Shown: positions 1 through 64,000 of the stretch, piece by piece
How positions within the stretch are numbered: the stretch's first letter is position 1
Layout of the letters: each line of letters opens with the position of its first letter
NCBI RefSeq assembly: GCF_014596515.1
Contig: NZ_MSJQ01000062.1
Location: 1-64,000, forward strand
Length of the DNA: 64,000 nucleotides
Reading direction: 5' to 3'
From: Streptomyces sp. CBMA156
Lineage (GTDB): Bacteria; Actinomycetota; Actinomycetes; Streptomycetales; Streptomycetaceae
Notes under the pieces: generated by a model
The model's input: only the letters and a program-made list of their open reading frames with translations
Told to the model about the DNA's origin: nothing
The model's database searches: none
Translations under genes and position numbers: made by a program

Positions 1-2
1 GT

Positions 3-2384
3 GCGCGGAGCCGCCGGCCGGGGGCCCGGCGCGAGGCGCGGGGGGAGGTCCCGACGACCCCGGCCGCCTGGGCGCGCGACCTCGCGCTCGGAGCCCGGTT
101 CGCGGTGGGCGGCGGGCGCGAGGGCTGGACCAGGACATTCCTGACCGCCCTCGGCGTGGGCCTGGGCGTGGCCGTGCTGCTCGTCGCCGCCGCCGTGCCC
201 AACATCCTGACCGCCAGGGGCGACCGGGCCTCGGCCCGCGACGACTTCACCTACGGAAGGGTGGTCGAGCCCGGCGCCACGACCATCGTCACCGGCAGAG
301 TGGACACCGTCTACCGTGACCATGGTATCTACGGGAGGCTGATCCACGCGGACGGCGACCGGCCGGTCCTGCCGCCCGGGCTGAGCCGCCCGCCGGCCCC
401 CGGCGAGATGGTGGTCTCCCCCGAGTTGGCCAAGCTGCTCGCCTCACCCGACGGCACGCTGCTCCGGGAGCGCCTCCCGTACCGGATCGCCGGGACCATC
501 GGCGATCCAGGCCTCCTCGGCCCCCGGGAACTCGCCTACTACGCGGGGTCCGACGTCCTCGTCCCCGGCCGGCACGCGACCAGGACCGACCACATCGGCA
601 GCAGGCGACTCCTCGATCCGCTCGACCCGTTCCTGACGCTGCTGGTCGTCGTCGCCTTCGTGGTGCTGCTGATGCCGGTACTGGTGCTCATCGCCACCGC
701 CGTCCGCTTCGGCGGCGAGCAGCGCGACCGGAGACTGGCCGCGCTCCGGCTGGTGGGCGCGGACGCCCAAATGACACGGCGGATCGCGGCCGGTGAGACG
801 CTGTTCGCGGCACTGCTCGGGCTCTGCGCCGGGGTCGGCCTCTTCTTCGGCGGCCGGTCCTTCGTCGACACGGTGGAACTGTGGCGGATCAGCGTCTTCG
901 GCTCCGACCTGGCGCCGACTCCGGTGCTGACCATCCTGGTCGTGGTCGGCGTCCCGACCCTGGCCGTCGCGGTCACCCTGTTCACGCTGCGCAGGGTCGC
1001 CATCGAACCGCTCGGTGTGGTGCGGCAGGCCGGCACCGCCGGACGCCGGCTCTGGTGGCGGCTGCTGCCGCCGTTCGCCGGGCTGGCCCTGCTGTCCCCG
1101 ATGATCGACGGCCTGGAACCCGCCGCCGCGGTGAGCGAGCCGAAGATCGCGGCCGGCGTCGTCCTGCTGCTCGTGGGGGTCACGGCCCTGCTGCCCCTGC
1201 TGGTGGAGGCGGTCGTCCGGCGGCTGCATGGCGGTCCGCTGCCCTTCCAACTCGCGATCCGCCGCACTCAGCTGGACAGCGGCGCGGCGGCCCGGACGGT
1301 CAACGGCATCACCGTGGCGGTGGCCGGGGCGATCGCCGTGCAGATGTTGTTCGCGGGACTGGCGAGCCGCTACACCCACGAGACCGGCGACAGCCGAGAC
1401 AGGGTGGACCTGCGGATCTCGCGGGACTACGTAGACGAGGCCCGGCAGAGCGAGGACCTCGCCGCGCTCTGGGCCACGCCCGGGGTGGTGGCGGCCCGCA
1501 CGTTCGTCCTGGGCCACGCCCGCCGGCCCGGCACCGAGGAGGCTGGCGCCTTCGTGGTCGTCGCCGACTGCGCGACCCTGGGCCAGAGCGTCGAGACCCC
1601 CGGCTGCGGCCCCGGCAGCGTCTACCTGTCCGGCGACCGCAACAACCAGGATCCCTTGACCGGGGGCGTCTACCTTCCCGCGCCCGGCGAGCGGGTCGAC
1701 CTGGCCACTGGGGAGTCGGAGGCCGGGCCGCTGCCACCCCGCCTGTGGACCGTCCCCTCCACGGCCCTTGACACCCGCCCGGTGCCGGACTCGGCGACCC
1801 CCTTCGCCCTCGGCGTCTTCGCCACACCCGAGGCACTCACTCCCACGGACCTGGGGGAAGCCGTGACCGAACTGATGGCGAAACTCGACCCGGCCGACCG
1901 CGACGCCGTCGAACGGGTCCGCAACCTCGCCGCCCGCATGGATCCGCTGCGGAGCGCCGAGTTCTACGAGGGGAGCGTGCGGGAGCCACGGCTGACGAAC
2001 ATCGAACGCGGCCTGTTCATCGGCTCCACGGTCGTCCTCCTGCTGATCGGCGCGAGCATGCTGGTCACCGTGGTGGAAGAGCTCCGTGAGCGCCGCAAGC
2101 TGCTGGCAGCCCTCGTCGCCGTCGGTACCCGGCGCTCGACACTCGGCCTGTCGGTACTGTGGCAGACGGCCCTGCCGGTGACGCTCGGCCTCGCGCTCGC
2201 GGTGGCCGGCGGACTGGGCCTCGGCGCCATCCTGCTGAAGATGGCCGGCCTGCCACCGGCGGTCTCCTGGACCACCATTGCGTGGACGGTCGGCACCGGC
2301 GGCGGAGTCGTCCTCCTGGTCACCCTCTCCAGCCTGCCGGTGCTGTGGCGGATGATGCGCTCGGACGGGCTGCGCACCGAGTAA
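3..2384 (+). CDS. FtsX-family ABC transporter permease (5' partial)
   Basis: Integral membrane permease of the FtsX/MacB type, which works with an ABC ATPase in the cell membrane; substrate unknown. Two FtsX-like halves are visible. Each has a motif with clustered basic residues before ALRLVGA or ALVAVGT, and transmembrane segments lie near both ends with a long extracytoplasmic stretch between. The frame is open to the left edge. The first in-window start (GTG 105) lies inside the conserved N-terminal region DLALGARF..GGREGW, so the true start is almost certainly outside the window. The stop is at 2384 and no partner gene follows. The family call is firm; the transported substrate is not predictable. 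Confidence 0.85.
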   Translation, partial: ARSRRPGARREARGEVPTTPAAWARDLALGARFAVGGGREGWTRTFLTALGVGLGVAVLLVAAAVPNILTARGDRASARDDFTYGRVVEPGATTIVTGRVDTVYRDHGIYGRLIHADGDRPVLPPGLSRPPAPGEMVVSPELAKLLASPDGTLLRERLPYRIAGTIGDPGLLGPRELAYYAGSDVLVPGRHATRTDHIGSRRLLDPLDPFLTLLVVVAFVVLLMPVLVLIATAVRFGGEQRDRRLAALRLVGADAQMTRRIAAGETLFAALLGLCAGVGLFFGGRSFVDTVELWRISVFGSDLAPTPVLTILVVVGVPTLAVAVTLFTLRRVAIEPLGVVRQAGTAGRRLWWRLLPPFAGLALLSPMIDGLEPAAAVSEPKIAAGVVLLLVGVTALLPLLVEAVVRRLHGGPLPFQLAIRRTQLDSGAAARTVNGITVAVAGAIAVQMLFAGLASRYTHETGDSRDRVDLRISRDYVDEARQSEDLAALWATPGVVAARTFVLGHARRPGTEEAGAFVVVADCATLGQSVETPGCGPGSVYLSGDRNNQDPLTGGVYLPAPGERVDLATGESEAGPLPPRLWTVPSTALDTRPVPDSATPFALGVFATPEALTPTDLGEAVTELMAKLDPADRDAVERVRNLAARMDPLRSAEFYEGSVREPRLTNIERGLFIGSTVVLLLIGASMLVTVVEELRERRKLLAALVAVGTRRSTLGLSVLWQTALPVTLGLALAVAGGLGLGAILLKMAGLPPAVSWTTIAWTVGTGGGVVLLVTLSSLPVLWRMMRSDGLRTE

Positions 2385-2431
2385 CCGCCGGGGACGCGAC
2401 CGGCATCCAACCCAAGATCATCAGACTCCTC

Positions 2432-2569
2432 CCCCTTCGTGGCGTAGTCGGGGTCACGGGAGGTCTTCCAGGTCTTCACGCGTTGAAAGGAGACGCCCTC
2501 CTCGCGGAGCAGGACCCGAAGGCCCTCGTGGCTGATGTCGTCGACCACCCCCTCGACGACCAGGGCATC
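2432..2569 (-). pseudogene. IS630-type transposase fragment
   Basis: About 46 codons on the minus strand read like the N-terminal HTH region of IS630-family transposases (ISHEGLRVLLREEGVSFQR, then KTWKTSRDPDY). No start, catalytic DDE region or stop belonging to a complete gene is present. It fills most of the 386-base gap after the permease. It is a relic, not an active element. Confidence 0.5.
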
Positions 2570-2770
2570 CGACCCAATTCAGCTGGCCGGTCCGACAGTT
2601 TGGCGAGTTGACCAGCTGTTTCGGTCCCTGAGCGGGTGTCAGGACCGATCCCCTGGTTACGTCGGCCCGGCGGTGTTGCGGCCGGTCGGCGAAGTTCGGA
2701 AGGCGGGGCGCGTTGCAGTGCCTGGCGCTCGTCACCACCAGAGACCGGATGACCGGTTCCGTGTCGGTGG

Positions 2771-5700
2771 TTAGGGGAGTGCCGAAGATGGGGTGCGTGG
2801 GAGGGCTGTTGTCGGGGCGGTCATGAGCGGGCAGACAGGCTCGGAGGATTCGGGTAGGTACGTGTATTTCTCTTTGGAGGTGAGGTCACGGGCGACGGCC
2901 GCACAGATCGTACTGATCGCGGTGTCCGGTGGGGTGTAGAACCAGAGCCGCGCGGTGGCATCGTCGTTCCCGGCGGCGAGGGTGCTGTTGTCCGATCCGA
3001 ACGCGACCGACGTCACAGGTCCGCGGCCGGTGAAGGTGGCGAGGTTCTTGTGGCCAGCCCTTTCCCACAGCCGCACGAAGCCGTCTTCGCCGCCGGTGGC
3101 GAGGGTCTGGCTATCCGGGCTGAACGCCACCGAGGTCACGGCACTGGTAGGTCCCTTGGGGCCGGTGAGGTCAGTGGTCTCGCCGGAGGCACGGTCCCAC
3201 AGCCGCACGAAGCCGTCCCTGCCGCCGGTGGCGAGGGTCTGGCTATCCGGGCTGAACGCCACCGAGGTCACGGCACTGGTAGGTCCCTTGGGGCCGGTGA
3301 GGTCAGTGGTCTCGCCGGAGGCTCGGTCCCACAGCCGCACGAAGCCGTCCTTGCCGCCGGTGGCGAGGGTCTGGCTATCCGGGCTGAACGCCACCGAGGT
3401 CACGTCATCGGTAAGTCCGTTGGGGCCGGTGAGGTCAGTGGTCTCGCCGGTGGCTGGGTCCCATCGACGGACTCTGCCGACACTGCTGGCGGTGGCGAGG
3501 GTGTGCTTGTCCGGCCTGAACATCACCGACTCCACCGACTCCGCCAACTTGCCGTTGACGGTGGCGGGGGTGAGGGTGGCAGTGCTCTTGCCGGTGGTCG
3601 CATCCCATAGCCGAACGCTGCCGTCCTTGCTGGCGGTGGCGAGGGTTTTCCCGTCCGGACTGAACGCCACCGACCGCACCGAACTGGAGTGGCCGGTGAA
3701 GGTGGTGACGGCTTTGATCGCGTCGGTGTCCCACAGCCGGACGCTGCCGTCAGAGCCACCGGTGGCGAGGGTTTTCCCGTCCGGACTGAACGCCACCGAC
3801 CGTACGTTATCGGTGTGGCTGGCGACGGTGGCCGTGGCCGTGGCGGTCGTGCCGGCGGTGGTGTCCCAGAACCGCACGATGCCGTCATCACAGCCGATGG
3901 CGAGGGTCTTCCCGTCCGGGCTGAATGCGACCGACCGTTCGACACCCGTGTAGCCGGTGAAGGTAGCGCGGCCGGCGCCGGTAGCCGTGTCCCACAACTG
4001 CACGAAGCCGTTTGCGCCGCTGGTGGCGAGGGTTTTCCCGTCCGGGCTGAACGCCACCGACCACACGACATCTCTCTGGCCGGTGAGAGTGATCCGTCCC
4101 GTGGTCCTATCCCACAACTGCACGGGGCCGCGGTCGCCACCGATGGCGAGGGTTTTCCCGTCCGGGCTGAATGCCATCGACCACACGACACTGGCCTCGC
4201 TGGGGGGAGCTGCGGTGGTGGCCTTGCGGGTGGCTGCGTCCCACAACTGAGCTCGGCCGTTATGGCCGCCTGTGGCGAGGGTGCTTCCGTCCGGGCTGAA
4301 CACCACCGAACTCGTGGTACCCGCGTCGGCGGTGAGGGTCTCGATCGTGTCGGCGGTAGGGTCCCACAACCGCAGGGCACCTTGCTTGCTGACGGTGGCG
4401 ACGGTGTGCTTGTCCGGGCTGAACGCCGCCGATGTCGCAGCGAGGTCGCCCGGGGGACCAGAGAGGCCGCCGACGGCTTTCCCCGTTGCCACGTTCCACA
4501 GCCGCACGGTGCTGCCGCTGCTGCCGGTGACCAGGGTCTTCCCGTCCGGGCTGAACGCCACCGAGTCCACACCACCGATACTGGCGACAGCGAGGCGGTG
4601 ACGCAAGGGAATGCGTGCGCTGTCACTGAGGGCGGTGGCGGCCTCCGAGGTGGGACTGGTGCGGTAGGCGGCGACCGCCAGGAGGGCGGCGAGCTCGGGA
4701 TTGCTGACCGTCAAGGAGACGGACTGGGCGGCGAGTTGCCGGGACTGCGCGACCTGCTGGGCTGTGACTGCCCTCTGCCGGGTGGTGATCTCCGTCTGCC
4801 ACTTCCAGAGGGCGATTCCCGAGGCGATCAGGGCGAGGGCGAGGGTGGTGGCCAGGATGGTGTTGAGGCGTCGGCCGCGCCGGCGTCCGGCGGTGAGGAA
4901 GTTGTCAAGGTCGGTGGTGAGTCGGCGGCGCTGGCGGGACCAGTCGGTGCCTTCGGCGAGGAGGGTGCCGGTGGGCAGGTCCCGGGGGTTGCGGTGTTCC
5001 TTCCAGCGGTCGTACTGGTCGCGGGCACGGCGGAGCCAGTCGAGGAAGCGCAGGTCCTCCTCGACCCAGTCGCGCAGGGTGTGCCAGTCGCGGATGAGCG
5101 CGTCGTGGACCAGTTCGGCCACCGCGGTCCCCTCCACGTCCTGTGGGCCGTCCGGCCGTGCGTGGCCGTGGAGCCGGTGGGTGGTGACGATGCGGTGCCG
5201 GGAGAGGACCGCCAGGACCTTGTCCACGGCCCGCAGCGCGTCGGGGGTGTCGTCGTCGGCGGCGAGTTGGCGCAGGTCGCTGATCGGGAGCTGCTGGCGC
5301 GCGGCCGGGATGTTCAGAGACGGGTCGGCGGGGCGGACCAGGGCGGTGAGGATCCTGCGGGCGATGTCCCGTTGGCCCTGGTCGAGTTCACTCAGGGCGT
5401 TTTCGCACCAGTCGGTGAGGGCGCCGGTGACGGCGCCGATGCGGCGGTAGGCGTCGCGGGTGAGACGCCCGTCGTGCTCCAGGCGGCGTTCCCATAGTCG
5501 GGTGAGGGCGACTTCGAGCAGGGGCAGCGCGGTGACGGGCGCGCCACCGGTGGCAGCGGTGCCGGGGTTCAGGGCCAGGACGTCGGTGATGATCTGCTCG
5601 GCGAGGCCCGGTTCGAAGGGCGTGTCGAGGTCGTGGGCGGGGCCGGTGACGATCGCGTCGAGGTCGGCGGGGCTCAGGGTGGCGGGGACGTTGAGGACGC

Positions 5701-6913
5701 CCTTCCTCTGGAGTGCGGTGTCCAGGAGGTCCGGGGCGAGTGCGGACAGGCGGGAGTAGAAGTCGTCGCGCATGACGAGGACGACGCTGAGCGGGGCGTC
5801 GGAGCGGATCGCGGCGGTGATCCGGGCGAGTGCCTGGAGGGCCTCGGGGCCTTCAGAGGGGGCGAGGAGTTCCTCGAACTGGTCGACGACCAGCACGACA
5901 CGGGACGAATCAGGGGTCGCACCGGCGTCCCCGCTGCCCGAATCTGCACCGCCGGTGGTGTCCGTCCCGGCGTCCTTGGGCTCGGACTCGGGTAGGCCCG
6001 CGCGGGTGAGGGCGGTCGGCAGGTCCGGTCCTGGCCGTGTGAGGACTTGGTGCCAGCGGTCACTGCCCGGCAGGCTCCCCGCGGTCAGGGCGGGCAGCAC
6101 TCCGGCCTGGACCAGCGAGGACTTCCCCGAACCGGACGGGCCCAGCAGCAGCACCACCCGCTGCCCGCCCCTCAGTCCCTCCAGGACCTGGCGCACGGCT
6201 TCCTCCCGGCCGCGGAACCAGCGGGCGTGCTCGGCGGTGAAGGGTTCCAGCGCCCGGTAGGGCGACACGTCGCTCTCGCCGAGCGCGGGCCACACCTCGC
6301 GCAGGACGGAGGTGGGGGTGACGTAGGCGATGGCCTGGCCCCGGTCGTGGCTGTCGGGGTCGGTGATGGCGGTGAGCATCCCGACCACCAGGCCGGTCGT
6401 CTCGTCCAGGACCGGCCCGCCGCTGAACCCCTGGGTCAGGTCGTTGGCACCGGTGAGCTGCAACACCTCACCGACCTTGCCGTCGTCCGGGAGGATTCCG
6501 CCGGCCGTGGCGAACCCGAAGTGCCCGCCCGGAGGCGCCTGCACCGGGAACCCGAAGGAGCGCACATGGTGTCCCCGGGCGCCCGCCGCCGACCCCAACA
6601 GCAACGGCTCCACTCCCACCGGGTGGTCCAGGCGGACCAAGGCGACGTCCTGCTCGTCCGGGTCGCGCCACGTGCCCTCCAGCACCCGGCCGGTCACCTC
6701 CGGGGCGCCGTGCGCGCGCGGGAAGGCCAGCGTCACCGTCGAACCGGGGCCGTAACGGCCATCGGCCAGGACGTGCGCGCACGTCACCAGTAGATCCTTG
6801 GCGACCAGGAACCCCGCCCCCACCACCAGCCCCGCTTCGTCGCGGACCTGCGCGACCGCCGCCGCCAGACCGTCCGCCGCACCGGCCCCCGCCATCCCCC
6901 GTCCGACCGCCAT
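2771..6913 (-). CDS. Trypsin-like protease / P-loop NTPase (nSTAND type) / WD40 protein
   Basis: Large three-part protein (1380 aa). The N-terminal ~200 residues are a trypsin-like serine protease with visible triad motifs: TCAHVL (His), QDVALVRL (Asp) and GFSGGPVLD (Ser). A STAND-type NTPase follows, with Walker A GPSGSGKSS and Walker B VVLVVDQFEELL. A single hydrophobic segment comes next (TILATTLALALIASGIALW), then about 13 WD40 repeats with the core SVAFSPDGKTLATG. The start at ATG 6913 lies 4 bp after the stop of the upstream small gene, so I prefer it to the upstream in-frame ATG 6973. Such protease-NTPase-repeat proteins are known as likely conflict or signal-triggered effectors: the repeats sense, the NTPase switches and the protease cleaves. 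That mechanism is inferred from the family. Confidence 0.88.
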   Translation of the reverse strand: MAVGRGMAGAGAADGLAAAVAQVRDEAGLVVGAGFLVAKDLLVTCAHVLADGRYGPGSTVTLAFPRAHGAPEVTGRVLEGTWRDPDEQDVALVRLDHPVGVEPLLLGSAAGARGHHVRSFGFPVQAPPGGHFGFATAGGILPDDGKVGEVLQLTGANDLTQGFSGGPVLDETTGLVVGMLTAITDPDSHDRGQAIAYVTPTSVLREVWPALGESDVSPYRALEPFTAEHARWFRGREEAVRQVLEGLRGGQRVVLLLGPSGSGKSSLVQAGVLPALTAGSLPGSDRWHQVLTRPGPDLPTALTRAGLPESEPKDAGTDTTGGADSGSGDAGATPDSSRVVLVVDQFEELLAPSEGPEALQALARITAAIRSDAPLSVVLVMRDDFYSRLSALAPDLLDTALQRKGVLNVPATLSPADLDAIVTGPAHDLDTPFEPGLAEQIITDVLALNPGTAATGGAPVTALPLLEVALTRLWERRLEHDGRLTRDAYRRIGAVTGALTDWCENALSELDQGQRDIARRILTALVRPADPSLNIPAARQQLPISDLRQLAADDDTPDALRAVDKVLAVLSRHRIVTTHRLHGHARPDGPQDVEGTAVAELVHDALIRDWHTLRDWVEEDLRFLDWLRRARDQYDRWKEHRNPRDLPTGTLLAEGTDWSRQRRRLTTDLDNFLTAGRRRGRRLNTILATTLALALIASGIALWKWQTEITTRQRAVTAQQVAQSRQLAAQSVSLTVSNPELAALLAVAAYRTSPTSEAATALSDSARIPLRHRLAVASIGGVDSVAFSPDGKTLVTGSSGSTVRLWNVATGKAVGGLSGPPGDLAATSAAFSPDKHTVATVSKQGALRLWDPTADTIETLTADAGTTSSVVFSPDGSTLATGGHNGRAQLWDAATRKATTAAPPSEASVVWSMAFSPDGKTLAIGGDRGPVQLWDRTTGRITLTGQRDVVWSVAFSPDGKTLATSGANGFVQLWDTATGAGRATFTGYTGVERSVAFSPDGKTLAIGCDDGIVRFWDTTAGTTATATATVASHTDNVRSVAFSPDGKTLATGGSDGSVRLWDTDAIKAVTTFTGHSSSVRSVAFSPDGKTLATASKDGSVRLWDATTGKSTATLTPATVNGKLAESVESVMFRPDKHTLATASSVGRVRRWDPATGETTDLTGPNGLTDDVTSVAFSPDSQTLATGGKDGFVRLWDRASGETTDLTGPKGPTSAVTSVAFSPDSQTLATGGRDGFVRLWDRASGETTDLTGPKGPTSAVTSVAFSPDSQTLATGGEDGFVRLWERAGHKNLATFTGRGPVTSVAFGSDNSTLAAGNDDATARLWFYTPPDTAISTICAAVARDLTSKEKYTYLPESSEPVCPLMTAPTTALPRTPSSALP
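3065..3460. repeat. Three near-identical 132-bp tandem repeats inside the WD40 region
   Basis: The block containing ctggctatccgggctgaac recurs at 3107, 3239 and 3371, exactly 132 bp (44 codons) apart. Neighbouring DNA is nearly identical between copies, unlike the more diverged WD repeats elsewhere in the gene. This suggests recent expansion by duplication of one WD40 unit. Confidence 0.85.
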
Positions 6914-6917
6914 CCGC

Positions 6918-7340
6918 TCAGGCCTCCGACTGGTCGCCGGCCGCGCGGGCGTCGGTCTCCGGTTCGTCGTCACCCTCGGGAGCGTCGGCCCTGCGAGCCG
7001 CAGCGGCAGCCGCAGCCCCGTCGTCCTCGTCCTTGCGCCACGTCACACGCACCGTCAGATGGCACTTGGCGGCGGTCTTCGTGATCACGACCCCGGCCGC
7101 GGCGGAGAGGTCGACTCCGAACTCCACCTGCACCTCGTCCGGCCCCGCCTCCCGCAACCGTGCCAGCACCGTACGCGCCAGACCGGTCACCGGCTCCAGC
7201 GCCGACCCGAGACTCTCCGGAAGCTCCCGCACCGCGTCACCGACTCGGCCCGCCTTCACCGGCCCCGCCGCGGCGTCCTCCGCCTCGACGAGGATCGAAC
7301 CCCCGCCGTCCAACGGCACCCGCGCCAACTGCTGCCCCAC
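6918..7340 (-). CDS. Trypsin-co-occurring (CU044_2847-like) small protein
   Basis: 140-aa protein that begins MGQQLARVPLDGGGSILVEA and has an internal stretch VQVEFGVDLSAAAGVVITK. This matches the small trypsin-co-occurring domain family often encoded directly before trypsin/NTPase conflict proteins. The last ~35 residues are an Ala/Asp/Glu-rich tail. It lies 4 bp upstream of the big protease-NTPase gene on the same strand, so the two almost certainly form an operon. Its exact role is unknown; a partner, substrate or regulator of the protease is the usual inference. Confidence 0.75.
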   Translation of the reverse strand: MGQQLARVPLDGGGSILVEAEDAAAGPVKAGRVGDAVRELPESLGSALEPVTGLARTVLARLREAGPDEVQVEFGVDLSAAAGVVITKTAAKCHLTVRVTWRKDEDDGAAAAAAARRADAPEGDDEPETDARAAGDQSEA

Positions 7341-7675
7341 GACAACCCTCCCTCAACGCCGCCCCACGACGGACACGGCCACACCGTAGTACGCGCACCC
7401 GCACACAGCGAAACCACGAACTCCCCAACAGGTAGGGATGATTGGAGCACCTTGACCGGCCGCCCGCACAGCCGCACAAGCACCACGCCAGGGGCACCCG
7501 CAGACGCTGGCCGGGGAAACGATTCTCCATGCCACGGAGAAGGAACTCTCCGTACCGGGCACAAGACCCAACATCACCGGATTCTGCCGGTTGACCACGA
7601 ACAGGCGGGTCTGGGCGAGGCCGCCGACGACGCCAGTGCCGGGCCGTGCCCGCCCCGCCGACGTCGCCGCCGCCC
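7341..7675. other. Intergenic stretch, no convincing gene
   Basis: This 335-base stretch separates the conflict module from the aldehyde dehydrogenase relic. Several overlapping open frames exist on both strands but none shows a recognisable domain or a good start. It probably holds the promoter of the minus-strand trypsin module. Confidence 0.4.
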
Positions 7676-8193
7676 CGCCCGTGGTTGACCGGCGTCACCA
7701 GCAGAGGGTGCTCGATCACATACGGATCGGGATCGAGGAGGGCGCGAAGATCGCCTACCAGGCCGCACTGGACACCGATCGCGAACCGTACCGGTCGGGC
7801 TACTTCGTCCCACCGACGGTCTTCGAGGCGACCCCCGAGATGCACGTCGCCCGGGACGAGATCTTCGGCCCGGTCGTAACCCTGCTGCGATATGCCACCG
7901 ACGACGAGGCCGTGCGCATCGCGAACGACACGGACTTCGGACTCATCGCAGGGGTGTTCTCCCGCGACACCTCACGTGCCCTTCGGATCGTCAACCGCCT
8001 CGATGTCGGCATGACCCTGGTGAACAACTACCACCGCGGGATCTTGGGCAGCCCCTTCGGCGGCACGAAGGCGAGTGGCTACGGGCGCGAACACTGTATC
8101 GAGACACTCGCCGAGTACGGCTTCGCCAAGCTCATCCGCATCCCGTCCGGCGAGGCCGAAGTGCCGCGCTGGGCAATCACCCAGCAGTCCTGA
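7676..8193 (+). pseudogene. Aldehyde dehydrogenase C-terminal fragment
   Basis: About 170 residues match the last third of NAD(P)-dependent aldehyde dehydrogenases. Visible motifs include EIFGPVVTLLRY, ANDTDFGLIAGVF and PFGGTKASGYGREH. The cofactor-binding domain and the catalytic Cys/Glu region are absent, so this is a truncated gene. Upstream residues in the same frame do not resemble the family. The natural stop at 8193 is kept. No function is expected. Confidence 0.8.
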
Positions 8194-8247
8194 ACGTCGC
8201 AGTCTCATCCGCACTGGTGGGCGATGAAACACAGGAGGTTGTCCCGT

Positions 8248-8448
8248 ATGGACCAACACGACGAAACCGTCTCGCGGATCGAGCGTCTCCGGCGCCGGGA
8301 GGAGCTGTTGTACAACGACATCGTGATCGCCCAGCACAAGGGATACGGATCGAGCGGCTCCACCGAGTCCGAGATCCACGAGGAGCTCCAGGACATCGCT
8401 ACGGCGATCGAGCAACTCCAGTCCGACCTCGACGAGGAGTACCACTGA
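8248..8448 (+). CDS. Small coiled-coil-like hypothetical protein
   Basis: A 66-aa acidic protein rich in Glu, Gln and Leu with heptad-like spacing (SRIERLRRREELLYNDIVIA and later EELQDIATAIEQLQ), probably two helices. The start at ATG 8248 is chosen because AGGAGG ends 9 bases before it; the in-frame ATG at 8224 overlaps that ribosome site. It sits 43 bp before the next hypothetical gene on the same strand and may be cotranscribed. Family not recognised. Confidence 0.65.
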   Translation: MDQHDETVSRIERLRRREELLYNDIVIAQHKGYGSSGSTESEIHEELQDIATAIEQLQSDLDEEYH

Positions 8449-8491
8449 CCTCGCGCCGCACCCCTGACACGACATCGAAACGGAGTTCCGC

Positions 8492-9100
8492 ATGGACCGG
8501 AGCAACAACGCCCCATCACAGCGAGGGGACATGGCCCTCGAACTGCCGGCCTTCGTCCATATCCCTCCGGGGTGGAATCTGGTGTGGGACGTCAACCGCA
8601 AGCGGTCGGGGACGGCGGTTCGGGTGCGACGGTGGCAGCCCTTCTCCGAACGCGTACTCGGCGGTGAGCAGATCACGGTGGTGACTGAAGAGGAAAGCGG
8701 CCGGATCCTGTCCGTCCGGCAGTTCGTCACCGCGCTGATCCGCGATCCGCTCCCAGACACGGGAGCCGAGCAGTCCGCGCTCGACGAGTTCGCGACCGTC
8801 GACCCGCGCTACGCGCAGGACCTGACGCCGCTGCGTGTCGATGCCCAGGTACGCACCTGGCGAGACACCGATGGCAAGCCCGTCGTCGTCCCGGTGCGGT
8901 GGGCGAAGCACGCCCACCGCACCGGCACCTACAACTGGATCACAACAGACCCCAGCGGTGGCGTCATCGAGTATGAGATCGAGTCCCATTGGGACTACAG
9001 ACTGTCCCGCCGGGCCACCGAGCAGTGGGACGAGGACGCCTGGATCGCGGCCCGCGAAGGCACCGGCCCGCAACTAGAGGCACCCGCCGCGCGTGCCTGA
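8492..9100 (+). CDS. Hypothetical protein, 202 aa
   Basis: A soluble, Trp-rich protein (FVHIPPGWNLVWDVN; EYEIESHWDYRLSRRATEQW) without signal peptide or membrane segment. GGAG lies 8 bases before the ATG. I recognise no domain. It follows the small coiled-coil protein closely and precedes a stretch of degraded mobile-element genes. Coding evidence is good (consistent third-position GC, plausible start and ribosome site) but no role can be given. Confidence 0.65.
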   Translation: MDRSNNAPSQRGDMALELPAFVHIPPGWNLVWDVNRKRSGTAVRVRRWQPFSERVLGGEQITVVTEEESGRILSVRQFVTALIRDPLPDTGAEQSALDEFATVDPRYAQDLTPLRVDAQVRTWRDTDGKPVVVPVRWAKHAHRTGTYNWITTDPSGGVIEYEIESHWDYRLSRRATEQWDEDAWIAAREGTGPQLEAPAARA

Positions 9101-9174
9101 CCCACCCGGCTCCGCCCGCCCGTCACGCAGCGCCTGGGCGGCCGCGGCGAAGTCGCCCCGCGGCCACGGGATGT

Positions 9175-9505
9175 CACCGCGGACGCGGTGGCGGCGGCGT
9201 CGCGCATCCCGGTGAGGGAGTGGGCGGTGCGGCCGAGGTCCTTGTCGGCCTTGGCCCGGTAGTACCGGGCGAGCTGCGTGAGTCCGTCGGAGAGCAGGCC
9301 GCCCTCCAGGACGGCGGTCAGGCGGCGGGCGGTGTGGTCGCGGTGTTCGTGCTGGCAGCGGCTGATGGCGGTGAGCAGTTCGGCCAGGGCGTCGGCGGGC
9401 GTGTCCACGGCCGCGCCGGCCGCGCCGTCACCCTGTGCGGGGGCAGGTAGGGCGATGGGCTCCCACACCGAGTCGTCGGTGTAGGCGAACGCGGCGCCCG
9501 TGAGC
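9175..9505 (-). pseudogene. Unrecognised helical gene remnant
   Basis: A minus-strand stretch reads as a coherent protein segment (VWEPIALPAPA, then ALAELLTAISRCQHEHRDH and GLTQLARYYRAKADKDLG). It has no credible start in its own frame and its C-terminal part degenerates near 9170. It appears joined, through a frame break near 9505, to the TnsA-like remnant upstream. It may be the second half of the same gene or a neighbour. Confidence 0.35.
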
Positions 9506-9748
9506 CAGGCGCGGCCGGGCCGCGCTGGGCGAGGTCCTCGATCCGGGCGGCACCGGCCCGTCGAACACCTCCAGCAGCCTCTCGGCGACCTCTGGGCGCA
9601 GGCAGCGGCGCCGGCGGTAACGCGAGAGCCAGCGGGTGTTCGCCATCATCCCCGGGTCCGGCTCGCCGACGCGGACGAACTCCCAACCGGCCGCGGCGCA
9701 GGCCCGCTCCGTCGACTCTTCGCCGCCAGCTCGCACCAGGCCCGGCAC
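9505..9748 (-). pseudogene. TnsA-like endonuclease remnant
   Basis: About 80 residues contain ERACAAAGWEFVRVGEPDPG followed by MMANTRWLSRYRRRR, which resembles the C-terminal part of TnsA-like heteromeric transposase endonuclease subunits of actinobacteria. The active-site part is missing and the frame breaks on both sides. Read as a decayed piece of a Tn7-like transposition gene. The identification rests on a short motif and should be tested by profile search. Confidence 0.4.
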
Positions 9749-10186
9749 GAGGCTGGTTTCTCCATGAGGTGTCGTCCCTGAGAGTGCGGTTCGCGACGTT
9801 ATGTCGGGTTTGGCATCGCTCGATGGGGTGACGTTGGGGCATCTCTGCCGGTCAGGTATTCGAGGTTCGCTTGGATGGATGGATGAGTGATCGCAAGCCG
9901 TACCCGAGCGATCTCACGGACGAGCAGTGGAAGTTGATCGAGCCCGTGATCAGCGCCTGGAAGGCCGAGCACCCCTCAGCCACCGGCCATCAGGGCAGAT
10001 ACGCGATGCGGGAGATCGTCAACACGATCCTCTACCAGAACCGCACCGGCTGTCAGTGGGAGTACCTGCCGCACGATCTGCCGCCGAAGAGCGCGACGTA
10101 CTACTACTTCGCCGCCTGGCGTGACGACGGCACCGACCGTTCACGACCTCCTGCGCTGGCAGCTGCGCGAGAGCCGGAAGCGATTA

Positions 10187-11339
10187 CTGAGGTTTTCGTT
10201 CTGTTGTCGGTGGTGACAGGTAGTGATCCCTGCGGTATGCCAATGATGTGCGGTACGCGCAGGGTGGGGGCCTGACCGCTGAGCGGCGGGCGTTTCGTGA
10301 ACAGGTGCGGCTGGAGGCCGGTACCCGGTTCGAGGCGGGCGAGAAGACCGCGTCGATCGCCCGGGATCTGCGGGTCAGCGAGCGGTCGGTGGAGCGTTGG
10401 CGGCGGTCCTGGCGTGAGGGTGGTGCGGATGCCCTGCGCTCGGCGGGTCCGGCGAGTGTGCCGAGGTTGTCGGCGGCCCAGTTCGTCGAGCTGGAGGCGG
10501 AGTTGGGCAAGGGACCGGCCGCCCATGGCTTCGAGGACCAGCGTTGGACGCTGGTTCGGGTCCAGGCGGTGATCGGCCGCCGGTTCCGGATGCGATTGTC
10601 GATCGCGACGGTGTGGCGGTTGCTGAAGCGGCACGGCTGGTCCTGGCAAGTCCCGGCCCGCCGGGCACTCGAGCGCGACGAGCGCGACGAGCGCGCCGTG
10701 GAGCTGTGGAAGCAGGAGGTGGCCGCGGGTAAAAGCACCGCGGCGGCGCTCGGAGCCTGGGTCGTCTTCGAGGACGAGGCCGGGTTCGCGATGACGCCGC
10801 CGCGCGCCCGCACCTGGGGCCGGCGCGGGCACACGCCCGTGGTCCGGGTCCGGGGACGTTCCCGGCGCCGGATCTCGGTGGCCGCGCTGTGCTGCTACAA
10901 GCCCGGCGAGCAGAGCAGGGTGATCTACCGGCCCCGCTTTCACATGCCGCTCAAGGGAGCCCGCAAGAGCTTCGCCTGGACCGACTACCGCGATCTCGCC
11001 GTCCGTGCGCACATTCAGCTCGGCGGCCCGATCGTTCTGGTCTGGGACAACCTCAACACTCACCTGGCCGTCGGCATGAAGCAGTACGCGGCGGAGCACG
11101 ACTGGCTCACCGTCTTCCAACTGCCCTCATATGCACCGGACCTCAATCCGGTCGAAGGCCTCTGGTCGCTCCTGCGTCGCGGCCCGACGGCGAACACCGC
11201 CTTCACCGATCCGGATCATCTCACCCGCACTCTCCGACGCGGACTGCGGCACATCCAACTTCGACCCGCCCTCATCGATGGATGCCTGGCCGGCACCGGC
11301 CTGCCACTCACCCCACCGACCCCACCCTGAAATCCTCAG
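10187..11339 (+). mobile_element. Complete IS630-family insertion sequence
   Basis: The element begins CTGAGGTTTTC and ends GAAATCCTCAG, forming imperfect terminal inverted repeats. It is flanked by TA on both sides (10185-10186 and 11340-11341), the TA target duplication of IS630/Tc1-type elements. Length is 1153 bp with one complete transposase gene. It lies inside an older IS5-family transposase gene. Confidence 0.88.
10248..11330 (+). CDS. IS630-family transposase, intact
   Basis: A 360-aa DDE transposase. The N-terminal HTH (KTASIARDLRVSERSVERW) is followed by a second winged-helix stretch and the catalytic domain, with acidic residues in VVFEDEAGF, LVWDNLNTH and LNPVEGLW. Length is normal for the family and no frame break is needed. 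It fills almost the whole of the element, so the element is probably still mobile. The start is uncertain within a few codons; ATG 10248 lies about 60 bp from the left end, as expected. Confidence 0.92.
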   Translation: MRYAQGGGLTAERRAFREQVRLEAGTRFEAGEKTASIARDLRVSERSVERWRRSWREGGADALRSAGPASVPRLSAAQFVELEAELGKGPAAHGFEDQRWTLVRVQAVIGRRFRMRLSIATVWRLLKRHGWSWQVPARRALERDERDERAVELWKQEVAAGKSTAAALGAWVVFEDEAGFAMTPPRARTWGRRGHTPVVRVRGRSRRRISVAALCCYKPGEQSRVIYRPRFHMPLKGARKSFAWTDYRDLAVRAHIQLGGPIVLVWDNLNTHLAVGMKQYAAEHDWLTVFQLPSYAPDLNPVEGLWSLLRRGPTANTAFTDPDHLTRTLRRGLRHIQLRPALIDGCLAGTGLPLTPPTPP

Positions 11340-11859
11340 TAGCCGACCCGACCCTGGTGGTCCTGGACACCCAGAGCATCCACGGGGCCGTCGGCGTCCC
11401 GGCCGACACGACGGGCAAGGACGCCTCGAAGAAGGTGCCGGGCAGGAAGAGATGCCTGGCCGTGGACGTGTTGGGCCTCGTCGTCGAGGCCGTCGCCCTG
11501 CCAGCTTCCGCACACGACAACGCCGCCGGCATCGCCCTGCTGAACGGCGTGGCCGCGCAGACGGACACCGTGCGGAAAGCCCTGGTCGACCAGGGCTTCA
11601 AGAAGAGCGTCGTCGACCACGGCAAGAACCTGGGCATCGACGTGGAAATCGTTGAGCGCAACCCGGCCGAGAAGGGCTTCGTCCCGCAGGCCAGGCGGTG
11701 GATCGTGGAACAGACGAACGGGATCTTGATGTTCTACCGCCGTCTCGTGCGCGACTACGAACACCGGCTCGCCTCCTCCCGCTCGCGGGTGTTCTGGGCG
11801 ATGACGTCGGTCATGTCCCGCCGCCTCACCGGCGCCATCCTCCCCTCCTGGAGGAGCGC

Positions 11860-12282
11860 GTGAGTGAGATCCCCCAGGCCGAGGCCGTACTGGCCTACAT
11901 CGGCGTCCGCGAGAACGCAGTCGCCGAGCAGGCCGGACGGCTCCGGAACCAGATCGACGAACTCACCGCCCTCCTCGGCGAACTCGACACCGAGAGCGAG
12001 AATCTGCAGATCACCCGCAAGACCCTCTCCAACCTCCCCACACCGGCACCGGTCGACGATCCGCCCCGCACCGAGGCGCCGGAACACCCCGCCTACCAGC
12101 AGATCCTCACGGTCCTCGCCGACACCGGCGCTCCGATGCGGGCCCGCGACATCTGCCAGGCCCTCGACCTGCCGATCCTGCCGAAGAACACTGAGGGCAT
12201 CCGGTCCAAGCTGAAACGCCTGGTAACCCGCGGCATCCTCACCGAACCCGAGCCCGGCCTGTTCACCCAGCCCCGCCCTTGA
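11860..12282 (+). CDS. IS-associated winged-helix-like protein
   Basis: A 140-aa protein. The N-terminal half is a coiled coil (AEQAGRLRNQIDELTALLGE). The C-terminal half looks like a winged helix (ARDICQALDLPILPKNTEGI, then SKLKRLVTRGILTE). GTG 11860 is preferred because GGAGGAG lies just before it; it overlaps the end of the IS5-type transposase by 4 bases. The placement suggests a passenger gene of the IS5-type element, perhaps a DNA-binding regulator. A decayed copy of its 3' end occurs at 12634-12695. Confidence 0.7.
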   Translation: MSEIPQAEAVLAYIGVRENAVAEQAGRLRNQIDELTALLGELDTESENLQITRKTLSNLPTPAPVDDPPRTEAPEHPAYQQILTVLADTGAPMRARDICQALDLPILPKNTEGIRSKLKRLVTRGILTEPEPGLFTQPRP

Positions 12283-12389
12283 GCAGCTCAGGCGGGTCGC
12301 CGCAGCGAGAGCGATACTCGGAGTCGAAAATGAATTATCTGCGGTTCGTGCTCGATGACTGAGGCGGCGATCTGCGACAGGATGGCCCT

Positions 12390-12587
12390 ATGGAGCCTTC
12401 GTGGACGGCAAAGCTGACCATCGAACTGTCGAGGGAACACTTGCGAACCCTGGAGGCTTTGGCAGAGCTCTACCATGCCACGCCCGAACGCATGGTCGCC
12501 TCCTGGGCGGTGCACCAGATCGATCGCCTGGCCGCCGGGCTGGCTCCGGACCCCGAGCCCCGCGCCCCCGATGCACCGGACGGGTGA
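12390..12587 (+). CDS. Small RHH/CopG-like hypothetical protein
   Basis: A 65-aa protein with a strand-helix-helix look: AKLTIELSREHLRTLEALAE, then ATPERMVASWAVHQIDRL, and a Pro-rich tail. This is the size and pattern of ribbon-helix-helix DNA-binding proteins, but no strong Shine-Dalgarno precedes ATG 12390 and the match is only by eye. It sits in the debris after the IS5-type element with no partner toxin gene. Confidence 0.45.
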   Translation: MEPSWTAKLTIELSREHLRTLEALAELYHATPERMVASWAVHQIDRLAAGLAPDPEPRAPDAPDG

Positions 12588-12633
12588 TCGGCGTTCGGGG
12601 TCGGAGCTGGCGGACCGGTCTAGCCTGCCGCGA

Positions 12634-12695
12634 CTGGTGACCCGCGGCATAGCCCGAGCCCGGCTTGTTCACCCAGCCCCGCCCCCGAGCACCGG
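12634..12695 (+). repeat. Decayed copy of the 3' end of the 11860-12282 gene
   Basis: The segment containing gacccgcggcat and cccgagcccggc.tgttcac repeats the sequence at 12224-12283 with an internal deletion of about 8 bases. It marks a second, mostly lost copy of the IS-associated gene, or the edge of a duplicated element. Confidence 0.65.
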
Positions 12696-12766
12696 CCCAC
12701 CCCACCGAGCAGGGCACCTCACCCAGACCAGATCGCGAATCGGGCATCACGGCGCGAACCGCACTC

Positions 12767-13438
12767 TCAGTGCGTGCCGGTGAGATGGGCGAAGAGCACC
12801 ACGTTGTCGGAGTACTCGTGGCGGGCACGGTCGTAGGTGCCACCGCAGGTCACGACGCGCAGTTCGGCGCCGCTGGGGTGGGCGTAGACGAGGTCGGCCG
12901 GGAAGGTGCTGCGCGGAAAGGCGCGGACCCGGTCCACCGTGAACGTCGCGGTGGACCCGTCGAGTCGGGTGATGTCGACGCTCGCCCCGACGGGAACGGC
13001 CGAGATCTTCCAGAACACCGCCGGCCCTTCTGGGGTGTCGACGTGGCCGGCCAGGACCGCGGCTCCGGGGGCGCCCGGCGTCGGGGTGTCGCGCAGCCAG
13101 GCCGCGGTGTCCGGCATGGCGTAGGGAGGGAGTTCCGGTCCGCCCTTGGAATCGGCGCCCAGGGCCAGCAGCGGGGCTTCGAGTTTGATCGAGGCGATAC
13201 TGACCCGTAGCGGGGTGGAGGGGGCCATGGGGGCGGGGGTGTCGGCGTGCTGCGCTCCGGGAGCGGGTGCGCCGTTGTCCTGGGCCGAGGCGTGGGACGC
13301 AGGCCGCGCCGGAGCGGGCGGTCGTGGTCCGGAAACGACGAGGGCGTTGCGGGCGGCTCCTGCCAGGGCGACGAACAGCAACGCGCCCGACAGGGCTTCG
13401 CAGGCCCGCCGGAACCGGCGCGGCCTGCGATCAGGCAC
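12767..13438 (-). CDS. Class F-type sortase
   Basis: A 223-aa membrane-anchored transpeptidase that cleaves sorting signals and attaches or trims surface proteins. One N-terminal hydrophobic segment (GALLFVALAGAARNALVV) and a Pro-rich linker precede the sortase barrel. Catalytic residues are visible: His132 in LAGHVDT, Cys198 in VVTCGG and Arg204/206 in YDRARHEY. The GTG at 13438 lies inside the end of the upstream secreted-protein gene (8-base overlap), giving translational coupling and fixing the start. Its substrate is likely that neighbour. Confidence 0.85.
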   Translation of the reverse strand: MPDRRPRRFRRACEALSGALLFVALAGAARNALVVSGPRPPAPARPASHASAQDNGAPAPGAQHADTPAPMAPSTPLRVSIASIKLEAPLLALGADSKGGPELPPYAMPDTAAWLRDTPTPGAPGAAVLAGHVDTPEGPAVFWKISAVPVGASVDITRLDGSTATFTVDRVRAFPRSTFPADLVYAHPSGAELRVVTCGGTYDRARHEYSDNVVLFAHLTGTH

Positions 13439-14114
13439 CGGTCGCACCTCCGCGGAGCTTGCAGCGCATCCGTCTGGATGCCAAGGCCGTTGCGACGGCA
13501 CCGGCCGCCGCGAGCGCGCCGTAGCCGGCCGCGGCCGCGCCGGAGCCCTCGCTGCCTGCGGACGAGCCCCAGCCGCCGCCCGCGGGGAGAGCGGACGCGG
13601 CCGCGACGGTGATGGTGCCGGTGGCGACGACGTGGCCGTCGCAGGTGGCCGTGACGGGATAGCTGCCGGGCGCCACCGTGGCCGGGACGACCGCCTCGCC
13701 GGAGGGGCTCGCGGAGGACAGCGTCGCCGGTGCCGCGAACGCCGGCGACTGGACGGTCTGCGTCCCGCCCGGGCACGGTGCGGTGCTGCGGACGCGTACG
13801 GCGGCGCCCGGCCTCGCGATCGCGGGGTCGGTCGTGACCGCGTTGAACGGATCCGCGACGACCGGCCCCGGATCGGTGGGGCCGGCGGGTCGGGGGTCCG
13901 ACGGGGCGGAGGGCTGTGTGGGCCGGGGGGCCGACGGGGTGTCCGATGGCTTCGCCGGGGCGGGCCGGTCGGCCGGAGCCCTGCCGCACTGAACGGGGTG
14001 CTTGTCGCACCACTCGGCGGGCATCCCGTCGGCGGGCACCGCGACGGCCGCGGGACCGGTGCCCAGGAATGCCACGATCGTGGCACCCGTCACCCCCATG
14101 ACGACCTTGTTCAT
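13431..14114 (-). CDS. Secreted protein, probable sortase partner
   Basis: A 227-aa exported protein. The signal peptide (MNKVVMGVTGATIVAFLG) is followed by a short domain with a Cys pair (WCDKHPVQC), a long Pro/Ser-rich linker, an Ig-like domain with Cys residues (STAPCPGGTQTV; VTATCDGHVV), a small motif LPAGGGWG, a hydrophobic C-terminal segment and a basic tail. That end resembles a sorting signal. GAGGAG lies 9-10 bases before ATG 14114. It precedes and overlaps the sortase gene. Role at the cell surface is inferred. Confidence 0.75.
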   Translation of the reverse strand: MNKVVMGVTGATIVAFLGTGPAAVAVPADGMPAEWCDKHPVQCGRAPADRPAPAKPSDTPSAPRPTQPSAPSDPRPAGPTDPGPVVADPFNAVTTDPAIARPGAAVRVRSTAPCPGGTQTVQSPAFAAPATLSSASPSGEAVVPATVAPGSYPVTATCDGHVVATGTITVAAASALPAGGGWGSSAGSEGSGAAAAGYGALAAAGAVATALASRRMRCKLRGGATGA

Positions 14115-14693
14115 CACATGAACTCCTCTCGGGGGAAAGGGCCGGGTCCGCCCGGTGCGGTCCCGCGTCCTCTCCTCGTCGCGAAGACTATGGAGCGGTG
14201 GCCGGACGAATCGCCGCCCCGAGCCCGGGGGTCGCCCGGGCGGCTGACGAACACGACCCGGATCCAGCACGACAGTGCTCCGTATGCGGACTGACCGTCC
14301 GGGGCTACGCGTGTTCTCGGAGAACACCCGCGAGGCGTTGCCGCTGCCGAAGCCTCCGTCAAGACGCTCAGCCGCCCCCGCCACGCTCGACCCGGACCAG
14401 GCGGCGAAGGTGGTCGAGACGTTCGACCTGGTGCTGCCGTCAAAGCCCTCGCCCGGCAGCACCGGGTCGACCCGAAGCCGATCCGCCGCGTCCTGGACGC
14501 CACCGGAGCCCCGGGCATGCAGCAGGCCCCCGCGCCGTGTCCTTGAGTTCTAGGATCGTTGCAACACCCCAGCTGGGGAGTGCAGGGCGGTTTCTAGGGG
14601 ACCTCCTCCGCGTTGCGCGCGGCGAGCTTGTCGGCAACGGCTGAAATCGGGCCGGTCTGATCGGTTCAATCGTGGGCCATTGTGCGGTCGTGT
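14115..14693. other. Intergenic region with the outer end of a lost IS21-type element
   Basis: No complete gene is seen. A plus-strand frame around 14300-14500 (DPDQAAKVVETFDLVLP) looks coding but is broken by a frame shift and lacks a stop in register. The last ~100 bases before the istB remnant, read on the minus strand, have the sequence character (tggcccacgattgaaccgat) of the outer end of IS21-family elements. The promoter of the sortase pair probably lies near 14130-14200. Confidence 0.4.
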
Positions 14694-14840
14694 TCAGTCG
14701 TTGTTGGTGGTCGGGGTGCGGCCGAGTTCGCGGCCGCGCATGCGGTAGGACTCGCCTTTGAGGGAGTGGACCTCGGCGTGGTGGACGAGTCTGTCGATCA
14801 TGGCGGCGGCGACGGTCTCGTCGCCGAAGACCTGGCCCCA
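14694..14840 (-). pseudogene. istB: istB 3' fragment (IS21 family)
   Basis: Forty-eight codons read WGQVFGDETVAAAMIDRLVH, then HAEVHSLKGESYRM, the C-terminal part of IstB-type AAA+ helper proteins of IS21 elements, with a normal stop. The missing preceding segment, ending SNKPFGK, is found on the same strand at 18350-18451. Codon K at 18350 and codon W at 14840 would be adjacent in an intact gene, so the 3.5 kb between them is an insertion. Confidence 0.85.
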
Positions 14841-14854
14841 CTCATCTGGGGCTG

Positions 14855-14865
14855 GCACATGTTCC
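14855..14865 (+). repeat. Left 11-bp inverted repeat of the recombinase element
   Basis: GCACATGTTCC, 14 bases inside the left istB junction. The reverse complement is at 18337-18347. Confidence 0.7.
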
Positions 14866-14982
14866 TTTTCGTGGATCGCCGCTGCCACCGGCCCGTATCC
14901 ATCGTCCGTGGTCCTCGTTGGTCTTCGTGGTGGTGCCCGGATTCTCCAGGTGTTGCCTTGATCGGTCAGGTGCGAGGAAGGT

Positions 14983-16053
14983 GTGCCGGTGACAGCCCAG
15001 CTGCGGGTGGTCCAAGGTGGTGCCGTTCTGCTGGAGCCGGTCACCGCCGATCCGTGGGAGTTTCAGGCCGAGTGCGTTGAGGCGTTCGTCGGATCGTGGC
15101 GCGCCCGCGGGTTCAGCCCGGTGACTGTCGAGAACGACATCGGGCTGCTGGAGCGAACGCTCACCGCGCTGGGCCGGCCGGCGTGGGACGTCACCCCCGA
15201 AGACATCGACCGCGTCGTCGGTGACCTGGCCCTTGCCGGGCGGGCCGTATCGACCCGCCGCGATTACGTGCAGATCTTCAAGGGCTTCCACCGGTTCCTG
15301 CAGGTCCGCAAGGCTATCGAGATCGAGGCGGGGTTCGGCGTCCGCCTGGTCTGCCCGGTCGATGAGTTCAACGCGTCCCGGCATGTCGGGGACGACTCTC
15401 CGGCCCAGCTGCCGCCGCCGACTCCCGAGCGGGTGGCGGAGTTCTTCGACTTTCTCAAGGCCCGGATGCCGACTGCCCGCAAGTACGCACCCGCCGCCCG
15501 GGACTACGCAATGTTCCGAACCCTCTATCACGCCGGCCTGCGCTCGGAAGAGGCATCGCTTCTGGACCGCCCGGACGTCCACTTCACGCGGGGCCCGTTC
15601 GGCAAGCTTCACGTGCGGTTCGGCAAGGGCGCCCGCACCTCCGGCCCCAGGCCGCGCTGGGTGCCGATACTGGACGGGCTCGACCTCGTCCTGCACTGGT
15701 TCCTCGACGACGTCCGCGGCAAGTTCCCCGACTCGCCGGTGCTGTTCGCGGACGAGTCCGGCGGCATTCTGCACCGCGGGACGATCCGCAACCGCTTGCG
15801 CTATCTGATGGAGCTTGAAGGCCGCCCGGCGACCGATCGGTTCAGCCCGCATGCATTGCGGCGGGCCTGCGCAACCCACAACTACGAGCGCGGCGTGGAC
15901 TTGGTGGCAATCCAGCAACTCCTTGGTCACTGGACAGTCAGCTCGACGATGAGATATGTCCGTCCGTCCGCGACGTTCATCGAGGATGCCTATCGTCGCG
16001 CGGTGACCACGACGCTTGGCGAGCTCACCGCCGAGGGGGACAGCTCCGCATGA
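14983..16053 (+). CDS. Tyrosine recombinase/integrase
   Basis: A 356-aa phage-integrase-family recombinase. An N-terminal SAM-like arm (ECVEAFVGSWRARGFSPVT) is followed by the catalytic domain with the expected residues: Arg in YHAGLRSEEASLL, His-x-x-Arg in PHALRRACATH, then LLGHWTVSSTMRYV with the His and the nucleophile Tyr. GTG 14983 follows GAGGAAG closely. The stop overlaps the start of the HTH gene (ATGA at 16050). It probably catalyses movement of the surrounding 3.5-kb element. Confidence 0.9.
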   Translation: MPVTAQLRVVQGGAVLLEPVTADPWEFQAECVEAFVGSWRARGFSPVTVENDIGLLERTLTALGRPAWDVTPEDIDRVVGDLALAGRAVSTRRDYVQIFKGFHRFLQVRKAIEIEAGFGVRLVCPVDEFNASRHVGDDSPAQLPPPTPERVAEFFDFLKARMPTARKYAPAARDYAMFRTLYHAGLRSEEASLLDRPDVHFTRGPFGKLHVRFGKGARTSGPRPRWVPILDGLDLVLHWFLDDVRGKFPDSPVLFADESGGILHRGTIRNRLRYLMELEGRPATDRFSPHALRRACATHNYERGVDLVAIQQLLGHWTVSSTMRYVRPSATFIEDAYRRAVTTTLGELTAEGDSSA

Positions 16054-16094
16054 AGATCCGATGGCGCCTGCGGATGGCCGCCGCCTAGCGTGAG

Positions 16095-16364
16095 GTGTGG
16101 ACCGGCACTCAGCTGCAGCGACTTCTGGCCGAACGAGCCGGGCTGCAGATGTCCTCCGCGTCTGTGTCCGCGCTGTTCAGCAAGGAGCCCTCCCAGGTGA
16201 AGATGCCCACCCTGATCGCGTTGTGCACCGCGTTGGAATGCACCCCCAACGACCTGTTCGAGGTCGACACCACCCCCGTCGAGCAGCCAGCTGTCCCGCC
16301 GCGACCGGTCGCCGACCTGCCGAAGGCGGCCTCCGCCCGGGGCCGTTCGATGTCTCCCCTGTGA
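16095..16364 (+). CDS. Small HTH protein, 5' end cut by an amber codon
   Basis: An XRE/Cro-type DNA-binding protein (LQRLLAERAGLQMSSASVSA; TLIALCTALECTPNDLFEVD). The natural start appears to be ATG 16050, overlapping the integrase stop; it reads MKIRWRLRMAAA and then TAG at 16086-16088, followed in the same frame by REVWTGTQLQRLL. The TAG looks like a one-base change from CAG. Translation could restart at GTG 16095 after GTGAGG, giving 89 aa with the HTH intact. It lies between two recombinase genes and may control or assist them. Confidence 0.7.
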   Translation: MWTGTQLQRLLAERAGLQMSSASVSALFSKEPSQVKMPTLIALCTALECTPNDLFEVDTTPVEQPAVPPRPVADLPKAASARGRSMSPL

Positions 16365-16385
16365 CCCGGAAACGAGGGCGGCATC

Positions 16386-17861
16386 GTGGGCGTCAAACAG
16401 AGCGACTGCACCGGCTGCGGAGCCCCGGTCGGCTTCATCGACCGGCACTACTGCTGCCGCTGCACTGCCTCGCAGAAGGAGGCAGCGGCCCGGGCCGCGT
16501 GTCCCCGCTGTGGCCGGCAACGCGTGCTCCAGGCGGACACCGGCCGGTGCATCACCTGCTCACGCCCCCGGCAGGGCAAGCAGCCGCCCCGGGTCTGCGA
16601 ACAGTGCGGCAGAGTACGGAAACACACAGGCCTGGGACTGTGCTCAGCCTGCTGGCAACGTCACCCCGACCGGCCCTTCGTCCGAGCCGAGCACCTCACC
16701 GCCGAACTTGACCAACCCCCGGACTGGCTGCGGGACTTCGCCGCCGATCTCGCTGCCAAATACTCCGTCGGCCGAGCCTGCACGATGATCACTTCCTTGG
16801 GGCGGCTCCTCCTGGACGGCCAGCCCAACCATCCCCAGGCCGTGCTCGAACGCTCCCGTCGGCCAGGACGCTCGATGGGCACTCTCGCCCGCGCGCTGGA
16901 GACTTTCTTCACCATGCACGGCCTGGCCATGGTCACCGATCAGGCCGAGCGACTCGCGGCCGGCCGCCGCCGACGTCGAATCGACGCCGTCCCCCAGGAC
17001 CTGCGGCCACCGGTGCAGGCAATCGCCGACTTCATGATGCACTCGCGCGAGCGAGCACGGCGGGCCGGAACCCGACCCCGCAGCGATGCGACCGTGGAGG
17101 CGGCGCTGGCCATCGTGCGTGACCTCGCTCGGTTCCTCGCAGGTCATCGAGGCAAGCACGACTGGGCACTGACCGACGTCCACGACATCGAGGCCTACCT
17201 CACCAACCAGCCCAAGGCCCGAAAGCGCCGACTGGTCGTGCTCGGGCAGTTCTTCCGCTTCGCCCGGTCCCGGAAGATCGTCCTCGTCGATCCCGCCCGC
17301 GGTCTGACCTCCCGAGGACCGAGCGGTTTCACCGGGGCAACGCTGACACTTGATCAGCAACGTGCGCTGTTCCGCCGATGGACCACCGCCCCGGATATCC
17401 ATCCGCACGAGGCCCTGCTCGGCGTCCTTGCGTTGTTGCACGGCGTCTCAAGTCGCGAGGTCAAGATGCTCCAGACCGGCGATCTCGACCTGAGGGCGAG
17501 GACCGCCCGACTCGGCGACCGTCCGCATCCGGTGCCCTTGGACCCGGCGTCGTGGAGCGTGGTCGAACGCTGTCTGGCCCACCGAGGGGCTCAACGAACC
17601 AACAACCCGCACGTGATGGTCACCCGCCAAACGAAGTCCGGCCGAGGGCCGGCGTCCACCGCCTATGTCAGCCACGTCCTCGACGACTGCGGCTTCCCGC
17701 CCCGCATGATCCGCTGCACTCGCCTGCTCGACCTGGTCAACACGATGGACCCCAAGCTCGTTGCCGCCGCCTTCGGCATGGGCCCCGAAGCCACCATGAT
17801 CTATCTCGCTGACCACATCGACGAGACCCGCTTGTCGCAGTGGGAGACCCCGAGGACCTGA
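16386..17861 (+). CDS. Zinc-finger, recombinase-like protein
   Basis: A 491-aa protein. The first ~110 residues hold several Cys-x-x-Cys pairs (CTGCGAPVG; CCRCTA; CPRCGR; CEQCGR; CSACW), probably zinc-binding. The rest folds like a tyrosine recombinase, with an arm domain and a catalytic-like domain (HGVSSREVKMLQTGDLDLR; IRCTRLLDLVNTM; AFGMGPEATMIYLADHI). The usual His-x-x-Arg box is altered, so catalytic activity is uncertain. It starts at GTG 16386, 21 bp after the HTH gene, in one operon. It is likely the second transposition protein of the element. Confidence 0.75.
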   Translation: MGVKQSDCTGCGAPVGFIDRHYCCRCTASQKEAAARAACPRCGRQRVLQADTGRCITCSRPRQGKQPPRVCEQCGRVRKHTGLGLCSACWQRHPDRPFVRAEHLTAELDQPPDWLRDFAADLAAKYSVGRACTMITSLGRLLLDGQPNHPQAVLERSRRPGRSMGTLARALETFFTMHGLAMVTDQAERLAAGRRRRRIDAVPQDLRPPVQAIADFMMHSRERARRAGTRPRSDATVEAALAIVRDLARFLAGHRGKHDWALTDVHDIEAYLTNQPKARKRRLVVLGQFFRFARSRKIVLVDPARGLTSRGPSGFTGATLTLDQQRALFRRWTTAPDIHPHEALLGVLALLHGVSSREVKMLQTGDLDLRARTARLGDRPHPVPLDPASWSVVERCLAHRGAQRTNNPHVMVTRQTKSGRGPASTAYVSHVLDDCGFPPRMIRCTRLLDLVNTMDPKLVAAAFGMGPEATMIYLADHIDETRLSQWETPRT

Positions 17862-17868
17862 CGTCTCA

Positions 17869-18291
17869 TCAGAGTTGATAGGGGTAGAGGGCGATCTTCT
17901 CTCGCTCGACATAGAGCTCGACCCAGGTGCCGCCGACACCCTCCGGCAGTGGAGCGGCCAGGTCCAGCAGGATCTGCGTGCCGTCCAAGTCGAACAGGGC
18001 AGCACCGTCCTCCGTGGAGTTCAGCCGTCCCCGCAGGACGACGCAGTGCCCGCCCTGCCGGACCTCGGGCCCGGAACCGGCAGCTGGCTTGGCGTTCCGC
18101 CCCCAGGCGATGTCTTCGTCGACAGTCCACTCCACGTGGTACTCGCCCGGCCCAGCAGCGGGATCCCCGCACCAGCGGACCGCGGTGTGCCCGAAGGCCG
18201 TCTTGACCTGAGCCAGCAAGGGGCTCCCCGGGAATTGTGCGATCTTCTCTATCTCAACCAGCATCGTTCGATCATGCAGCACCGGCGTCAT
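17869..18291 (-). CDS. Hypothetical protein inside the recombinase element
   Basis: A ~140-aa soluble protein (MLVEIEKIAQFPGSPLLAQV; GEYHVEWTVDEDIAWGRNA; LLDLAAPLPEGVGGTWVELY), opposite in direction to the recombinase genes and 7 bp from the end of the last one. The start is either ATG 18291 or ATG 18264; neither has a strong ribosome site. Family not recognised. It may be a cargo gene of the element, since it lies wholly inside the istB junctions. Confidence 0.6.
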   Translation of the reverse strand: MTPVLHDRTMLVEIEKIAQFPGSPLLAQVKTAFGHTAVRWCGDPAAGPGEYHVEWTVDEDIAWGRNAKPAAGSGPEVRQGGHCVVLRGRLNSTEDGAALFDLDGTQILLDLAAPLPEGVGGTWVELYVEREKIALYPYQL

Positions 18292-18336
18292 CGATGGAAC
18301 CTGCCCCGTTTCGGCGCCACCTGGCACAGGTTCGCC

Positions 18337-18347
18337 GGAACATGTGC
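18337..18347 (-). repeat. Right 11-bp inverted repeat of the recombinase element
   Basis: GGAACATGTGC, the exact reverse complement of the repeat at 14855-14865, two bases inside the right istB junction. Confidence 0.7.
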
Positions 18348-18349
18348 GC

Positions 18350-18451
18350 TTTCCCGAAGGGCTTGTTCGAGGTGACGATCACGCTGGCTCTCTCGTAGCG
18401 GTTCGAGATCAGCTGGAAGAACAGGTTCGCGGCCTCGGACTCGAAGGGGAT
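18350..18451 (-). pseudogene. istB: istB internal fragment
   Basis: Thirty-four codons read IPFESEAANLFFQLISNRYE then RASVIVTSNKPFGK, the region just after the Walker B motif of IstB proteins. It continues directly into the fragment at 14694-14840 once the recombinase element is removed. Upstream istB sequence (Walker A and B) is absent: at 18452 the match ends and different DNA, possibly an intron remnant, begins. Confidence 0.82.
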
Positions 18452-18454
18452 GTG

Positions 18455-18565
18455 TTGGGTCGGGGACGGGACGCCGTGCACCCTCTCGGGTGTCGGTTTT
18501 CCCGTCCCCGCCCGCCGAACCGGACGTGCCCGTTGGCCGAGCATCCGGCTCTCCACGTGATCCGG
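18455..18565 (-). ncRNA. Possible group II intron 3' remnant (domain V-like hairpin)
   Basis: Read on the minus strand, GAGCCGGATGC and CACGTCCGGTTC pair into a hairpin with the size and sequence of group II intron domain V. A GC-rich tail follows (gggacgggaaaacc ... gtcccgtccccgac) that could form the domain VI/3' end. It abuts the istB fragment exactly where istB homology starts. No intron 5' region or reverse transcriptase is visible in the window. Recognition is by pattern only; a covariance-model search would decide. Confidence 0.45.
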
Positions 18566-18569
18566 TGGA

Positions 18570-18716
18570 TCAGGCGAGGTATTCGCTGACCTGGCCGACG
18601 AAGGCCGCATCGTCGTGGCTGGTCCGGCGGAAGCGAGCCCCGTCCGGATTGACCTCGTCGATGTTGTAAGGCGTGCTGATCTGCGCTCCGCGGAAGCGGT
18701 AACGCTCGACCCGCAT
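18570..18716 (-). CDS. Short ORF directly after the pPIWI gene (48 aa)
   Basis: MRVERYRFRGAQISTPYNID and then GARFRRTSHDDAAFVGQ, starting 6 bases after the pPIWI stop and on the same strand. Spacing suggests it belongs to the same operon. It could be the surviving start of the third gene of a pPIWI-RE island, cut off by the intron-like sequence that follows. I recognise no domain, and no nuclease motif is present in what remains. Confidence 0.4.
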   Translation of the reverse strand: MRVERYRFRGAQISTPYNIDEVNPDGARFRRTSHDDAAFVGQVSEYLA

Positions 18717-18722
18717 CTTGGG

Positions 18723-21418
18723 CTACAGGCTGGTCGTCTCCTCCTGCGCGGTGTTCCCGTTCTCGTCGGCGTCTGGGGCGTCTTCGGTGTTCTCTGCGGT
18801 GCGGCGGTAGTAGGGGTGGGTGGTGTCCATCCTGCGGGCGAGGTGGAGGGGGGTGGGGGTGCTTTGGCGGACGTCGGAGGTGATGCCCTGGTTGGTCAGG
18901 ACGGCGGCGACGCCTCCGATGAGGTCGCAGTTGGCGTCAGCGCTCTGGGCGATGACGGTGAACCGGGTGGCGGTGTGGGCGTAGCCGTTCTTGCCCTGGC
19001 TGCCGCTGTCGAAGCGTGTCTCGTCCTTGCCGAAGCGGCCGGCGGGGCCGGCGGCCCAGGTGCGGGGGACGTTGACGAGCAGGAGGTCGGGGTAGGTGTG
19101 GGTGCCGTCGTCGGTGGCGAGTCGGAAGAGGCTGTTGGTGGTGTCGGTGGCGCGCCAGGTGCCGTCGCCGGTGCGCATGTGGGCTCCGGTGGGGCGGCCG
19201 ATGCGTTCCAGGTCGCCGATGACGCGGACGGTGGCCAGGGGGCGTTGGGCGCGGGGGAGGCTGTGGCCGGGCAGCCAGGACGCCGGGCGGGGCATGCCGG
19301 GGGGCGGGTCCTGGCCCAGGGCTTCGTCGGTGAGGCCGGCCCAGATGTACTCGGCGGAGTCACCGTCGAGGTAGAGCACTGCAGGGGCCGCTTCGGGCAG
19401 TTGCGTGCGGGTGGCGATGAGGGCCTGTTCGACGATGTCCGCGGCGGCGCGGGCCTGGAGTGTCTCGTCTCCAGTGGTGGGATAGCTGCTGACGTCCCAA
19501 GCGAGGTCGGTGGCGTGCAGGGCGGTGGTGGCCGGGCTGAGGGGCAGCCACTGCCCGGCCTGTGGGCTGTAGGCCCAGATCTGCCAGGAGTCGTCCTTCC
19601 CTCCGGTGGGGCGCATCGCGGTGAGGGTGGCGGTGATCGGTGCCGGTTCGGTGGTGCGGCGCCTGCCGGGTGTGTGGCTCCTGGCGTGGCGGCGGACGTG
19701 GATGCCGATGTGCCACCAGTTCTCGAGCGGCAGTTTGCCGAACGCGGCGCCCAGGCGGTGGTCGGTGGCGCCGACGCCGCTGAGGATCTCGCGCAGCACG
19801 TTCGCGGTCGAGCTGTCGAGGCCGCTCTGGCGGGAGGCGACTTTCTTCGCCCGGTAGTTCTCGTTGTAGGGCTTGCCCTCCCGGGTGTGGGTGGGGATCG
19901 GTGGCGGAGCCTGCTTGATGTACTGGGAGGTCGCTGAGAGGCGCGCGAGGGCCTGCTTGGAGGGCCACTTGCCGTCCTCGGCCTCGGCCTTCTCACGGGC
20001 TTCGACGCTCGGGTACCAGCGCTCGGGGTCCCAGTCGGTCTCGCAGATCGCCGCGACGCGCGTGTCCTCGCGGGTGTAAGGGGCGAGCATCTGGGCCAGG
20101 TCCCGCTCGCGCTCGGCGCTGGTGCTCGGTCCGTGGCCGAGGGCGCCGGCCTTGTCGTGGAGGAAGACGACCTCGATACGCCCGCCAGCTGCGGGTTCGG
20201 CGACGCCTTCGACGGCCTTCCAGTCCTCGCCCAGGCCCCACTGGGCGGCGATCGCGGCCTTCACCCGGGCGCGGACCTCGTCGGTGCTCCACAGGACGGG
20301 AACGAGGAGGGTACCCACGCCGGCGGCGTCCAGAGCGGCGGGGATCCGTTCGAGGGGGATCGGTCTGCTGATGCGTGAGCCGCTCTCGGTGGGTGGCACC
20401 TTGATGCCGGGGACCTCGATGAACACGGGGCTGCGGTGGCTGTACTTCTCGCACCTGGTGTCGATGGCCTCCTCGACGCGGCGGAAGAACTCCATGCCGT
20501 GTCCGCGGCCCAGGCCGGGGGTGCGGACGCTGGCCGGGGCGACGGCCCAGACCGGCCCGAGGGCGGTACCGGCGAGGGCGTCGTCGGCGAGGTGCTCGGG
20601 GAAGGACGGCACGTTCGAGCTCAGGCGGGGTAGGGTGGCCAGGCGGCGGCTGGCGGCAACCGCAGGGACGTTCAGACGGCGCTTCCACGGCGGGCCGTCG
20701 GTGGCTGCGGCGACGACGAGCGGCTGGTCGGGGTTGGCCAGCAGGACGGTGGCGACACCCTTCCAGGAGGTGGCGAGGAGGGTGGTGGCGGCGTTCACGG
20801 TCAGCGCGTGGCGCCGGGAGTGCCCGCTGGCGGCGGTGCCGATGGTGATACGGGGCAGCAGGTGGCGCACGATGCCCTTACGGTCGGGTTCGGCGGGCAA
20901 CTCGTGGCCGACCGCGGCCAGGCGGCCGTCGGTGCACAGGGCGAAGCGGACAGGGGTGCCGTTGTTGCGGGGCCAGTCTAGGGCGGCGAGTTCCTCGGCC
21001 AGGCGCCAGCGGGAAAGTTCGCCCGGCCACCAGCCGCGCGAGCGCTTGCCGGCGCGCGGTGGCTGGGGCAGGACGGCGGGCCGGGGACCACGGCCTCGGC
21101 CCAGTAGCTGAAGACGTCGCGCCGGTTCTCGGTGCTGATCGGCGCAGCGCACAGGAGTTCGTAGCAGCCGTCGTTCCACTGCCAGCGCGCCCAGGTGCCC
21201 GCAGCCGCACGCAGGACGCACTCCAGTGCCCGGTAGGGCGGTTGCACGTCCAGGCCGGAACCGACGGTGCGCTTGTACTCCTGCGCAAGCTCCACGGCCA
21301 GGTCCATGACGGGGGCGTCGGGCCGGTAGGCGATCACCTTCCCCAGGTCGGCAGGGGCGGTGCGGAACTGCAGCAGGCGGGCCTGCTTGCGGGCGACGCT
21401 GTCCAGCGGGCGGCTCAT
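18723..21418 (-). pseudogene. pPIWI-RE module protein with a frameshift
   Basis: A prokaryotic Argonaute/PIWI-like protein of the pPIWI-RE group, expected to bind nucleic-acid guides in a defence island. The N-terminal ~114 residues (MSRPLDSVARKQARLLQFRT; APVMDLAVELAQEYKRTVGS) lie in one frame from ATG 21418. The remaining ~780 residues lie in another, entered near 21075 (AVLPQPPRAGKRSRGWWPGE). One added base there would restore a protein of ~895 aa. The C-terminal part shows the RNase H-like segments APAVLYLDGDSAEYIWAGL and LATVRVIGDLERIGRP. The start overlaps the upstream helicase stop (ATGA). It may be a true mutation or an assembly indel. Confidence 0.65.
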
Positions 21419-23334
21419 GCGTACTCTCCCAGGTAGGCGTCAAAGCCCGCGCGCAGCGCGGGCAGCAGGTGCTGGGCGTGGGCGTACTCGGCGATTTCCT
21501 CGATGGTGTGGCCGTAGCAGCTGCCGAGCTGGGCGAGGTCGTCCTGCGGGGACTGCTCAAGCAGGCCCCGGACCAGGGTGGGCAGGTCGGATCCCCAGGT
21601 GGGGTCGTGGAAGGCGCCGTCGATGAAGTGGAGCTCGACGTGGGTCTGCCCGCGGCGTCCGCGGCCAGCCAACTGGACGCTCTGTCCCAGGAGGGTGGCG
21701 ACGAGTTCGTACTTCAGCTCGTCGGGCAGGGCGGAGAAGCGCTTGGGCGCGTTGAGGTTGAGGCGCAGGTGCGCGTCGGCAGTCGCGCGGGCCCGGGCCA
21801 GGACGGCCGCGGCGTCGCCGCCGGGGACGGTGTCGCACCAGGCCCGGGCGGCGACACTGGCCGCCAGCACCGCCGGGCCGTCGGCCGGCATGACCGGCCG
21901 CACGCCCATGGCGATGAGGGTGATGGCCGACACGGCGACGCCCTCGAACACGGTCAGCACGTTCAGGCCCCGCTCGGTGCGCGGCAGCGGCGAGATGAGC
22001 ACTTCGCCGTCGAGGTCGGCCAGTTCCGCGAAACGGTCCCGGGTGAGCTGGCCGATCGCGTCGCAGACCGGCGGCAGAGAGGGATCCGGGGTGTCCGCGA
22101 CGGCGACGTAGATCCGCAGCCGCCGTCCGAGGGCGAGCGCGGTGTCGTACAGGGTCTGGGCGAAAAGGCGGGCCTGCCGGTAGGAGTTGACGGTGATCAG
22201 GGCCCGCGCGCGATGCCGGGTGCGCTCATCCGCAGTCAGCCGGGCCAGGTCGCGCACCAGACCCGGCGCGTAGCCGGCGGCCAGCGAAACGACCCGCTGG
22301 TCGCGTTCGCGGTAGGGCGTGCTGCCGACGGCCAGGAGCTTCCCGTCGGCGATGGGGGTGCTGTTGAAGATGGTCAGGTCGCCCGCAAGGGTGTCGGGCA
22401 TGGCCCAGTCGGGGCGGGCGATCAGATGGGTGCGTGCCGCGCCCGGCATGAAGCCGGTGGCGGACATGCCCAGGACGGTACGCTGGCGGCCGCTCAGGGC
22501 GAGGGAGACGATGCTGCCGAGGAACTGTGTCTCGGTATGGGGGTCGGCGCGCAGCACCTCCATCTTCAAACTCGCGTGGGCGCCGGGGTCGTCCAGCCCC
22601 TCGAAGCGGAACCCGCCCAGCTGGCGGCCCAGCGGGCCGAACGGGACGACGGTACCGGCGCCTTGGTGGCCGATCGCGTCGGCGAGTTTGGAGGCGGCCT
22701 CGATGCCGTGCCCGGCGAGCTCGCCGGCCCGGTCCGTCAGGTCGAACATCGTGTGGACGATGGCCGTCAGCCACGTCTTCATCATCGGCGCGTGCAGGAC
22801 GCCCGCGGTGGCCTCGATGCGCGTGACTGCCCGCCCCGGCTCCAGCCCGCCGGGTGCGCGCTGCACCGGCACCGTGGACGCAGCAGGTACTTCGTCGGCC
22901 TCACCCTCGGCGGCGGCGTAGGCGGGCAGCGCGGCGCAGACGATCTCCCGCAGTTCCTCCTTGAGTGGGGCCAACTGCCACTCTCCGCCCTCGTCGATCG
23001 TGAGCATCCGCTCCAGCACACCCGGGACGGGCAGCAGCCGATCCGGCAGCACGGCAGAGGAAGGCCGCTCGCCCGGCCGGGTGGCCACACGCGGGAGCAA
23101 GGCTTGCAGGCAGTCGGCCTGCTCGGCGGTGGCCGCGGCCTCGGGATCCGCCCCGATCAGGTCCTCCAGCAGGTGCCGGTCCCATTGGTGGGGCTGATAC
23201 CAGCGCTTGCGATCCTGCAGGACCTGCCGGGTCCGGCGCGGGTCCTGCCCGCGGGCCATGGCCCGCGCCTGGGCGACCTCGGTGCAGACCTCCTCGCCGG
23301 CCACCAGGTCGAGCAGCTGCTCGGCCAGGAACAC
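21415..23334 (-). CDS. pPIWI-RE island helicase-like protein, 5'-truncated
   Basis: A 639-aa protein overlapping the pPIWI gene by ATGA. Later SF2 helicase elements are visible: VLGMSATGFMPG (motif III region), ALITVNSYRQARLFAQTLYD, LISPLPRTERGLNVLT, and QSVQLAGRGRRGQTHVELHF (motif VI region). No Walker A (GKT) or DExH motif is found, and the frame stays open upstream of GTG 23334. This suggests that the N-terminal part carrying the ATP-binding motifs was lost. In known pPIWI-RE islands a DinG-type helicase and a nuclease accompany the PIWI protein. Without motifs I and II it should be inactive. Confidence 0.6.
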   Translation of the reverse strand: MFLAEQLLDLVAGEEVCTEVAQARAMARGQDPRRTRQVLQDRKRWYQPHQWDRHLLEDLIGADPEAAATAEQADCLQALLPRVATRPGERPSSAVLPDRLLPVPGVLERMLTIDEGGEWQLAPLKEELREIVCAALPAYAAAEGEADEVPAASTVPVQRAPGGLEPGRAVTRIEATAGVLHAPMMKTWLTAIVHTMFDLTDRAGELAGHGIEAASKLADAIGHQGAGTVVPFGPLGRQLGGFRFEGLDDPGAHASLKMEVLRADPHTETQFLGSIVSLALSGRQRTVLGMSATGFMPGAARTHLIARPDWAMPDTLAGDLTIFNSTPIADGKLLAVGSTPYRERDQRVVSLAAGYAPGLVRDLARLTADERTRHRARALITVNSYRQARLFAQTLYDTALALGRRLRIYVAVADTPDPSLPPVCDAIGQLTRDRFAELADLDGEVLISPLPRTERGLNVLTVFEGVAVSAITLIAMGVRPVMPADGPAVLAASVAARAWCDTVPGGDAAAVLARARATADAHLRLNLNAPKRFSALPDELKYELVATLLGQSVQLAGRGRRGQTHVELHFIDGAFHDPTWGSDLPTLVRGLLEQSPQDDLAQLGSCYGHTIEEIAEYAHAQHLLPALRAGFDAYLGEYA

Positions 23335-23348
23335 CGCCCGGGTCAGGG

Positions 23349-23705
23349 GCCGGCTCGCCCATCGCCTACCGCACCGGCGTACGCCTCGACCTCCACCCCG
23401 ACGGCGAACTCGCCGCCCTCCAGCACCGTATCCGCGGCGCCGTCCACCGCGTCTTCGGCCCGGACTCCACCGACTACCCGCTCGGCGTGCTCCACATGAC
23501 CGCCGCCTACGCGGCCGCCGACACCGACACCGACAAACTCGCCCAGGCCATCCACCGCGTCCGTCCCGGCCACGCCCCGTTCACCGTGGACCGGATCATC
23601 ATCATCGAGGTCTACTGGCTCCACGGCCCGCTGCCCGGCCGCAACGACCTCTTCGGCCGGCGGATCTGCTGGGACACCGTCGACACCATCCCGCTCCAGG
23701 GGTAG
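23349..23705 (+). pseudogene. 2'-5' RNA ligase family (2H phosphoesterase) C-terminal fragment
   Basis: About 118 codons read like the second half of 2H phosphoesterase proteins (RLDLHPDGELAALQHRIRGA; LGVLHMTAAYAAADTDTD; FTVDRIIIIEVYW) with a normal stop. One HxT-type motif (LHMTAAY) is present; the N-terminal one is missing. The fragment begins head-to-head with the truncated helicase gene, so one deletion appears to have removed the 5' ends of both. Confidence 0.65.
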
Positions 23706-23958
23706 CCGCGTCCCGCCGTACGGGGCGAAGTGCCCGGCGGGCCAGTGGGGTCGGCGGGCACTTCGGATACGGGCCCGCAGGCTCGCTTACTGTCCCCATA
23801 GGTAACTGTCCGAAATGGCCGTCGCCGGTGCACGGGCAGGACGCCACCGCCGGCCGTCGTGCTGCCTCGGATCCACTGAATCGCCCTCGCCACCCCGAAC
23901 TGGTGAACCAACCCGGAAAGGCCTCCACAGAGCCCGCACGTCCGGTAGAGGTGGACGC

Positions 23959-24438
23959 GTGACGGAGACAGACCACCCGTGGATGGTGGACGCGAAATGG
24001 CGGGGGATAGACCTGACGAGGGCCTACCTGACCCGGGACCGAGCGCAGGTCGCGACGCGCCTCGACGGCTTGGACGAGGAACGACGCGGGTTCGTACTCG
24101 CCCTGCTGGGCTACTACTACTACTACTACCACGACCTCCTCGGCGAGCTGGGGGAGCCGCCCATGAACGTGACGGACCTCCACACGGTGGCCGCGGTGGC
24201 GCCCGTGGACACCGAGTTCGAGACGACGACCGCCGTACGCCGGATCGCCACGACGGAGGTGAGCTTCAGCGAAGCGATGACCGACCTCGGGCTCGCGGAC
24301 CGCATCCACATGCTCGCGGTCTGCATCGCGGTCATGCTGACGGATGTACTCGGGGAAGCGGGCGCCGTGGCCGCCCTCGATGACGAAGCCGCCACATGCG
24401 AGCGGCAGGGCTACCCGAGGCCCCACACCGGCACCTGA
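23959..24438 (+). CDS. Hypothetical protein with a six-tyrosine run
   Basis: A 159-aa protein, mostly helical, with LLGYYYYYYHDLLGELGEP encoded by tandem tac codons, then VSFSEAMTDLGLADRIHML. No signal peptide. GTG 23959 follows GGTAGAGGTGG. The 253 bases upstream of it show no other gene. Family not recognised. The tyrosine run is a short codon repeat that could vary in length between strains. Confidence 0.65.
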   Translation: MTETDHPWMVDAKWRGIDLTRAYLTRDRAQVATRLDGLDEERRGFVLALLGYYYYYYHDLLGELGEPPMNVTDLHTVAAVAPVDTEFETTTAVRRIATTEVSFSEAMTDLGLADRIHMLAVCIAVMLTDVLGEAGAVAALDDEAATCERQGYPRPHTGT

Positions 24439-24614
24439 CCCGCCCTGCCACCGGGTCAGATGTCGTCGCCGAGGCCCAACTTTGCCCACCACGGCTGGTC
24501 GGGCTGCTGCTCCCACTCGCGGTCCGGGACTTCCGTGGACCGGCGGTGGTGACCGGGCGTGGTGCCAGCCCGTGTAACCCCGGGGTGTCTGTCGCGGCTT
24601 CTACGCTCGGGACC

Positions 24615-25024
24615 ATGATCCCCACCAACCCCTCCCTGAGCAGCGGCATGTCCGCATCCAGGCGACCGGCCCGACCGCCCGTCTGGAGATCGACGACCAC
24701 GACATCGCCGACAAGGCCCACTCCTACGAGCTGCGGCACACCGCCGGGCAGCTGCCGGAGCTCCAGCTGCTGCTGCGCCCAACCTCCGCCCCCGAGTGGG
24801 AGGGCACTGCGCGCGTCGTCGTCGGCGAAGCCCCGGACCCGGGCCCCGCGGCCGCCGCGTTCCTGCGCGCCCTCGACCCCGCCGAGATCGAACGCTCTGT
24901 CCTCGCGCGGCACGACCTTCTCGACGGCGGCCCGCACGAGTTCGTGCGTGCGCTGCTCGTCCAGCTCACCGAGTGGGCGCTCGGGGTGCCGCAGCCCGGC
25001 GAGCACGGCGTGGTTGACGGCTGA
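24615..25024 (+). pseudogene. Phage-type structural protein, frame-broken
   Basis: The main reading frame (HVRIQATGPTARLEIDDHDI; LRHTAGQLPELQLLL; DLLDGGPHEFVRALLVQLTE) resembles small structural genes next to tail-assembly genes in actinobacterial prophages. It ends TGATG, coupled to the next gene. The only ATG upstream (24615) is in another frame; a one-base shift near 24640 would join them. Not matched to a named family. Confidence 0.5.
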
Positions 25025-25385
25025 TGGCGCAGGTGAGCAGCAACGCCGGGGTTCTGGCCGGGCAGTTGAAGGCACGGGCCGCCGTCGCGGTGCCGGCAGC
25101 GACGGCGGTGGTACGGCATCACGCGATGCTCCTGGAGACCGCGATCCGAGCCGGAGCGTCCGGGCGCCCCGGCCCGGGAGTTCAGACAGGCGACTACCGG
25201 CGCTCCTGGACGACGGAGGTCCACGCCACCCCCACCGGCGTGGAGGCGGTCGTCGGTACCGCCCGCCCGCAGGGCCTGCGTCTGGAGTACGGTTTCTCCG
25301 GGGCGGACGGCCTCGGCCGGGCGTACCACCGGCCGCCGTTCCCGCACCGCGGCCCGGCTGTGCAGCGGATCGAGCCGAGCGATCA
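25024..25385 (+). pseudogene. HK97-gp10-like phage protein, 3' end lost
   Basis: Begins MAQVSSNAGVLAGQLKARAA and continues with HHAMLLETAIRAGASGR, GDYRRSWTTEV and GLRLEYGFSGADGLGR, typical of HK97 gp10-family tail-completion proteins. The expected end is missing: after about codon 120 the sequence loses family character and runs on to a chance stop at 25560. The start overlaps the stop of the preceding phage-like gene. This is a prophage remnant; no capsid or tail genes follow. Confidence 0.6.
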
Positions 25386-25487
25386 CAGAGCATTGCAACT
25401 CCATGATCGCCAAGGTCTGTGCCTGCTTTGCTGCCGGGGCGCCACCGCGCCTATCTGCGCGAGTTCTTACTCACTTACGATCGCTCC

Positions 25488-26081
25488 ATGCCATCGCCCC
25501 TTCCCACGGCCCTCGCTGTGTCCGACGCCATCACCCACTACCGCCAACTGCGCGAGCTGACCATCGACGAACTGGCCTACGTGCTCTTGATGTTCGATCA
25601 TCCGATCTCGGCCGACGCCATCGCGGAGATGGAGCGATGTGCTCGCCCCGTGACCGTCGACGATCTTGTCGCGATCGCCTATGTGCTCGACACGACCCCC
25701 GCGGTGCTGCTGTCGCACATCCCTATCGACATGCCGGAGCCCGAGGGGCCTTTCGCCACCGGGCTCCCGGGTGACGTCGACCCAACCGAGCTCCGTGCCT
25801 GGATCGAGGGGAAGACCACTCTCGACCGCGAGTCGCGGGTGCGTTGGTGGGGAGAGCGGGCTGGCCGTCTCAGGGTCCGGTCAGCGCACCACGAGGAACA
25901 GCTGCAGGGGGCGTACGCAGAGCTGCGTGAACTCGGCGACGCGGCAGTCCAAGAAGCAAGTGCCCCGCCCGTGCAGCGTCTGCGGTGGCGCATCCAGGAC
26001 GGCGAACACGCGCTCAGTCAGTGCGAGGTCGCCCTGGCACTGACTGAGCATCGGCTCAACAGCCTCCGGGAGGGCGCCTGA
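25488..26081 (+). CDS. XRE-like HTH regulator
   Basis: A 197-aa protein with an N-terminal HTH (ITHYRQLRELTIDELAYVLL; SADAIAEMERCARPVTVDDL, ending AIAYVLDTTPAVLL) followed by a helical C-terminal domain (HHEEQLQGAYAELRELGDAA). ATG 25488 is chosen because the protein becomes coherent from there; the in-frame ATG at 25419 lies in the phage debris. It probably regulates nearby genes; the target is unknown. It is separated by about 100 bp from the lipoprotein gene. Confidence 0.75.
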   Translation: MPSPLPTALAVSDAITHYRQLRELTIDELAYVLLMFDHPISADAIAEMERCARPVTVDDLVAIAYVLDTTPAVLLSHIPIDMPEPEGPFATGLPGDVDPTELRAWIEGKTTLDRESRVRWWGERAGRLRVRSAHHEEQLQGAYAELRELGDAAVQEASAPPVQRLRWRIQDGEHALSQCEVALALTEHRLNSLREGA

Positions 26082-26123
26082 GAGGCGGTCCCGATCTGCC
26101 AAAGTAACCTGCACATGGGTATT

Positions 26124-26153
26124 TTGACTGGCCTTCTATCTCAAACGGACTAT
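26124..26153 (+). promoter_or_regulatory. Candidate promoter for the lipoprotein gene
   Basis: TTGACT at 26124-26129 and GACTAT at 26148-26153 with an 18-base spacer, 26 bases before the GTG start. It is a reasonable match to a primary sigma-factor promoter in a locally AT-richer stretch. Confidence 0.5.
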
Positions 26154-26178
26154 CCGGAACGAATGAAGGGGGATCGCC

Positions 26179-26628
26179 GTGAGCATCACCAGGACCGCAC
26201 GTAGGGTGCGGGCCACGGTCGCCGTGTCCATCTCGGCCCTGGCCGCGGGCTCACTCATGCTCACCGCCTGCGGCGCAAGCAGCGACAGCGCGGGCAAGCT
26301 CGACGGTACCTATTACGTCAAGGACGTCAACGGCACATCCGAACTCGGCCAGCTGGTCGTCAAGGGCAACAGCATCTCGCATCATGAGTACACCTGCGAT
26401 GGTGTCTACGAGGAGCCGGGCGTGACCAGTACTGGCGAGTTCAACAAGGATCGGTCCCAGATCATCTGGACGGTCACCGGAGAGGACAGCCGCAACAAGC
26501 GGACCGGCAGCGAGTCCATCTCAACCAGCGATACCTCGATCAGCATCAGCGGCAGCGCGTACGTACGTGACAACTCTGATGCCGGCAAGGCTCTGCTGGG
26601 CGGCTTCAAGGTCAAGTGCCGGAAGTAG
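26179..26628 (+). CDS. Secreted lipoprotein, unknown function
   Basis: A 149-aa protein. The signal peptide has basic residues (RTARRVRATVAV) and a hydrophobic core, ending at the lipobox LTAC (Cys31) for lipid attachment and membrane anchoring. The mature part is a small beta-rich domain (LDGTYYVKDVNGTSELGQLV; SISHHEYTCDGVYEEPG) with a second Cys near the C-terminus that may pair with the Cys in YTCDG. GGGGGATC precedes GTG 26179 and a candidate promoter lies just upstream. Family not recognised. Confidence 0.8.
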   Translation: MSITRTARRVRATVAVSISALAAGSLMLTACGASSDSAGKLDGTYYVKDVNGTSELGQLVVKGNSISHHEYTCDGVYEEPGVTSTGEFNKDRSQIIWTVTGEDSRNKRTGSESISTSDTSISISGSAYVRDNSDAGKALLGGFKVKCRK

Positions 26629-26762
26629 CGTCGACGTTTCACTCGGCCGGCCGCGCAGCACAGAATCCCGTGGGTATCGCGTCCATGGGGTTCTGTCTCT
26701 CCTTAGCTGATCAAGCCTCTGGCGTCTACGGTGGATTGTCTCGTTTTCGGGCTCCAGCGGAG

Positions 26763-27122
26763 GTGGCCCTGGATGAACGCCCGCAGTTCGCCGCTCTCCC
26801 CGGGGCAGATCTACAGGGCGGTGTCCTGATCCCGGCTGGAAGGCCCGACGACCGACTGCCGCTGAGCCCGCTGGAAGTGCTCACCGGTCGGTACGTTCAC
26901 GGCGAGAAGCAGAAGGCGTGGTGGGATCACCTGACCACGCTCATCGAACTGGAAGCCTTGGCCGCGGTGCAGGCCGACCCGGAGGCTCCCGTCGACGCGG
27001 TACTCGCGCTCGTGCCCGATGTGCACGCGGCGATCGATTCCGTTGGTGCCAACCTGCGGGTCCGGGTGCCGGAGGCCCGCCGCGTAGGGCGCGTCAGCAG
27101 CCCTGCGGAGCACCCGGGATAG
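26763..27122 (+). CDS. Hypothetical protein
   Basis: A ~119-aa frame with coherent sequence (ALDERPQFAALPGADLQGGV; KQKAWWDHLTTLIELEALAA; LVPDVHAAIDSVGANLRV). The start is uncertain: GTG 26763 or ATG 26616, but the first ~50 residues of the longer form look non-coding. It overlaps the convergent gene at 27094-27369 by 29 bp. Function unknown; it could also be a remnant. Confidence 0.45.
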   Translation: MALDERPQFAALPGADLQGGVLIPAGRPDDRLPLSPLEVLTGRYVHGEKQKAWWDHLTTLIELEALAAVQADPEAPVDAVLALVPDVHAAIDSVGANLRVRVPEARRVGRVSSPAEHPG

Positions 27123-27369
27123 CCGTCGCGTCCTCGTACCGGAACGCCTCGTTCACCAGCCAGGTGAGCTGCTTGGCGGCATCTGCCCAGTCGCCGTCCT
27201 CGAGCTTGGCCGTCCCGTACCCGTAGGCGTACTCGGCCATGCGGCTCAGGACCGGGTCCTGGTTTGCGGCACCGATGTCGCGGAGGAAGGCGAAGTACCT
27301 CTCCAGTTCGACGTTCAGATCCTGCGCTTCTGTGCTCTCGCCCGCCGGTATCTCGTTGCTTTTGGTCAT
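27094..27369 (-). CDS. Hypothetical protein, 91 aa
   Basis: An acidic helical protein (TEAQDLNVELERYFAFLRDI; DPVLSRMAEYAYGYGTAKL; WADAAKQLTWLVNEAFRYED). It starts at ATG 27369 with no clear ribosome site. It is convergent with and slightly overlaps the plus-strand frame ending at 27122. No domain recognised. Confidence 0.6.
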   Translation of the reverse strand: MTKSNEIPAGESTEAQDLNVELERYFAFLRDIGAANQDPVLSRMAEYAYGYGTAKLEDGDWADAAKQLTWLVNEAFRYEDATAIPGAPQGC

Positions 27370-27415
27370 CCGTCGAGGGTAGGGCCCGGGCCCGGGAAGT
27401 CAGTCACAGACCGCC

Positions 27416-27520
27416 ATGTCGTCCTGGCTGCTTGATGCGCGGCGCACAGACGTGGCGCGCCGGCTGCATGTCATGGCCGAGCGCGAACTCGGCAAGATGA
27501 TGCAGCCTCAGCTCGAATGA
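27416..27520 (+). CDS. Very short ORF (34 aa), doubtful
   Basis: MSSWLLDARRTDVARRLHVM followed by AERELGKMMQPQLE and a stop. It could be the surviving end of a longer gene. No ribosome site is visible. Listed because the peptide looks amphipathic and the rest of the 355-base gap (27370-27724) holds nothing else but the hairpin. Confidence 0.25.
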   Translation: MSSWLLDARRTDVARRLHVMAERELGKMMQPQLE

Positions 27521-27640
27521 GAGGGGGCGGTAAGGGTCGCACCTATGCACAGAAGGAGAGCAGGCCGAGCCGAAGCCGAACTTGCCGTGAAGCCTCGGCC
27601 CGGGCCCCATGCCCCGCTCCTTCTCCCCGTACTGTTCGAA

Positions 27641-27699
27641 GGACTGACGCACCCGGTGCGAACGATCGCGATGATCGTTCGCACCGGGTGCGTCAGTCC
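27641..27699. terminator. Perfect 27-bp-stem hairpin
   Basis: The arm 27641-27667 (starting GGACTGACGCACCCGG) is the exact reverse complement of 27673-27699, with a 5-base loop GCGAT. It lies 26 bases beyond the stop of the large membrane protein gene, at the end of the minus-strand conjugation cluster. A strong bidirectional terminator is the simple reading; no T-run follows on either side. Its perfection could also suit a protein-binding site. Confidence 0.7.
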
Positions 27700-27724
27700 C
27701 CCACGTTCGCCTTCGACCGGACGA

Positions 27725-30700
27725 TCAGTCCTGTGACTCCTCGCGCCGGCCCTGACGAGGATGCCCCGTCGGCGACTGCTGCGGTTCAGGGGTCTCCACG
27801 TTCTGAGGGGACGGATCGGCAACCCGGCGCGAACGAGGATGCGAAGCCGGGGCCTGCCGCGGTGAGGGGTTCGGCGTAGGAGCCGGAGGCTGCGGTGCGG
27901 GCGCCTGGCGCGGCGTCGGCGTTGCCGCCTGGGTCGAGCCCGGCTGATGCGCTGCCTGCGTCCGAGTCGGAGTCCGCGGACCAGGGGCGGCCGGAGTCTG
28001 ACCCGAGGCCGGAGTGGCCACGGGGCGAGGATCCGACGTGCCAGCTCCCAGCCGCTTCGGGGCGGGGGTGCCCTGAGCGAGGCGCGTCGGATGCGCGCTC
28101 GGGGCGACCGGATGCCCGGAAGCAGGAGCCGGGGCAGGCGCAGCGTCGCCGCTGAAGCGCTGCGGTGTAGCCGGCCGGTTGTGCGTCGGGCCCTTCTGGC
28201 CAGCGCCAGCCTTACGGTCTGTGCCGGTCGGAACAGATTCGGTGCTACCCGCACCGCTCTGGCCCTGAGCGACACGGCGAGGCCCCGACAGATCCGTGGA
28301 CGAGGCCAGAACCGCGCCGGGGATGACCTTGTTGCCGTCCGAGGTGTACCCGAGGTTCGACAAGCCGCCCTGGTTACGCAACCCCTGCGCCGTCTGCTTG
28401 TCCGAGTGCGAGCTGCCCGCTCCGCCACTCGTCAGCTGCAAGGGACCACCCTTGCCGTCGGGCCCGTCGCCGTGAGCACCGGCGGAACCACTGCCACCCG
28501 GAAGAGTCTTGACGCCGCTGCTGCCGTCGGAGCCACCATCAGGACCACCATCCAGCACTGGGCTACCCGGTCCCTCCTGGCCGTCACCCCCGAGGGCCAG
28601 AGGTTGCTGACCAGTGGTCAGCCCCATGGTGTCACCGTTCGTGCCGCCGGCGTTCGTCGACGCAGTCTTGCCCGCGGGCTTGCCCGTGCTCGGGGGTACC
28701 GGACCGCTGGTCCCGCTGTTGAACCCGTTGGCGAGCTTGTTGCCCATGGCCATACCCGCCCCAGCCCCCGCACCCGCGGCCAGAGCAGGCATCAGCCCAC
28801 CCTTGTCCGGCTTCGGCGTGCTGTTCGTCTCGAGGAACTTGTCCACGAGTTTGGTGACCACCTCGTCCATCGCCTGCAGCACAGTTTTGCGAACCCGTAG
28901 TAGAGCGAAGGTGATGCCAATGATCACCAGCGAGGAGATCAGGGTGAGGATCACCACGATGATCCCGCCGAGCACAGCGCTACCCCACAGGCCGCCGGGG
29001 CTCATGAAACTCGACACGGGTCCAGCCATGATGCCCGGGACGGAGATCAGGAACTCCGAGACGAACTGGTAGATGAACAGCGTGATGAGGACCTCCAGGA
29101 TCAGTGCCGTGGAGTAGACGATCACTTTGGCGATCGCCTGCAGCGCGCCCAGCGTCGCGAAGGGCACGGCGGCCACCAAGCCGAAGATCCGTTTGACCGA
29201 GCCTGCCAGCATGCCGATGGCGTACCAGAAGCCGAGCAGGACGATGGAGCCCAGAACCGTGGCCGCGTTGCCCCAGTACATGAACTTCGCCGGCCCCGTG
29301 CCTACCTGGCTGACGGCCATGTGGTTCTCACGGGTGAACCCGCTGGTGGCGTTGTTCGACGAGTACATGGTCAACGAACTGGAGCTGAACCCGGTGTTGA
29401 GGTAGTTGTACGCCGTCAGCGGGGACAGGTTGCACGAGGAGGGCGTCTTGCCCACCGTGAAGCCGCAGCCTGCCTTTGTCCCCGTCGTGGTAAAGACTGT
29501 CGAGTCCTGACCGGGACGAGAGGAGGTCAGACCCGTGCTGTCGGTCGAGATCACTGGGTGATTGACCGGTTTCGGCCCCTTCTCCTCACCGAACTTCTCT
29601 ACGTCGCCGTAGCTGTTCTTGTCGACGAACCAGCTCTTCTTGACATCCGAACTCTCGTCCAGCTGTGTGATCGAGCTCTTGATCCCCGACTCGAAGTCGG
29701 AGGCTGCTACCTCGCTGCTGGCGATGTACTTGCCGATGATCCCGAAGGTGGAGAACACAGCCTTGAAGTCGTCCGAAGCATTGCCGCCGGTGACGGAGAC
29801 CGTGCCCTCCTTCCACGCGGACTCGGCGTCATTGGCCTTCGTTCCGATATTGATGCTGTTGAACGTCGCCCCGTGGGACTGCTTGTTGATCGCCAGCGCG
29901 CTCGTGCGGACCGACATCATCGCGTCCGGGCTCGCCTGGTCGCCGTTCCAGGAAACAGTGGCCTGGTCCGGAACCCCGAGACGGTCATTCATCATCCATG
30001 CCTCGAAGTCGACGTAGGTGCTCAGCACGACGCGCGTCGGGCCGGCGTGCTGACCGAGAACGGAGTCGTCGAACTTGTTGAGCACGCTGGAGTACATCGA
30101 GCCGACGAGCGGCAGGCCGACGCCGATGAAGACGACGCGCACGGTGAGCTTCTTGATTGCCGAGCCCCGGTCCATTTTCTTGAACAGGACCAGCCCGATG
30201 AGCAGGAAGCTGATGAAGATCGGCACGAGCGCCTGCCATGCGATGTCGACGAGCAGGCCGTACCAGCCGCTGATCCAGTGCTGCAGACCCGCAAGCGCGC
30301 CGCCTCCGGTATCACCTCCGGTCATGCCCTCGGCAAGAGCCGGGCTGATCGCCGCCACGGCGCTGTAGAACCACATGAAGGGGTTGATGAGCTTCAGGAA
30401 CTGGATGATGACGTAGAACAACGTGCCGACCGCCAGCGCCAGGGCGTAGAGGATCCAGATGATCGACCCTCCGATCACGCTTACGATCTGGCCGCCGATA
30501 CCTGAGGACATCGTGTCCAGGCCGAGGTCAGCGTTCGCGGCCCCGAAGTGCGCATAGTCGAGCATGCCCGAGTACTTCGCGTTGCTCTTGTCATCCTTCG
30601 CGGCCAGGGTCTCGTAGGTCACGGTCTGCGAGGACCCTGACACCTCGGCGAAGAACCAGCCCACGATGTTGCCCTGGCTGAACTCCGGGTCGGCGTAGCC

Positions 30701-31018
30701 GAGCATGGAACCGCCCGAAGCCGGGCTGGACGTGACCGGCTTCCAGTTCTCGTGCATGCCCTTGTCGTTCTGCGGCGAGTTCTTCTCGCTGAAGTACGAG
30801 CTCGCGTTCGAGGTCAGCTGGTAGAGGCTGTAGTTGTCGCGCTCCTTCTTGTCATCCGCGGACGCCGGCGAAGAGGTCGCCAGCATAAAGGCCGACACGA
30901 GCAGCGTCGCCAGGAGTACGAGGGCGAGCCCGCGTGTGAGCCGACCCGGGCGGACCGTACCACCGCCGTGGCCGGCCCAGGCACGCAGCCGCTCCACCGC
31001 CGTGATCGTCCCGTTCAT
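27725..31018 (-). CDS. TrbL/VirB6-like conjugation membrane protein
   Basis: A 1097-aa protein. The N-terminal signal or anchor segment (ALVLLATLLVSAFMLATSS, then PASADD) is followed by an extracytoplasmic domain. About seven transmembrane segments come next (SIIWILYALALAVGTLFYVI; ALVPIFISFLLIGLVLF; VLGSIVLLGFWYAIGMLAG; KVIVYSTALILEVLITLFIY; IIVVILTLISSLVIIGITFA). A C-terminal ~300-residue Pro/Gly/Ser/Thr-rich disordered tail ends the protein. The layout matches polytopic channel components of Gram-positive type IV secretion systems. ATG 31018 is preceded by GGGGAG. It lies 44 bp after the VirB4-like gene, in the same operon. Confidence 0.75.
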   Translation of the reverse strand: MNGTITAVERLRAWAGHGGGTVRPGRLTRGLALVLLATLLVSAFMLATSSPASADDKKERDNYSLYQLTSNASSYFSEKNSPQNDKGMHENWKPVTSSPASGGSMLGYADPEFSQGNIVGWFFAEVSGSSQTVTYETLAAKDDKSNAKYSGMLDYAHFGAANADLGLDTMSSGIGGQIVSVIGGSIIWILYALALAVGTLFYVIIQFLKLINPFMWFYSAVAAISPALAEGMTGGDTGGGALAGLQHWISGWYGLLVDIAWQALVPIFISFLLIGLVLFKKMDRGSAIKKLTVRVVFIGVGLPLVGSMYSSVLNKFDDSVLGQHAGPTRVVLSTYVDFEAWMMNDRLGVPDQATVSWNGDQASPDAMMSVRTSALAINKQSHGATFNSINIGTKANDAESAWKEGTVSVTGGNASDDFKAVFSTFGIIGKYIASSEVAASDFESGIKSSITQLDESSDVKKSWFVDKNSYGDVEKFGEEKGPKPVNHPVISTDSTGLTSSRPGQDSTVFTTTGTKAGCGFTVGKTPSSCNLSPLTAYNYLNTGFSSSSLTMYSSNNATSGFTRENHMAVSQVGTGPAKFMYWGNAATVLGSIVLLGFWYAIGMLAGSVKRIFGLVAAVPFATLGALQAIAKVIVYSTALILEVLITLFIYQFVSEFLISVPGIMAGPVSSFMSPGGLWGSAVLGGIIVVILTLISSLVIIGITFALLRVRKTVLQAMDEVVTKLVDKFLETNSTPKPDKGGLMPALAAGAGAGAGMAMGNKLANGFNSGTSGPVPPSTGKPAGKTASTNAGGTNGDTMGLTTGQQPLALGGDGQEGPGSPVLDGGPDGGSDGSSGVKTLPGGSGSAGAHGDGPDGKGGPLQLTSGGAGSSHSDKQTAQGLRNQGGLSNLGYTSDGNKVIPGAVLASSTDLSGPRRVAQGQSGAGSTESVPTGTDRKAGAGQKGPTHNRPATPQRFSGDAAPAPAPASGHPVAPSAHPTRLAQGTPAPKRLGAGTSDPRPVATPASGQTPAAPGPRTPTRTQAAHQPGSTQAATPTPRQAPAPQPPAPTPNPSPRQAPASHPRSRRVADPSPQNVETPEPQQSPTGHPRQGRREESQD

Positions 31019-31062
31019 CGTTGCTCCCCTACTCCTCGCCCTCGTATCGGTGCTGGCCCCGC

Positions 31063-33363
31063 TCATGTCTTGACCAACTTCTTCGGCCTGGTCTTCTCTG
31101 CTGGTCGCCTTGCGCCGTTTTTGGGCTGCCGCAGGCTCTTGCCGTCGTTACGCCTGCTCGCGTCGTCCTGGTCCGCGTCAGCTGTATCGTTACCGTCCGT
31201 GCTGTGCTTCCGAACGCTGGTCAGGTTCGCGCCAGGCGCCGGTTTGTCGCGCATGATCGTGTTCATCCGCGCCATCTCTGCGGCTTTGGCTGCCTCCAGG
31301 CGGACCCGCCTGCGCTGGGCCTCGCGGTAGGGATTGATCCCCAGAGCCAGATCCAGGTGGAAGACCACGTTGGAGACGCCTCGGCGCAGGTACGTGAGGT
31401 TCTCGCCCTTGGTCGTGATGAGCTGGGCGAGATCCGGGGGGATCCGTTGGTGCAGCTGTTTCTGGTACTCCGCCACCGCTCCGTCGCGCATCGGGCCGAC
31501 GAGTGTGTAGTCCGCGGCGTCGAACTTGTTGAAGTCGCTGTCGGCCAGCATCCTGTCGACGTCGTTGTAGCTGTAGACCACCCGGCCGCCACGCTCGTGC
31601 ATGTGGTCGAACTGATCCTGGATGTACCTCTTCACCCGGTCGTCGATGTGTTCGGTGCCGTGGATGATCACCGTGTCGCCGAGTCCCAGCTTGCCGACGG
31701 CGAAGCCGACGATGTTCACCAGCTGTGCCATCGCCACGCCCTTGCCGCGGCGCATGAGCCGCGAGAAGTCGTAGACCACGCGTCGGGAGTCCCGGACCCC
31801 GTCCACAGCCGAGGCCGTGTGGTTGTTGAAGAGGTCGCCGTTCGTGCTCAGCATCGCGTTGGCGATGCCTTTGAGCACGTTGTACGCGCGCAGCTGGTCC
31901 GCGTCGGTCCTGGTGGAGTTCAGCAGTGCCTTGTGCGCGGTCGCCAGGTAGGAGATGAACATCTGAAGACGCGGCACCTGGGCATGCGGGATGTTCACCA
32001 CCCGCAGGCGGTGCCGCTGCTCTTTGGCGTTGTGCCGCCACATACCCTGCTCGATGTAGAAGTCCGTGGCGGTGTCTTCGAGGGCGCTGCGGATGATCGA
32101 GCCGACGGCACCATCGGTGGTCTCGTAGAGCTGCTCGAACATCAGCTTGAGCTTCTCCATCTGGGCTGAGAAGACCGTCAGTTCGTCCTCCTCCTCGCCG
32201 AACATCTCGAACATGTTCACATCGCCCTGGTTCAGGTCCACGCGCGAGGTGAGCCGTTCGAACGTCGGGCCGAGCTTGTCGAGGTTCGCTCCGTCAAGGA
32301 CGAGGTGGACGACCTGGCCGTTGTTCAGCAGCGTGGCCTGCGAGATTTTCGAGCACCACATGTTGGCCACCCGCTGGCGGTCGAGGTACTCGCTGAGCGT
32401 GGCGTCGGCGACGATCACGTGGTGCTCGTAGGCGTCGACGTCCATGAGCACGGCGCTGTTGTTGACGTCGCCGACCATGTAGCCGACGTACTCGCCGCCC
32501 TTGTCGTTGAGGCCGTTGGTCACCAGCGAGTACGAGCCGGCCAGCTCGGTCGAGGTGAAGTGGAAGCCCTTGCCTTTCTTCTTCTCGTTGTTCTTCCACA
32601 GGCCCGAGAGCTCCTGGCGTTGCTCGCCGGCATAGGGCGCAGCCTTCAGCGTGCCGAAGCGGTCGATGTACAGGCGCGTGACCCGGTCGACCGTGTCGTC
32701 CAGGGTCGCCAGATCGGGGGCCTTGAGGAAGAGCCGGTTGTGTACGGAGAGATAGCTCGCGCCGTCCTGGAGCTCTCCGATCGTTATCCCGAGGTCACCG
32801 GAGATCTTCGCGGCCTTGCGCTTGGAGGAGGTCGTGCCCGTCTCCTCCTGCTCGCTGATATCGAGGCGTTCCAGCTTCTCCGACTGTTTCGTGTATGAGT
32901 CGATCCACTTGTCGTCCATCCGCTTGACCTGCTCGAGCACGATCGCGGTGACCCGCTCGTCCAGGCCGTCCGGGATCCGGCCGATGCCCCAGAAGGCTGC
33001 GAAGTCGTCGTGCGCGGCGTCGTCGTGGAAGTACGCCAGGATGCAGGCGACCGAGCTGTCGACCTCGAAGTAGTCGGAACGGAAGAGGTACTTCTCCTTC
33101 GGCTTCAGTGCGAGCAGATGCGGATGGGCGTCGAACGTGCCCTGGAGGTGCTTGACCTCCCGGCGGCGCTGCCACCAGTTCTTCTTCGGTTCAGGGGCCT
33201 CATCGACGAAGCCGTCAGCTGCCTCACTGCCCCGCACGCCCTCAGCCTCAGCAACGCAGTCCGCGCGCGGGTCATCGACCACAGGCCCCGCGGTGTCATA
33301 CGTCCCGTCAGGCTTCTTCCCCGGGATGCCGAGCTGTGTCCGGACCTTCGTCTTCAGCGCCAT
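31063..33363 (-). CDS. VirB4/TraE-like conjugation protein without a visible Walker A motif
   Basis: A 766-aa cytoplasmic protein. The N-terminal half resembles VirB4-type N-domains (EKYLFRSDYFEVDSSVACIL; GASYLSVHNRLFLKAPDLAT). The C-terminal half has the layout of a VirB4 ATPase core (AQMEKLKLMFEQLYETTDGA; RVVYDFSRLMRRGKGVAMAQ; LGDTVIIHGTEHIDDRVKRY). Where a GxxGxGKT loop is expected (after VGYMVGDVNNSAVLMDVDAY) the sequence reads VADATLSEYLDRQR, with no P-loop Lys. It may be an ATPase-dead paralogue or a scaffold. AAGGA precedes ATG 33363; the operon continues from the PrgI-like gene 46 bp upstream. Confidence 0.7.
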   Translation of the reverse strand: MALKTKVRTQLGIPGKKPDGTYDTAGPVVDDPRADCVAEAEGVRGSEAADGFVDEAPEPKKNWWQRRREVKHLQGTFDAHPHLLALKPKEKYLFRSDYFEVDSSVACILAYFHDDAAHDDFAAFWGIGRIPDGLDERVTAIVLEQVKRMDDKWIDSYTKQSEKLERLDISEQEETGTTSSKRKAAKISGDLGITIGELQDGASYLSVHNRLFLKAPDLATLDDTVDRVTRLYIDRFGTLKAAPYAGEQRQELSGLWKNNEKKKGKGFHFTSTELAGSYSLVTNGLNDKGGEYVGYMVGDVNNSAVLMDVDAYEHHVIVADATLSEYLDRQRVANMWCSKISQATLLNNGQVVHLVLDGANLDKLGPTFERLTSRVDLNQGDVNMFEMFGEEEDELTVFSAQMEKLKLMFEQLYETTDGAVGSIIRSALEDTATDFYIEQGMWRHNAKEQRHRLRVVNIPHAQVPRLQMFISYLATAHKALLNSTRTDADQLRAYNVLKGIANAMLSTNGDLFNNHTASAVDGVRDSRRVVYDFSRLMRRGKGVAMAQLVNIVGFAVGKLGLGDTVIIHGTEHIDDRVKRYIQDQFDHMHERGGRVVYSYNDVDRMLADSDFNKFDAADYTLVGPMRDGAVAEYQKQLHQRIPPDLAQLITTKGENLTYLRRGVSNVVFHLDLALGINPYREAQRRRVRLEAAKAAEMARMNTIMRDKPAPGANLTSVRKHSTDGNDTADADQDDASRRNDGKSLRQPKNGARRPAEKTRPKKLVKT

Positions 33364-33409
33364 GGTGTCCTTCGTTCGTTCCTGGTCGTGTCGGTCGGCC
33401 TGACGCCGT

Positions 33410-34309
33410 TCAGTTCGGCGACGCCTTGAGACTGGGCACTTCGTCGTCGATGCCCTGGTAGAAGGCCCGCAGCATCGGCTCCGCATCCTCGCGGTCGAGC
33501 CTTGCGGCTTCCTTGATCATGAAAGTGGAGCCGCCGACCTCGGCTTGGAAGACCTGGTGCCCCTTGCGCAGTGCATCGGCGTTCTTGCCCTTGAGCAGCA
33601 GGTACTGGTGGATCGAGGGGAACTTCCCGCCCACGTGCTGCGTGAGGATGTCGTACTGCTCGTTCTGCAGCTCGAGCAGGTCGGGGTCACGAACTTCCAG
33701 AGCCTGGTTGCGTCGCTCCAGGTTCGCCACCTGGTGGTAGACCCGCTGCGGCTCCTTCGTCGTGATGAAGGTGTGCTCGCAGGTCGTCTCGATCTTGCGC
33801 CAAAAGGAGTCGACCCGGTCGAGGATCCCGATCCGGTCCTCGTCGAAGAGCAGATAGCTCGCCGAGCCGACGATCAGGTAGACCCGGCCTTCGCCGCCGT
33901 CGGAGAAGCGGATCAGCCCGTCCTCGTCGATCCCGTCGATGCCGACGATCGAGTAGAAGTCCGTCGGGTTCGAGCTACGACGGGCGAGGACGTGCCGGGC
34001 CTTGTGGGGCAGATACGCCAGGAAGGCCGGCACCCGCATGATGCGCAGCTCCTTCGTCTCCATCAGCCCACCGAAGTAGACGATCGCCGCCAGTCCCCAG
34101 AGGGCGAAGAATGTGATGGCGACTGGGCCCGAGCTCGCGACAAACGTCGACGTGCTGAACCACAGCAGAGCGAGGAGGCCGCCGCCGAAGAAGAGCAGCT
34201 GCTTGATCGGCGAGGGCTTCGCTGCCCAACCTCCCTTGCTCAGTGTGATCTCGTGGTCGAGGAAGCTCCTGTTCAGCGAACTCGGCACCTTGTAGGACGG
34301 TTTCGCCAT
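33410..34309 (-). CDS. PrgI-like conjugation membrane protein
   Basis: A 299-aa protein with two adjacent transmembrane helices near the N-terminus (QLLFFGGGLLALLWFSTSTF; VAITFFALWGLAAIVYFGGL) and a cytoplasmic domain (RVYLIVGSASYLLFDEDRIG; HTFITTKEPQRVYHQVANLE). This is the layout of PrgI/SCO6880-type proteins that sit next to VirB4 in Gram-positive conjugation systems. ATG 34309 follows GAGATGAGAGG. It is the first gene of a three-gene minus-strand operon with the VirB4-like and TrbL-like genes. Confidence 0.65.
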   Translation of the reverse strand: MAKPSYKVPSSLNRSFLDHEITLSKGGWAAKPSPIKQLLFFGGGLLALLWFSTSTFVASSGPVAITFFALWGLAAIVYFGGLMETKELRIMRVPAFLAYLPHKARHVLARRSSNPTDFYSIVGIDGIDEDGLIRFSDGGEGRVYLIVGSASYLLFDEDRIGILDRVDSFWRKIETTCEHTFITTKEPQRVYHQVANLERRNQALEVRDPDLLELQNEQYDILTQHVGGKFPSIHQYLLLKGKNADALRKGHQVFQAEVGGSTFMIKEAARLDREDAEPMLRAFYQGIDDEVPSLKASPN

Positions 34310-34499
34310 GAACCTCTCATCTCCCCTGTGACTCCAATGGTCAGTGATTGCCCTATTGAAAAGACTTCATATGCGAGGTGCGTGAGTGGAAGCCTATCTT
34401 AGAGAGGTCATTCGAATCGAGAGTGAAAGGATCTCGGGTGGCGGCGTATGGCGAGTTGGACTAGCGAGTCCTAGTCACCGGATGGCTGACAGGCCAGTC

Positions 34500-35370
34500 G
34501 CGCCGCAGGAGCTGAGGTGCTCAGCCCACCGCTACCGCTTCGAGAGGGCACCCGTGAGAAGTACGGCTATGGGTTGGGCCTTTGGATCGGGTTCCTCAAC
34601 GCGGTCGGCGTCGGCTGGAACAGGGCCGGCCTGGAGGAAATTGACGGGCTCAAGTTCTGGCGGATGACAGACCAGGCGAAATCTGCGCGGGTGACCGGAT
34701 CGACGGTGCTCGACGACCTGGGCGCCGTCAACGCCTTCTACGAGTGGGCCGAGCCATGCCACCAGGTGGTAAACCCGGTGACCAGGGTGGTGCTGCGCCG
34801 GTCCCACACCGCGCAGGCGGCGCCGTTCGAGGCGACACCTCACGTGGTGCGCAACTGCGGAGTCAAGTGGCTCGACCCAGGCGGCTACGCCTGCTGGAGA
34901 GACGTGGCCTGGGCGGGCTCGATCGGAGTGGCCGGGAGATCGCGCGCTTGCGCGGGCGCAACACCCAGCGGGACTGCGCCTTCGCCGACGGCCTCTACGG
35001 GACAGGACTGAGGCTGTTCGAGTGGGCGGGCGTGCTGCTGCCCGAGCTTCCCGACGAGGGCAGCGGGCGGTCGTACTACACGGCCCGGCTCGCGCCGGCC
35101 TGCGCGAAAGGCGGGCGGGGCCGCCGCGGACGCCCCGCCCGGTGCTGGCCGGCGCGCTGGGCTGCTGAGAGGGCGAGCGCGCGGCGGCCGTTCGCCTTCT
35201 CAGTGGCTGAGCCGCTGCGAGAAGCTGGCCGGATGCTGCTGCACCAGGTGCTGGCGCGACGCCGGGTCGCGCTGGTGGACGGGGGCGGGCGCGGTGTCGC
35301 TGGACGTCCTGGGGCCGCGGGACCGGGGGAGGATCTTCCCGCGCACCCGCTACCTGGCGGCACTGGAGAA
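34500..35370 (+). pseudogene. Site-specific integrase remnant with several frame breaks
   Basis: Pieces of a tyrosine integrase can be read across frames: EKYGYGLGLWIGFLNAVGVG, KSARVTGSTVLDDLGAVNAF, NTQRDCAFADGLYGTGLRLF (with the first catalytic-box region), ELPDEGSGRSYYTARL and SLDVLGPRDRGRIF. No continuous frame covers them and the C-terminal His/Tyr boxes are absent. It is a decayed integrase next to the conjugation genes. Confidence 0.6.
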
Positions 35371-35459
35371 CCCGCCGACCGCCCCGGAGGGCCTGCGAGC
35401 GATCCACTCGGACGCTCGATCTTGCGGTTCGCGCCTACCGCCTCGCGGGAGTTCGCGGC

Positions 35460-35937
35460 CTGTCTGGTCCAGCTGAAGGTTCCCAAGCCCGGGGTGAAGG
35501 TGCCGAGTTACACCGAGCCGGAGTTTCGCCGGACCACGACGAAGCCGGGTCGGACCTGCGGGCCGCCGCCACGCGGATTCGCACCGCCCGCGAGGACCTG
35601 CGACTCTCGCGGGCGGGAGAGGTCGACGAAGCCGACCGGGCCGCGCGGAGCGGGGTTGGCTGCTGGACCACATCGACCGGCTCGGGGGCGTGCCGCGCTA
35701 CAAGAACCCGTGGGGCTCACGCGCGTCGGAGAAGGTGCGGCGGGCCGGCGGCGGGATCAGCGCCTCGATGGCGAGCCTGCACCTGACCCACGCCGAGATC
35801 GGGGCGGCAGGGACCATGATGATCTCTACACCCAGGTCATCCAGGGCCTCCGGATCGAGTTGGACGAGCTCCGCAGAGCACCATTGCCCGCCAACGTCCA
35901 CCGCCTGCCCGCCCTCTCCCCGGAGCGCCACGCGTGA
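35460..35937 (+). pseudogene. Frame-broken gene remnant, family not recognised
   Basis: Coherent peptide segments appear in alternating frames: VPSYTEPEFRR, LRAAATRIRTAREDLRLSRA, GGVPRYKNPWGSRASEKVRR, SASMASLHLTHAEIG and DDLYTQVIQGLRIELDELRR, ending with a stop at 35937. At least two frame shifts would be needed to join them. It directly follows the integrase remnant and may have belonged to the same element. Confidence 0.4.
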
Positions 35938-35996
35938 CCACGGCGAAGACCCGCCGCGCCTGCCGCCAGGCACTTTCTGCAACTGGAGTCGATGGA

Positions 35997-36434
35997 TCAG
36001 GAGAACTTGATGTCGGCCCGCGCGCGCGAGATCTTCTCGATCAGCCGAGTTGCATCTTCCCCCGGCGTCTCAACGCCAGCCTGTCCATGATCGGCAGCCT
36101 CGTCCCCGGACGCGAACAGCGGCACCGGAGAGACGTAGTCGACTACAGCGTCGAACACGGCGGGACTGATCCGCTCCTTCCGAAGGGCCACCCGGAGTGC
36201 CAACGAGTGCCGACTGTCGTGGCATCCCGCCCATCCACCGCAGATCCGCTTAACACCGTCGGCCGGGTCCAGCTGATGACAGAGGAACACCTGTACCGGC
36301 TGCTCGGGCGTCGGAGCGTCGTACCGGCGCAGCTTCTCGTATTCGTCAGAAGCCCAGACACCCGAGAGCACGTCGCGTCGATAGGGGCAGCTCTCACACG
36401 GCCGAGGTGAGGGTGGGCGCAACAACGAGGACAT
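35997..36434 (-). CDS. DUF6283-family protein
   Basis: A 145-aa protein with a Cys-rich N-terminal motif PRPCESCPYRRDVLSGVWAS, then PVQVFLCHQ and RICGGWAGCHDSRHSLALRV. The Cys-x-x-Cys pattern and the later Cys/His residues match the small putative metal-binding DUF6283 proteins found on actinobacterial plasmids and phages. The start at ATG 36434 is chosen because the family begins there; the longer open frame upstream has no family character. Function unknown. Confidence 0.7.
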   Translation of the reverse strand: MSSLLRPPSPRPCESCPYRRDVLSGVWASDEYEKLRRYDAPTPEQPVQVFLCHQLDPADGVKRICGGWAGCHDSRHSLALRVALRKERISPAVFDAVVDYVSPVPLFASGDEAADHGQAGVETPGEDATRLIEKISRARADIKFS

Positions 36435-36899
36435 GCCGCAAGTATGCCTAGGCCCAGGACCAGCGACGCAGTGAACCGACGAACTCCCCAACGACAGGAC
36501 ACCAGGAGACACCGAGCGATGCACCAGCTCCAAACGGGGGACAGAGGGGTATTTGCCGGGTGGTGGGGTCGCGGCGATGAAGTCAGCGCTCAGCACGTCC
36601 GCGTAGGGGGCCAGCTTCTCGTGGGAGGCCACCACTGGCTCTGTTCACGTCGCAGAGCAGCGTTTCGACAGCAGTTCGGGAGGCAGCACCTGAACCGGAT
36701 GCTCACGAGAACCGGCAGCACCTCGCCGGTAACCGGTAGGACGCCGACTACCGCCCGCTCGGGGCACAGGACAAAAGCGCTGGCCACGGGCGTATGTGGC
36801 AGCCACCACCGCGTCGTTGCCGAGCGCCGGCGGGTGACTCCCGTTCTCGTGAACATCGAGTCGTCCGGTCTGCGAGCGCCTCCCAAACCCGCGAACATC
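36435..36899. other. Stretch without a convincing gene
   Basis: Both strands have open frames in this 465-base stretch, but none shows a domain, a ribosome site or a consistent reading. A minus-strand Cys-rich peptide (SIRFRCCLPNCCRNAALRR) is the only notable feature and is probably chance. Confidence 0.35.
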
Positions 36900-37804
36900 T
36901 GACTTCACGAGTCGTGAACAAAGCCACCACCACGGCGCGCACGATCCGGTTGATCGTGTCGGAGCGGGCCAGGCGAGCGCCCCGGGCCCGGTTGGAAGAC
37001 CCGGTCAGTAGCGCGCCCCGAGAGAGGTAGGTGCCGTGGGCGGGGCTGATGACACGGCCGGTGAGCGGGTCGGGCTCGTACGTCCCGGCAACGGTCCACC
37101 CGACGTAGGCGTCCAGGGCGCGGGCGGCGTCCCGGTTGACGGTGACGGTGGTCAGGGCAGTGTTCTCCGCGTTCTTGGGCTGTACCTTCCAGCTGGTTCG
37201 GAAGCCCTCGTTGACCCGGTCCTCCAGGTCGAGGGCGAGGATCGTGCCGGGGCGTAGCTTCTCGTGCCCGAAGTAGCTGTTGAGCAGCAGGTAGATCAGG
37301 GCTCGGTCGCGCAGAGCGTCGCGGCCGGTCAGGCGGTCGGCAGCATGCATCATCCACCTCGGGCCGTCGCCCCTCAAGCCGGTGCGCTTGAGGTCGGCCG
37401 GCACAGGGGCCCCGACGAGGCGGGCCCGGGTGAGTTCGGTGTCGACCCCGTCGGTGACACCCAGTGCGAGCAGGTGCTGGTAGAAGCTTGTGACGCGGAG
37501 ACCATCACGGCTCGGGTGGCAAGGGCGCGCTCTCGTGCTCGTCAGAGATCCACACCCCGATGTTGGCCCGTGCGCAGGCGTAGGGGTCGAGTCTGTCTCC
37601 GAGGTCGCACCAGTTGAGCCAGGCTGTGGTGTAGGCGCGGTAGTGGCGGCGGGCCTCGGCGGAGAAACTGCCGGAGGCCAGCTTGTACGGGGACCCCTCG
37701 GCGGTCCAGGCGGCGAGCTGCCGGTAGGCGTCGTGGGCATCGCCGCACGGGGCCAGGCGCTCGGGTCCACAGCAGGTCGAGTGGAGGTGCGGGGCATTCG
37801 TCAC
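36900..37804 (-). pseudogene. Tyrosine-recombinase-like gene with a frameshift and lost 3' end
   Basis: The N-terminal frame from ATG 37804 (CGDAHDAYRQLAAWTAEGSP; AEARRHYRAYTTAWLNWCDL; ARANIGVWISDEHE) continues after a one-base shift near 37510 with GLRVTSFYQHLLALGVTDGV, RDRALIYLLLNSYFGHEK and LSRGALLTGSSNRARGARLA. This is the layout of tyrosine recombinases, but the HxxR and Tyr boxes at the C-terminus cannot be found before the frame degrades near 36900. Probably inactive. Confidence 0.55.
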
Positions 37805-37968
37805 CTCGGAACTCTAGCCATCCTAAGTGTGGTAACGGACCTGCCTGTGTGGGCTGAACGACAACTCTGGTCGTCCCCGTCGCATCCTCACGTTGTCGCT
37901 GTCGTGAAAAAGCGCCAGCAGGCCCTAAGGTCCGGAACCCGCTGCCGCTTGTCAGTGCCCGTCCGGCA

Positions 37969-40116
37969 TCAACCGAACGTCGGGACGATTCTCTTCTTGC
38001 CGCCCTCCGTCTTCCAGGAGATGCGGGCGTCGAAGGTCTTGCCCTGGGCCGAGACGAAGCCCGTGCCCTGGATGGTCTTGCCCGCCGCCAGGTCCTTGCG
38101 CTGAGTGTCGGTGAAGGTCACTTGGCACCAGGACTGCGGCGGCTCGGCGTCGGAGCCGAAATCGGGGACAATCTTCTTCGCCTTTGCGTCCCAGCTGATC
38201 CTGCAGCAGAAGTTCTTGCCCGTCCGCGCGCTGACGAAGTCGTTGATCTCCAGCGACTGTCCTGACAGAAGTGCTGTGACCTCCGCCGGCGTGAACGTCC
38301 GACCAGACCATTTCGTCGGCCTGTCCAGCACCTCCAGCTGGAACCCCTTCAGGCCCAGATCAGCGCGCATGGACGCGGCGTTCCTCGCCATCGTGGCGAT
38401 GTCCTCGCGTACCCAGTCGGCGACGACGGCCAGCCGCTCCTCGGCGGTGGCCGTTCCGGCGGCGATGTCGCGCATGTCGGCGTAGACCTTTTCGGTGAGC
38501 CCGAGATCACCGATGCGCGTGCCGGGCAGGAGCCTCCAGCTCATCTCGCCGGCCTGCGCCAGCCTGAGCTTCCGGCCCTTCTCGGTCAGCAGCGGATACT
38601 TCGCCCTGTCGTTGGTGACTTCCGAGTACGTCGACGTGCGGGTAGCGCCCGTGCCCACGTCACGCTTCTCGAGCTGCTTCATGAGCCACTTCATCGTCGG
38701 GTGTTCGGGGCGCTTGTTCGCGCCCTCGAAGATGAACGGATCAGCGTTCCGTCCCAGACCCTTGCCGGACTCGTTCCCATCGTCCTCGGCCGGGCCGTCG
38801 CCGGCGTCCGGATCGAACACGGCACGCCAGCCAGGGGACTTGGGCACGTTGGCGATGCCGGTGAAGTCCGGGTACCTCTCCACGTGGCCCTTCTGCTGCT
38901 CGTAGAGGTAGTCCTCGGAGAGCATGGCCAGATAGCTCTTCGCGAGCATCTCGTAGATGAGCCGCCCGGCCTTGCCGTACTTGCGCTCGACCTCGTCCAG
39001 CGACGAGGGCACTTTCGGTCCCGGACGGTTCGCGCCGTGAGCGCCCTGGGGCTTCACATGCGTGGAGCGAGATCGGCGGTGCGTCAGAAGCCCAGCGTCG
39101 ACGCCGACCACCGCGGCGATCTTGTCGACCAGCGGCGCGAGGTCCTTGAACTGCTCAGGGGTGATCGTCTTGTCCTCGGTGCGCGGGTAGGAGACAACCT
39201 GGTCCTCGTACATCTTCTGGTAGGTCGAGAGCGTCAGGTTCGCCTTCACGTCCTTGCCGACGAGCATCGAAGACAGAGAGGCAAGGTCGAGCAGCTTCGG
39301 TGGCGCGGTCTTCTTGTCCGCCTTGCTCTCCAGGACGACAGCGGAAGGGCTGTACTGCTGCGGCACCTGGCCCTTCAGGTCGAACCGCGACTCGTCCGGA
39401 TTCGTGTACATGACGTCGTTCTCGTCGCGGAAGCGACTCTGGAAGAAAGGTTTCTTGACGTAGGTGTCGTAGTCCTTCTGCTGGTCGCCGACGAGAGAGA
39501 CCATCGCCGACTTCAGTCGGCCCTGGCGCAGCACGAGATCCTGGCCCGACTGGCGGCTCATCGCCGTGGCGATACGAGTGAACTGCATCGAGAGGTAGTC
39601 CCACTGCGAGCGGTACATCGCCTTGCGGTAATCGCTCTCGTCCTGCATGGACTTCACAGGCCGGCGCTGCTCGAAGGCCTTCTGGATCGAAGCCTTCGAC
39701 TCATCGGTGAACTCCATTCGGCTGAACTGCTTGCCATGGAAGCCGAGTTCATCGATCGCCTCCCAGAAGAGCAGGTCGCCCTCGCCGGACGGATCCAGGT
39801 CCGTGGCGATGACGATCTCGTCGCCGCGGTCGAGCGCGCTGCGCAGCGTCTTGATGACGTCCGCGACGTTCTTCTGCTGCTCGCGCTTCCACGTCAGCTC
39901 ATCGGGATCCCAGGGCAGATTGCCCAGATCCCACTTCTGGTAGGCGCCCGCGAGCGAGGGGTTCACCATCGCGTGCGGCTGGGCGAACTCATAGAGATGG
40001 CCCCGCAGGCTCGCCACCTCATAAGCCGTGCCCTTGTAGCTGCCCTTCGCCCCGCCGAGGGCGCTGGCCATGTTCCTCGCTGCGCTCGGCTTCTCCGCCA
40101 CCACGATCGCGACCAT
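37969..40116 (-). CDS. Type IA DNA topoisomerase (topoisomerase III-like)
   Basis: A 715-aa enzyme that relaxes or decatenates DNA by single-strand passage. The TOPRIM domain comes first (VVAEKPSAARN near the N-terminus; ATDLDPSGEGDLLFWE at 104-119). The core domain holds the nucleophile Tyr310 in VVSYPRTEDKT. Two C-terminal topoisomerase repeats follow (TFTPAEVTALLSGQSLEIND; TFTDTQRKDLAAGKTIQGTG), each ending KKIVPDFG or KKRIVPTFG. AAGGAG precedes ATG 40116. Topoisomerase genes accompany Gram-positive conjugation clusters such as pSK41, which fits the neighbours here. Confidence 0.9.
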   Translation of the reverse strand: MVAIVVAEKPSAARNMASALGGAKGSYKGTAYEVASLRGHLYEFAQPHAMVNPSLAGAYQKWDLGNLPWDPDELTWKREQQKNVADVIKTLRSALDRGDEIVIATDLDPSGEGDLLFWEAIDELGFHGKQFSRMEFTDESKASIQKAFEQRRPVKSMQDESDYRKAMYRSQWDYLSMQFTRIATAMSRQSGQDLVLRQGRLKSAMVSLVGDQQKDYDTYVKKPFFQSRFRDENDVMYTNPDESRFDLKGQVPQQYSPSAVVLESKADKKTAPPKLLDLASLSSMLVGKDVKANLTLSTYQKMYEDQVVSYPRTEDKTITPEQFKDLAPLVDKIAAVVGVDAGLLTHRRSRSTHVKPQGAHGANRPGPKVPSSLDEVERKYGKAGRLIYEMLAKSYLAMLSEDYLYEQQKGHVERYPDFTGIANVPKSPGWRAVFDPDAGDGPAEDDGNESGKGLGRNADPFIFEGANKRPEHPTMKWLMKQLEKRDVGTGATRTSTYSEVTNDRAKYPLLTEKGRKLRLAQAGEMSWRLLPGTRIGDLGLTEKVYADMRDIAAGTATAEERLAVVADWVREDIATMARNAASMRADLGLKGFQLEVLDRPTKWSGRTFTPAEVTALLSGQSLEINDFVSARTGKNFCCRISWDAKAKKIVPDFGSDAEPPQSWCQVTFTDTQRKDLAAGKTIQGTGFVSAQGKTFDARISWKTEGGKKRIVPTFG

Positions 40117-40706
40117 GCCTGACTCCTTGTCGTCATCGACTCATAAGCTATTCGATCCTACTCGAAAGAGGCGGCAAAGTGGGACATGAATGGCCATTTG
40201 AGAAGATCCTTGGGTAGTGCTACGGATGTGTAGAGAAACCCGGTGCTGGCGGGCTCTTCGGGCAATCATCGTTCGCCGGAAAAGGAGCGGACCTCCGAGA
40301 GGAGACTTCTCGGAGGGTCTTCGTCTGCCGCGAGCGCTACTACCGAGTCGGCATCGCTACACCGAGCCGGACGCGGTACACCCGCAGCACCTTGCCGAGC
40401 GTCTCGAGCCCCTCAGGGTGCTTCAGGCCTTTCTCCGGCTCCTTCGGTCGGACGGGCCGCACTCCAGCTACCTCGGCAACCTGCTTGCGCGTCGCCCGCC
40501 CCCCTGATCGTGATCAGCAGATCCGGCAGGTCCACTGCGAGGTCCTCGAACATCCGGAACTTCTCCCGCTCGCCAGGCGCGTGTGGCCGAGGTGAATCGC
40601 GCCACAACTCTCCTCGCACCAGTACCGGCTCATCGACGCATGCTCCCGGAGCCTCGCGGGGATCTCCTGCTCGCTCCGGCAACGGCGCTTGAAGGCCCAT
40701 GCCCCT
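40117..40706. other. 590-base stretch with possible small-gene debris
   Basis: Minus-strand peptides look partly coding: MSRYWCEESCGAIHLGH (small Cys/His protein-like), MFEDLAVDLPDLLITIRGAG and TRKQVAEVAGVRPVRP continuing to LGKVLRVYRVRLGVAMPTR. They lie in different frames and no single complete gene can be drawn. The AT-richer 40120-40200 segment (agctattcgatcctactcg) probably holds the promoter of the topoisomerase gene. Confidence 0.4.
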
Positions 40707-40895
40707 TCACTCTGCGTCCGGCATCCGCGCGGCGCGTCCTCGGACTGCGAGGCCGGTGACGCCATACCCGCAACACCGTGGAATGCAGTACAGGCCGAGG
40801 TGCACCGGGTCCTGGGCGCGGAGGCCCAGACTCTTGCCGTACGTCTTGCAGCGCTGTCGGACGGGGAAGAGCTTCGCCTTGCCCGTCGCGGTCAT
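40707..40895 (-). CDS. Small Cys-containing protein coupled to the mobilisation genes
   Basis: A 62-aa basic protein (MTATGKAKLFPVRQRCKTYG; HLGLYCIPRCCGYGVTGLAV). Its ATG overlaps the stop of the upstream gene (ATGA at 40892-40895), which argues for translation. The Cys cluster might bind metal. Family not recognised. It lies between the mobilisation-type genes and the topoisomerase. Confidence 0.5.
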   Translation of the reverse strand: MTATGKAKLFPVRQRCKTYGKSLGLRAQDPVHLGLYCIPRCCGYGVTGLAVRGRAARMPDAE

Positions 40896-42052
40896 CGGAT
40901 CGGCCGGCCTTCCCGCTCGCGTTCAAGCTTCGACTGCTTTCTGGTCGCCTCCCGGACCATGTCCCGGAGATGGATCGCCTCCTTGTGCGTGATCGGCGCG
41001 TCGTGGAGGTTGTGCGAGCCGCGCAGGAAGTTCTCCGTACGGTCGGCGATGGAGTACGCCAGCGCCTGCTCGACCACCGCGGTGGTCTGGCGCACCTCGC
41101 CCAACTCGTCCCGCAGCTTGCGCAGCAGCCCGTCCCGCTCGTGTTCGGAGGCCTCGATGTTCACCAGGCGCGCCACCACACTGCCCAGTAGCGGGTCGCG
41201 GGAGCGGAACAGCTCGACCGCGCGCTCGGTGGCAGGATCGACATCAAGATGCAGGTCGAGCTGCGCCAACAGGAACGCTGTCACCAGCGTGCCCTGACTC
41301 AACCGCCGACTGAACTCCCGAGCGGCGCTGTCGCTCACCCCCAGCGCACGAACCGCGGCTGCTCGAACCTGCTCCCGCAGCGCGTTCATGATGCTCTCGG
41401 GCAGCGCCTTGATGTGCGGCTGGCTCTGCACGCCGACGAGCCGGAAGCCGGACTGGGGGAGCGTGGCGGCCCCGGTTGTACTGCCCGAACCTCCCTTCGA
41501 GGTCGCGTTCTGCGCGGCGTCCTGATGGTCGGTGAACTGCAGCGATCCGGACGTTGCGTGTTCGGGTTCATCCGGTGCGGAGACGACGTCATGAGCAGCC
41601 ATTTCGGCTGCAGCTGCATCCTTAAGGTCCGGCTGTGTCCCGGGAGTCGGAACGGCATCAGCCGCAAGCCCCGCCGGTGCACCTCCCGAGGGCACCCTGT
41701 CAGCGGAGTTCTGTCCTCCATCGACATCACCGTGCTGATGGGATCCCCCGGCCCGCTCGGAGTCGCCGGCATCGGGCTCGTGGTCCGGTTCCAGGTTCGG
41801 TCGATCCGTTGCGGCATCCACATCGAGATCCGCCCGCGGACCTCCACCCGTGAGTTGAGAGCCGACGTCACCGGCCTCATCGAACTGCACCTTCGGCTCA
41901 AGCGTCCCCGCCTCAGCCCCGGGCCGTGCCGCCTGGACCTGGACACGTCCGCTCCCACCGCTCCTGTAGGCGTCGAGGAAAGACGTGTCCACCTCCATCA
42001 CCTCGTTGGTAGGCGTGGTCGCCTCCAGCATCTCTGCGAAATCCCGACTCAT
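40892..42052 (-). CDS. Uncharacterised protein coupled to the MobC-like gene
   Basis: A 386-aa protein. A short N-terminal helix (RDFAEMLEATTPTNEVMEVD) is followed by a ~200-residue acidic, Pro/Gly/Ala-rich disordered part and a C-terminal helical domain (LPESIMNALREQVRAAAVRA; LVTAFLLAQLDLHLDVDPAT; HERDGLLRKLRDELGEVRQT). ATG 42052 overlaps the stop of the MobC-like gene (ATGA), so they are expressed together. A role in the relaxosome or in partition is suggested by context only; no relaxase motif is present. Confidence 0.7.
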   Translation of the reverse strand: MSRDFAEMLEATTPTNEVMEVDTSFLDAYRSGGSGRVQVQAARPGAEAGTLEPKVQFDEAGDVGSQLTGGGPRADLDVDAATDRPNLEPDHEPDAGDSERAGGSHQHGDVDGGQNSADRVPSGGAPAGLAADAVPTPGTQPDLKDAAAAEMAAHDVVSAPDEPEHATSGSLQFTDHQDAAQNATSKGGSGSTTGAATLPQSGFRLVGVQSQPHIKALPESIMNALREQVRAAAVRALGVSDSAAREFSRRLSQGTLVTAFLLAQLDLHLDVDPATERAVELFRSRDPLLGSVVARLVNIEASEHERDGLLRKLRDELGEVRQTTAVVEQALAYSIADRTENFLRGSHNLHDAPITHKEAIHLRDMVREATRKQSKLEREREGRPIR

Positions 42053-42441
42053 GCGAGCCCACCGTCCTCGTGGTCCAGGAGGTAGTTGTCGCCGCGGGTG
42101 AGCCCGATCAGCGAGTCGAAGCCCGTGGTGACGACGCGTTCGAGGTTCGCCGAGTTCTTCGCCAGTGCCGCAACCTGGTCGACGAGCTCGTTGAGCCGCG
42201 CGATCTCCAGGGTCGGCAGGTCGTAGTCGAGGTTCTCGCGCCGGATCTTCTCGACCACCGCCTCGGCCACGTACTCGTTCAACGAGGAGAACCCGCGCTT
42301 GTCGGCCCAGTACTCCGCTCGCTGCTTGTCGTCCGGGTCCAGCCGGATGAACATGCCCTGGCGGCCACTGCTGCTTTGCGTTGCGCCCTTCTTCGTGTCG
42401 CGCGCGGACTGGGTCTTCTTCAAATCCCGTGGGACGGTCAT
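42049..42441 (-). CDS. MobC-like ribbon-helix-helix protein
   Basis: A 130-aa protein. The basic N-terminal tail is followed by a ribbon-helix-helix fold (GMFIRLDPDDKQRAEYWADK, then GFSSLNEYVAEAVVEKIRRE) and a C-terminal helical region (LNELVDQVAALAKNSANLER). This matches small DNA-binding accessory proteins of plasmid mobilisation (MobC-type), which bind near oriT. AAGGAG precedes ATG 42441. If the assignment is right, an origin of transfer may lie just upstream (42442-42498), an AT-richer segment containing tttataaa on the minus strand. Confidence 0.65.
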   Translation of the reverse strand: MTVPRDLKKTQSARDTKKGATQSSSGRQGMFIRLDPDDKQRAEYWADKRGFSSLNEYVAEAVVEKIRRENLDYDLPTLEIARLNELVDQVAALAKNSANLERVVTTGFDSLIGLTRGDNYLLDHEDGGLA

Positions 42442-42498
42442 GCGCGACTTCTCCTTGCCATAGTCGACTCTCCAATGGGGGTGCTTTATAAACGCTAC

Positions 42499-43002
42499 TC
42501 AATGAGCCATCTGTGTTCTTGTAGTTGACATTCGGATGTATGTGGAGTCACTGACGTGCTCAGTCGGCCCTCCCTGGCAGGGCAGTGCCGCAGCAGGCGA
42601 CCCTGTCGGAGGGGGAAGGGGTTGGGCCGGGTCGCCTGCTGCGGGCCACGCCGGCTTCCGCTTGACCTGCGCCACCTCGACGCCGGGCCTTTTGTCTGCC
42701 GGATGGACTCCCCTCCAGGTGCCTGGCGTGGGACTCGGCGTCGCGTTCGTCCTGTAGTCGGCGAGTCCATCGGTGAACCTCGGCGACTGGATCGCCTTGT
42801 CCTTGACATCGGGTAGGTGTCCGACAGGCGACCCAGCGTCGATGGCCTCGGCGGTGCTCGCAGTCGGATCCGGTGTGGATCGCGACCATGGCGCCTGGGT
42901 TGTGCCGCCGTCGCCTCTGGAGCATCCGGCCAGCAGGCCGCCTGCGGCCACAGCGAGTGCCGCAGCAGCGAGCACAGCCCTCCTCCTTCTCCAGGTCTTC
43001 AT
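42499..43002 (-). CDS. Lipoprotein of the conjugation region
   Basis: A 167-aa protein. Basic start MKTWRRRRAV, hydrophobic core and lipobox LLAGC mark an exported lipoprotein. The mature part is Pro/Thr/Ser-rich without a recognisable fold (SPVGHLPDVKDKAIQSPRFT; VEVAQVKRKPAWPAAGDPAQ). GAGGTGAGAAG precedes ATG 43002. It lies 57 bp upstream of the MobC-like gene on the same strand and may head the mobilisation operon. Confidence 0.72.
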   Translation of the reverse strand: MKTWRRRRAVLAAAALAVAAGGLLAGCSRGDGGTTQAPWSRSTPDPTASTAEAIDAGSPVGHLPDVKDKAIQSPRFTDGLADYRTNATPSPTPGTWRGVHPADKRPGVEVAQVKRKPAWPAAGDPAQPLPPPTGSPAAALPCQGGPTEHVSDSTYIRMSTTRTQMAH

Positions 43003-43311
43003 CGCTTCTCACCTCACCTGACCTGTCGCCGTCTAGTCTGATTGAATCTACTGGCCTTTGAGGGTACCTTGCGCAAATGCCTATCAAGTGCCAGTCTGTG
43101 GCGAGTTGGAAAGGCCGTGAGGTAAGGGGCCGGAGAGGGCGCGCCCGAGTCCCGTCCGGCACACAGGGTGCGTGCGGGCTGGTTTGGCGGACGGGGATCA
43201 ACGGAGTTGATCCGGGCGCTCTGTGGCGCGTCGCGCGCGCGCCGACTGCGAGCGGCCCTCTGCCGAGTGGCCGTTCATGGGCTTTTCATCCCCTCCCGCG
43301 AAGGGCTGACT
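43003..43311. other. Divergent intergenic region
   Basis: Separates the minus-strand conjugation genes from the plus-strand small-gene array. It probably contains promoters for both directions. An AT-richer segment (gtctagtctgattgaatc, 43033-43050) lies upstream of the lipoprotein gene. No other feature seen. Confidence 0.4.
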
Positions 43312-43755
43312 ATGCATGCCGCACACGTCCCCGCACCTATGAAGTTAGGTCCGGTCGTCTACACCGACCGGGAGCTCCTGTGCGTGCTCATCCGCCTGGC
43401 GCAGGGGGAAGGCACTCTCGGGCGTCGCACGTTCGAACGGCGCCGCAAGGGCGCGGGCCCGTCGGCTCCGCTCTACGAGCGCCGCTTCGGCAGCTGGAAC
43501 CGCGCGCTGGAGCTCGCGGGCCTCGACGCGGTCGCACAGCCCGAGCAGCTGCAGAATGCGACAACGAAGTGGACCCAGGAGCAACTCATCGTCGCGATCC
43601 GCTGGTGTCTGCTGGTAACGGGGTCCACGACGCTGGCGGCCTACGAGGCTTGGCGCACTGATCCGGCGAATCCGAAGTCCGATGTTCCGCCGGCCACCAC
43701 CATCCGCTTCCGGATGGGCAGTTGGTCGCGAGCCACCGAACTGGCTTGCAGCTGA
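43312..43755 (+). CDS. Homing-endonuclease-associated-repeat protein
   Basis: A 147-aa protein with two helical DNA-binding repeats of the kind found beside HNH homing endonucleases: TFERRRKGAGPSAPLYERRF then GSWNRALELAGL, and AAYEAWRTDPANP followed by TTIRFRMGSWSRATELA. No HNH nuclease domain is attached, so it is probably a DNA-binding protein. ATG 43312 follows GAAGGG. It opens the plus-strand array. Confidence 0.7.
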   Translation: MHAAHVPAPMKLGPVVYTDRELLCVLIRLAQGEGTLGRRTFERRRKGAGPSAPLYERRFGSWNRALELAGLDAVAQPEQLQNATTKWTQEQLIVAIRWCLLVTGSTTLAAYEAWRTDPANPKSDVPPATTIRFRMGSWSRATELACS

Positions 43756-43835
43756 AGTCCATCGGCATCTGCGATGCCGTTCACGCCGCACTGTGGGCAG
43801 GGCCGAGTCGGCGGATTTTCCCGGGAAGGGGATTC

Positions 43836-44345
43836 ATGACGGATGTAGTCACTGTCTGCATTCTGGAGCCGTGCTGCGAGAAGTCGGAGCCGGGCTATAC
43901 ACCGAGACCGAAGCCCTACTACGTGCGCACCCCGGGCTCGTCCGACTCGTGCAACCACCTCCGTAGCGAGCGGCGGAAAGCCATGATCACGGAGTACGGG
44001 ACGCGTGGGGAGGCCGAAGCCGAGTATCAGGGCAAGGCGTGCGGCTGGGGGTCGACGGATGGGTGGCTGTACGAGGGCGAGATGCCGCCGGAGGGGGAGC
44101 GGTTCCGGATCCTGCCGATCAAGGGCACCCTGACCACGCACTTCTGGCACGGGGAGCCGGTCGAGATCCCGTTCCCGACCATCGACCTGGCCCGCGAGTA
44201 TGCCGAGGAGTACCACGAGTATCCCGACGGCGGATTCCACAAGCAGATCCTCTACAACATCGTCGGTGACCAGGACACGGTCGTGCGCTGGTCGTCCTAC
44301 ACGGTCAAGGTCGGAACCGAGCTGGCCGCGGGCGACTGGGCGTAG
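43836..44345 (+). CDS. Array gene 1: hypothetical protein
   Basis: A 169-aa acidic protein, Tyr- and Glu-rich (STDGWLYEGEMPPEGERFRI; LAREYAEEYHEYPDGGFHKQ), with several Cys near the N-terminus (VCILEPCCEKS). ATG 43836 follows GGGAAGGGG; an internal ATG at 43983 is a possible alternative. Followed by 281 bases without a gene. Not recognised. Confidence 0.65.
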   Translation: MTDVVTVCILEPCCEKSEPGYTPRPKPYYVRTPGSSDSCNHLRSERRKAMITEYGTRGEAEAEYQGKACGWGSTDGWLYEGEMPPEGERFRILPIKGTLTTHFWHGEPVEIPFPTIDLAREYAEEYHEYPDGGFHKQILYNIVGDQDTVVRWSSYTVKVGTELAAGDWA

Positions 44346-44626
44346 CGCGTACTGAGCTGGCGGGTGAGCGTAGATCCGCTGCCTGACCAGATCCTGTGGT
44401 TCTAGCGGAAGCGGCCGTAGAGCAGACGGAGACGGATACGAGTGCATCGGGCCCTGTCCGACGCGCGACCGACCTCTGGGCGAAGCGCTATCCGCTGGCA
44501 TCCGTCCCGACCTTCGGAAGCAACTCGGTGCGACATATCTGAACAGCAGTGCTGCCTCCGTGTCCGGCCTCTGCCACCCCGTGCTGCCTGTCCTCCCCAG
44601 CGGTGTCTCATCCGCCTTTACTCACC

Positions 44627-45082
44627 ATGACAAGGAACATCGTGTTCAAAACTCCCTTGGCTGTGCCCCCGTGCGACGCGGCCCCCGCTGATGTCTCCGA
44701 AGCCCTCACCCGGCTCACCGAGGCCCAGGACCTCCCCTTCCACCGGTGGGACCGTGCGTACAGCGCGCGTATCCAGAACCTGGCCGGATGGCTGCACTGC
44801 GCCGCGATGTGGCGGGGCCAAGATCTCACCGAAGCCGCCGACGTCCCCGAAGGGGGCGGCCAGGTCGTGCTCCACGCTCTGATCGACGCGCATGCAGCCA
44901 TGCTGGCCCGCCACGAAGCCGAGCTCGCGCCGTACAAGGATGCCGGCGGAGCACTGCTCGGCGAGGACTACGACGAACACGACAGGGTCGCCGACCGGCA
45001 CATCGAGGAGGTCGTGGAGATGCTCGGCCTCGTCATGGCGGTGCTGGTCGGCGAGTTCGGACGGCCGACGAGCACCCCGTAA
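44627..45082 (+). CDS. Array gene 2: hypothetical protein
   Basis: A 151-aa helical acidic protein (AARIQNLAGW-like segment preceding LHCAAMWRGQDLTEAADVPE; HIEEVVEMLGLVMAVLVGEF). The start may be ATG 44627 or GTG 44642; AAGGA lies 5 bases before the latter. Soluble, no signal. Similar in style (acidic, one-domain) to the following genes. Not recognised. Confidence 0.65.
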   Translation: MTRNIVFKTPLAVPPCDAAPADVSEALTRLTEAQDLPFHRWDRAYSARIQNLAGWLHCAAMWRGQDLTEAADVPEGGGQVVLHALIDAHAAMLARHEAELAPYKDAGGALLGEDYDEHDRVADRHIEEVVEMLGLVMAVLVGEFGRPTSTP

Positions 45083-45170
45083 CCGCATCTCCCGCTCGGG
45101 CTCGGGCCACAGCGGCAGCGGGCTGCCCGGCCCTGCCATACCCCTTCATCTCAAGGAGACACTCACCCCG

Positions 45171-45365
45171 ATGTCCACTCTCGACCTTGTGTGGCGGGCC
45201 CACAAGACCGCCGACTGCCTGAGCAACAGCCTCGCCTTCTTCTACGAGGACGGCTATCCGGCCGGCGTCACCGGTCTCACCGAATCCCAGCGGCAGACCC
45301 TCGCCGGCCAGCTCGGCGCACTCCAGCAGGATCTCGCCAAAGTGGGCGTTGTGCCAACCTCTTGA
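45171..45365 (+). CDS. Array gene 3: small helical protein (64 aa)
   Basis: MSTLDLVWRAHKTADCLSNS, then LAFFYEDGYPAGVTGLTESQ and a Leu/Gln-rich helix. AAGGAG stands 11 bases before ATG 45171. It is too short for domain assignment. The pattern resembles small helical phage or plasmid proteins. Confidence 0.65.
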   Translation: MSTLDLVWRAHKTADCLSNSLAFFYEDGYPAGVTGLTESQRQTLAGQLGALQQDLAKVGVVPTS

Positions 45366-45506
45366 GACGCTGGTACCCCTCCACCCGGCGCTCCTGCGCC
45401 GAGTCTCTGCCGTGGTCGGACGGCGAGCATAAGTGCCTGATTCTGAACCCCCAGCACTGTCAGAGACAGGCACTGACCCACCACCAACCAGGATCGAGGG
45501 AAACCG

Positions 45507-46019
45507 ATGACGACCTACCAGGCCACCGCGGGGCCGGGGAAGCAGTCCCCTCCCGCGCCGCTCGACCCGGCCGCGCTGCGGCAGCTGTCCCGCCACGCGA
45601 GCGACGTGCTCTCGCCCGCCGGCCTGGTGCAGGACACTCCGCCCCTGGCCGAGGCGGGAGCCCACCTGTCGATCGCGCTCATGCAGTTGTGCCGGACCGA
45701 GGATTCCGTGGGGACACGGATCGCCTCCATGATGCAGTCGGTTGAGATTCTGGCGCTGGAGTACACCGGGCACGGCGCTATCGACGTAGACCAGCTGGGG
45801 ATCATCGGCGGTATCTCGCAGGTGCTGGAACACCAGTCGGCAATGCTCGCGACGGCGCAGGCGCTGGAGGTGCAGGCCCTCAAGTTGCGCCACGCGGCGC
45901 TGGTTGGCCGACTGCTGGAGTCGGCCGACGAGCAGTCGGCCCGTCTGGCGCGGGAACGGGTCAAGTCCGCGGAAGCCGTTGGCGAGACGGTGGAGACCCT
46001 GTGGGAGGGGAATCACTGA
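45507..46019 (+). CDS. Array gene 4: hypothetical helical protein
   Basis: A 170-aa protein, almost all helix (AALRQLSRHASDVLSPAGLV; ALEVQALKLRHAALVGRLLE; ADEQSARLARERVKSAEAVG). GAGGGAAA precedes ATG 45507. Its stop overlaps the start of the next gene (TGATG). Not recognised. Confidence 0.7.
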   Translation: MTTYQATAGPGKQSPPAPLDPAALRQLSRHASDVLSPAGLVQDTPPLAEAGAHLSIALMQLCRTEDSVGTRIASMMQSVEILALEYTGHGAIDVDQLGIIGGISQVLEHQSAMLATAQALEVQALKLRHAALVGRLLESADEQSARLARERVKSAEAVGETVETLWEGNH

Positions 46020-46591
46020 TGATCAACGCAATGGCTGAGAAATTCCAGTACATCCTCGGCCGCATCGAGGTGATCCACCAGCAGAACCCCGAGCTGAACG
46101 ACGATCTGAGGCACGAGATCAGTTCGATCTACGACGCGTGCGCGGTCGGGCTCCAGGCGGCCGGCATCGACATCCTGGCCGAGCCGACGCCCAAGGATGA
46201 GGCGTGGGAGGCCCGGCTGGCTCACATGGCCCGGGTCGGACTCCACGCAGCCGTGGAAGGACAACCGGTGAAGTCCTGGATCCGCCGAGTCTGGCGTCAG
46301 ATTCGGCGCCCGGCACCTCCGGCCGGGCTGGTCGCCGTGCGCGTGACCGTGTCGTACGTGGCCACGGTTGAACGAGTCGGCGAGGTCACCGTTCTGGTGC
46401 CCCCCGACGCCCTGGGCGACGCGGAACGCCTCCGCGAAGCGGTCGACGAGAACTGGGTTTGGACGCGACAGCCGCGGGCCCAGATCGCGATCGACGAGGA
46501 CGACCTGACCGTCACCTTTCTGAGGCTCGCCACCGCCCGTGAGATCAACGCCATTCCGGGGATCGAAGAGTACGAGGAGTACACCAAATGA
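46019..46591 (+). CDS. Array gene 5: hypothetical two-part protein
   Basis: A 190-aa protein. An N-terminal helical part (KFQYILGRIEVIHQQNPELN; HEISSIYDACAVGLQAAGID) is followed after a basic linker by a beta-rich part (VAVRVTVSYVATVERVGEVT; AIDEDDLTVTFLRLATAREI). Coupled to both neighbours by start/stop overlaps. Not recognised. Confidence 0.7.
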   Translation: MINAMAEKFQYILGRIEVIHQQNPELNDDLRHEISSIYDACAVGLQAAGIDILAEPTPKDEAWEARLAHMARVGLHAAVEGQPVKSWIRRVWRQIRRPAPPAGLVAVRVTVSYVATVERVGEVTVLVPPDALGDAERLREAVDENWVWTRQPRAQIAIDEDDLTVTFLRLATAREINAIPGIEEYEEYTK

Positions 46592-46872
46592 CCCAGACGG
46601 TTTCGCTGCTGGGGCGATGGGATTGGGGCGGAGGGCTGGTTGTCGAGGACGCCCACCTTGACGCTACCGACGAGGAGACGGCCGCAAGGGTCGACAGGCG
46701 TGTGTCCAGCAACGCGTGGGCGGGCACCTTCGAGGTGCCGACGGTTATGGCCGCCGCGCGGGCCGCGTACCTGGAGTACGCGCCGGAGTACGTGAGGTTC
46801 TTCGACCCGGTCACAGACAAGTACGTGCGCCTCGACGAGGACGACTTCACGGACGAGGAGCTGGGGCTGTGA
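46588..46872 (+). CDS. Array gene 6: acidic hypothetical protein (94 aa)
   Basis: MTQTVSLLGRWDWGGGLVVE, with an acidic C-terminus (VRLDEDDFTDEELGL). Start overlaps the preceding stop (ATGA) and its stop overlaps the next start (GTGA). Not recognised. Confidence 0.68.
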   Translation: MTQTVSLLGRWDWGGGLVVEDAHLDATDEETAARVDRRVSSNAWAGTFEVPTVMAAARAAYLEYAPEYVRFFDPVTDKYVRLDEDDFTDEELGL

Positions 46873-47096
46873 GCCTGGGACTGACGACGGCGGTGGTGCC
46901 GCTGTGGGAGGCGCCGATGGCCGGAGGGGTGGAGTGCTCGGCCAGCGTGAACCCGGACCGGGCACGCATCTTCGTCTTCGAGGAGCAGCCGGGCCAGATA
47001 GTCGGCCGGCCGAACCTGCTCTCGGTCGGCTGGTTGCAGCCGGCGGTCGACGAGGCGCAGTGGCTGCGGTGGGCGGATTTCCCGGTGGAGGTGTGA
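46869..47096 (+). CDS. Array gene 7: hypothetical protein (75 aa)
   Basis: MSLGLTTAVVPLWEAPMAGG, then ARIFVFEEQPGQIVGRPN and a Trp-rich end (VDEAQWLRWADFPVEV). It uses GTG 46869 in a GTGA overlap, which is the main support for this start. Not recognised. Confidence 0.62.
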   Translation: MSLGLTTAVVPLWEAPMAGGVECSASVNPDRARIFVFEEQPGQIVGRPNLLSVGWLQPAVDEAQWLRWADFPVEV

Positions 47097-47097
47097 C

Positions 47098-47517
47098 GTG
47101 GGGCGAACGCTTCTGGCGTCAGGGGTGGCGGAGTTCACCGTCCACCCGGACGCGGACCGACTGATGGTTTCTCACCCGGGGTGTGACGTCTTGCTCTCGT
47201 TCGGCGGGAATGTGCAGCTCGGCGAGCTGGCGGATGCGGTCGACAAGCACCTGAAGGCGGAGCACCGAAAGCCGCGCATGCGAAAGAGGCAGAGCCGCGT
47301 CGAAGTGGCCGAGCGTATCGCCGATGCTGCCCTCCGCTTCGTGTACGAGGCTCGGGTGCACGGCAGCACGAATCTGGTGACATCTCTGACGTTGGAGGAG
47401 AGCGCGCAGACCCTCGGGTACACGGGCGGGACGCACTACACCGTCTCCACGGTGAAACGGGCCGCGGCCCGGCTGGCGGCCGAGCGCGGTTGGGAAGCCC
47501 TGCTGGCCTCGGACTAG
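47098..47517 (+). CDS. Array gene 8: hypothetical DNA-binding-like protein
   Basis: A 139-aa protein. A beta-rich start (SGVAEFTVHPDADRLMVSHP) is followed by a basic patch (RKPRMRKRQSRVEVAERIAD) and a C-terminal helical part (ESAQTLGYTGGTHYTVSTVK, RAAARLAAERGW) that resembles a winged helix. GTG 47098 is one base after the previous stop. The DNA-binding role is inferred from the basic and HTH-like pattern only. Confidence 0.62.
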   Translation: MGRTLLASGVAEFTVHPDADRLMVSHPGCDVLLSFGGNVQLGELADAVDKHLKAEHRKPRMRKRQSRVEVAERIADAALRFVYEARVHGSTNLVTSLTLEESAQTLGYTGGTHYTVSTVKRAAARLAAERGWEALLASD

Positions 47518-47632
47518 GCAGGCCGGAAGGAGAGGTGGGCGGCCACGCTGATCGACCGGACCTCCGTGGCCGGCCGGTTGGCGCTGCTGTGCACAGTGCA
47601 TAGCCGGACTGGGGGTGGAAATGGGGGGATCG

Positions 47633-47926
47633 ATGTCCGCCGAGCGTCGGGGCAATCGGTTGCTGGTGGAGAACTACGGGCCGAGTCGGACGGAGTACCT
47701 GGTCGATGAGCACGTGATTGTGGAGGCGCAGCCGAAGGGCGTCACTGTGGTCCGGTACGTCGTGGACCAGGGTGGACAATGGTGGGCGGCGGGATGGTGT
47801 CGCACCGGGGCCAGCTGGAAGCAGGCCGTCGCCTGGCCCCATGACCTTGCCGCTCGTTTGGTAAGCCGGGGTCATTGTTTGAGGTCAAGGAACCCGGACG
47901 GCACCGCGAAGGAGGCCGACCAGTGA
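47633..47926 (+). CDS. Array gene 9: hypothetical small beta protein
   Basis: A 97-aa protein (RRGNRLLVENYGPSRTEYLV; VTVVRYVVDQGGQWWAAGWC), probably a beta barrel-like fold. ATG 47633 is favoured over 47615 because GGGGGGAT lies directly before it. GTGA overlap with the next gene. Not recognised. Confidence 0.62.
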   Translation: MSAERRGNRLLVENYGPSRTEYLVDEHVIVEAQPKGVTVVRYVVDQGGQWWAAGWCRTGASWKQAVAWPHDLAARLVSRGHCLRSRNPDGTAKEADQ

Positions 47927-48624
47927 GCGACCCGTCGATCTCCGGCCTGCCCCCGCGCAGCATCGACTACCGGCGCCCGCTGCCGTACGAGTGGACGAGC
48001 GACAAGCCGTGGCCGAAGCGGGGCGAGAATGGGCTCTCGATCAAGGTCGAAGGCGGGGAGTTGGTCACTCGAAACGTCCGCGAGGGTACGGGCCCGGCCG
48101 GCACGTGGTCGGACATGTCGGGGTGGGGCGTGTCATCCCGGCTGATCCTTGGCGGCCGGCCGAGGGATGCGCGCTCGGTGGCCACAGTGACCGACGACGA
48201 CGGTGTGAGGTGGTCGGTCGGCACCGCGCGGATCGACGCGGGTTGGGGCATCCCGGAGCGTGCGGTCGCCTGGCGCTGGTCCGGGGCGGACGAGTACGCC
48301 GACCCGATCTTCCATTACCGGGTCCAGTACAACGACGCAGCACCGGACGCGGAAGCGAACTGGGTGCCGAACAAGTACAACGGCGATTCGGTCCACATGA
48401 GTTCATTCGGCACTGGTGATATCCGGCGGCTCGCCATTCGGCGCGCGGCCGAGCATCTTTCGCACGTGCCGGGGATGACTGGCCATTACCTCGCGGACAT
48501 TCCGAATGCGGCACGCGACTATCGGGCACTCGTGACCTGCTCCACCGGCGAGCAGTGGGACGTACGGATCGACGGCACCGCGACCAAGATTCGCGAGGGC
48601 CGGGACCCGAAGGCGACCGTCTGA
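47923..48624 (+). CDS. Array gene 10: hypothetical protein
   Basis: A 233-aa protein rich in Trp, Asp and Gly (PLPYEWTSDKPWPKRGENGL; DDDGVRWSVGTARIDAGWGI; ANWVPNKYNGDSVHMSSFGT). GTG 47923 overlaps the previous stop. A terminator hairpin follows 16 bases after its stop, so this gene closes one transcription unit. Not recognised. Confidence 0.68.
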   Translation: MSDPSISGLPPRSIDYRRPLPYEWTSDKPWPKRGENGLSIKVEGGELVTRNVREGTGPAGTWSDMSGWGVSSRLILGGRPRDARSVATVTDDDGVRWSVGTARIDAGWGIPERAVAWRWSGADEYADPIFHYRVQYNDAAPDAEANWVPNKYNGDSVHMSSFGTGDIRRLAIRRAAEHLSHVPGMTGHYLADIPNAARDYRALVTCSTGEQWDVRIDGTATKIREGRDPKATV

Positions 48625-48640
48625 GCTAGCTACTTCTTGA

Positions 48641-48668
48641 GGGTCGCGTCAGGCGCGACTCCCTTTTT
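48641..48668 (+). terminator. Rho-independent-type terminator
   Basis: Arms GGGTCGCG and CGCGACTCCC around a 5-base loop, one bulged T, then TTTTT. It lies 16 bases after array gene 10. Confidence 0.75.
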
Positions 48669-48769
48669 CATGCCCTGACCGGTGACGAGAGCGCTCCGGG
48701 ACTGCACTACAACCGGCGCGCTGTCACCATCTGCCAGCCAATCCAAGTCAGCAATCCAGGAGGGGAATT

Positions 48770-49297
48770 ATGCGACGCGTGAAGGTCGGGCAGCGGCTGA
48801 AAGTCAAGCTGCCGCACTCCGAGGTCTGCATGCACATGCGGGTCGCGGACCAAGTGATGGAGGTCGAGATCCTGGCTGAGGCCGTCCAGCTGTACAAGGA
48901 CGGTCAGAAGTTCTCCGGGCCGATCCTCCTGGGTGAGGCCGGAGTCTACGTCAAGTACGTCACGGGCCGCATCGGGAGGGTGCGCGAGCTGTGGGCCGAC
49001 GTCGAGGAGGTCATCGACTACCGGTCCATCGGCGTCGGCGAATCCTCCGACTGGTACTACCTACGCTGCGGCTGCCAGCTCTTCGTCAGCCAGCCGGGCT
49101 GGAACGTGCAGTCGACCGACATCTCGGTCTTCTGCGAGGAGATGCAGCGACTCCACCAGGAGTACGCGGACGTGGCGCTGAAGAACATCCGCGCGGCGTT
49201 CCCGCAGGCGCGGGCGATCGACGAGCACGCCGGGGTGCCGAAGGAGTTCCTCGACGCCGAGGAGGCCGACCGGAAGGCCAAGGGGTGGGTGGCATGA
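48770..49297 (+). CDS. Array gene 11: hypothetical protein
   Basis: A 175-aa protein. The N-terminal part is beta-like (VKVGQRLKVKLPHSEVCMHM; ILLGEAGVYVKYVTGRIGRV). A middle segment with Cys-x-Cys (YYLRCGCQLFVSQPGWNV) precedes a C-terminal helix (LHQEYADVALKNIRAAFPQA). GGAGGGG lies 6-7 bases before ATG 48770. First gene of the second unit, ATGA-coupled to the next. Not recognised. Confidence 0.7.
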   Translation: MRRVKVGQRLKVKLPHSEVCMHMRVADQVMEVEILAEAVQLYKDGQKFSGPILLGEAGVYVKYVTGRIGRVRELWADVEEVIDYRSIGVGESSDWYYLRCGCQLFVSQPGWNVQSTDISVFCEEMQRLHQEYADVALKNIRAAFPQARAIDEHAGVPKEFLDAEEADRKAKGWVA

Positions 49298-49629
49298 GCG
49301 AGCAGCCGAACGTCGAGCACAACAAGCGCGCGTTCAAGCTGATCGAGGGCCGATTCTCGGACCAGGTCAAGTCGTTCAACTCCGGCAGCGTGGGCATCGA
49401 GGACTCCGACGCCCACTACTTCGCGGTCACCGACCGGCTCAAGCTCGCCCGGATCGCACTGGGCCGGGCGCCCGAACTCTTCGTCGGGGTGCGCGTGCTC
49501 ACGCTGTCCCTTCATCTCGGGGACATCTACCGGAGCATCCGGAAGCACCTCACCCCGGACGAACTTGCCCGTTGGGAAAGGCTCGACCAGGTGATCGAAG
49601 ACCTCATGGACGAAATCGGAGAGAGCTGA
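49294..49629 (+). CDS. Array gene 12: hypothetical protein
   Basis: A 111-aa helical protein (HNKRAFKLIEGRFSDQVKSF; RLKLARIALGRAPELFVGVR; LARWERLDQVIEDLMDEIGE). Coupled on both sides by overlapping start and stop codons. Not recognised. Confidence 0.68.
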   Translation: MSEQPNVEHNKRAFKLIEGRFSDQVKSFNSGSVGIEDSDAHYFAVTDRLKLARIALGRAPELFVGVRVLTLSLHLGDIYRSIRKHLTPDELARWERLDQVIEDLMDEIGES

Positions 49630-49886
49630 TGAGCGAGCGGCAGGAAATCTACCGAATCCCGAGCTCAGGCGACGGTACCCCGGTGGACGAGTCGATGCTG
49701 GTCATTGGCCGCAAGAACGGCAGCTCCAGCAGCCGGAAACAGAAGCGCTTCGACAGCGTCGAGGAGGCCGAGGCGGCGATGCGGGAGTGGGTGGTGGAGG
49801 GATTCAACGTGTTCTGGACCGCGCTGGGCGACGGTCCCCTGTCCGAGCCGTTCGACCTGGTCGACGGCGAGCGCTCCTACATCTGA
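49629..49886 (+). CDS. Array gene 13: hypothetical protein (85 aa)
   Basis: MSERQEIYRIPSSGDGTPVD, then KQKRFDSVEEAEAAMREWVV and EPFDLVDGERSYI. The layout (short strands, one helix, strands) resembles small proteins with a DUF-like alpha/beta fold. TGATG coupling to gene 12. Not recognised. Confidence 0.66.
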   Translation: MSERQEIYRIPSSGDGTPVDESMLVIGRKNGSSSSRKQKRFDSVEEAEAAMREWVVEGFNVFWTALGDGPLSEPFDLVDGERSYI

Positions 49887-49900
49887 TCGGTGGAATCTTC

Positions 49901-49993
49901 ATGGCCTACAAGTCCGTGTCAGTGCAGGTGATTTACAGCGTTCGCCTGCTGAACCCACAACGAGACGTCCACTGGGACGGAATGGAATCCTGA
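49901..49993 (+). CDS. Array gene 14: 30-residue peptide
   Basis: MAYKSVSVQVIYSVRLLNPQ RDVHWDGMES, with GGTGGA 9 bases before ATG 49901 and a stop that overlaps the next start (TGATG). Its fit between coupled neighbours is the main argument for translation. Confidence 0.42.
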   Translation: MAYKSVSVQVIYSVRLLNPQRDVHWDGMES

Positions 49994-50502
49994 TGAGTGA
50001 GTGGTTCGAACAGGGAACTGGCGTGGTCTCGATCCGCGCCGAAGAAGTCAAGATCGGCATGCGCCTGGCGAAGTACGACTTCGAGGAGGAGCGCACCATC
50101 CTCACGCCCGTGTGGGCGGTTGGGTACCACCCGAGTCCGTCTAGCGGGCCGTGGGCGCGGACGTCGGACGGTGAGCTCCACTCCTGGCGCAGCTTCTCTG
50201 CGGGGCACGCCCTCTTCCAGTGGGTACATCTGGAGATCCGCGACGAGTTCATGCCGCCGCACCCCGGTGAGTGGATCACCAATGTTCCCGAGTCGGCCGA
50301 CGTGCAGGAGTGGTCGCGCGACGCGCACCGGATTCGCACCCTGGAGCTTGGCAGCCGCCGGTACACGCTCTGCCGCGAGCCGGCCGGCGTGTTCTGGGTG
50401 CTGCGCGAGGAGAACGGCGAGTGCTGGAGTTCGCCGGTGCGGGTCACTCCTGAACCCGCCAACGCCCAGTTCGACGCGATCGAAGCCGGGCAGGGGTGGT
50501 AA
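49993..50502 (+). CDS. Array gene 15: hypothetical protein
   Basis: A 169-aa protein (VVSIRAEEVKIGMRLAKYDF; WARTSDGELHSWRSFSAGHA; LGSRRYTLCREPAGVFWVLR), rich in Trp and short strands. Coupled to the peptide gene before it. The opening segment (IRAEEVKIGMRL) recalls the N-terminal strand of array genes 11 and 16. Not recognised. Confidence 0.66.
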   Translation: MSEWFEQGTGVVSIRAEEVKIGMRLAKYDFEEERTILTPVWAVGYHPSPSSGPWARTSDGELHSWRSFSAGHALFQWVHLEIRDEFMPPHPGEWITNVPESADVQEWSRDAHRIRTLELGSRRYTLCREPAGVFWVLREENGECWSSPVRVTPEPANAQFDAIEAGQGW

Positions 50503-50506
50503 CGCC

Positions 50507-50998
50507 ATGCCCGACGAATCGGTGCATGAATCTGTGCGGTGGTACCCCCGCGTCGAGGTCCGGCACGTCGAGGCCTGGGCCGTCTATGAGTTCGGGGACA
50601 GCATCACAACACGACTCGCGGCCGGAGAGCTGGTCGCGTACTGGGTCACCGTCGGCGGCGAGACGTACGCCTGGCCGCAGGCCGACAAGCCCGGACTCGA
50701 CGCGGTCTACCGCTCCCCCTGCGACATCCCGGCGGGCGAACTGCGCGACCTGGCCACCGACATGTGGACAGATGCCGTCGCCGAAATCGGGGATCGCTTC
50801 CGGGCTGGCGACCGCACCGTCACCATCCGCGCGATCGAGTGCGACGACCGCGGCCAGGAGGGCGCCTGGAAGACGGGCTACGTGCTGGCGTCCGCGGCCG
50901 GCGAGGAGCCCGTTCGATACCAGCTCGACGACCTGGTGCCCGAAGCGACGAACCTCGCGACCCAGGGCGGTAACTTCACCGGCAAGGAGATCAACTGA
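50507..50998 (+). CDS. Array gene 16: hypothetical protein
   Basis: A 163-aa protein (EVRHVEAWAVYEFGDSITTR; GETYAWPQADKPGLDAVYRS; FRAGDRTVTIRAIECDDRGQ). ATG 50507 is 4 bp after the previous stop; GGGGTGG lies within reach. Ends in an ATGA overlap. Not recognised. Confidence 0.66.
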   Translation: MPDESVHESVRWYPRVEVRHVEAWAVYEFGDSITTRLAAGELVAYWVTVGGETYAWPQADKPGLDAVYRSPCDIPAGELRDLATDMWTDAVAEIGDRFRAGDRTVTIRAIECDDRGQEGAWKTGYVLASAAGEEPVRYQLDDLVPEATNLATQGGNFTGKEIN

Positions 50999-51414
50999 TG
51001 CAGAACAGCGTGATAACCCCGGGCGGCCTGCGGACAGGCTCGGGGCCGAAGTACAACACCAAGCGGCGGCTGGTCACCTGCAAGGCCATGTACTGCGACG
51101 AGGAGCCGACCCACGTCCAGGAGTTCACCACCTTCGAGGGCAGGGTGGAGCGCTTCGGCGCGTACTGCGAGCAGGACGTCACGAGATACATTCGGCCGCA
51201 CGCCGAGGTCGAAGCCTCGCACGACCATGCGGTCACATACGGCGTACAGCCGGAACACATGCTGTCCGACAAATGGTGGTCCGCGCGCCCGCTGAACGAC
51301 GCCGAGCAGGCCGAAATCGAGGCCATCAAGCGCGGCGAGCTGGTCGAGACGTACATGACTCCCGGCGAATTCGTCTGGGCACCTCCGGGCCAGCCGTACG
51401 CCTGCTTCTCCTGA
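50998..51414 (+). CDS. Array gene 17: hypothetical protein with Cys pair
   Basis: A 138-aa protein. A central part with Cys and His (LVTCKAMYCDEEPTHVQEFT; ERFGAYCEQDVTRYIRPHAE) suggests a small metal site. Last gene of the second unit, followed by an inverted repeat. Not recognised. Confidence 0.66.
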   Translation: MQNSVITPGGLRTGSGPKYNTKRRLVTCKAMYCDEEPTHVQEFTTFEGRVERFGAYCEQDVTRYIRPHAEVEASHDHAVTYGVQPEHMLSDKWWSARPLNDAEQAEIEAIKRGELVETYMTPGEFVWAPPGQPYACFS

Positions 51415-51425
51415 CCGAGGCCGAA

Positions 51426-51449
51426 AAGGGCGCCCCGCGGGGTGCCCTT
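51426..51449 (+). terminator. GC-rich hairpin after array gene 17
   Basis: AAGGGCGCCCCG pairs with CGGGGTGCCCTT, 12 bases per arm with one mismatch or wobble and a minimal loop. No T-run follows, so termination strength is uncertain. Confidence 0.6.
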
Positions 51450-51503
51450 CGCGCATTCAGGATGCGTCTGACGATGGCCGTCAGTGAGAGAAGTGAGGGA
51501 CGG

Positions 51504-52097
51504 ATGTACTTGAACAGGCTGCCGGACGCGATTCTGCGAGTGCTCGACGCGGATCCGAATCCTCAGCGATGGGACGACGTGCGGATCCTGCTGGGGTACG
51601 ACGGACCGCACCAGGCGGCCCAGTTCTACGACGTCGTCTGGAAGATGTACGGCCTCCAGGAAGGCGAGACGGCGTACGTCACGTCGGTATCGACCGAGGA
51701 CGACCCTGAGATCTGCACCAACCCGTTGCTCGCCCTCACGAAGGCGGGCATTGTCCACACCGAGGATCAGCGTCGGGCCCGGCGCGAGCTGGTCGCCGCC
51801 AACGAGGCCGAGTGGGACACCGCAGCCGGATGGAACCCGGTGGACGTGGAGGGCTTCACACCTGACTTCACCAGGGTCACCTTCCACTTCCAGGGCGTGC
51901 AGACGTACGCGGTGTGGGAACGGGGCGAGCGGTTGATGCGCTACTTCGCCCCAGAGAGCGACCTGCTCGGCCTCTGGGGGTGGTCGCACCGCATCGACCC
52001 CGACGAGACGGACGCGGTCGAGGCCGCCGCGCTGTGGGGTCCGCTCGGGAAAATCATCTACGACCGCAGCCCCCGCGCTACCGCTCGGGAGGTCTGA
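51504..52097 (+). CDS. Array gene 18: hypothetical protein
   Basis: A 197-aa acidic protein (MYLNRLPDAILRVLDADPNP; KMYGLQEGETAYVTSVSTED; FHFQGVQTYAVWERGERLMR). GAGGGA lies directly before ATG 51504; upstream ATG 51474 is less likely. Starts the third unit. Not recognised. Confidence 0.66.
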   Translation: MYLNRLPDAILRVLDADPNPQRWDDVRILLGYDGPHQAAQFYDVVWKMYGLQEGETAYVTSVSTEDDPEICTNPLLALTKAGIVHTEDQRRARRELVAANEAEWDTAAGWNPVDVEGFTPDFTRVTFHFQGVQTYAVWERGERLMRYFAPESDLLGLWGWSHRIDPDETDAVEAAALWGPLGKIIYDRSPRATAREV

Positions 52098-52100
52098 TTG

Positions 52101-52899
52101 GTGGGAACCACGTTCGTCCGCTACCACGGCAGAGACGTCGCCGTAACCGAGCCTGTTGCAGATCTGATTCCGCTGCTGCGGAAGGCCGCGATCGAGTTCA
52201 CCATCTCCGGCGATCGCACCGTGCTCTACGAGCAGCCCGGACTACTTCGTCAAGCTCTTCGTAGAGCACTACCGGATGATGCAGCGGGTCTGGAAACACC
52301 TGCGCCACGACGCGGAATGGGGCCGGCGTCTGACCGACGCCGGGATCAGGTTCAGCTGGACCTTCCAGGGCGCTCGGGTGTGGCGCGAGCCCGGTGCCCA
52401 CGGCATGCGCTACCGCTACCACGTCACCTTCAACCGCCCCGGCGTGCGCCATCCCGCGAACACGCAGCTCGAATTCGGGATGTCGTACCACTGGTTCGCA
52501 CCCGAGGTCTTCCAGAAGATCATCGAGGAGGCGATCGGCCACAGCGAGCAGACCGCCGCGTTGTTGGCGCTGGTGCTGGAGCAGATGTTCCTGTGGACCC
52601 GCAAGCGCCGGGACATCGAACGCAGGGTCGCCTACCGGCGTGAACGGAAGCAGCCTGAACGAGAGATCGACGCCGCCGCGGCCAGGGCGTGGCTGGAGTA
52701 CCACCTCGTGGAGTGGGACGTCGGCTGGAGTTCGACGGCCGGTGCCGATGGTGGTGAGCGGTCCATGCCGAAGGATCAGCTGTGGTGGATGAACGCGTTC
52801 ACCCGTGAACGCGCGGCCGTCCGCGAGTTTGAGATGGTCGTCGGCGCCGAGCTGCTGGAGACCTGGCTCAAGCTCGACATGGAGAAGTGGGGGAGTTGA
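52101..52899 (+). pseudogene. Array gene 19: hypothetical protein with a one-base frame break
   Basis: The N-terminal part from GTG 52101 (TTFVRYHGRDVAVTEPVADL; KAAIEFTISGDRTVLYEQP) loses sense after 52237. A second frame reads on at once (DYFVKLFVEHYRMMQRVWKH), with the start ATG 52276 inside it, to the stop at 52899 (FTRERAAVREFEMVVGAELL). Removing one G near 52238 would give one protein of about 265 aa. It could be an assembly indel, a true mutation or a shift site. Confidence 0.6.
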
Positions 52900-52914
52900 C
52901 AGACTGCGTGGGTG

Positions 52915-52957
52915 GCCCCGGGTGGTGAGGGTGGCCGGTTCGAATCCGGCCGGGGGC
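52915..52957 (+). ncRNA. tRNA T-arm-like element 1
   Basis: The hairpin GCCGG-TTCGAAT-CCGGC has the canonical 5-bp T-stem and 7-nt T-loop. The 7 bases before the element (GCCCCGG) can pair with CGGGGGC after it in 6 of 7 positions, like an acceptor stem. Only 12 bases lie where D and anticodon arms would be, so it cannot be a normal tRNA. It stands between array genes 19 and 20 and is followed by GCGCAGG. The same 3' block recurs at 54026-54058. Confidence 0.55.
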
Positions 52958-52997
52958 GCGCAGGGATTCCGCAACAACGAGCGAAGGAGCACAGCTG

Positions 52998-53459
52998 GTG
53001 GGAATCGAGACCGTGCACAACAACGAGCTCAAGCACGTCGTCTGCCTGGTGACGTGGCGCACGGTGGGAAGGGCAAAGGACCCGCAAGGCGAGCCGCAGG
53101 TCGAGCGGATGCAGCTCGGCGTCGAGGTGGGCGAGGAGGAGCCGGACGGCCCGTACACGAGCCGCTACTTCGCGCCGTGGACCGAGGCGAAGCAGCGGAT
53201 TGAGCAGCTGCACAACACGCACCAGAACTTCTTCGAGATCACGTCGATCGAGCCGGAGTGCAGCTGCCTTGGGCCGTGCCGGTACCAGGACCGGACCAGG
53301 TTCCTGATTGAGCCGGCGGGCTACCAGCACTTCCAGTCGGCGATCTTCGACCGCGACGACGCCAACAATGACATGGGGTGGCTGCCGATCGAGGCCGGCA
53401 CCGTCGAGGGCATGAAGCTGCTGCTGGAGCGGCACCGGCGCAGCAACCACCACCAGTAG
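52998..53459 (+). CDS. Array gene 20: hypothetical protein
   Basis: A 153-aa protein (HNNELKHVVCLVTWRTVGRA; RYFAPWTEAKQRIEQLHNTH; ITSIEPECSCLGPCRYQDRT). The Cys-x-Cys-x3-Cys cluster may bind metal. AAGGAG lies 9 bases before GTG 52998. A terminator follows 16 bases after the stop. Not recognised. Confidence 0.68.
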   Translation: MGIETVHNNELKHVVCLVTWRTVGRAKDPQGEPQVERMQLGVEVGEEEPDGPYTSRYFAPWTEAKQRIEQLHNTHQNFFEITSIEPECSCLGPCRYQDRTRFLIEPAGYQHFQSAIFDRDDANNDMGWLPIEAGTVEGMKLLLERHRRSNHHQ

Positions 53460-53475
53460 TCGACGGAAGACACGA

Positions 53476-53504
53476 GGCGGTCCGCAGTACGCGGGCCGCC
53501 TTTT
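53476..53504 (+). terminator. Rho-independent-type terminator
   Basis: GGCGGTCCGC pairs with GCGGGCCGCC (one G-U) around AGTAC, followed by TTTT. Ends the unit of array gene 20. Confidence 0.78.
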
Positions 53505-53537
53505 GCATGCCCGAGAGGACCAAGGAGAAGGCTACGG

Positions 53538-53990
53538 ATGGACAACTGCGTTGAGTACCCGGCTCAGTTCTGGAGGGAGGCCCTGGAGGTCGCCGAGGAG
53601 TTCGAATTCGACGAGGTCGACTCTCGCGAGCAGGGCGGCCTGTACGGGCTCCTGGCGGAGTGGCTGTCGGAGCTCTACACCCACGACACGATCGAGCGGG
53701 ACCGCGACCGCCTTGCCGCAGTGATCGACGTCTTGGAGCAGGAAGGCGAGACCGCCTTCCCGGCAACGCGCTTCGAGCAGGTCATGGAGTCGTACGGTGG
53801 CGAGAACGTCTCGGACTACAAAGTGATCGGCAGGGAATGGATCGAGGCCGACTGCCCCGAGGACATTTCCCCGACGAAGGTTTCTGACTGGAAGCGGTTC
53901 TGCACGGACAACGTCTTCCGCGAGGGCGAGGTCTGGGTCGAGAACAAGGACAGCGGGACGTTCCATTTCTTCGACAAGCATAAGTGGTGA
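53538..53990 (+). CDS. Array gene 21: acidic hypothetical protein
   Basis: A 150-aa very acidic protein (FWREALEVAEEFEFDEVDSR; ERDRDRLAAVIDVLEQEGET; GREWIEADCPEDISPTKVSD). AAGGAGAAGG precedes ATG 53538. Acidity and Trp/Phe content recall DNA-mimic or anti-restriction proteins, but that is only a guess. Not recognised. Confidence 0.66.
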   Translation: MDNCVEYPAQFWREALEVAEEFEFDEVDSREQGGLYGLLAEWLSELYTHDTIERDRDRLAAVIDVLEQEGETAFPATRFEQVMESYGGENVSDYKVIGREWIEADCPEDISPTKVSDWKRFCTDNVFREGEVWVENKDSGTFHFFDKHKW

Positions 53991-54025
53991 ACCTGCTGTA
54001 ACAGGGGCCGCGGATGTGGCGTGAG

Positions 54026-54058
54026 GCCGCGGAATCGAATCCCGCCCGGGGCGCGCAG
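54026..54058 (+). ncRNA. tRNA T-arm-like element 2 (degenerate)
   Basis: GCGGA-ATCGAAT-CCCGC forms a T-arm-like hairpin with one mismatch and is followed by CCGGGGCGCGCAGG, the same block as after element 1. No matching 5' acceptor strand is found. It stands between array genes 21 and 22, in the same position relative to the next start as element 1. Confidence 0.42.
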
Positions 54059-54085
54059 GAATTCGATTCCGATGGAGGGAAAGAG

Positions 54086-54284
54086 ATGAACCTGGTCATG
54101 CAGGCACTCGTCGAGAACATCGTCGGCGAGCCGAAGCCGTACGGGTGGATCATCACCCGCGACTTGCTCGACGATGGCGAGGCCTCCGCCGAGGGCACTG
54201 CCGTTGCAGGACTTCGGTGCCGGGTACGGCTGTACGGAGATCCATTACAAGAACAGCAACGGCAAATGGGCGAGCTACTACTAA
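54086..54284 (+). pseudogene. Array gene 22: small protein with a one-base frame break
   Basis: From ATG 54086 (GGAGGGAAAG before it): MNLVMQALVENIVGEPKPYG, then WIITRDLLDDGEASAEG. After about 54195 the second frame makes better sense (ALPLQDFGAGYGCTEIHYKN, SNGKWASYY) and stops at TAA 54282, just before the IS element. Removing one base near 54195 would restore a ~65-aa protein. Read in the first frame alone, the ORF runs into the IS. Confidence 0.55.
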
Positions 54285-55214
54285 GGCCTGTCTGATAATT
54301 AATCTTGTGGCAGGTCGAGGCGAGCTGACGGACGCGGCGTGGGAGCGGATAGAGCCCTTGTTGCCGCGGGTGGACGGGCGTGGTCGTCCGTGGCGTGATC
54401 ACCGGCAGGTGGTCAACGGTGTGTTGTGGCGGCTTCGGACAGGGGCTCCGTGGCGCGATCTCCCGGAGCGGTATGGGCCGTGGCAGACGGTCTACGAGCG
54501 GTTCGCCCGCTGGGAGGCGGACGGGACCTGGGCGCGGCTGCTCGAACACGTTCAGGTCCGCGACGACGCGGTGGGCCGGGTGGAGTGGACCGTCGCGGTC
54601 GACTCCACGGTCAACCGGGCCCACCAGCACGCCGCCGGCGCCCGCAAAAAGGGGCCGCAGACGGGGACGAACTGGAAGATCCGGGCCGCTCGCAGACGCG
54701 CCAGGCCCTCGGCCGGTCCCGAGGCGGGCTGACCACCAAGGTCCACCTCGCCGTCGACGGCCGGGGCCTGCCGCTGTCGATCGTGCTCACTCCGGGAAAC
54801 GTCAACGATGCGACCGCGTTCGGCCAGGCCCTCGACGGGATCCGCGTCCCGCGTTCGGGCCCGGGTCGCCCGCGCACGACACCGTTGCGGGTGCTGGGCG
54901 ACAAGGCCTACTCCAGCAGGGCGATCCGCCACCTGCTGCGGCGCCGGGGCATCGCCGCCACGATCCCCGAACGCCGCGACCAGGTCGGCAACCGCCGACG
55001 CCGAGGGCGTTCCGGCGGCCGACCGCCCGTCTTCGACAAGGAGATCTACCGCGACCGCAACGTGGTCGAACGATGCTTCGCCCGCCTCAAGCAGTTCCGT
55101 GCGATCGCGACCAGGTTCGACAAGCTCGCCGACCGCTACCGAGCAGGAGTCGTCCTGGCCTCCCTGATCCTCTGGCTCCGCGAACCGGCCAGGTGATCAT
55201 TTATCAGACAGGCC
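54285..55214 (+). mobile_element. IS5-type insertion sequence, complete
   Basis: Terminal inverted repeats GGCCTGTCTGATAA (54285-54298) and TTATCAGACAGGCC (55201-55214) are exact reverse complements. The flanks (CTAA left, TTAG right) give at most a short TA duplication. The element is 930 bp with one transposase in two frames. It inserted directly after the stop codon of array gene 22 and before that gene's terminator. Confidence 0.88.
54307..55196 (+). CDS. IS5-type transposase, two frames joined by a probable -1 shift
   Basis: First frame from GTG 54307: ELTDAAWERIEPLLPRVDGR, VLWRLRTGAPWRDLPERYGP, VAVDSTVNRAHQHAAGARKK (first catalytic Asp). Second frame: QALGRSRGGLTTKVHLAVDG, VLGDKAYSSRAIRHLLRRRG, RNVVERCFARLKQFRAIATR (later Asp and Glu). 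The first frame stops at 54732. The overlap contains CGCAAAAAGGGG near 54648, a plausible slippery site for programmed -1 frameshifting as in related IS elements. Confidence 0.85.
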
Positions 55215-55217
55215 TTA

Positions 55218-55269
55218 GCCCGCCCGGACTGCGCCACAACCCGGCTCGCCCAACTCGGGGCGGGCCTTT
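55218..55269 (+). terminator. Terminator-like inverted repeat after the IS element
   Basis: GCCCGCCC near 55218 pairs with GGGCGGGC near 55259, with an inner GC-rich loop, followed by CTTTCG. It probably served array gene 22 before the IS landed between them. Confidence 0.55.
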
Positions 55270-55289
55270 CGTGTTTCGGAAAGGAAATC

Positions 55290-55510
55290 ATGGACGAGAC
55301 CAGCGTCCTGCCGGCCGCAGACTCGATGCGGCCCGACGACACCAGCCCCCCGTTCCCCGACGGCACACCCTGGCACCCGCACTACGCGGACCAAAGGAGT
55401 TCGAGAGGGACACGCTGAAGGCCCACATGAACGCTGCGGACCTGGATGCGCGCGACAAGAACGCGCGCTTCGAGCAGATCGTCGAGAACTTCAAGACCGA
55501 GGAGAACTAG
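55290..55510 (+). pseudogene. Array gene 23: small protein with a one-base frame break
   Basis: ATG 55290 after AAGGAAA: MDETSVLPAADSMRPDDTSP, then PDGTPWHPHYA. Beyond 55390 a second frame continues (KEFERDTLKAHMNAADLDAR, DKNARFEQIVENFKTEEN) to the stop at 55510. One missing base near 55393 would restore a ~73-aa protein. The next gene starts 2 bp after the stop. Confidence 0.55.
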
Positions 55511-55512
55511 CT

Positions 55513-56586
55513 ATGAACAGGTGCGACGACGACCCGAAGTGCCGGGCCAACGAGGAGATCACGCTCCTTGCCCACGTGCGCCGAGACGAGGCCGGTCAGC
55601 TCCATCTCCACCAGCTGAACCCCCGCGATGTGCAGAGCGTCGAGCACGACGTGGACGAGGATCACGCTCACGGAGTGACCAGCACTCTCGAACAGCACGA
55701 GCGGATGCTGCCCGAGCTGGAAGCGCTGGCCAAGCGCGTCATGGAGAAGCTGAACAGCGGAACCGCGACGCGCCGCCTGGACATCGTCATAGACCGCGAA
55801 GTGGACTCCAGCACGTACCTGCACGTCTTCCGCGGCGGCTACGAGGTGTCGGAGCACGGCTACTCGGTCCACATGATCGACCCCGGAGCCGGAGACACCG
55901 ACCACGCGTGGTACGAGAATCTGATCTCTAACAGCGCCGACGCGCCCGAGAAGGTGCGGGACAGGATCCGCGAGATCGCCGGCGAGTACCACGACGAGGA
56001 CGGCGACTGCGACGAGTGCGACCCGGGCTCGGCCGAAACGGCGGAGGAGATCGCGCGCCTGAGCGCCGTGCGCCGGGCCGACGGACGGTTCTTCTACAAC
56101 GGGCAGGTCGCCACCGTGATCGACCGCATTACCGGAGAGCCCGTGGACGTCGGCGAGACCCTCACACGCGTCGGCCGCGACATCCGCAAACCCGTCGTTT
56201 TCAAGGGCGTCTACTTCAACGAGGCCACCGGTGAGCACGCCAACATGGCGATCTGCCACGCCACGAGCCCCATATCCGGCGCCGTCACCGAGCAACGGTG
56301 GAGCCTCGACATGGTCGGACTGGCCTTCCGCTACCCCGACGGCCGGATCTACGACGTCGCCGCCACCTCCTACTCGATCATGATCGACGAGGAGAAGTTC
56401 GAGCCCGGACTGCTGCGCACGGACCAGGAGACCGGGCGCGAGGTGAGGATCCTCCACCCGTCCTCCCTCGGGGAGGTCAACGTCCGCTACCTCGACAACG
56501 ACGAACAGTTCTGTACCCGCAACGCGGCCCGGTTCGGGATCACCCTCCAGCCGTGGAGCGTCGACATCGAGCTGGGCCGCGCCTGA
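55513..56586 (+). CDS. Array gene 24: large hypothetical protein
   Basis: A 357-aa acidic protein, the largest of the array. Visible segments: DDDPKCRANEEITLLAHVRR; RLDIVIDREVDSSTYLHVFR; GDCDECDPGSAETAEEIARL (Cys-x-x-Cys); WSLDMVGLAFRYPDGRIYDV; FCTRNAARFGITLQPWSVDI. No recognised domain, signal or membrane segment. Starts 2 bp after gene 23 and is followed by a strong hairpin. Confidence 0.68.
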   Translation: MNRCDDDPKCRANEEITLLAHVRRDEAGQLHLHQLNPRDVQSVEHDVDEDHAHGVTSTLEQHERMLPELEALAKRVMEKLNSGTATRRLDIVIDREVDSSTYLHVFRGGYEVSEHGYSVHMIDPGAGDTDHAWYENLISNSADAPEKVRDRIREIAGEYHDEDGDCDECDPGSAETAEEIARLSAVRRADGRFFYNGQVATVIDRITGEPVDVGETLTRVGRDIRKPVVFKGVYFNEATGEHANMAICHATSPISGAVTEQRWSLDMVGLAFRYPDGRIYDVAATSYSIMIDEEKFEPGLLRTDQETGREVRILHPSSLGEVNVRYLDNDEQFCTRNAARFGITLQPWSVDIELGRA

Positions 56587-56639
56587 CACAGCTCGCAGCA
56601 ACAAGTCAACCAGGGCGGCTCTGACCTGACGAGTTCGAC

Positions 56640-56674
56640 GGCGCCCGGAGCCCCTGAGGGAGTGTCCGGGCGCC
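56640..56674 (+). terminator. Perfect 10-bp-stem hairpin after array gene 24
   Basis: GGCGCCCGGA pairs exactly with TCCGGGCGCC across a 15-base loop. There is no T-run, so it may terminate weakly or act in the leader of the next gene. Confidence 0.6.
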
Positions 56675-56727
56675 GGCGTATCCGGAAATCAGAGAAGCGC
56701 AAACCAACGAGGTTCAAGGAGAAACCT

Positions 56728-56919
56728 GTGCCCAAGAAGTTCCTAGTGACGATGATGGTGCAACGTTCGGTCTGGTACGTGGTCGAGGCGGACAACGACA
56801 AGGAGGCGATGCGCGAGGCCGTGGAAGCCGCGAAGGCGAATAAGCGCGCCTACCTGACCAAGCCGTGGCGATACTGCGTCACCCTCGTCGGTGACATGGA
56901 CCCGAAGAAGGGCTTCTGA
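56728..56919 (+). CDS. Array gene 25: small hypothetical protein (63 aa)
   Basis: KKFLVTMMVQRSVWYVVEAD, then a helix NDKEAMREAVEAAKANKRAY and a strand (RYCVTLVGDMDPKKGF): a compact alpha/beta fold. GTG 56728 is chosen because AAGGAG stands 6 bases upstream. Not recognised. Confidence 0.68.
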   Translation: MPKKFLVTMMVQRSVWYVVEADNDKEAMREAVEAAKANKRAYLTKPWRYCVTLVGDMDPKKGF

Positions 56920-56920
56920 C

Positions 56921-57169
56921 ATGCGTCAGAAGATCAAATTCCATCCGATGATCGGCGGGGTCGAGCAACACGTCACTCACCCCGCCAAGCACCGCGGCTA
57001 CCGGCATCTCGTCGCCCGATCCGTCTCCATGGCGGTCTGCAGGTTGTCACCGGCCGGGCCGACAGCCGCAGCTCCACCCTACGGATCGCGCACGAGGTCG
57101 CGACGAAGGCCGGAAGTGAGATCCCCACGGGCGGCCGGACGGCTGGGGCGCCCGCGGATTCCGGCCTGA
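56921..57169 (+). CDS. Array gene 26: hypothetical protein, C-terminus doubtful
   Basis: ATG 56921 directly after the previous stop: MRQKIKFHPMIGGVEQHVTH, then PAKHRGYRHLVA. After about residue 40 the sequence loses sense while another frame (VVTGRADSRSSTLRIAHEVA) looks better, so the gene may be frame-broken or shorter. The rest of the stretch to 57343 holds no clear gene. Confidence 0.42.
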   Translation: MRQKIKFHPMIGGVEQHVTHPAKHRGYRHLVARSVSMAVCRLSPAGPTAAAPPYGSRTRSRRRPEVRSPRAAGRLGRPRIPA

Positions 57170-57343
57170 CTGGGAGCTCGACTGGACCGCCGCAGCCGTG
57201 GGTCGCTGGGCGCGCCTCTGCCGCTCAAGCAAGCCCAGCACCTTCGAGTTGTAGCTCTGCCCCGGGACAGCCGCTCTGCTTGGCCGGCTTCGACGGCTGC
57301 CCCGGGCCACCCACCCCGTACGAGACGAGAGGGAAACCTCAGT

Positions 57344-58030
57344 ATGCACGTCGTCCTGCGCACCAGGGGCCGGTTCGGCCCGCGCACCCTCCGGATAGCC
57401 ATCGCAGCCGTGCCGCTGACCGGCTGGGTGGTGCACGCCGTCGCGCTGCACATGAAGCTCGCCGCAGCGAAGAAAGATCCGCTGACCCGCCTTCTGCGCC
57501 GCGACGCCTATACTGCCCGCGCCCGCCGGCTCCTGGCCCGCCACGGCGACGACACGACCGCAGTCATGGTCGACGCGGACAGGTTCAAGCGGATCAACGA
57601 CGGCCTCGGGCACGCGGCGGGCGACACCGTCCTCGTAGCATTCGGTGCCCGGCTCACCGCCTGGGCGGGCCCACGTGCCGCCGTCGGCCGTCTCGGAGGT
57701 GATGAGTTCGCCGTGGTCCTGGAGCTGACCGCAGGCAACCTCGAGCAGCGCCTGGATCAGCTGGTGCGGATGCTGCACACCCCGGTCACGCTGGACGACG
57801 GGAGCACCGTCGACGTGGCCGCGTCGGTCGGCGCCGCGACCCCGACTTCGGTCGGTTCCCGCGACCTGACCGTGCTGCAGAGGGCGGCGGACGCCGCCCT
57901 CTACGACGGCAAGCAGTCGGGTCGCGCGGTCCTCGCGACGGTGCGGCACCGCAAGGTTCCGTCCGTCAACGGCCGTCGGGCCGGACGTCCGGGCACCAAC
58001 GCGGGAGGCTATGACCCAGAATCGCCCTAG
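57344..58030 (+). CDS. GGDEF-domain protein (diguanylate-cyclase-like)
   Basis: A 228-aa protein. An N-terminal hydrophobic segment (LRIAIAAVPLTGWVVHAVAL) is followed by a GGDEF domain: DPLTRLLRRDAYTARA, VMVDADRFKRINDGLGHAAG, and the intact signature RLGGDEFAVVL, then ASVGAATPTSVG and DAALYDGKQSGR. All expected active-site residues are visible, so cyclic-di-GMP synthesis is possible. There is no sensor domain beyond the membrane anchor. Small GGDEF proteins of this type occur on Streptomyces plasmids and elements. Confidence 0.85.
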   Translation: MHVVLRTRGRFGPRTLRIAIAAVPLTGWVVHAVALHMKLAAAKKDPLTRLLRRDAYTARARRLLARHGDDTTAVMVDADRFKRINDGLGHAAGDTVLVAFGARLTAWAGPRAAVGRLGGDEFAVVLELTAGNLEQRLDQLVRMLHTPVTLDDGSTVDVAASVGAATPTSVGSRDLTVLQRAADAALYDGKQSGRAVLATVRHRKVPSVNGRRAGRPGTNAGGYDPESP

Positions 58031-58116
58031 AAATTCACTAACACGTCATCACAGTTGTTCTCTGGCACGGCCGATCATTCACTGGCCGGTGCCCACGGCT
58101 GGCTGTGTCCGAGAAA

Positions 58117-58144
58117 TTGAAGTTTGAAGACTAACGGATATACT
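58117..58144 (+). promoter_or_regulatory. Candidate promoter, TTGAAG-16-TATACT
   Basis: TTGAAG at 58117-58122 and TATACT at 58139-58144 with a 16-base spacer, in an AT-richer segment. It points right, into the region antisense to the PIN gene, where no convincing plus-strand gene starts. It could drive an antisense transcript. Confidence 0.45.
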
Positions 58145-58267
58145 CAGGGTCCCCGTGGAAGTCCGTGCCAAGTGTCACCTTCTCCGAATGGCCCCCGGGG
58201 CGGGCGTACGAGGCGTCTCAGTGGCTGTAGCTGCTCTCGCCTTCAGCGGCGTGGACGTCCAGGGCCG

Positions 58268-58978
58268 TCACCCCGCGACCAGCCGGCCGGTCCGCCACAG
58301 ATACCAGAGAGCCCCGGCCACGGCGGCGGCCGTAAGCCCGGGCCGACGGGCCGCGACGTCCACGAGCGTGCCGACGCCGGGCATCGTCGCCTCCAGCACG
58401 CACCCGGCGAGGATCACCGCGTTGGAGCCGTGCGCCTCCAGGCCCGCCGTCAGCAGCAGGGTCTGCGCCGCCGCCAGCGAGTCCATGACGGCCAGGCCGA
58501 ACCGCTCGAACACCTTGTCCCGGGTGAACAGGACTGCCGGGCCCAGGAGTTCGGCCAGCGCCATCGTCGGGGCGTCGTCGGGGTCGCGATGCTGCGCCGC
58601 GGGCAGGCCCGGGACCTGGCGCAGGATGTGCCGGGACCCGTGGGGGAGTTGGTCGCGGATCTCCAGGTGCACCACCTGCACCAGCGGCAGGACGTGCTCG
58701 CGCAGCGCGGCAGCCGCCGCCGAGGCGGGGATCTTGAAGGCGCGGGCCATCTTGGGCAGGTGCTCCTCCAGTTCCCCCATCACGTGCGGCGCCATGTAGG
58801 GAGTGGCCCGCCGGGTGCCGGCCAGTGCTGCCAGCGGGTGGTGCGGCCGTCCCTGCTTGGCCTGGCTGCAGGCTTCGATCAGGAGGGCGTTGGTGTCCAG
58901 TACCGCCAGCAGCATCCGGCCGGGCAGCGCCATCGGGTCGATGGCGGCCGGGTTCAGCGGCCACGTCCCGGGCGCCAT
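58268..58978 (-). CDS. PIN-domain protein
   Basis: A 236-aa protein. A PIN nuclease-type start (RMLLAVLDTNALLIEACSQA) supplies the first acidic site. Later acidic residues lie in APHVMGELEEHL and FTRDKVFERFGLAVMDSL. The C-terminal part has a hydrophobic stretch (LTAAAVAGALWYLW). PIN domains are RNases. No antitoxin-like partner is next to it. ATG 58978 is used; ATG 58933 is an alternative closer to the domain start. Confidence 0.7.
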   Translation of the reverse strand: MAPGTWPLNPAAIDPMALPGRMLLAVLDTNALLIEACSQAKQGRPHHPLAALAGTRRATPYMAPHVMGELEEHLPKMARAFKIPASAAAAALREHVLPLVQVVHLEIRDQLPHGSRHILRQVPGLPAAQHRDPDDAPTMALAELLGPAVLFTRDKVFERFGLAVMDSLAAAQTLLLTAGLEAHGSNAVILAGCVLEATMPGVGTLVDVAARRPGLTAAAVAGALWYLWRTGRLVAG

Positions 58979-59173
58979 AGCCAGCCGGGGAAGATGACCC
59001 CGGTGGACATCCGTCCCCTCCGGCCCGTCTCCGACGGCGAATCCCCAATGGGGACGATCGAGCGGGCGTGAAGCGATTTCCCGGCTGCCGGCCGCTCCGG
59101 CGTGGCAAGCTGGGGCCCGGCCCAGGTCAGGCTGGGCGGCCTGGCACGGGCACGGCGTGCCGAAGGGGTGGAC

Positions 59174-60067
59174 GTGCCGTTCGTTCAGAAGCTGCTGGGG
59201 ATCCTGCCCGAGAGGACACCGTTGCCCCGCCCCCGCGCGGGGGAGACCGGGCTCGCCATCGCCTGGTCCGTCGCCGGCCCCCTCGCCGTCGCCTACATGG
59301 CGATCGCCATCGCGGCGGCCTGGCCAGGTGCCCAGGCCGCGGCATCGGGCGCTGCCACGTCCGGCGCGGGCTCCACCACCGCGGACGGCTCGCTGCTGGC
59401 GGCCTCGGTCTGGTTGGGGCTGTCCGTACCCGCGTGGCTGATGATGTGGAGCGCCGAGAGGGCACCGGCGATCGGACTGCCCCGCATGCCACCCCGGCAC
59501 CTGCTCGCAGCCACCTGCGCGGTGTTCTGCCTGGCCGAAGCCCCCGCGTTCGTCGCGAGTGTGGTCTTCGAACTCACCCGCTCCCACTCAAACACCCTGG
59601 CCGCCTACTCCGCCAACGGTAGCGGCAGTACCTTCCTGGGGGACGTTGCCACCTCCGCGGCCGCCGGCATCAGCGAGGAAATCGTCGTCCTGGTCCTGCC
59701 CGCCCTGGCCGCCTGGCGTATCGGCCAGGCGCTCACCGGAGCGCGGCAGCGGCGCTACGGCCTGCTCGTGCTAGTCGTGGTCCTGACCGGAGCGCGGTTG
59801 TCGTACCACCTGGAGCACGGACTGGCCGCTGCTCCGCTCGTGCCGTGGGCGATCGTCAGCGTGCTGCTCTACCTGCGCTCGCGTGCGGTGCTGCCCCTGA
59901 TGCTCGCCCACGCCGGCTACGACGTCCTGCTGGCGGTGGTCAACCGGATCACCCCCGCCTACGGCCTCGCTGTGTCGGTGACGATGTTCGCCGTGGTGAC
60001 CGCGGTTGCCCTTGTCACTGCGCTGGGGCTGGCGCCGGGCACCGGCCAGCGGGTCACCGCGGCCTGA
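59174..60067 (+). CDS. CPBP-family intramembrane metalloprotease
   Basis: A 297-aa polytopic protein, about eight hydrophobic helices. CPBP/Abi-type motifs are visible: GISEEIVVLVLPALAAW (the EE motif), LSYHLEHGLAAAPLVPW and LPLMLAHAGYDVLLAVVNR (the later His). The usual EExxxR Arg is replaced, so activity is uncertain. GTG 59174 is chosen because AAGGGG lies 5 bases upstream. Members process prenylated or membrane proteins and occur in bacteriocin immunity; the role here is unknown. Confidence 0.72.
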   Translation: MPFVQKLLGILPERTPLPRPRAGETGLAIAWSVAGPLAVAYMAIAIAAAWPGAQAAASGAATSGAGSTTADGSLLAASVWLGLSVPAWLMMWSAERAPAIGLPRMPPRHLLAATCAVFCLAEAPAFVASVVFELTRSHSNTLAAYSANGSGSTFLGDVATSAAAGISEEIVVLVLPALAAWRIGQALTGARQRRYGLLVLVVVLTGARLSYHLEHGLAAAPLVPWAIVSVLLYLRSRAVLPLMLAHAGYDVLLAVVNRITPAYGLAVSVTMFAVVTAVALVTALGLAPGTGQRVTAA

Positions 60068-60334
60068 CCAGCGGGGCGTGCTCCGATGGCCGGGCCCCGG
60101 TCCTGGTCGGGTGGGGGCGCCGTGTCTGAGAACGGTGGCTCGTCGACGTAGACGATGCCGACGAGCGGTGCGGTCCGCGGCTGTAGCCGCAGGACCTCCA
60201 AGCAATGCCGAGCCCGACCTAGCGCCGGCGGATTGTCAAGTACCCGTACGCCGATTCTCGGAGCTGGATAGCCTGCCGCTGGTTGGGCACGGCGTGAACC
60301 GCGACCTGGCCAACAGTCGCACACCCTCACGAAG

Positions 60335-61453
60335 TTGGAGCATCCCGATGGGGGAAGGCCAGCCGCCGACGCCGCGAAGCCCGTGCCGAGCCCGCCCGGC
60401 CGGCCGGCATCCAAGCTCTACCGCAACTTCCCCGCCCCGGTCATCGAGGCCTGCGAGGACGTGCTGCACGCCTACATCACCAGCGGCGCCCCCACCCGCG
60501 ACCTCAACGCCCTCCTCGACTGGCAGCCCCTCATCTACGCCGAGGAGGCCGCCCTGGAGGCCCTCGACCTGCTCAGCACCCGGCGCGGCACCAGCAGCGA
60601 CTTGCTGTTCACCAGCCTGTTCAACGAGCCGGTCTTCGAAGAGCTCACCCCCGCCATGCCACCACTGCTGCGCTTCCTGCGCGCCCGCCTGGCCAACCTC
60701 AACCCCACGCTGCGCCTGCCGGCGCAAACGCCCAATCCCGCACTCACCCTGCTGCTGCTCGCCGGGCAGGCGTTGGTCCAGGCCGTCGACGGGGTGCCGG
60801 GCGATCCGCGGGTGAAGCCGGTTCTGACGGAGTGCCTGACCCGGCTGGCGACGGCTCCGCTGGGGGAACGGGGCCAGCCGGGTGACCTCGGTTTCGCCCT
60901 GACCGACGAGGAGCGGCAGAACGCCGGCCCGGTGGTGTACGCGCGTGACGAGCTCCGCAGGGTCCTCACCGAGGCCGTGCCGCTCCGCCGCGCCGTCGCG
61001 GCTCCGGGCCGGCCCGGGGCCGCACCGCGTCAGGACTGCGGGTGGCCGGGGAAGGGGATGGCCTTCCAGCCCTCCTCCAGGACCGGGTTGTGCTCCAGGA
61101 ACTCGTGCCCCGTAAACAGCTGCTGCAGCGTCAGGGCGCCGTTCGGCGGGTCGGCGAGCAAGAGCTTGGACAGGCTGGTGTCGGTGATGGTGACGGCATG
61201 CTCCAGCTCGTGGATCGAGGCAGTGGTGATCGGGATCGTCTCGCCCGTCACCGGGTTCGGGGTGCGCTGGATCCCGGCGCGAAGCTCTGCGGTGTTGAGC
61301 AGGTGGAACGGCTCCATCGTGACCACCATGCCCCGCCGCGGCAGCTGGGGCGGGATCTGCGCGAACGCGGGGTTGCCCTCGGAGATGAGCCGATCGGTCC
61401 TCTCGATCTGGGGGAACGCCTCGCCGGGCGTCCGGGCTAGCTTCTCGGCGTAG
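60335..61453 (+). CDS. Hypothetical protein; last third overlaps a convergent gene
   Basis: The convincing part runs from about 60400 to 61020 (ACEDVLHAYITSGAPTRDLN; SSDLLFTSLFNEPVFEELTP; LTLLLLAGQALVQAVDGVPG), a helical soluble protein. The frame stays open to 61453, but the last ~140 residues are antisense to the nuclease-like gene and look non-coding, so the natural stop was probably lost or lies at a frame break near 61030. The start is unclear: TTG 60335 or a later codon. Not recognised. Confidence 0.5.
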   Translation: MEHPDGGRPAADAAKPVPSPPGRPASKLYRNFPAPVIEACEDVLHAYITSGAPTRDLNALLDWQPLIYAEEAALEALDLLSTRRGTSSDLLFTSLFNEPVFEELTPAMPPLLRFLRARLANLNPTLRLPAQTPNPALTLLLLAGQALVQAVDGVPGDPRVKPVLTECLTRLATAPLGERGQPGDLGFALTDEERQNAGPVVYARDELRRVLTEAVPLRRAVAAPGRPGAAPRQDCGWPGKGMAFQPSSRTGLCSRNSCPVNSCCSVRAPFGGSASKSLDRLVSVMVTACSSSWIEAVVIGIVSPVTGFGVRWIPARSSAVLSRWNGSIVTTMPRRGSWGGICANAGLPSEMSRSVLSIWGNASPGVRASFSA

Positions 61454-62529
61454 TTCTCCGCGCCGAGGCGAAGGTCAGCGTTGGGCCGGGCGGACTTGAC
61501 CTCGACCAGCAGCACCAGATCGGGGAAGACGACGATCCAGTCAACGGACTTGCCGTTCTCCCCCTTCTTGTCGCCCTGCCACTTGATCTCAGGGAAGGCC
61601 GTCGCGTTGTCGAGCAGATCCAGCTGGCGCCCGACATACGCCTCGAAGAGCGGCCCGAGGTCGTTGGCAAACGCCTTGCCGCGCGGCGTGAGGTTCTCCT
61701 CGCCACCGGTGTAGTAGAGGCCGAGCATGCTCGCCTTGGACAGGACCGCGGCCGGCACCGGGACCAGGTACCCATCGCCGAACCCCGCGACCAACGGCGT
61801 CGTCCGCAGGGGGTTGTGGTCGTAGCGACGCAGCAGCGGGTCCGAGGCCGGGCGGTAGGTCGCTCGGAGCCTGTCGGCGTCGGTCACGAAGTGGCGCTCC
61901 ACGACCGCGGTCGCCTCGGCGGCGGACCGCAAAGAGGTGAAGGTCGAGTAGTCCGCCGGGGCAAGCATCATGTCCGGGATGAAGCGACCCTTGAGGTCCG
62001 GGACGCTGGTGACAGTCGCCCAGATGTAGCGGGCAAGGCCCACGTAGTCGGCCACCGAGCACCCGAGGACGTCCTGCGCCCAGTCCGGGCCGATCACCTT
62101 GAGAGGCTCTGGCGTGCTGGTCTGGGCGAGGATAGCGACCGCGCGACTCAGCTCGAAGTAGTCGTCCACCTGCCAGGTGAACTGTTGGCCGGCCACCCGC
62201 AGGAGCAGGCGCGTCAGCTTCTCCTCCGGCGACTCCTTGTAGAAGGGGTCGTCCAGGGCGAGGTAGGAGCCGAGGATCTGCCCCAGGTCGCGCGGCTGCG
62301 CCGGGGCGCGGTTGATTTCCTGGCCGAGAGCGAGGGAGATCCAGGCGGCGTCAGCAAGGGCCCAGGGCCCGTACACGCCAAGTCCTTCGTGTTCACGAAG
62401 GTCACGGGGGTGCGGGAGACGAGCGCTCGTGGACGCGATGAGCTCCACGAGTGAGCTCTGCGAGTGGCGCTGGATGCGCCGGATGTACTGGGAGTCCGGG
62501 ACGCCGGACGCGGGGACAGGCAGCAGCAT
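61030..62529 (-). CDS. PD-(D/E)XK nuclease-like protein
   Basis: A 499-aa protein. A long N-terminal helical part (RIQRHSQSSLVELIASTSAR; YFELSRAVAILAQTSTPEPL; RYIWATVTSVPDLKGRFIPD) is followed by a restriction-endonuclease-like core: EAYVGRQLDLLDNATAFPEI and SVDWIVVFPDLVLLVEVKSA, where D and ExK fit the PD-(D/E)XK pattern. ATG 62529 is preferred to an upstream in-frame start at 62682. No methyltransferase or helicase partner is adjacent. A solitary defence nuclease is an inference. Confidence 0.7.
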   Translation of the reverse strand: MLLPVPASGVPDSQYIRRIQRHSQSSLVELIASTSARLPHPRDLREHEGLGVYGPWALADAAWISLALGQEINRAPAQPRDLGQILGSYLALDDPFYKESPEEKLTRLLLRVAGQQFTWQVDDYFELSRAVAILAQTSTPEPLKVIGPDWAQDVLGCSVADYVGLARYIWATVTSVPDLKGRFIPDMMLAPADYSTFTSLRSAAEATAVVERHFVTDADRLRATYRPASDPLLRRYDHNPLRTTPLVAGFGDGYLVPVPAAVLSKASMLGLYYTGGEENLTPRGKAFANDLGPLFEAYVGRQLDLLDNATAFPEIKWQGDKKGENGKSVDWIVVFPDLVLLVEVKSARPNADLRLGAENYAEKLARTPGEAFPQIERTDRLISEGNPAFAQIPPQLPRRGMVVTMEPFHLLNTAELRAGIQRTPNPVTGETIPITTASIHELEHAVTITDTSLSKLLLADPPNGALTLQQLFTGHEFLEHNPVLEEGWKAIPFPGHPQS

Positions 62530-62762
62530 AACCGACGATTCTTCCGGGTTACGAGGCCGCTCCGCATCCGGTTTCTTACAACGCAGTGGGCCTGGGGCGC
62601 CCGGGTCGCGGCCCCCAGGAAGCTGCCAGCTCCAGCGCGGCCGTACGGGCGGCCAGGCTCGAACCGTGACCGGCCTCCTCACCGCTCCGTTGACCCCGGG
62701 GCCGGGTCATCGTGCAAGCGTTTCGGTCGAAACTCTTGGCTCGGGCGTTCGACGGCGGAGGG

Positions 62763-63748
62763 TCACTCCTGGGGTATCCAAGCGCCGGCGGGCCAGATCC
62801 GGGCGAGGATCTCGAACTCGTTGAAGTCCTTGTACTTCCCGCTGGGGCGGCTGCGGGTCGGTCCGGACCGGCCCCCGCTGCCGCCGGGCACGCGGTCGCA
62901 GTCGGCGGACAGCGCGGCCAGGCGCCGCTGTTCGTCGGCTTCGGCCGCACGACGCGCCTCCTCGGCCTCGCGGTCCTGGCGCTCGACGTAGGCGGCCTCC
63001 TCGGCGACGTCCTTCGGCGTCGCCCAGACCGATGACCAGCCCGGCCGGGTGGACCAGTCGTCGCGGGCGGGACGGATCACCCGGTGCGCGACGAGGTCGC
63101 CGGCGAGCACGGCGCGCACGAACTCCGCCAGCTGCACTGGGGCCCTGTCCTTGGCGGGGCTCCAGCGGGAGATCCCGAAGGTCCACCGGCCCACGCGTAC
63201 GGGCCGGTCGGAGCCGGGTTGCGCTTCGGCCGCGATGGTGGGGACCGCGCCCAACCAGGCGCGGGTGCCGGTGGTGACCCACGCGACGGGGACGCCGGCC
63301 TCGGCCATGCGGACCGTGCGCTCGGTCAGGCCGCGGGGGCCGTCGATGCCGATCGTGGAGGCTGGGCCTCGAAGGCGTACCGGCGGCCGGTCGCGGCGTG
63401 GATGGCGAGGACGTCGGCCCGCCAGACACGCTCGGGCCCGGCCTGTTCGAGCTCGGCGGTCCAGCCCGGTACCCGGCGGCAGCACTCGGCGAGGTCGCGC
63501 TTGAAATGGCTGTGCGCCTCGGTCTCCTCCCGCAGCGAGCACTCGGGAGCGTCGGGGTCGTGGGCGAAGTAGCACAGACCCGTCTGCGAGAGTTTCGGGC
63601 ACAGACCCCACTCACACTTGGGGCAGGTCAGCGCCGCGCGCGGGCGGGCCCGGTGGATCTGCTCCCAGGTGACGCGGCCCTCGCAGCCGAGGCCGTCCAC
63701 GGTGAGGTCCAGGGTGCCGTGCTCGGCATGGATCGCGCTCAACGGCAT
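62763..63748 (-). pseudogene. CoiA-like competence/nuclease gene with a frameshift
   Basis: The first frame from ATG 63748: ARPRAALTCPKCEWGLCPKL, YFAHDPDAPECSLREETEAH, ADVLAIHAATGRRYAFEAQ, which is the CoiA-type zinc-finger and nuclease region. After 63362 another frame carries on (STIGIDGPRGLTERTVRMAE, GVPVAWVTTGTRAWLGAVPT, GKYKDFNEFEILARIWPAGA) to 62763. One missing base near 63360 (the family expects AFEAQLST) would restore ~328 aa. It may be an assembly indel or a true mutation. Confidence 0.68.
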
Positions 63749-63764
63749 GGCCGGTCCCCACTCT

Positions 63765-64000
63765 TCATGCCGCGGCCACTTTGTCGTCGTCGCCGAGCGC
63801 GCTGAAGTCGACGCCCAGGCGGGCGTCGTAGTCGTCGGGGGTGATGCCGAGTTCGTGGGTGGAGTACTCGCCGAACCGCTTGACGTGCTCGGTCAGGTAC
63901 GGGGAGACCTGCGCAAGGTCGAGCGGTTCGACGGCCTGGCCCTCGGCCTGGAGCTGGCGCACGACGTCGGCGATGTCCAGGGTGTTGACCAGGTTGGCCA
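63765..64000 (-). CDS. Tn3-family transposase, C-terminal end (partial)
   Basis: The last ~77 codons read NTLDIADVVRQLQAEGQAVE, LAQVSPYLTEHVKRFGEYST, GITPDDYDARLGVDFSALGD, matching the C-terminal end of Tn3-family transposases of actinobacteria. The gene enters from the right edge, so its catalytic part is outside the window. It lies 16 bp upstream of the CoiA-like gene, same strand. Confidence 0.8.
   Translation of the reverse strand, partial: ANLVNTLDIADVVRQLQAEGQAVEPLDLAQVSPYLTEHVKRFGEYSTHELGITPDDYDARLGVDFSALGDDDKVAAA

Follow-up and report, generated by a model that had tools for sequence, protein, structure and literature searches.

Structure of the interrupted istB region

Within the 64-kb stretch of DNA analysed here (the window), junction pairs and profile matches show that an istB gene on the minus strand is interrupted by an element of 3,509 bp (Table 1). 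The original prediction was of an istB frame split by about 3.5 kb and, in agreement with this, the Pfam IstB profile matches both flanks (positions 165–198 at 18344–18451 and positions 197–235 at 14697–14852). ORFs and profile matches also bear out the predicted three-gene operon with an opposing cargo gene: the genes for a tyrosine recombinase (Int1), an HTH protein and a recombinase-like zinc-ribbon protein run one way, and the cargo ORF runs the other.

Table 1. Coordinates of the element and its istB flanks in the window. A slash within a protein motif marks the point of insertion.
Feature	Position	Strand	Description	Basis
istB C-terminal part, target flank, attL side	14697–14843	-	restored frame G/EWGQVFGDE	PF01695 positions 197–235
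Whole element	14844–18352	+	3,509 bp, ATCTGGGG... to ...GCGCTTT	conserved junctions at 28 distinct two-ended sites; empty sites
Left end	14844–14865	+	ATCTGGGGCTG plus GCACATGTTCC	A at base 1 and TGG at bases 4–6 in 28/28 two-ended sites
Int1	14983–16053	+	tyrosine recombinase, complete R-K-HxxR-H-Y set	PF00589 E 6.5e-21; alignment
HTH protein	16050–16364	+	Cro/C1 type, XRE-type, HTH_26; ATGA overlap with Int1; amber 16086–16088; possible restart GTG 16095	PF13443 E 1.1e-8
Zinc-ribbon integrase-fold partner	16386–17861	+	491 aa (relatives about 540 aa)	alignment and profiles of full-length relatives
Cargo ORF	17869–18327	-	152 aa, no family match	relatives in L033, L034, L037, L110
Right end	18324–18352	+	inverted pair of GCACNNGTTC half-sites (18324–18333, 18338–18347), then GCTTT	CGCTTT in 28/28 two-ended sites; 38 right ends listed
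istB middle part, target flank, attR side	18353–18451	-	truncated upstream by group II intron end	PF01695 positions 165–198

The borders of the element, 14843/14844 and 18352/18353, are set by 28 junction pairs and two empty sites. The break had been placed between codons K (18350) and W (14840), and although the split gene stands, this border is three bases off on each side; because the right border falls after 18350–18352, the K codon belongs to the element as its terminal TTT, which makes G/E-W, rather than K/W, the target codons. The 11-bp inverted repeat reported near both ends was recovered as two exact and mutually inverted copies of GCACATGTTCC (14855–14865 and 18337–18347), where 0.04 are expected in the window and none of 100 shuffles reaches two; no further copy of the right-end 15-mer was found in the same genome. 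Left ends across the relatives start with A[T/A][C/A]TGG. The left six bases vary, whereas the right six are CGCTTT at all 28 two-ended sites. The right-end palindrome was considered as an RNA hairpin or terminator and this was rejected; each GCACNNGTTC half varies at its two middle positions, and full matching of the ten pairs is seen in only 4 of 38 rows, so that a protein-binding inverted repeat is likelier. Two contigs consist of the element end to end, one of them exactly (L039) and the other with two bases before it and one after (L106).

The copy in the window is probably damaged, judging from two lesions. Its HTH gene has an in-frame amber codon (CAG to TAG at 16086–16088) where all nine relatives listed, from a set of ten, have CAG, and its zinc-ribbon gene has a 162-bp in-frame deletion, removing 54 codons present in relatives, between repeated zinc-ribbon segments. 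Mobility may therefore be lost in this copy, unless a restart at 16095 rescues translation. The istB gene is itself broken twice, since the 3' end of a group II intron (18454–18553, minus strand, RF00029) abuts it at 18451, which is where the istB fragment stops. An intron end of the same kind, judged by eye, lies in the istB flank of L034, and together the two indicate that a third kind of element strikes istB near Walker B. The window also contains pPIWI_RE defence genes at 18723–23334 (minus strand), with matches to PprPIWI and PprDinG.

In Int1, R187, K215, H290 and R293 are invariant and H316 and Y325 nearly so. The zinc-ribbon protein is integrase-like and lacks a conserved catalytic set. 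Aligned relatives of the latter have many conserved cysteines together with integrase-like segments, and full-length members match PF02899 above cut-off (26.6 bits, L046) and the phrog_1 integrase profile (E 1.5e-8, L035). Neither the first catalytic arginine nor the histidine of HxxR is conserved, and we therefore take the protein to be non-catalytic. Its AlphaFold model is poor (mean pLDDT 59.6) and a Foldseek search with this model returned nothing significant (best E 0.34, with an integron integrase second at E 1.2), so the fold assignment rests on sequence profiles; against solved structures the zinc-ribbon profile gave weak zinc-ribbon resemblances only.

The region between the zinc-ribbon gene and the right end differs among relatives. 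Rhodococcus, mycobacterial and a few other elements end 58–88 bases past the zinc-ribbon match, and most Streptomyces elements have one or two small ORFs of varied kind there. These include a barstar gene (PF01337 in L036, scanned; similar-looking genes in L102, L105 and L116), DUF6228 (L099, scanned), a 2-phosphosulpholactate phosphatase (L101) and, by annotation, a GNAT gene (L048), and still other elements have cargo of no known family. PADLOC reported no defence-gene match for the window cargo or for the barstar-like cargo. Small variable genes in this position would be passengers.

Relatives and their insertion sites

At E <= 0.001, searches with the zinc-ribbon protein gave matches, many of which are fragments, in 20 of 70 same-genus genomes; at E <= 1e-60 they did so in 17 of 249 family genomes and in 5 of 394 class genomes, the latter all within the same family. 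A scan of named genomes gave 12 loci, all in Streptomyces, and there were 48 matching plasmid records (22 from Streptomyces, 17 from Rhodococcus, 5 from Mycobacterium, 2 from Mycolicibacterium and 2 others); the gene order Int1–HTH–zinc ribbon recurs in many of the matched records. A phage origin was also considered and set aside, with no match in 50,697 phage records and no confirmed relative (two short patterns) among IMG/VR contigs.

Element ends were searched for in 52 rows (51 distinct places, L115 repeating L088) from Streptomycetaceae, Rhodococcus and mycobacteria, with L041 left out. This gave 35 left ends, including one placed by hand (L045, missed by the search pattern), and 38 right ends, with both present in 29 rows that represent 28 distinct sites. 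The 23 rows lacking one or both ends are L037–L040, L042–L044, L052, L054, L089, L091–L093, L095, L098, L103, L106, L111–L114, L116 and L117; L044 has a left end, next to a flank not recognisable as istB.

Joining the flanks restores an ORF at every one of the 28 two-ended sites, 24 of them in istB and four in IS256-type transposase genes. All 24 istB insertions, the window included, are at the same codon and antisense to istB. Within TSNxxx/xW, the insertion point comes after the codon preceding E/R/G/D and ahead of the next W or F, and it is the same in very different IstB proteins (TSNKPFG/EWG, TSNREPA/EWL, TTNVGIA/DWA and SSNLHPS/GFD); at one site (L048) only a short istB stretch is left on one side. 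The four IS256-type insertions are all in the sense orientation and sit at GE/GAKFW or GE/SAKYW, with one branch at GE/GAKFW, and one IS256-type end each is present in L093 and L095. A PLD-like stretch forms the right flank of L091 and L092 (PF13091 E 0.0011, below cut-off), and a distant branch (L054-type, 37% identity) has its left border, the only one seen for it, immediately past the Walker-B region in an AAA gene. Members of this branch (hits H31–H40) often lie close to where linear replicons end; in G432 C1 and C2, for instance, the contig start is 7,244 bases away. The suggestion of a distinct IS-targeting family is supported by the common istB codon and ends at 24 sites and by uninterrupted istB genes that match both flanks. 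The IS256-type, PLD-like (two) and AAA (one branch) flanks show that istB is not the sole target.

In a tree of Int1 (36 rows) the target labels cluster, requiring 7 changes compared with a mean of 14.4 when shuffled and with none of 200 shuffles as low, a statistic that is inflated by near-copies. The IS256-, PLD- and AAA-inserted rows need one change each, and several deep forks are open.

We saw no direct repeat or target duplication at the 28 sites; identity in the same register is 2.86 of 12 bases compared with 2.95 for re-paired partners, and the longest shared word is 3.5 bases compared with 4.0 in shuffles. A core sequence common to both borders, the ICE/IME criterion, is likewise absent from the 28 two-ended sites. 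The element keeps its own ends, and adds and removes nothing at the target.

Empty sites and evidence of movement

Uninterrupted counterparts of filled sites were found for several members. Removal of the element from an M. intracellulare plasmid (L050) leaves a sequence that runs through an intact IS256-type gene and is identical to M. kansasii pMK12478 at 3,220 of 3,220 bases. The joined flanks of L046 match a Rhodococcus plasmid at 96.4% overall, with no difference in the 39 bases to the left and 12 bases to the right of the join. The check for empty istB sites that accompanied the original prediction was also positive for the window, with one full uninterrupted 246-bp match to its joined flanks in 9 of 70 same-genus genomes (88–95% identity) and full-length uninterrupted matches in seven plasmid records.

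The left border in the window is unusual. The 14 bases adjoining the element (14830–14843) differ from all 16 of the nearest istB genes when read across the join, and the flank beyond agrees well; the same 14 bases make up the left flank in L042, whose istB is more distant. This mismatch of about 14 bases is not explained by simple insertion into such an istB gene. It may reflect an istB allele missing from the sample or a short tract of recombination; we have no other explanation. Carry-over of flanking DNA with the left end, which these 14 bases suggested, was considered and rejected, as it is not seen in the two exact filled/empty pairs.

In Streptomyces strain V4I2 the element is present twice, in identical form (3,663 of 3,663 bp), in separate istB genes; when aligned, the flanks of these genes agree at only 268 of 490 bases and 167 of 281 bases. 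Such identity between copies within a strain is evidence of recent movement, as read from the sequences. In the plasmids of L050 and L094, 1,000 of 1,000 flanking bases are identical on each side, and the elements, inserted at the same base, have 2,645 of 3,177 aligned bases in common (83%); two different elements thus occupy one base, through either separate insertion or replacement.

An alternative explanation is that the elements spread solely by homologous recombination between istB genes, or between whole IS21 or plasmid backbones, with the recombinases as relics. It draws on istB being multi-copy and conserved, on the damage to the window copy and on the odd mosaic beside its left end. 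We consider it very unlikely, because istB genes that differ greatly, and also an unrelated gene of the IS256 type, contain elements with the same ends, because the identical V4I2 copies lie in such dissimilar flanks, and because Int1 reads as at least 300 aa in 35 of 47 rows, some of the shorter ones being start misreads. The elements form a real family that inserts precisely, and relatives in soil bacteria and mycobacteria act alike. With a complete catalytic set of its own and precise, site-specific insertion with empty sites, the element has what is generally expected of a tyrosine-recombinase transposon, and we regard it as very probably a transposon of this kind with a fixed target.

Comparison with known elements and a possible mechanism

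Tyrosine-recombinase transposons are tabulated in PMC10214605 as ICE/IMEs, SEs, GInts, RITs and Tn554. Membership of the Tn554/SE group, as a divergent form, would account for recombinase-like proteins with a small DNA-binding protein and for a target spacer on the left and a donor spacer on the right; the general anatomy and the asymmetry, with target bases on the left and element-borne bases on the right, are indeed the same as PMC10214605 describes for that group. In SEs and Tn554, however, 6 bp from the former donor flank travel to the right border of the new site, and here that border is constant. There is no DUF6262 protein (which we use as a presumed stand-in for TnpC) in the trio, the HTH protein gives no alignment with a neighbouring DUF6262 protein, the zinc-ribbon profile matches a long Tn554-like recombinase with a probability of only 0.1, and just one trio protein has a complete catalytic set. 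We therefore judge such membership to be improbable.

The individual resemblances vary. SEs, described in PMC10214605 as strand-biased circularizing integrative elements with a 6-bp footprint as in Tn554, share recombinase-related proteins with small partners, inverted terminal motifs, few targets and target bases kept at attL. Compared by description, they differ in their core of intA-tfp-intB-srap with both Int proteins catalytic, as against Int–HTH–zinc ribbon with one catalytic Int, in being reported from Gammaproteobacteria alone and in the 6-bp former-site footprint at attR, as against actinomycete hosts, a constant right end and zinc ribbons. Tn554 and actinobacterial Tn554-like elements are likewise site-specific tyrosine-recombinase transposons, and the latter are found in genes of the same kinds (istB in L047; in L051 the IS256-type gene, next to the trio). 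In Tn554, TnpA and TnpB are both recombinases, accompanied by TnpC and a 6-bp footprint, and no similarity is detectable for the second and third proteins. Such Tn554-like elements adjoin the trio element at L047 7699–12300 and L051 7475–11983, with a recombinase pair and, in L047, a DUF6262 protein; a second break in the L047 istB falls within Walker A.

That the element is a RIT or a GInt is more improbable still, even though an operon of several recombinase-related proteins with a small DNA-binding protein is suggestive of either. According to PMC10214605 and PMC5385486, RITs have three catalytic recombinases, and GInts have three integrases plus GinD and imperfect direct repeats of 10–17 nt; here there is one catalytic protein and no repeat above shuffles. 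Compared by description, GInts share an integrase-fold protein without catalytic residues (GinC) and cargo between the operon and a conserved 3' end, but their cargo is 2.5–70 kb as opposed to none to about 1 kb. RITs, also compared by description, are similar in size (about 3.5 kb, few genes), and one type is reported inside a transposase gene in PMC3414803; they differ in their three catalytic recombinases, and their mobility is not shown.

The tyrosine-recombinase transposon is a known kind of element, and as far as we have checked the gene set, insertion signature and choice of target have not been described: the known classes are not described with this combination, and the open-access papers searched on istB/IS21 targets and transposase-gene insertion contain no description of the element. 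There is about an even chance that the family constitutes a separate class, with Int, an XRE-type HTH protein and a zinc-ribbon partner, inserting with no core homology, duplication or footprint, with branches each adapted to conserved codons of a different transposition gene (istB, IS256-type, possibly TniB/TnsC-like AAA) and with single swap-in genes such as barstar-type immunity proteins.

Beyond site-specific tyrosine-recombinase transposition, we infer the mechanism from the sequences. Strand exchange between the target and a circular or transient form would be the work of Int1, and the zinc-ribbon integrase-fold protein, lacking the catalytic set, may help to recognise the target or the ends. 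The HTH protein could bind the GCACNNGTTC half-sites, one on the left and the inverted pair on the right, serving as a repressor or as an architectural or directionality factor. CGCTTT is retained at every right end and the target's bases at every left border; strand exchange is therefore probably biased to one strand order, leaving the spacer of the element unreplaced each time. Insertion into transposition genes may offer many dispensable and widely shared targets that themselves travel on plasmids; with conserved codons of other transposons as landing sites, targets can be found across genera, while the transposition genes of other elements are broken. The natural filled/empty pairs, constant right end and single catalyst make strand exchange between non-matching spacers directly testable.

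Two further trios were observed. A Mycobacterium plasmid (L052 1672–5527) has another Int–HTH–large protein trio adjoining a member of the element family, and a second trio of Int, HTH and zinc-ribbon partner (L118 3538–6631), a remote homologue with the same gene order, lies on another contig of the genome containing the window; its third protein matches the zinc-ribbon profile with a probability of 97.5 (E 6e-12).

Follow-up and report, generated by a model that had tools for sequence, protein, structure and literature searches.

A variable row of small co-oriented genes beside a conjugation-type cluster in Streptomyces sp. CBMA156, a candidate establishment island

The gene array and its left flank

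The window analysed here, a 64,000-nucleotide stretch from Streptomyces sp. CBMA156, carries a long row of small genes that had been described in the initial annotation as about 27 consecutive plus-strand genes at 43312-57169. A codon-usage gene finder returned 25 plus-strand CDS and no minus-strand gene in 43339-56919, which bears out the orientation; two of the supposed genes are fragments of an IS5 transposase, and with these counted in, 27 plus and 0 minus calls lie up to 14.5 kb from a neighbouring MobC-like gene. The coding signal is strong in nearly all array genes. Their products have a median length of about 140 aa, and the size range given earlier (mostly 60-230 aa) was found again with one exception of 357 aa, as was their acidic, soluble character (18 of 25 have a pI below 6, and they are hydrophilic). 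Tight coupling of the genes was claimed as well, and this holds in part: there are ATGA or GTGA overlaps at 46588, 46869, 47923 and 49294, and TGATG overlaps at 46019, 49629 and 50998, but only these 7 of the 24 junctions overlap while most of the rest are gaps of 28-296 nt, and the array is therefore a row of short operons. The hairpin terminators said to divide it into units could not be substantiated, as 5 terminator-like hairpins were counted against 5.8 +/- 2.4 in shuffled sequence, with no excess over chance, and a convincing hairpin followed by a T run is seen in only a few array spacers, such as that at 48641-48661. The array as such, its orientation and its gene sizes thus stand, whereas uniform coupling and terminators do not. 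A promoter scan of the array, with a consensus that covers GC-rich actinobacteria poorly, found no ssDNA-type or sigma-70-type promoter and no repeated promoter-like hairpin, and a repeat search found no long upstream sequence in common between its operons.

The head gene of the array (43312-43755, plus strand, 138-147 aa by start choice) matches the HNH_repeat family (PF18780, Pfam E 4.5e-10), and its product is possibly a DNA-binding regulator. The genes called next on the same strand, at 43836-44345, 44642-45082 and 45171-45365, are 91-92% identical and collinear in the relative L020 and partly so in L027 and L028, and the second and third of them have a homologous pair, also adjacent, in NBC_01216. 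An operon of overlapping plus-strand genes (TGATG, ATGA, GTGA) follows, with genes at 45507, 46019, 46588, 46869 and then 47098/47125-47517; L020 and L027 have homologues of the gene at 46588, and the remaining genes are orphans. After a pair with a GTGA overlap (47633-47926 and 47923-48624, plus strand), whose second gene has a homologue in L026 and is followed by the 48641-48661 hairpin, there are two more plus-strand operons, one coupled by ATGA and TGATG overlaps (48770-49297, 49294-49629, 49629-49886) and one at 49993-50502, 50507-50998 and 50998-51414. The 48770 product is homologous to array genes in L020, L025, L026 and L027, and that of 50507 to array genes in L020, L025 and L026. Further plus-strand calls lie at 51504-52097, 52276-52899, 52998-53459 and 53538-53990, the first with homologues in L020 and L030 and, by clustering, also in L026. 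An IS5-family insertion sequence occupies 54281-55218 (plus strand; inverted repeats 54281-54315 and 55184-55218, 83%) and shares about 90% identity with IS5 transposase genes of many Streptomyces plasmids; the ORFs bordering it (54086-54295 and 55271-55510) are weak calls or seem to be broken. The 357-aa protein (55513-56586, plus strand) has homologues in L030, pFRL6 and NBC_01216 and carries a domain common to small-gene arrays on other Streptomyces plasmids, and the last gene called (56662-56919, plus strand, 85 aa, basic) has no relatives among the compared arrays.

The array products had been said to be unlike recognised families, and profile searches agree. When 26 proteins (25 array ORFs and a GGDEF gene outside the block) were compared with Pfam, NCBIfam, PHROGs and PADLOC, only the head gene and the GGDEF gene could be named above cut-off, so that most genes do not match unrelated known families in these collections. 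The accompanying idea of anti-defence factors found no direct backing, in that PADLOC returned none and no known anti-restriction family was among the Pfam and NCBIfam matches listed; SSB and methylase families were likewise absent from the array proteins (Pfam, NCBIfam, PADLOC). Scanned singly, 20 array proteins gave no PHROG match better than E 0.0011, the value of the weak match of the 357-aa protein to phrog_23377, and neither a nucleotide match in 50,697 phage records nor a match in PDB sequence searches was obtained. An AlphaFold model of the 50507-50998 product (pLDDT 79) shows a C-terminal SH3/Tudor-like barrel, a common fold; Foldseek/VIA found no match to it with E <0.001, and the top Z of 7.8 is below the level for claiming relatives. 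The model of the 48770-49297 product (pLDDT 57) is poor and uninformative.

To the left of the array two minus-strand genes overlap by 4 nt. One encodes a 386-aa protein (40892-42052) with no Pfam or NCBIfam match, and the other a 130-aa protein (42049-42441) with no significant Pfam family, which from its size and position is presumably MobC-like; the latter is 77-100% identical in 15 Streptomyces elements and 31% identical to Rhodococcus and Gordonia homologues (E ~1e-11). A shortened lipoprotein gene follows (42499-43002, minus strand), belonging to a family (F2) present in 14 of the 15 elements; the relatives' version has 277 aa, though it is short in L020 too and measures 208 aa in L025 and 233 aa in NBC_01454. 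Between the mob genes and the array lies a conserved structured non-coding block of about 100 bp (43152-43253) with two hairpins. The first is a perfect 8-bp inverted repeat, GGATCAAC-GGA-GTTGATCC at 43195-43213, found at the same place in 14 of the 15 elements; in the second (43224-43244) two pairs are changed on both sides and 95% of cells are paired, with a covariation score equalled or exceeded in 14 of 500 shuffles. We regard this block as a candidate oriT, or else as an operator or leader of the array. The mob pair and the transfer-type cluster upstream of it point one way, and the array past the block points the opposite way.

That cluster comprises a topoisomerase and large membrane and transfer-type proteins resembling those of Firmicutes conjugative plasmids, most of them with no Pfam or NCBIfam family; putative VirB-type roles were assigned from gene order, size and this homology. 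For one large protein (31063-33363) identity is 87-90% in each of the four family genomes that have the MobC-like gene, and 51-52% in pGKT2 and pGS01. No relaxase was found in the window, PF03432 finds none in three related plasmid records, and PF08751 is absent from this genome. One PF03432 ORF lies on another contig of this genome (C364); as it could not be tied to the element, it was set aside as its relaxase. The assembly has 458 contigs, of which contig C418 is 77.8 kb long.

T-arm-like hairpins

Hairpins that resemble a tRNA T arm, always oriented with the genes, were seen in array spacers. The clearest (52934-52950, GCCGG-TTCGAAT-CCGGC, plus strand) lies 48 nt upstream of the gene at 52998, within an element (52915-52957) whose ends form an acceptor-like pairing (52915-52921 with 52951-52957, 6 of 7 pairs). 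A degenerate second copy (54029-54064, plus strand) is found upstream of the ORF at 54086, a 30-nt part of the first element recurring at 54035-54064 with 90% identity. In the window such sites occupy 2 of about 24 junctions and precede only a few genes; over 125 kb, 11 are intergenic, 1 is genic and none is reversed. They were rejected as tRNA genes, as neither ARAGORN nor the Rfam tRNA model recognised a complete cloverleaf, and Rfam at permissive thresholds gave the array no credible family, tRNA or otherwise. A 25-base T-arm pattern mostly matches the 3' end of one ordinary chromosomal tRNA in many genomes, and was therefore left out as evidence of spread. We tentatively suggest, as a less probable reading, that these elements form a new tRNA-like class of RNA with a T arm and canonical T-loop, located between protein genes and oriented with them; in this proposed class several members would have a 7-bp acceptor-like helix, the D arm would be absent and the anticodon arm often so. 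They could act as punctuation, with RNase P and RNase Z cutting to release short mRNAs, or alternatively as decoys for tRNA-attacking defences during plasmid entry. The elements make RNA processing or tRNA mimicry on plasmids a question that can be put to the test.

Conservation and turnover among relatives

The location of the array beside a conjugation-type cluster, already pointed out in the initial annotation, is supported by its recurrence: 15 Streptomyces elements show mob genes, then the structured block, then a divergent same-strand array. All 15 keep the 386-aa and MobC-like genes, 14 keep the hairpin block, and 11 keep the head gene, at 80-95% identity. Most relatives' arrays are mainly plus-strand as in the window, with few minus-strand genes except for the conserved lipoprotein gene, although in G226, G342 and G293 this site holds larger genes or genes on both strands. 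The content, however, is mosaic beyond the head gene, most genes having been exchanged, diverged or changed in order, with short collinear runs in close relatives. The first array genes are 84-95% identical at the protein level; L020 matches nine window array genes with one order swap, and L026 three to four with unchanged order. The array of NBC_01454, which includes ssb, has by BLAST the first gene alone in common with that of the window, and arrays of similar style occur on NBC_01216 and pFRL6, on neither of which a MobC-like gene is detectable. The array is neither absent nor shuffled in all relatives, part of it being collinear, and this, with its coding character, agrees with the earlier statement that it is not random debris; its description as one functional block does not agree with the mosaic content. 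Of that interpretation, then, a coding array by a transfer cluster remains and the single block does not.

Interpretation and comparison with known systems

In our best reading the array is not random debris, nor does it form a fixed functional block. We give roughly even odds (about 0.5) to its being a variable, fast-evolving establishment island, of the leading-region type, that belongs to a conjugative element of actinobacteria. The array stays in one place and direction while its genes are quickly exchanged, which is what a kit for settling an element in a new host cell would show. The structured block would be or contain oriT, and the array side would be the first to enter the recipient; its small proteins, mostly acidic, would be made early, protecting and settling the incoming DNA, perhaps by coating single strands, blocking restriction or other defences and adjusting host functions, with the head gene encoding a DNA-binding regulator. 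An arms race with the recipients' varied defences would account for the rapid gene turnover.

A less probable, though serious, alternative is generic accessory cargo, that is, rows of co-oriented orphan genes with varied niche or maintenance uses, for which the neighbourhood of transfer genes is a tolerated insertion region. The same-style arrays in other contexts on pFRL6 and NBC_01216, the homologues of single window genes scattered over such plasmids, the IS5 insertion, and the larger genes or mixed strands in G226, G342 and G293 would all fit cargo, but across 15 elements the array keeps its place, orientation and head gene with respect to the mob pair, homologous arrays carry ssb and methylases, and minus-strand genes are few in most arrays, the lipoprotein gene excepted. 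One-directional, small, overlapping orphan genes also look like an early region brought into the element by recombination with a phage, phage-plasmid or satellite, and the 357-aa protein has its weak PHROG match; with no match in the phage records, no better hit among the proteins scanned singly, no phage structural genes nearby and homologues on plasmids, we hold such an origin to be improbable. More improbable still is a cassette-like array, comparable in principle to an integron, with genes added at the T-arm-like sites. The 3' ends of tRNAs are common targets of tyrosine integrases, a tyrosine-recombinase gene is present at 14983-16053, and the hairpins are gene-oriented and almost only intergenic; the sites occur, however, at few rather than most junctions, no integron integrase was seen, and many neighbours overlap by 1-4 nt and therefore leave no room for a recombination site. 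Decaying debris without function has very little in its favour: the insertion sequence, the shortened lipoprotein gene and the weak or broken ORFs at 54086 and 55271 are what decay would leave, but nearly all genes have a strong coding signal, the first ones are highly conserved in relatives, and remote homologues keep their order.

If the establishment reading is true, antibiotic-producing actinobacteria have in these arrays a reservoir of unexplored establishment or anti-defence proteins, and the neighbouring transfer system is of another kind than the TraB type known from Streptomyces; the mob pair, hairpin block and head gene are a ready marker for more such arrays. In known leading regions, anti-defence, SSB and MTase genes sit near oriT on one strand (PMC11541004). 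The window array resembles these islands in its one-orientation row by mobilization genes and its many uncharacterized small genes, and homologous arrays carry ssb and DNA methylases; it differs in its actinobacterial host, in that the promoter scan saw no Frpo-like promoter, and in having no recognised anti-defence, SSB or MTase gene, and for this last reason we file it as working like a leading region, not as a proven member. Streptomyces conjugation as known moves double-stranded DNA with TraB (PMC12857230), so that a single-strand leading region would not apply, which counts against our preferred reading; the bacterial family is the same, but the window proteins compared here are a topoisomerase and large membrane and transfer-type proteins like those of Firmicutes conjugative plasmids. 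Giant mycobacterial plasmids carry tRNA array units proposed as anti-defence (PMC12803027). These too are tRNA-related sequences on large actinobacterial plasmids, whereas the window has single T-arm/acceptor-like hairpins between protein genes, without normal D and anticodon arms and not recognised as tRNAs.

The establishment regulon of the Bacillus pLS20 family (PMC8708921) has a conserved transfer core and clustered, highly variable genes in several small operons; conserved transfer genes adjoin variable genes in several operons here as well. The pLS20 operons, however, have long shared upstream sequences (EGeRS), whereas in the window array no upstream sequence common to the operons was found apart from the sparse T-arm-like elements and the one conserved block ahead of the head gene. 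Gordonia pGKT2 and Rhodococcus pGS01 have a core homologous to that of the window (TopA-type topoisomerase 50%, large transfer protein 52%, membrane protein 31%, 299-aa protein 38%, MobC-like protein 31% identity) with a divergent small-gene array. By BLAST these arrays have no gene in common with the window array; they hold ssb and a C5 DNA methylase, that of pGS01 also a DUF262/GmrSD_N protein, and ATP-grasp genes are present there too. Three other species have received pGKT2 in laboratory transfers (Jung et al. 2011, as cited in PMC5640721).

Gene content of the array

The array lies in the initial 64 kb of a 77.8-kb contig, from a Streptomycetaceae genome of 9.17 Mb in 458 contigs. A self-trained codon-usage gene finder called 25 plus-strand coding sequences in 43339-56919, their starts being predictions, plus two IS5 transposase pieces, and no minus-strand gene in that interval; an IS5 copy lies inside the array at 54281-55218. 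The initial annotation, which had proposed a single block of small acidic genes, tightly coupled by overlaps and divided by hairpin terminators, was partly confirmed. The gene sizes and acidity agree with the called proteins, and seven junctions do overlap, by 1 or 4 nt, but at most of the rest 28-296 nt separate the genes, and the array is therefore better described as a row of short operons. Terminators were not in excess: a formal scan found 5 terminator-like sites against 5.8 expected.

Pfam recognised only the head gene of the array (HNH_repeat, E 4.5e-10), together with a GGDEF gene outside the block, and NCBIfam added nothing within it. Twenty array proteins scanned singly against PHROGs gave no match stronger than E 0.0011, the head gene matched phrog_22655 at 2.4e-6, and a PADLOC search of the array returned nothing. 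In a tblastn search of 72,556 plasmids, homologues of array proteins were single, scattered and exclusively from Streptomyces or Embleya. Of the folds predicted for two proteins, one was usable, and suggests only a common SH3/Tudor-like barrel in the second half. Directly after the array (57344-58030, plus strand) lies the plasmid-type GGDEF gene, whose DNA is 79-84% identical on many Streptomyces plasmids.

Another finding concerns the array spacers, where the sequence GCCGG-TTCGAAT-CCGGC (52934-52950) resembles a tRNA T-arm without a tRNA, and a 30-nt part of it recurs at 54035-54064 with 90% identity. Such hairpins (52915-52957 and 54029-54064 in the window) also occur in the arrays of L004, L020, L025, L026, L027, L030 and L012-L013. 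A scan of nine arrays (125 kb, 30 kb intergenic), devised after the first copies had been seen and thus exploratory in its count, gave 11 intergenic elements and one genic element, all of them pointing the same way as the genes; this strand bias, which lay outside the scan design, is the strongest point in their favour. A 7-nt acceptor-like partner goes with several of the hairpins; it matches at 7/7 positions in L026 and L027 as well as in one L020 element, and at 6/7 in the window, L025 and L030, looser matches often arising by chance. ARAGORN and Rfam called no tRNA at these elements, and their folds showed no unusual stability against shuffles.

Conserved frame and non-coding block

The MobC-like gene (130 aa, 42049-42441, minus strand), left of the array, was found in 5 of 395 family genomes and at 11 loci in a species-level collection. 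It was present, with its 386-aa partner (40892-42052, minus strand), in all 15 Streptomyces elements compared, some of which are near-identical and which do not amount to 15 independent lineages, as G268/L021-L023 and G226/G342/L028 form groups. The lipoprotein gene was present in 14 of the 15 and the head gene in 11. In the window the lipoprotein gene (42499-43002, minus strand) is shortened, as it is in L020, the relatives' form being 277 aa.

Beyond these shared genes the arrays are mosaic, at least by BLAST and short iterative profiles, which may hide deeper collinearity. In L020 (S. albipurpureus), the closest relative, the first genes are 91-95% identical and only remote homologues follow, so that nine window genes in all have a match, with order nearly kept; L026 retains three to four, in order. 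NBC_01454, which shares the head gene alone by BLAST, likewise has at this site a long row of hypothetical genes running in one direction, together with ssb. Plasmids pGS01 (Rhodococcus) and pGKT2 (Gordonia) combine the core with a divergent array that has ssb first and a C5 methylase within.

A non-coding block (43152-43253) that separates the lipoprotein gene from the head gene is kept in 14 of the 15 elements. It holds a perfect inverted repeat, GGATCAAC-GGA-GTTGATCC, or a one-base loop variant, with one outer pair lost in four near-identical elements. In a second hairpin two pairs are changed on both sides. Overall, 97% of cells are paired, compared with 18-41% when slid, and the covariation score was matched by 14 of 500 shuffles. 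These figures lend modest support to a folded strand, and the block's position makes it the best oriT candidate. Alternatively, it might serve the array as an operator or RNA leader.

Transfer-type neighbourhood

Further left, the minus strand encodes a TopA/TopB-type topoisomerase (37969-40116), in which Pfam recognises Topoisom_bac and Toprim, and proteins of 299 aa (33410-34309), 766 aa (31063-33363) and about 1100 aa (27725-31018). Pfam assigns no family to any of these latter three, which may be VirB3-, VirB4- and VirB6-like, to judge by their order, size and membrane character. Homologues of the large 766-aa transfer protein are found on Staphylococcus and Enterococcus plasmids (25-26%) and on pGS01 and pGKT2 (52%), and each of the four family genomes tested has it together with the MobC-like gene. 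According to Jung et al. 2011, as cited in PMC5640721, pGKT2 moved between genera in the laboratory. No relaxase was found in the window; a PF03432 relaxase-family ORF on another contig of the genome (L131, G000:C364:44686-44958) possibly serves this element or another one. At the NBC_01454 locus (NZ_CP109461.1, 546899-574224), parts of the core that stand close together in the window are split by inserted genes, among them a lanthipeptide (FxLD) cluster.

Probable conflict-system genes also occur in the window. An RNaseH_pPIWI_RE protein (PF13032, E 1.7e-52) and its 639-aa neighbour (18723-23334, minus strand), a region whose DNA several Streptomyces plasmids share at about 90-93% identity, are probably a pPIWI-RE defence module, adjoined by an Rfam group II intron domain match barely over cut-off (18454-18553, minus strand, 41.9 bits). 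At 2771-7340 (minus strand), a 1380-aa nSTAND1 NTPase that bears WD40 repeats adjoins a Trypco1 protein, the two making a typical conflict-system pair.

Possible role of the array

Beyond a conserved mob pair and a conserved, putatively folded block lies a one-way, divergent array with a conserved head gene, the rest of which turns over rapidly. In the favoured reading the block would be oriT, the array would enter first, and its products would help the incoming DNA to survive. The main rival, generic plasmid cargo, appears less likely to us. Two further Streptomyces plasmids carry same-style arrays with no detectable MobC-like gene, and arrays of this kind are therefore not confined to the transfer system described here. 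We give a probability of about 0.5 to the array working like an establishment island, and worded it so, claiming no membership, because no relaxase was found and Pfam, NCBIfam and PADLOC recognised no SSB, methylase or anti-defence gene in it, which counts against membership. The layout fits both the published pattern of leading regions (PMC11541004) and that of the pLS20-type establishment genes (PMC8708921).
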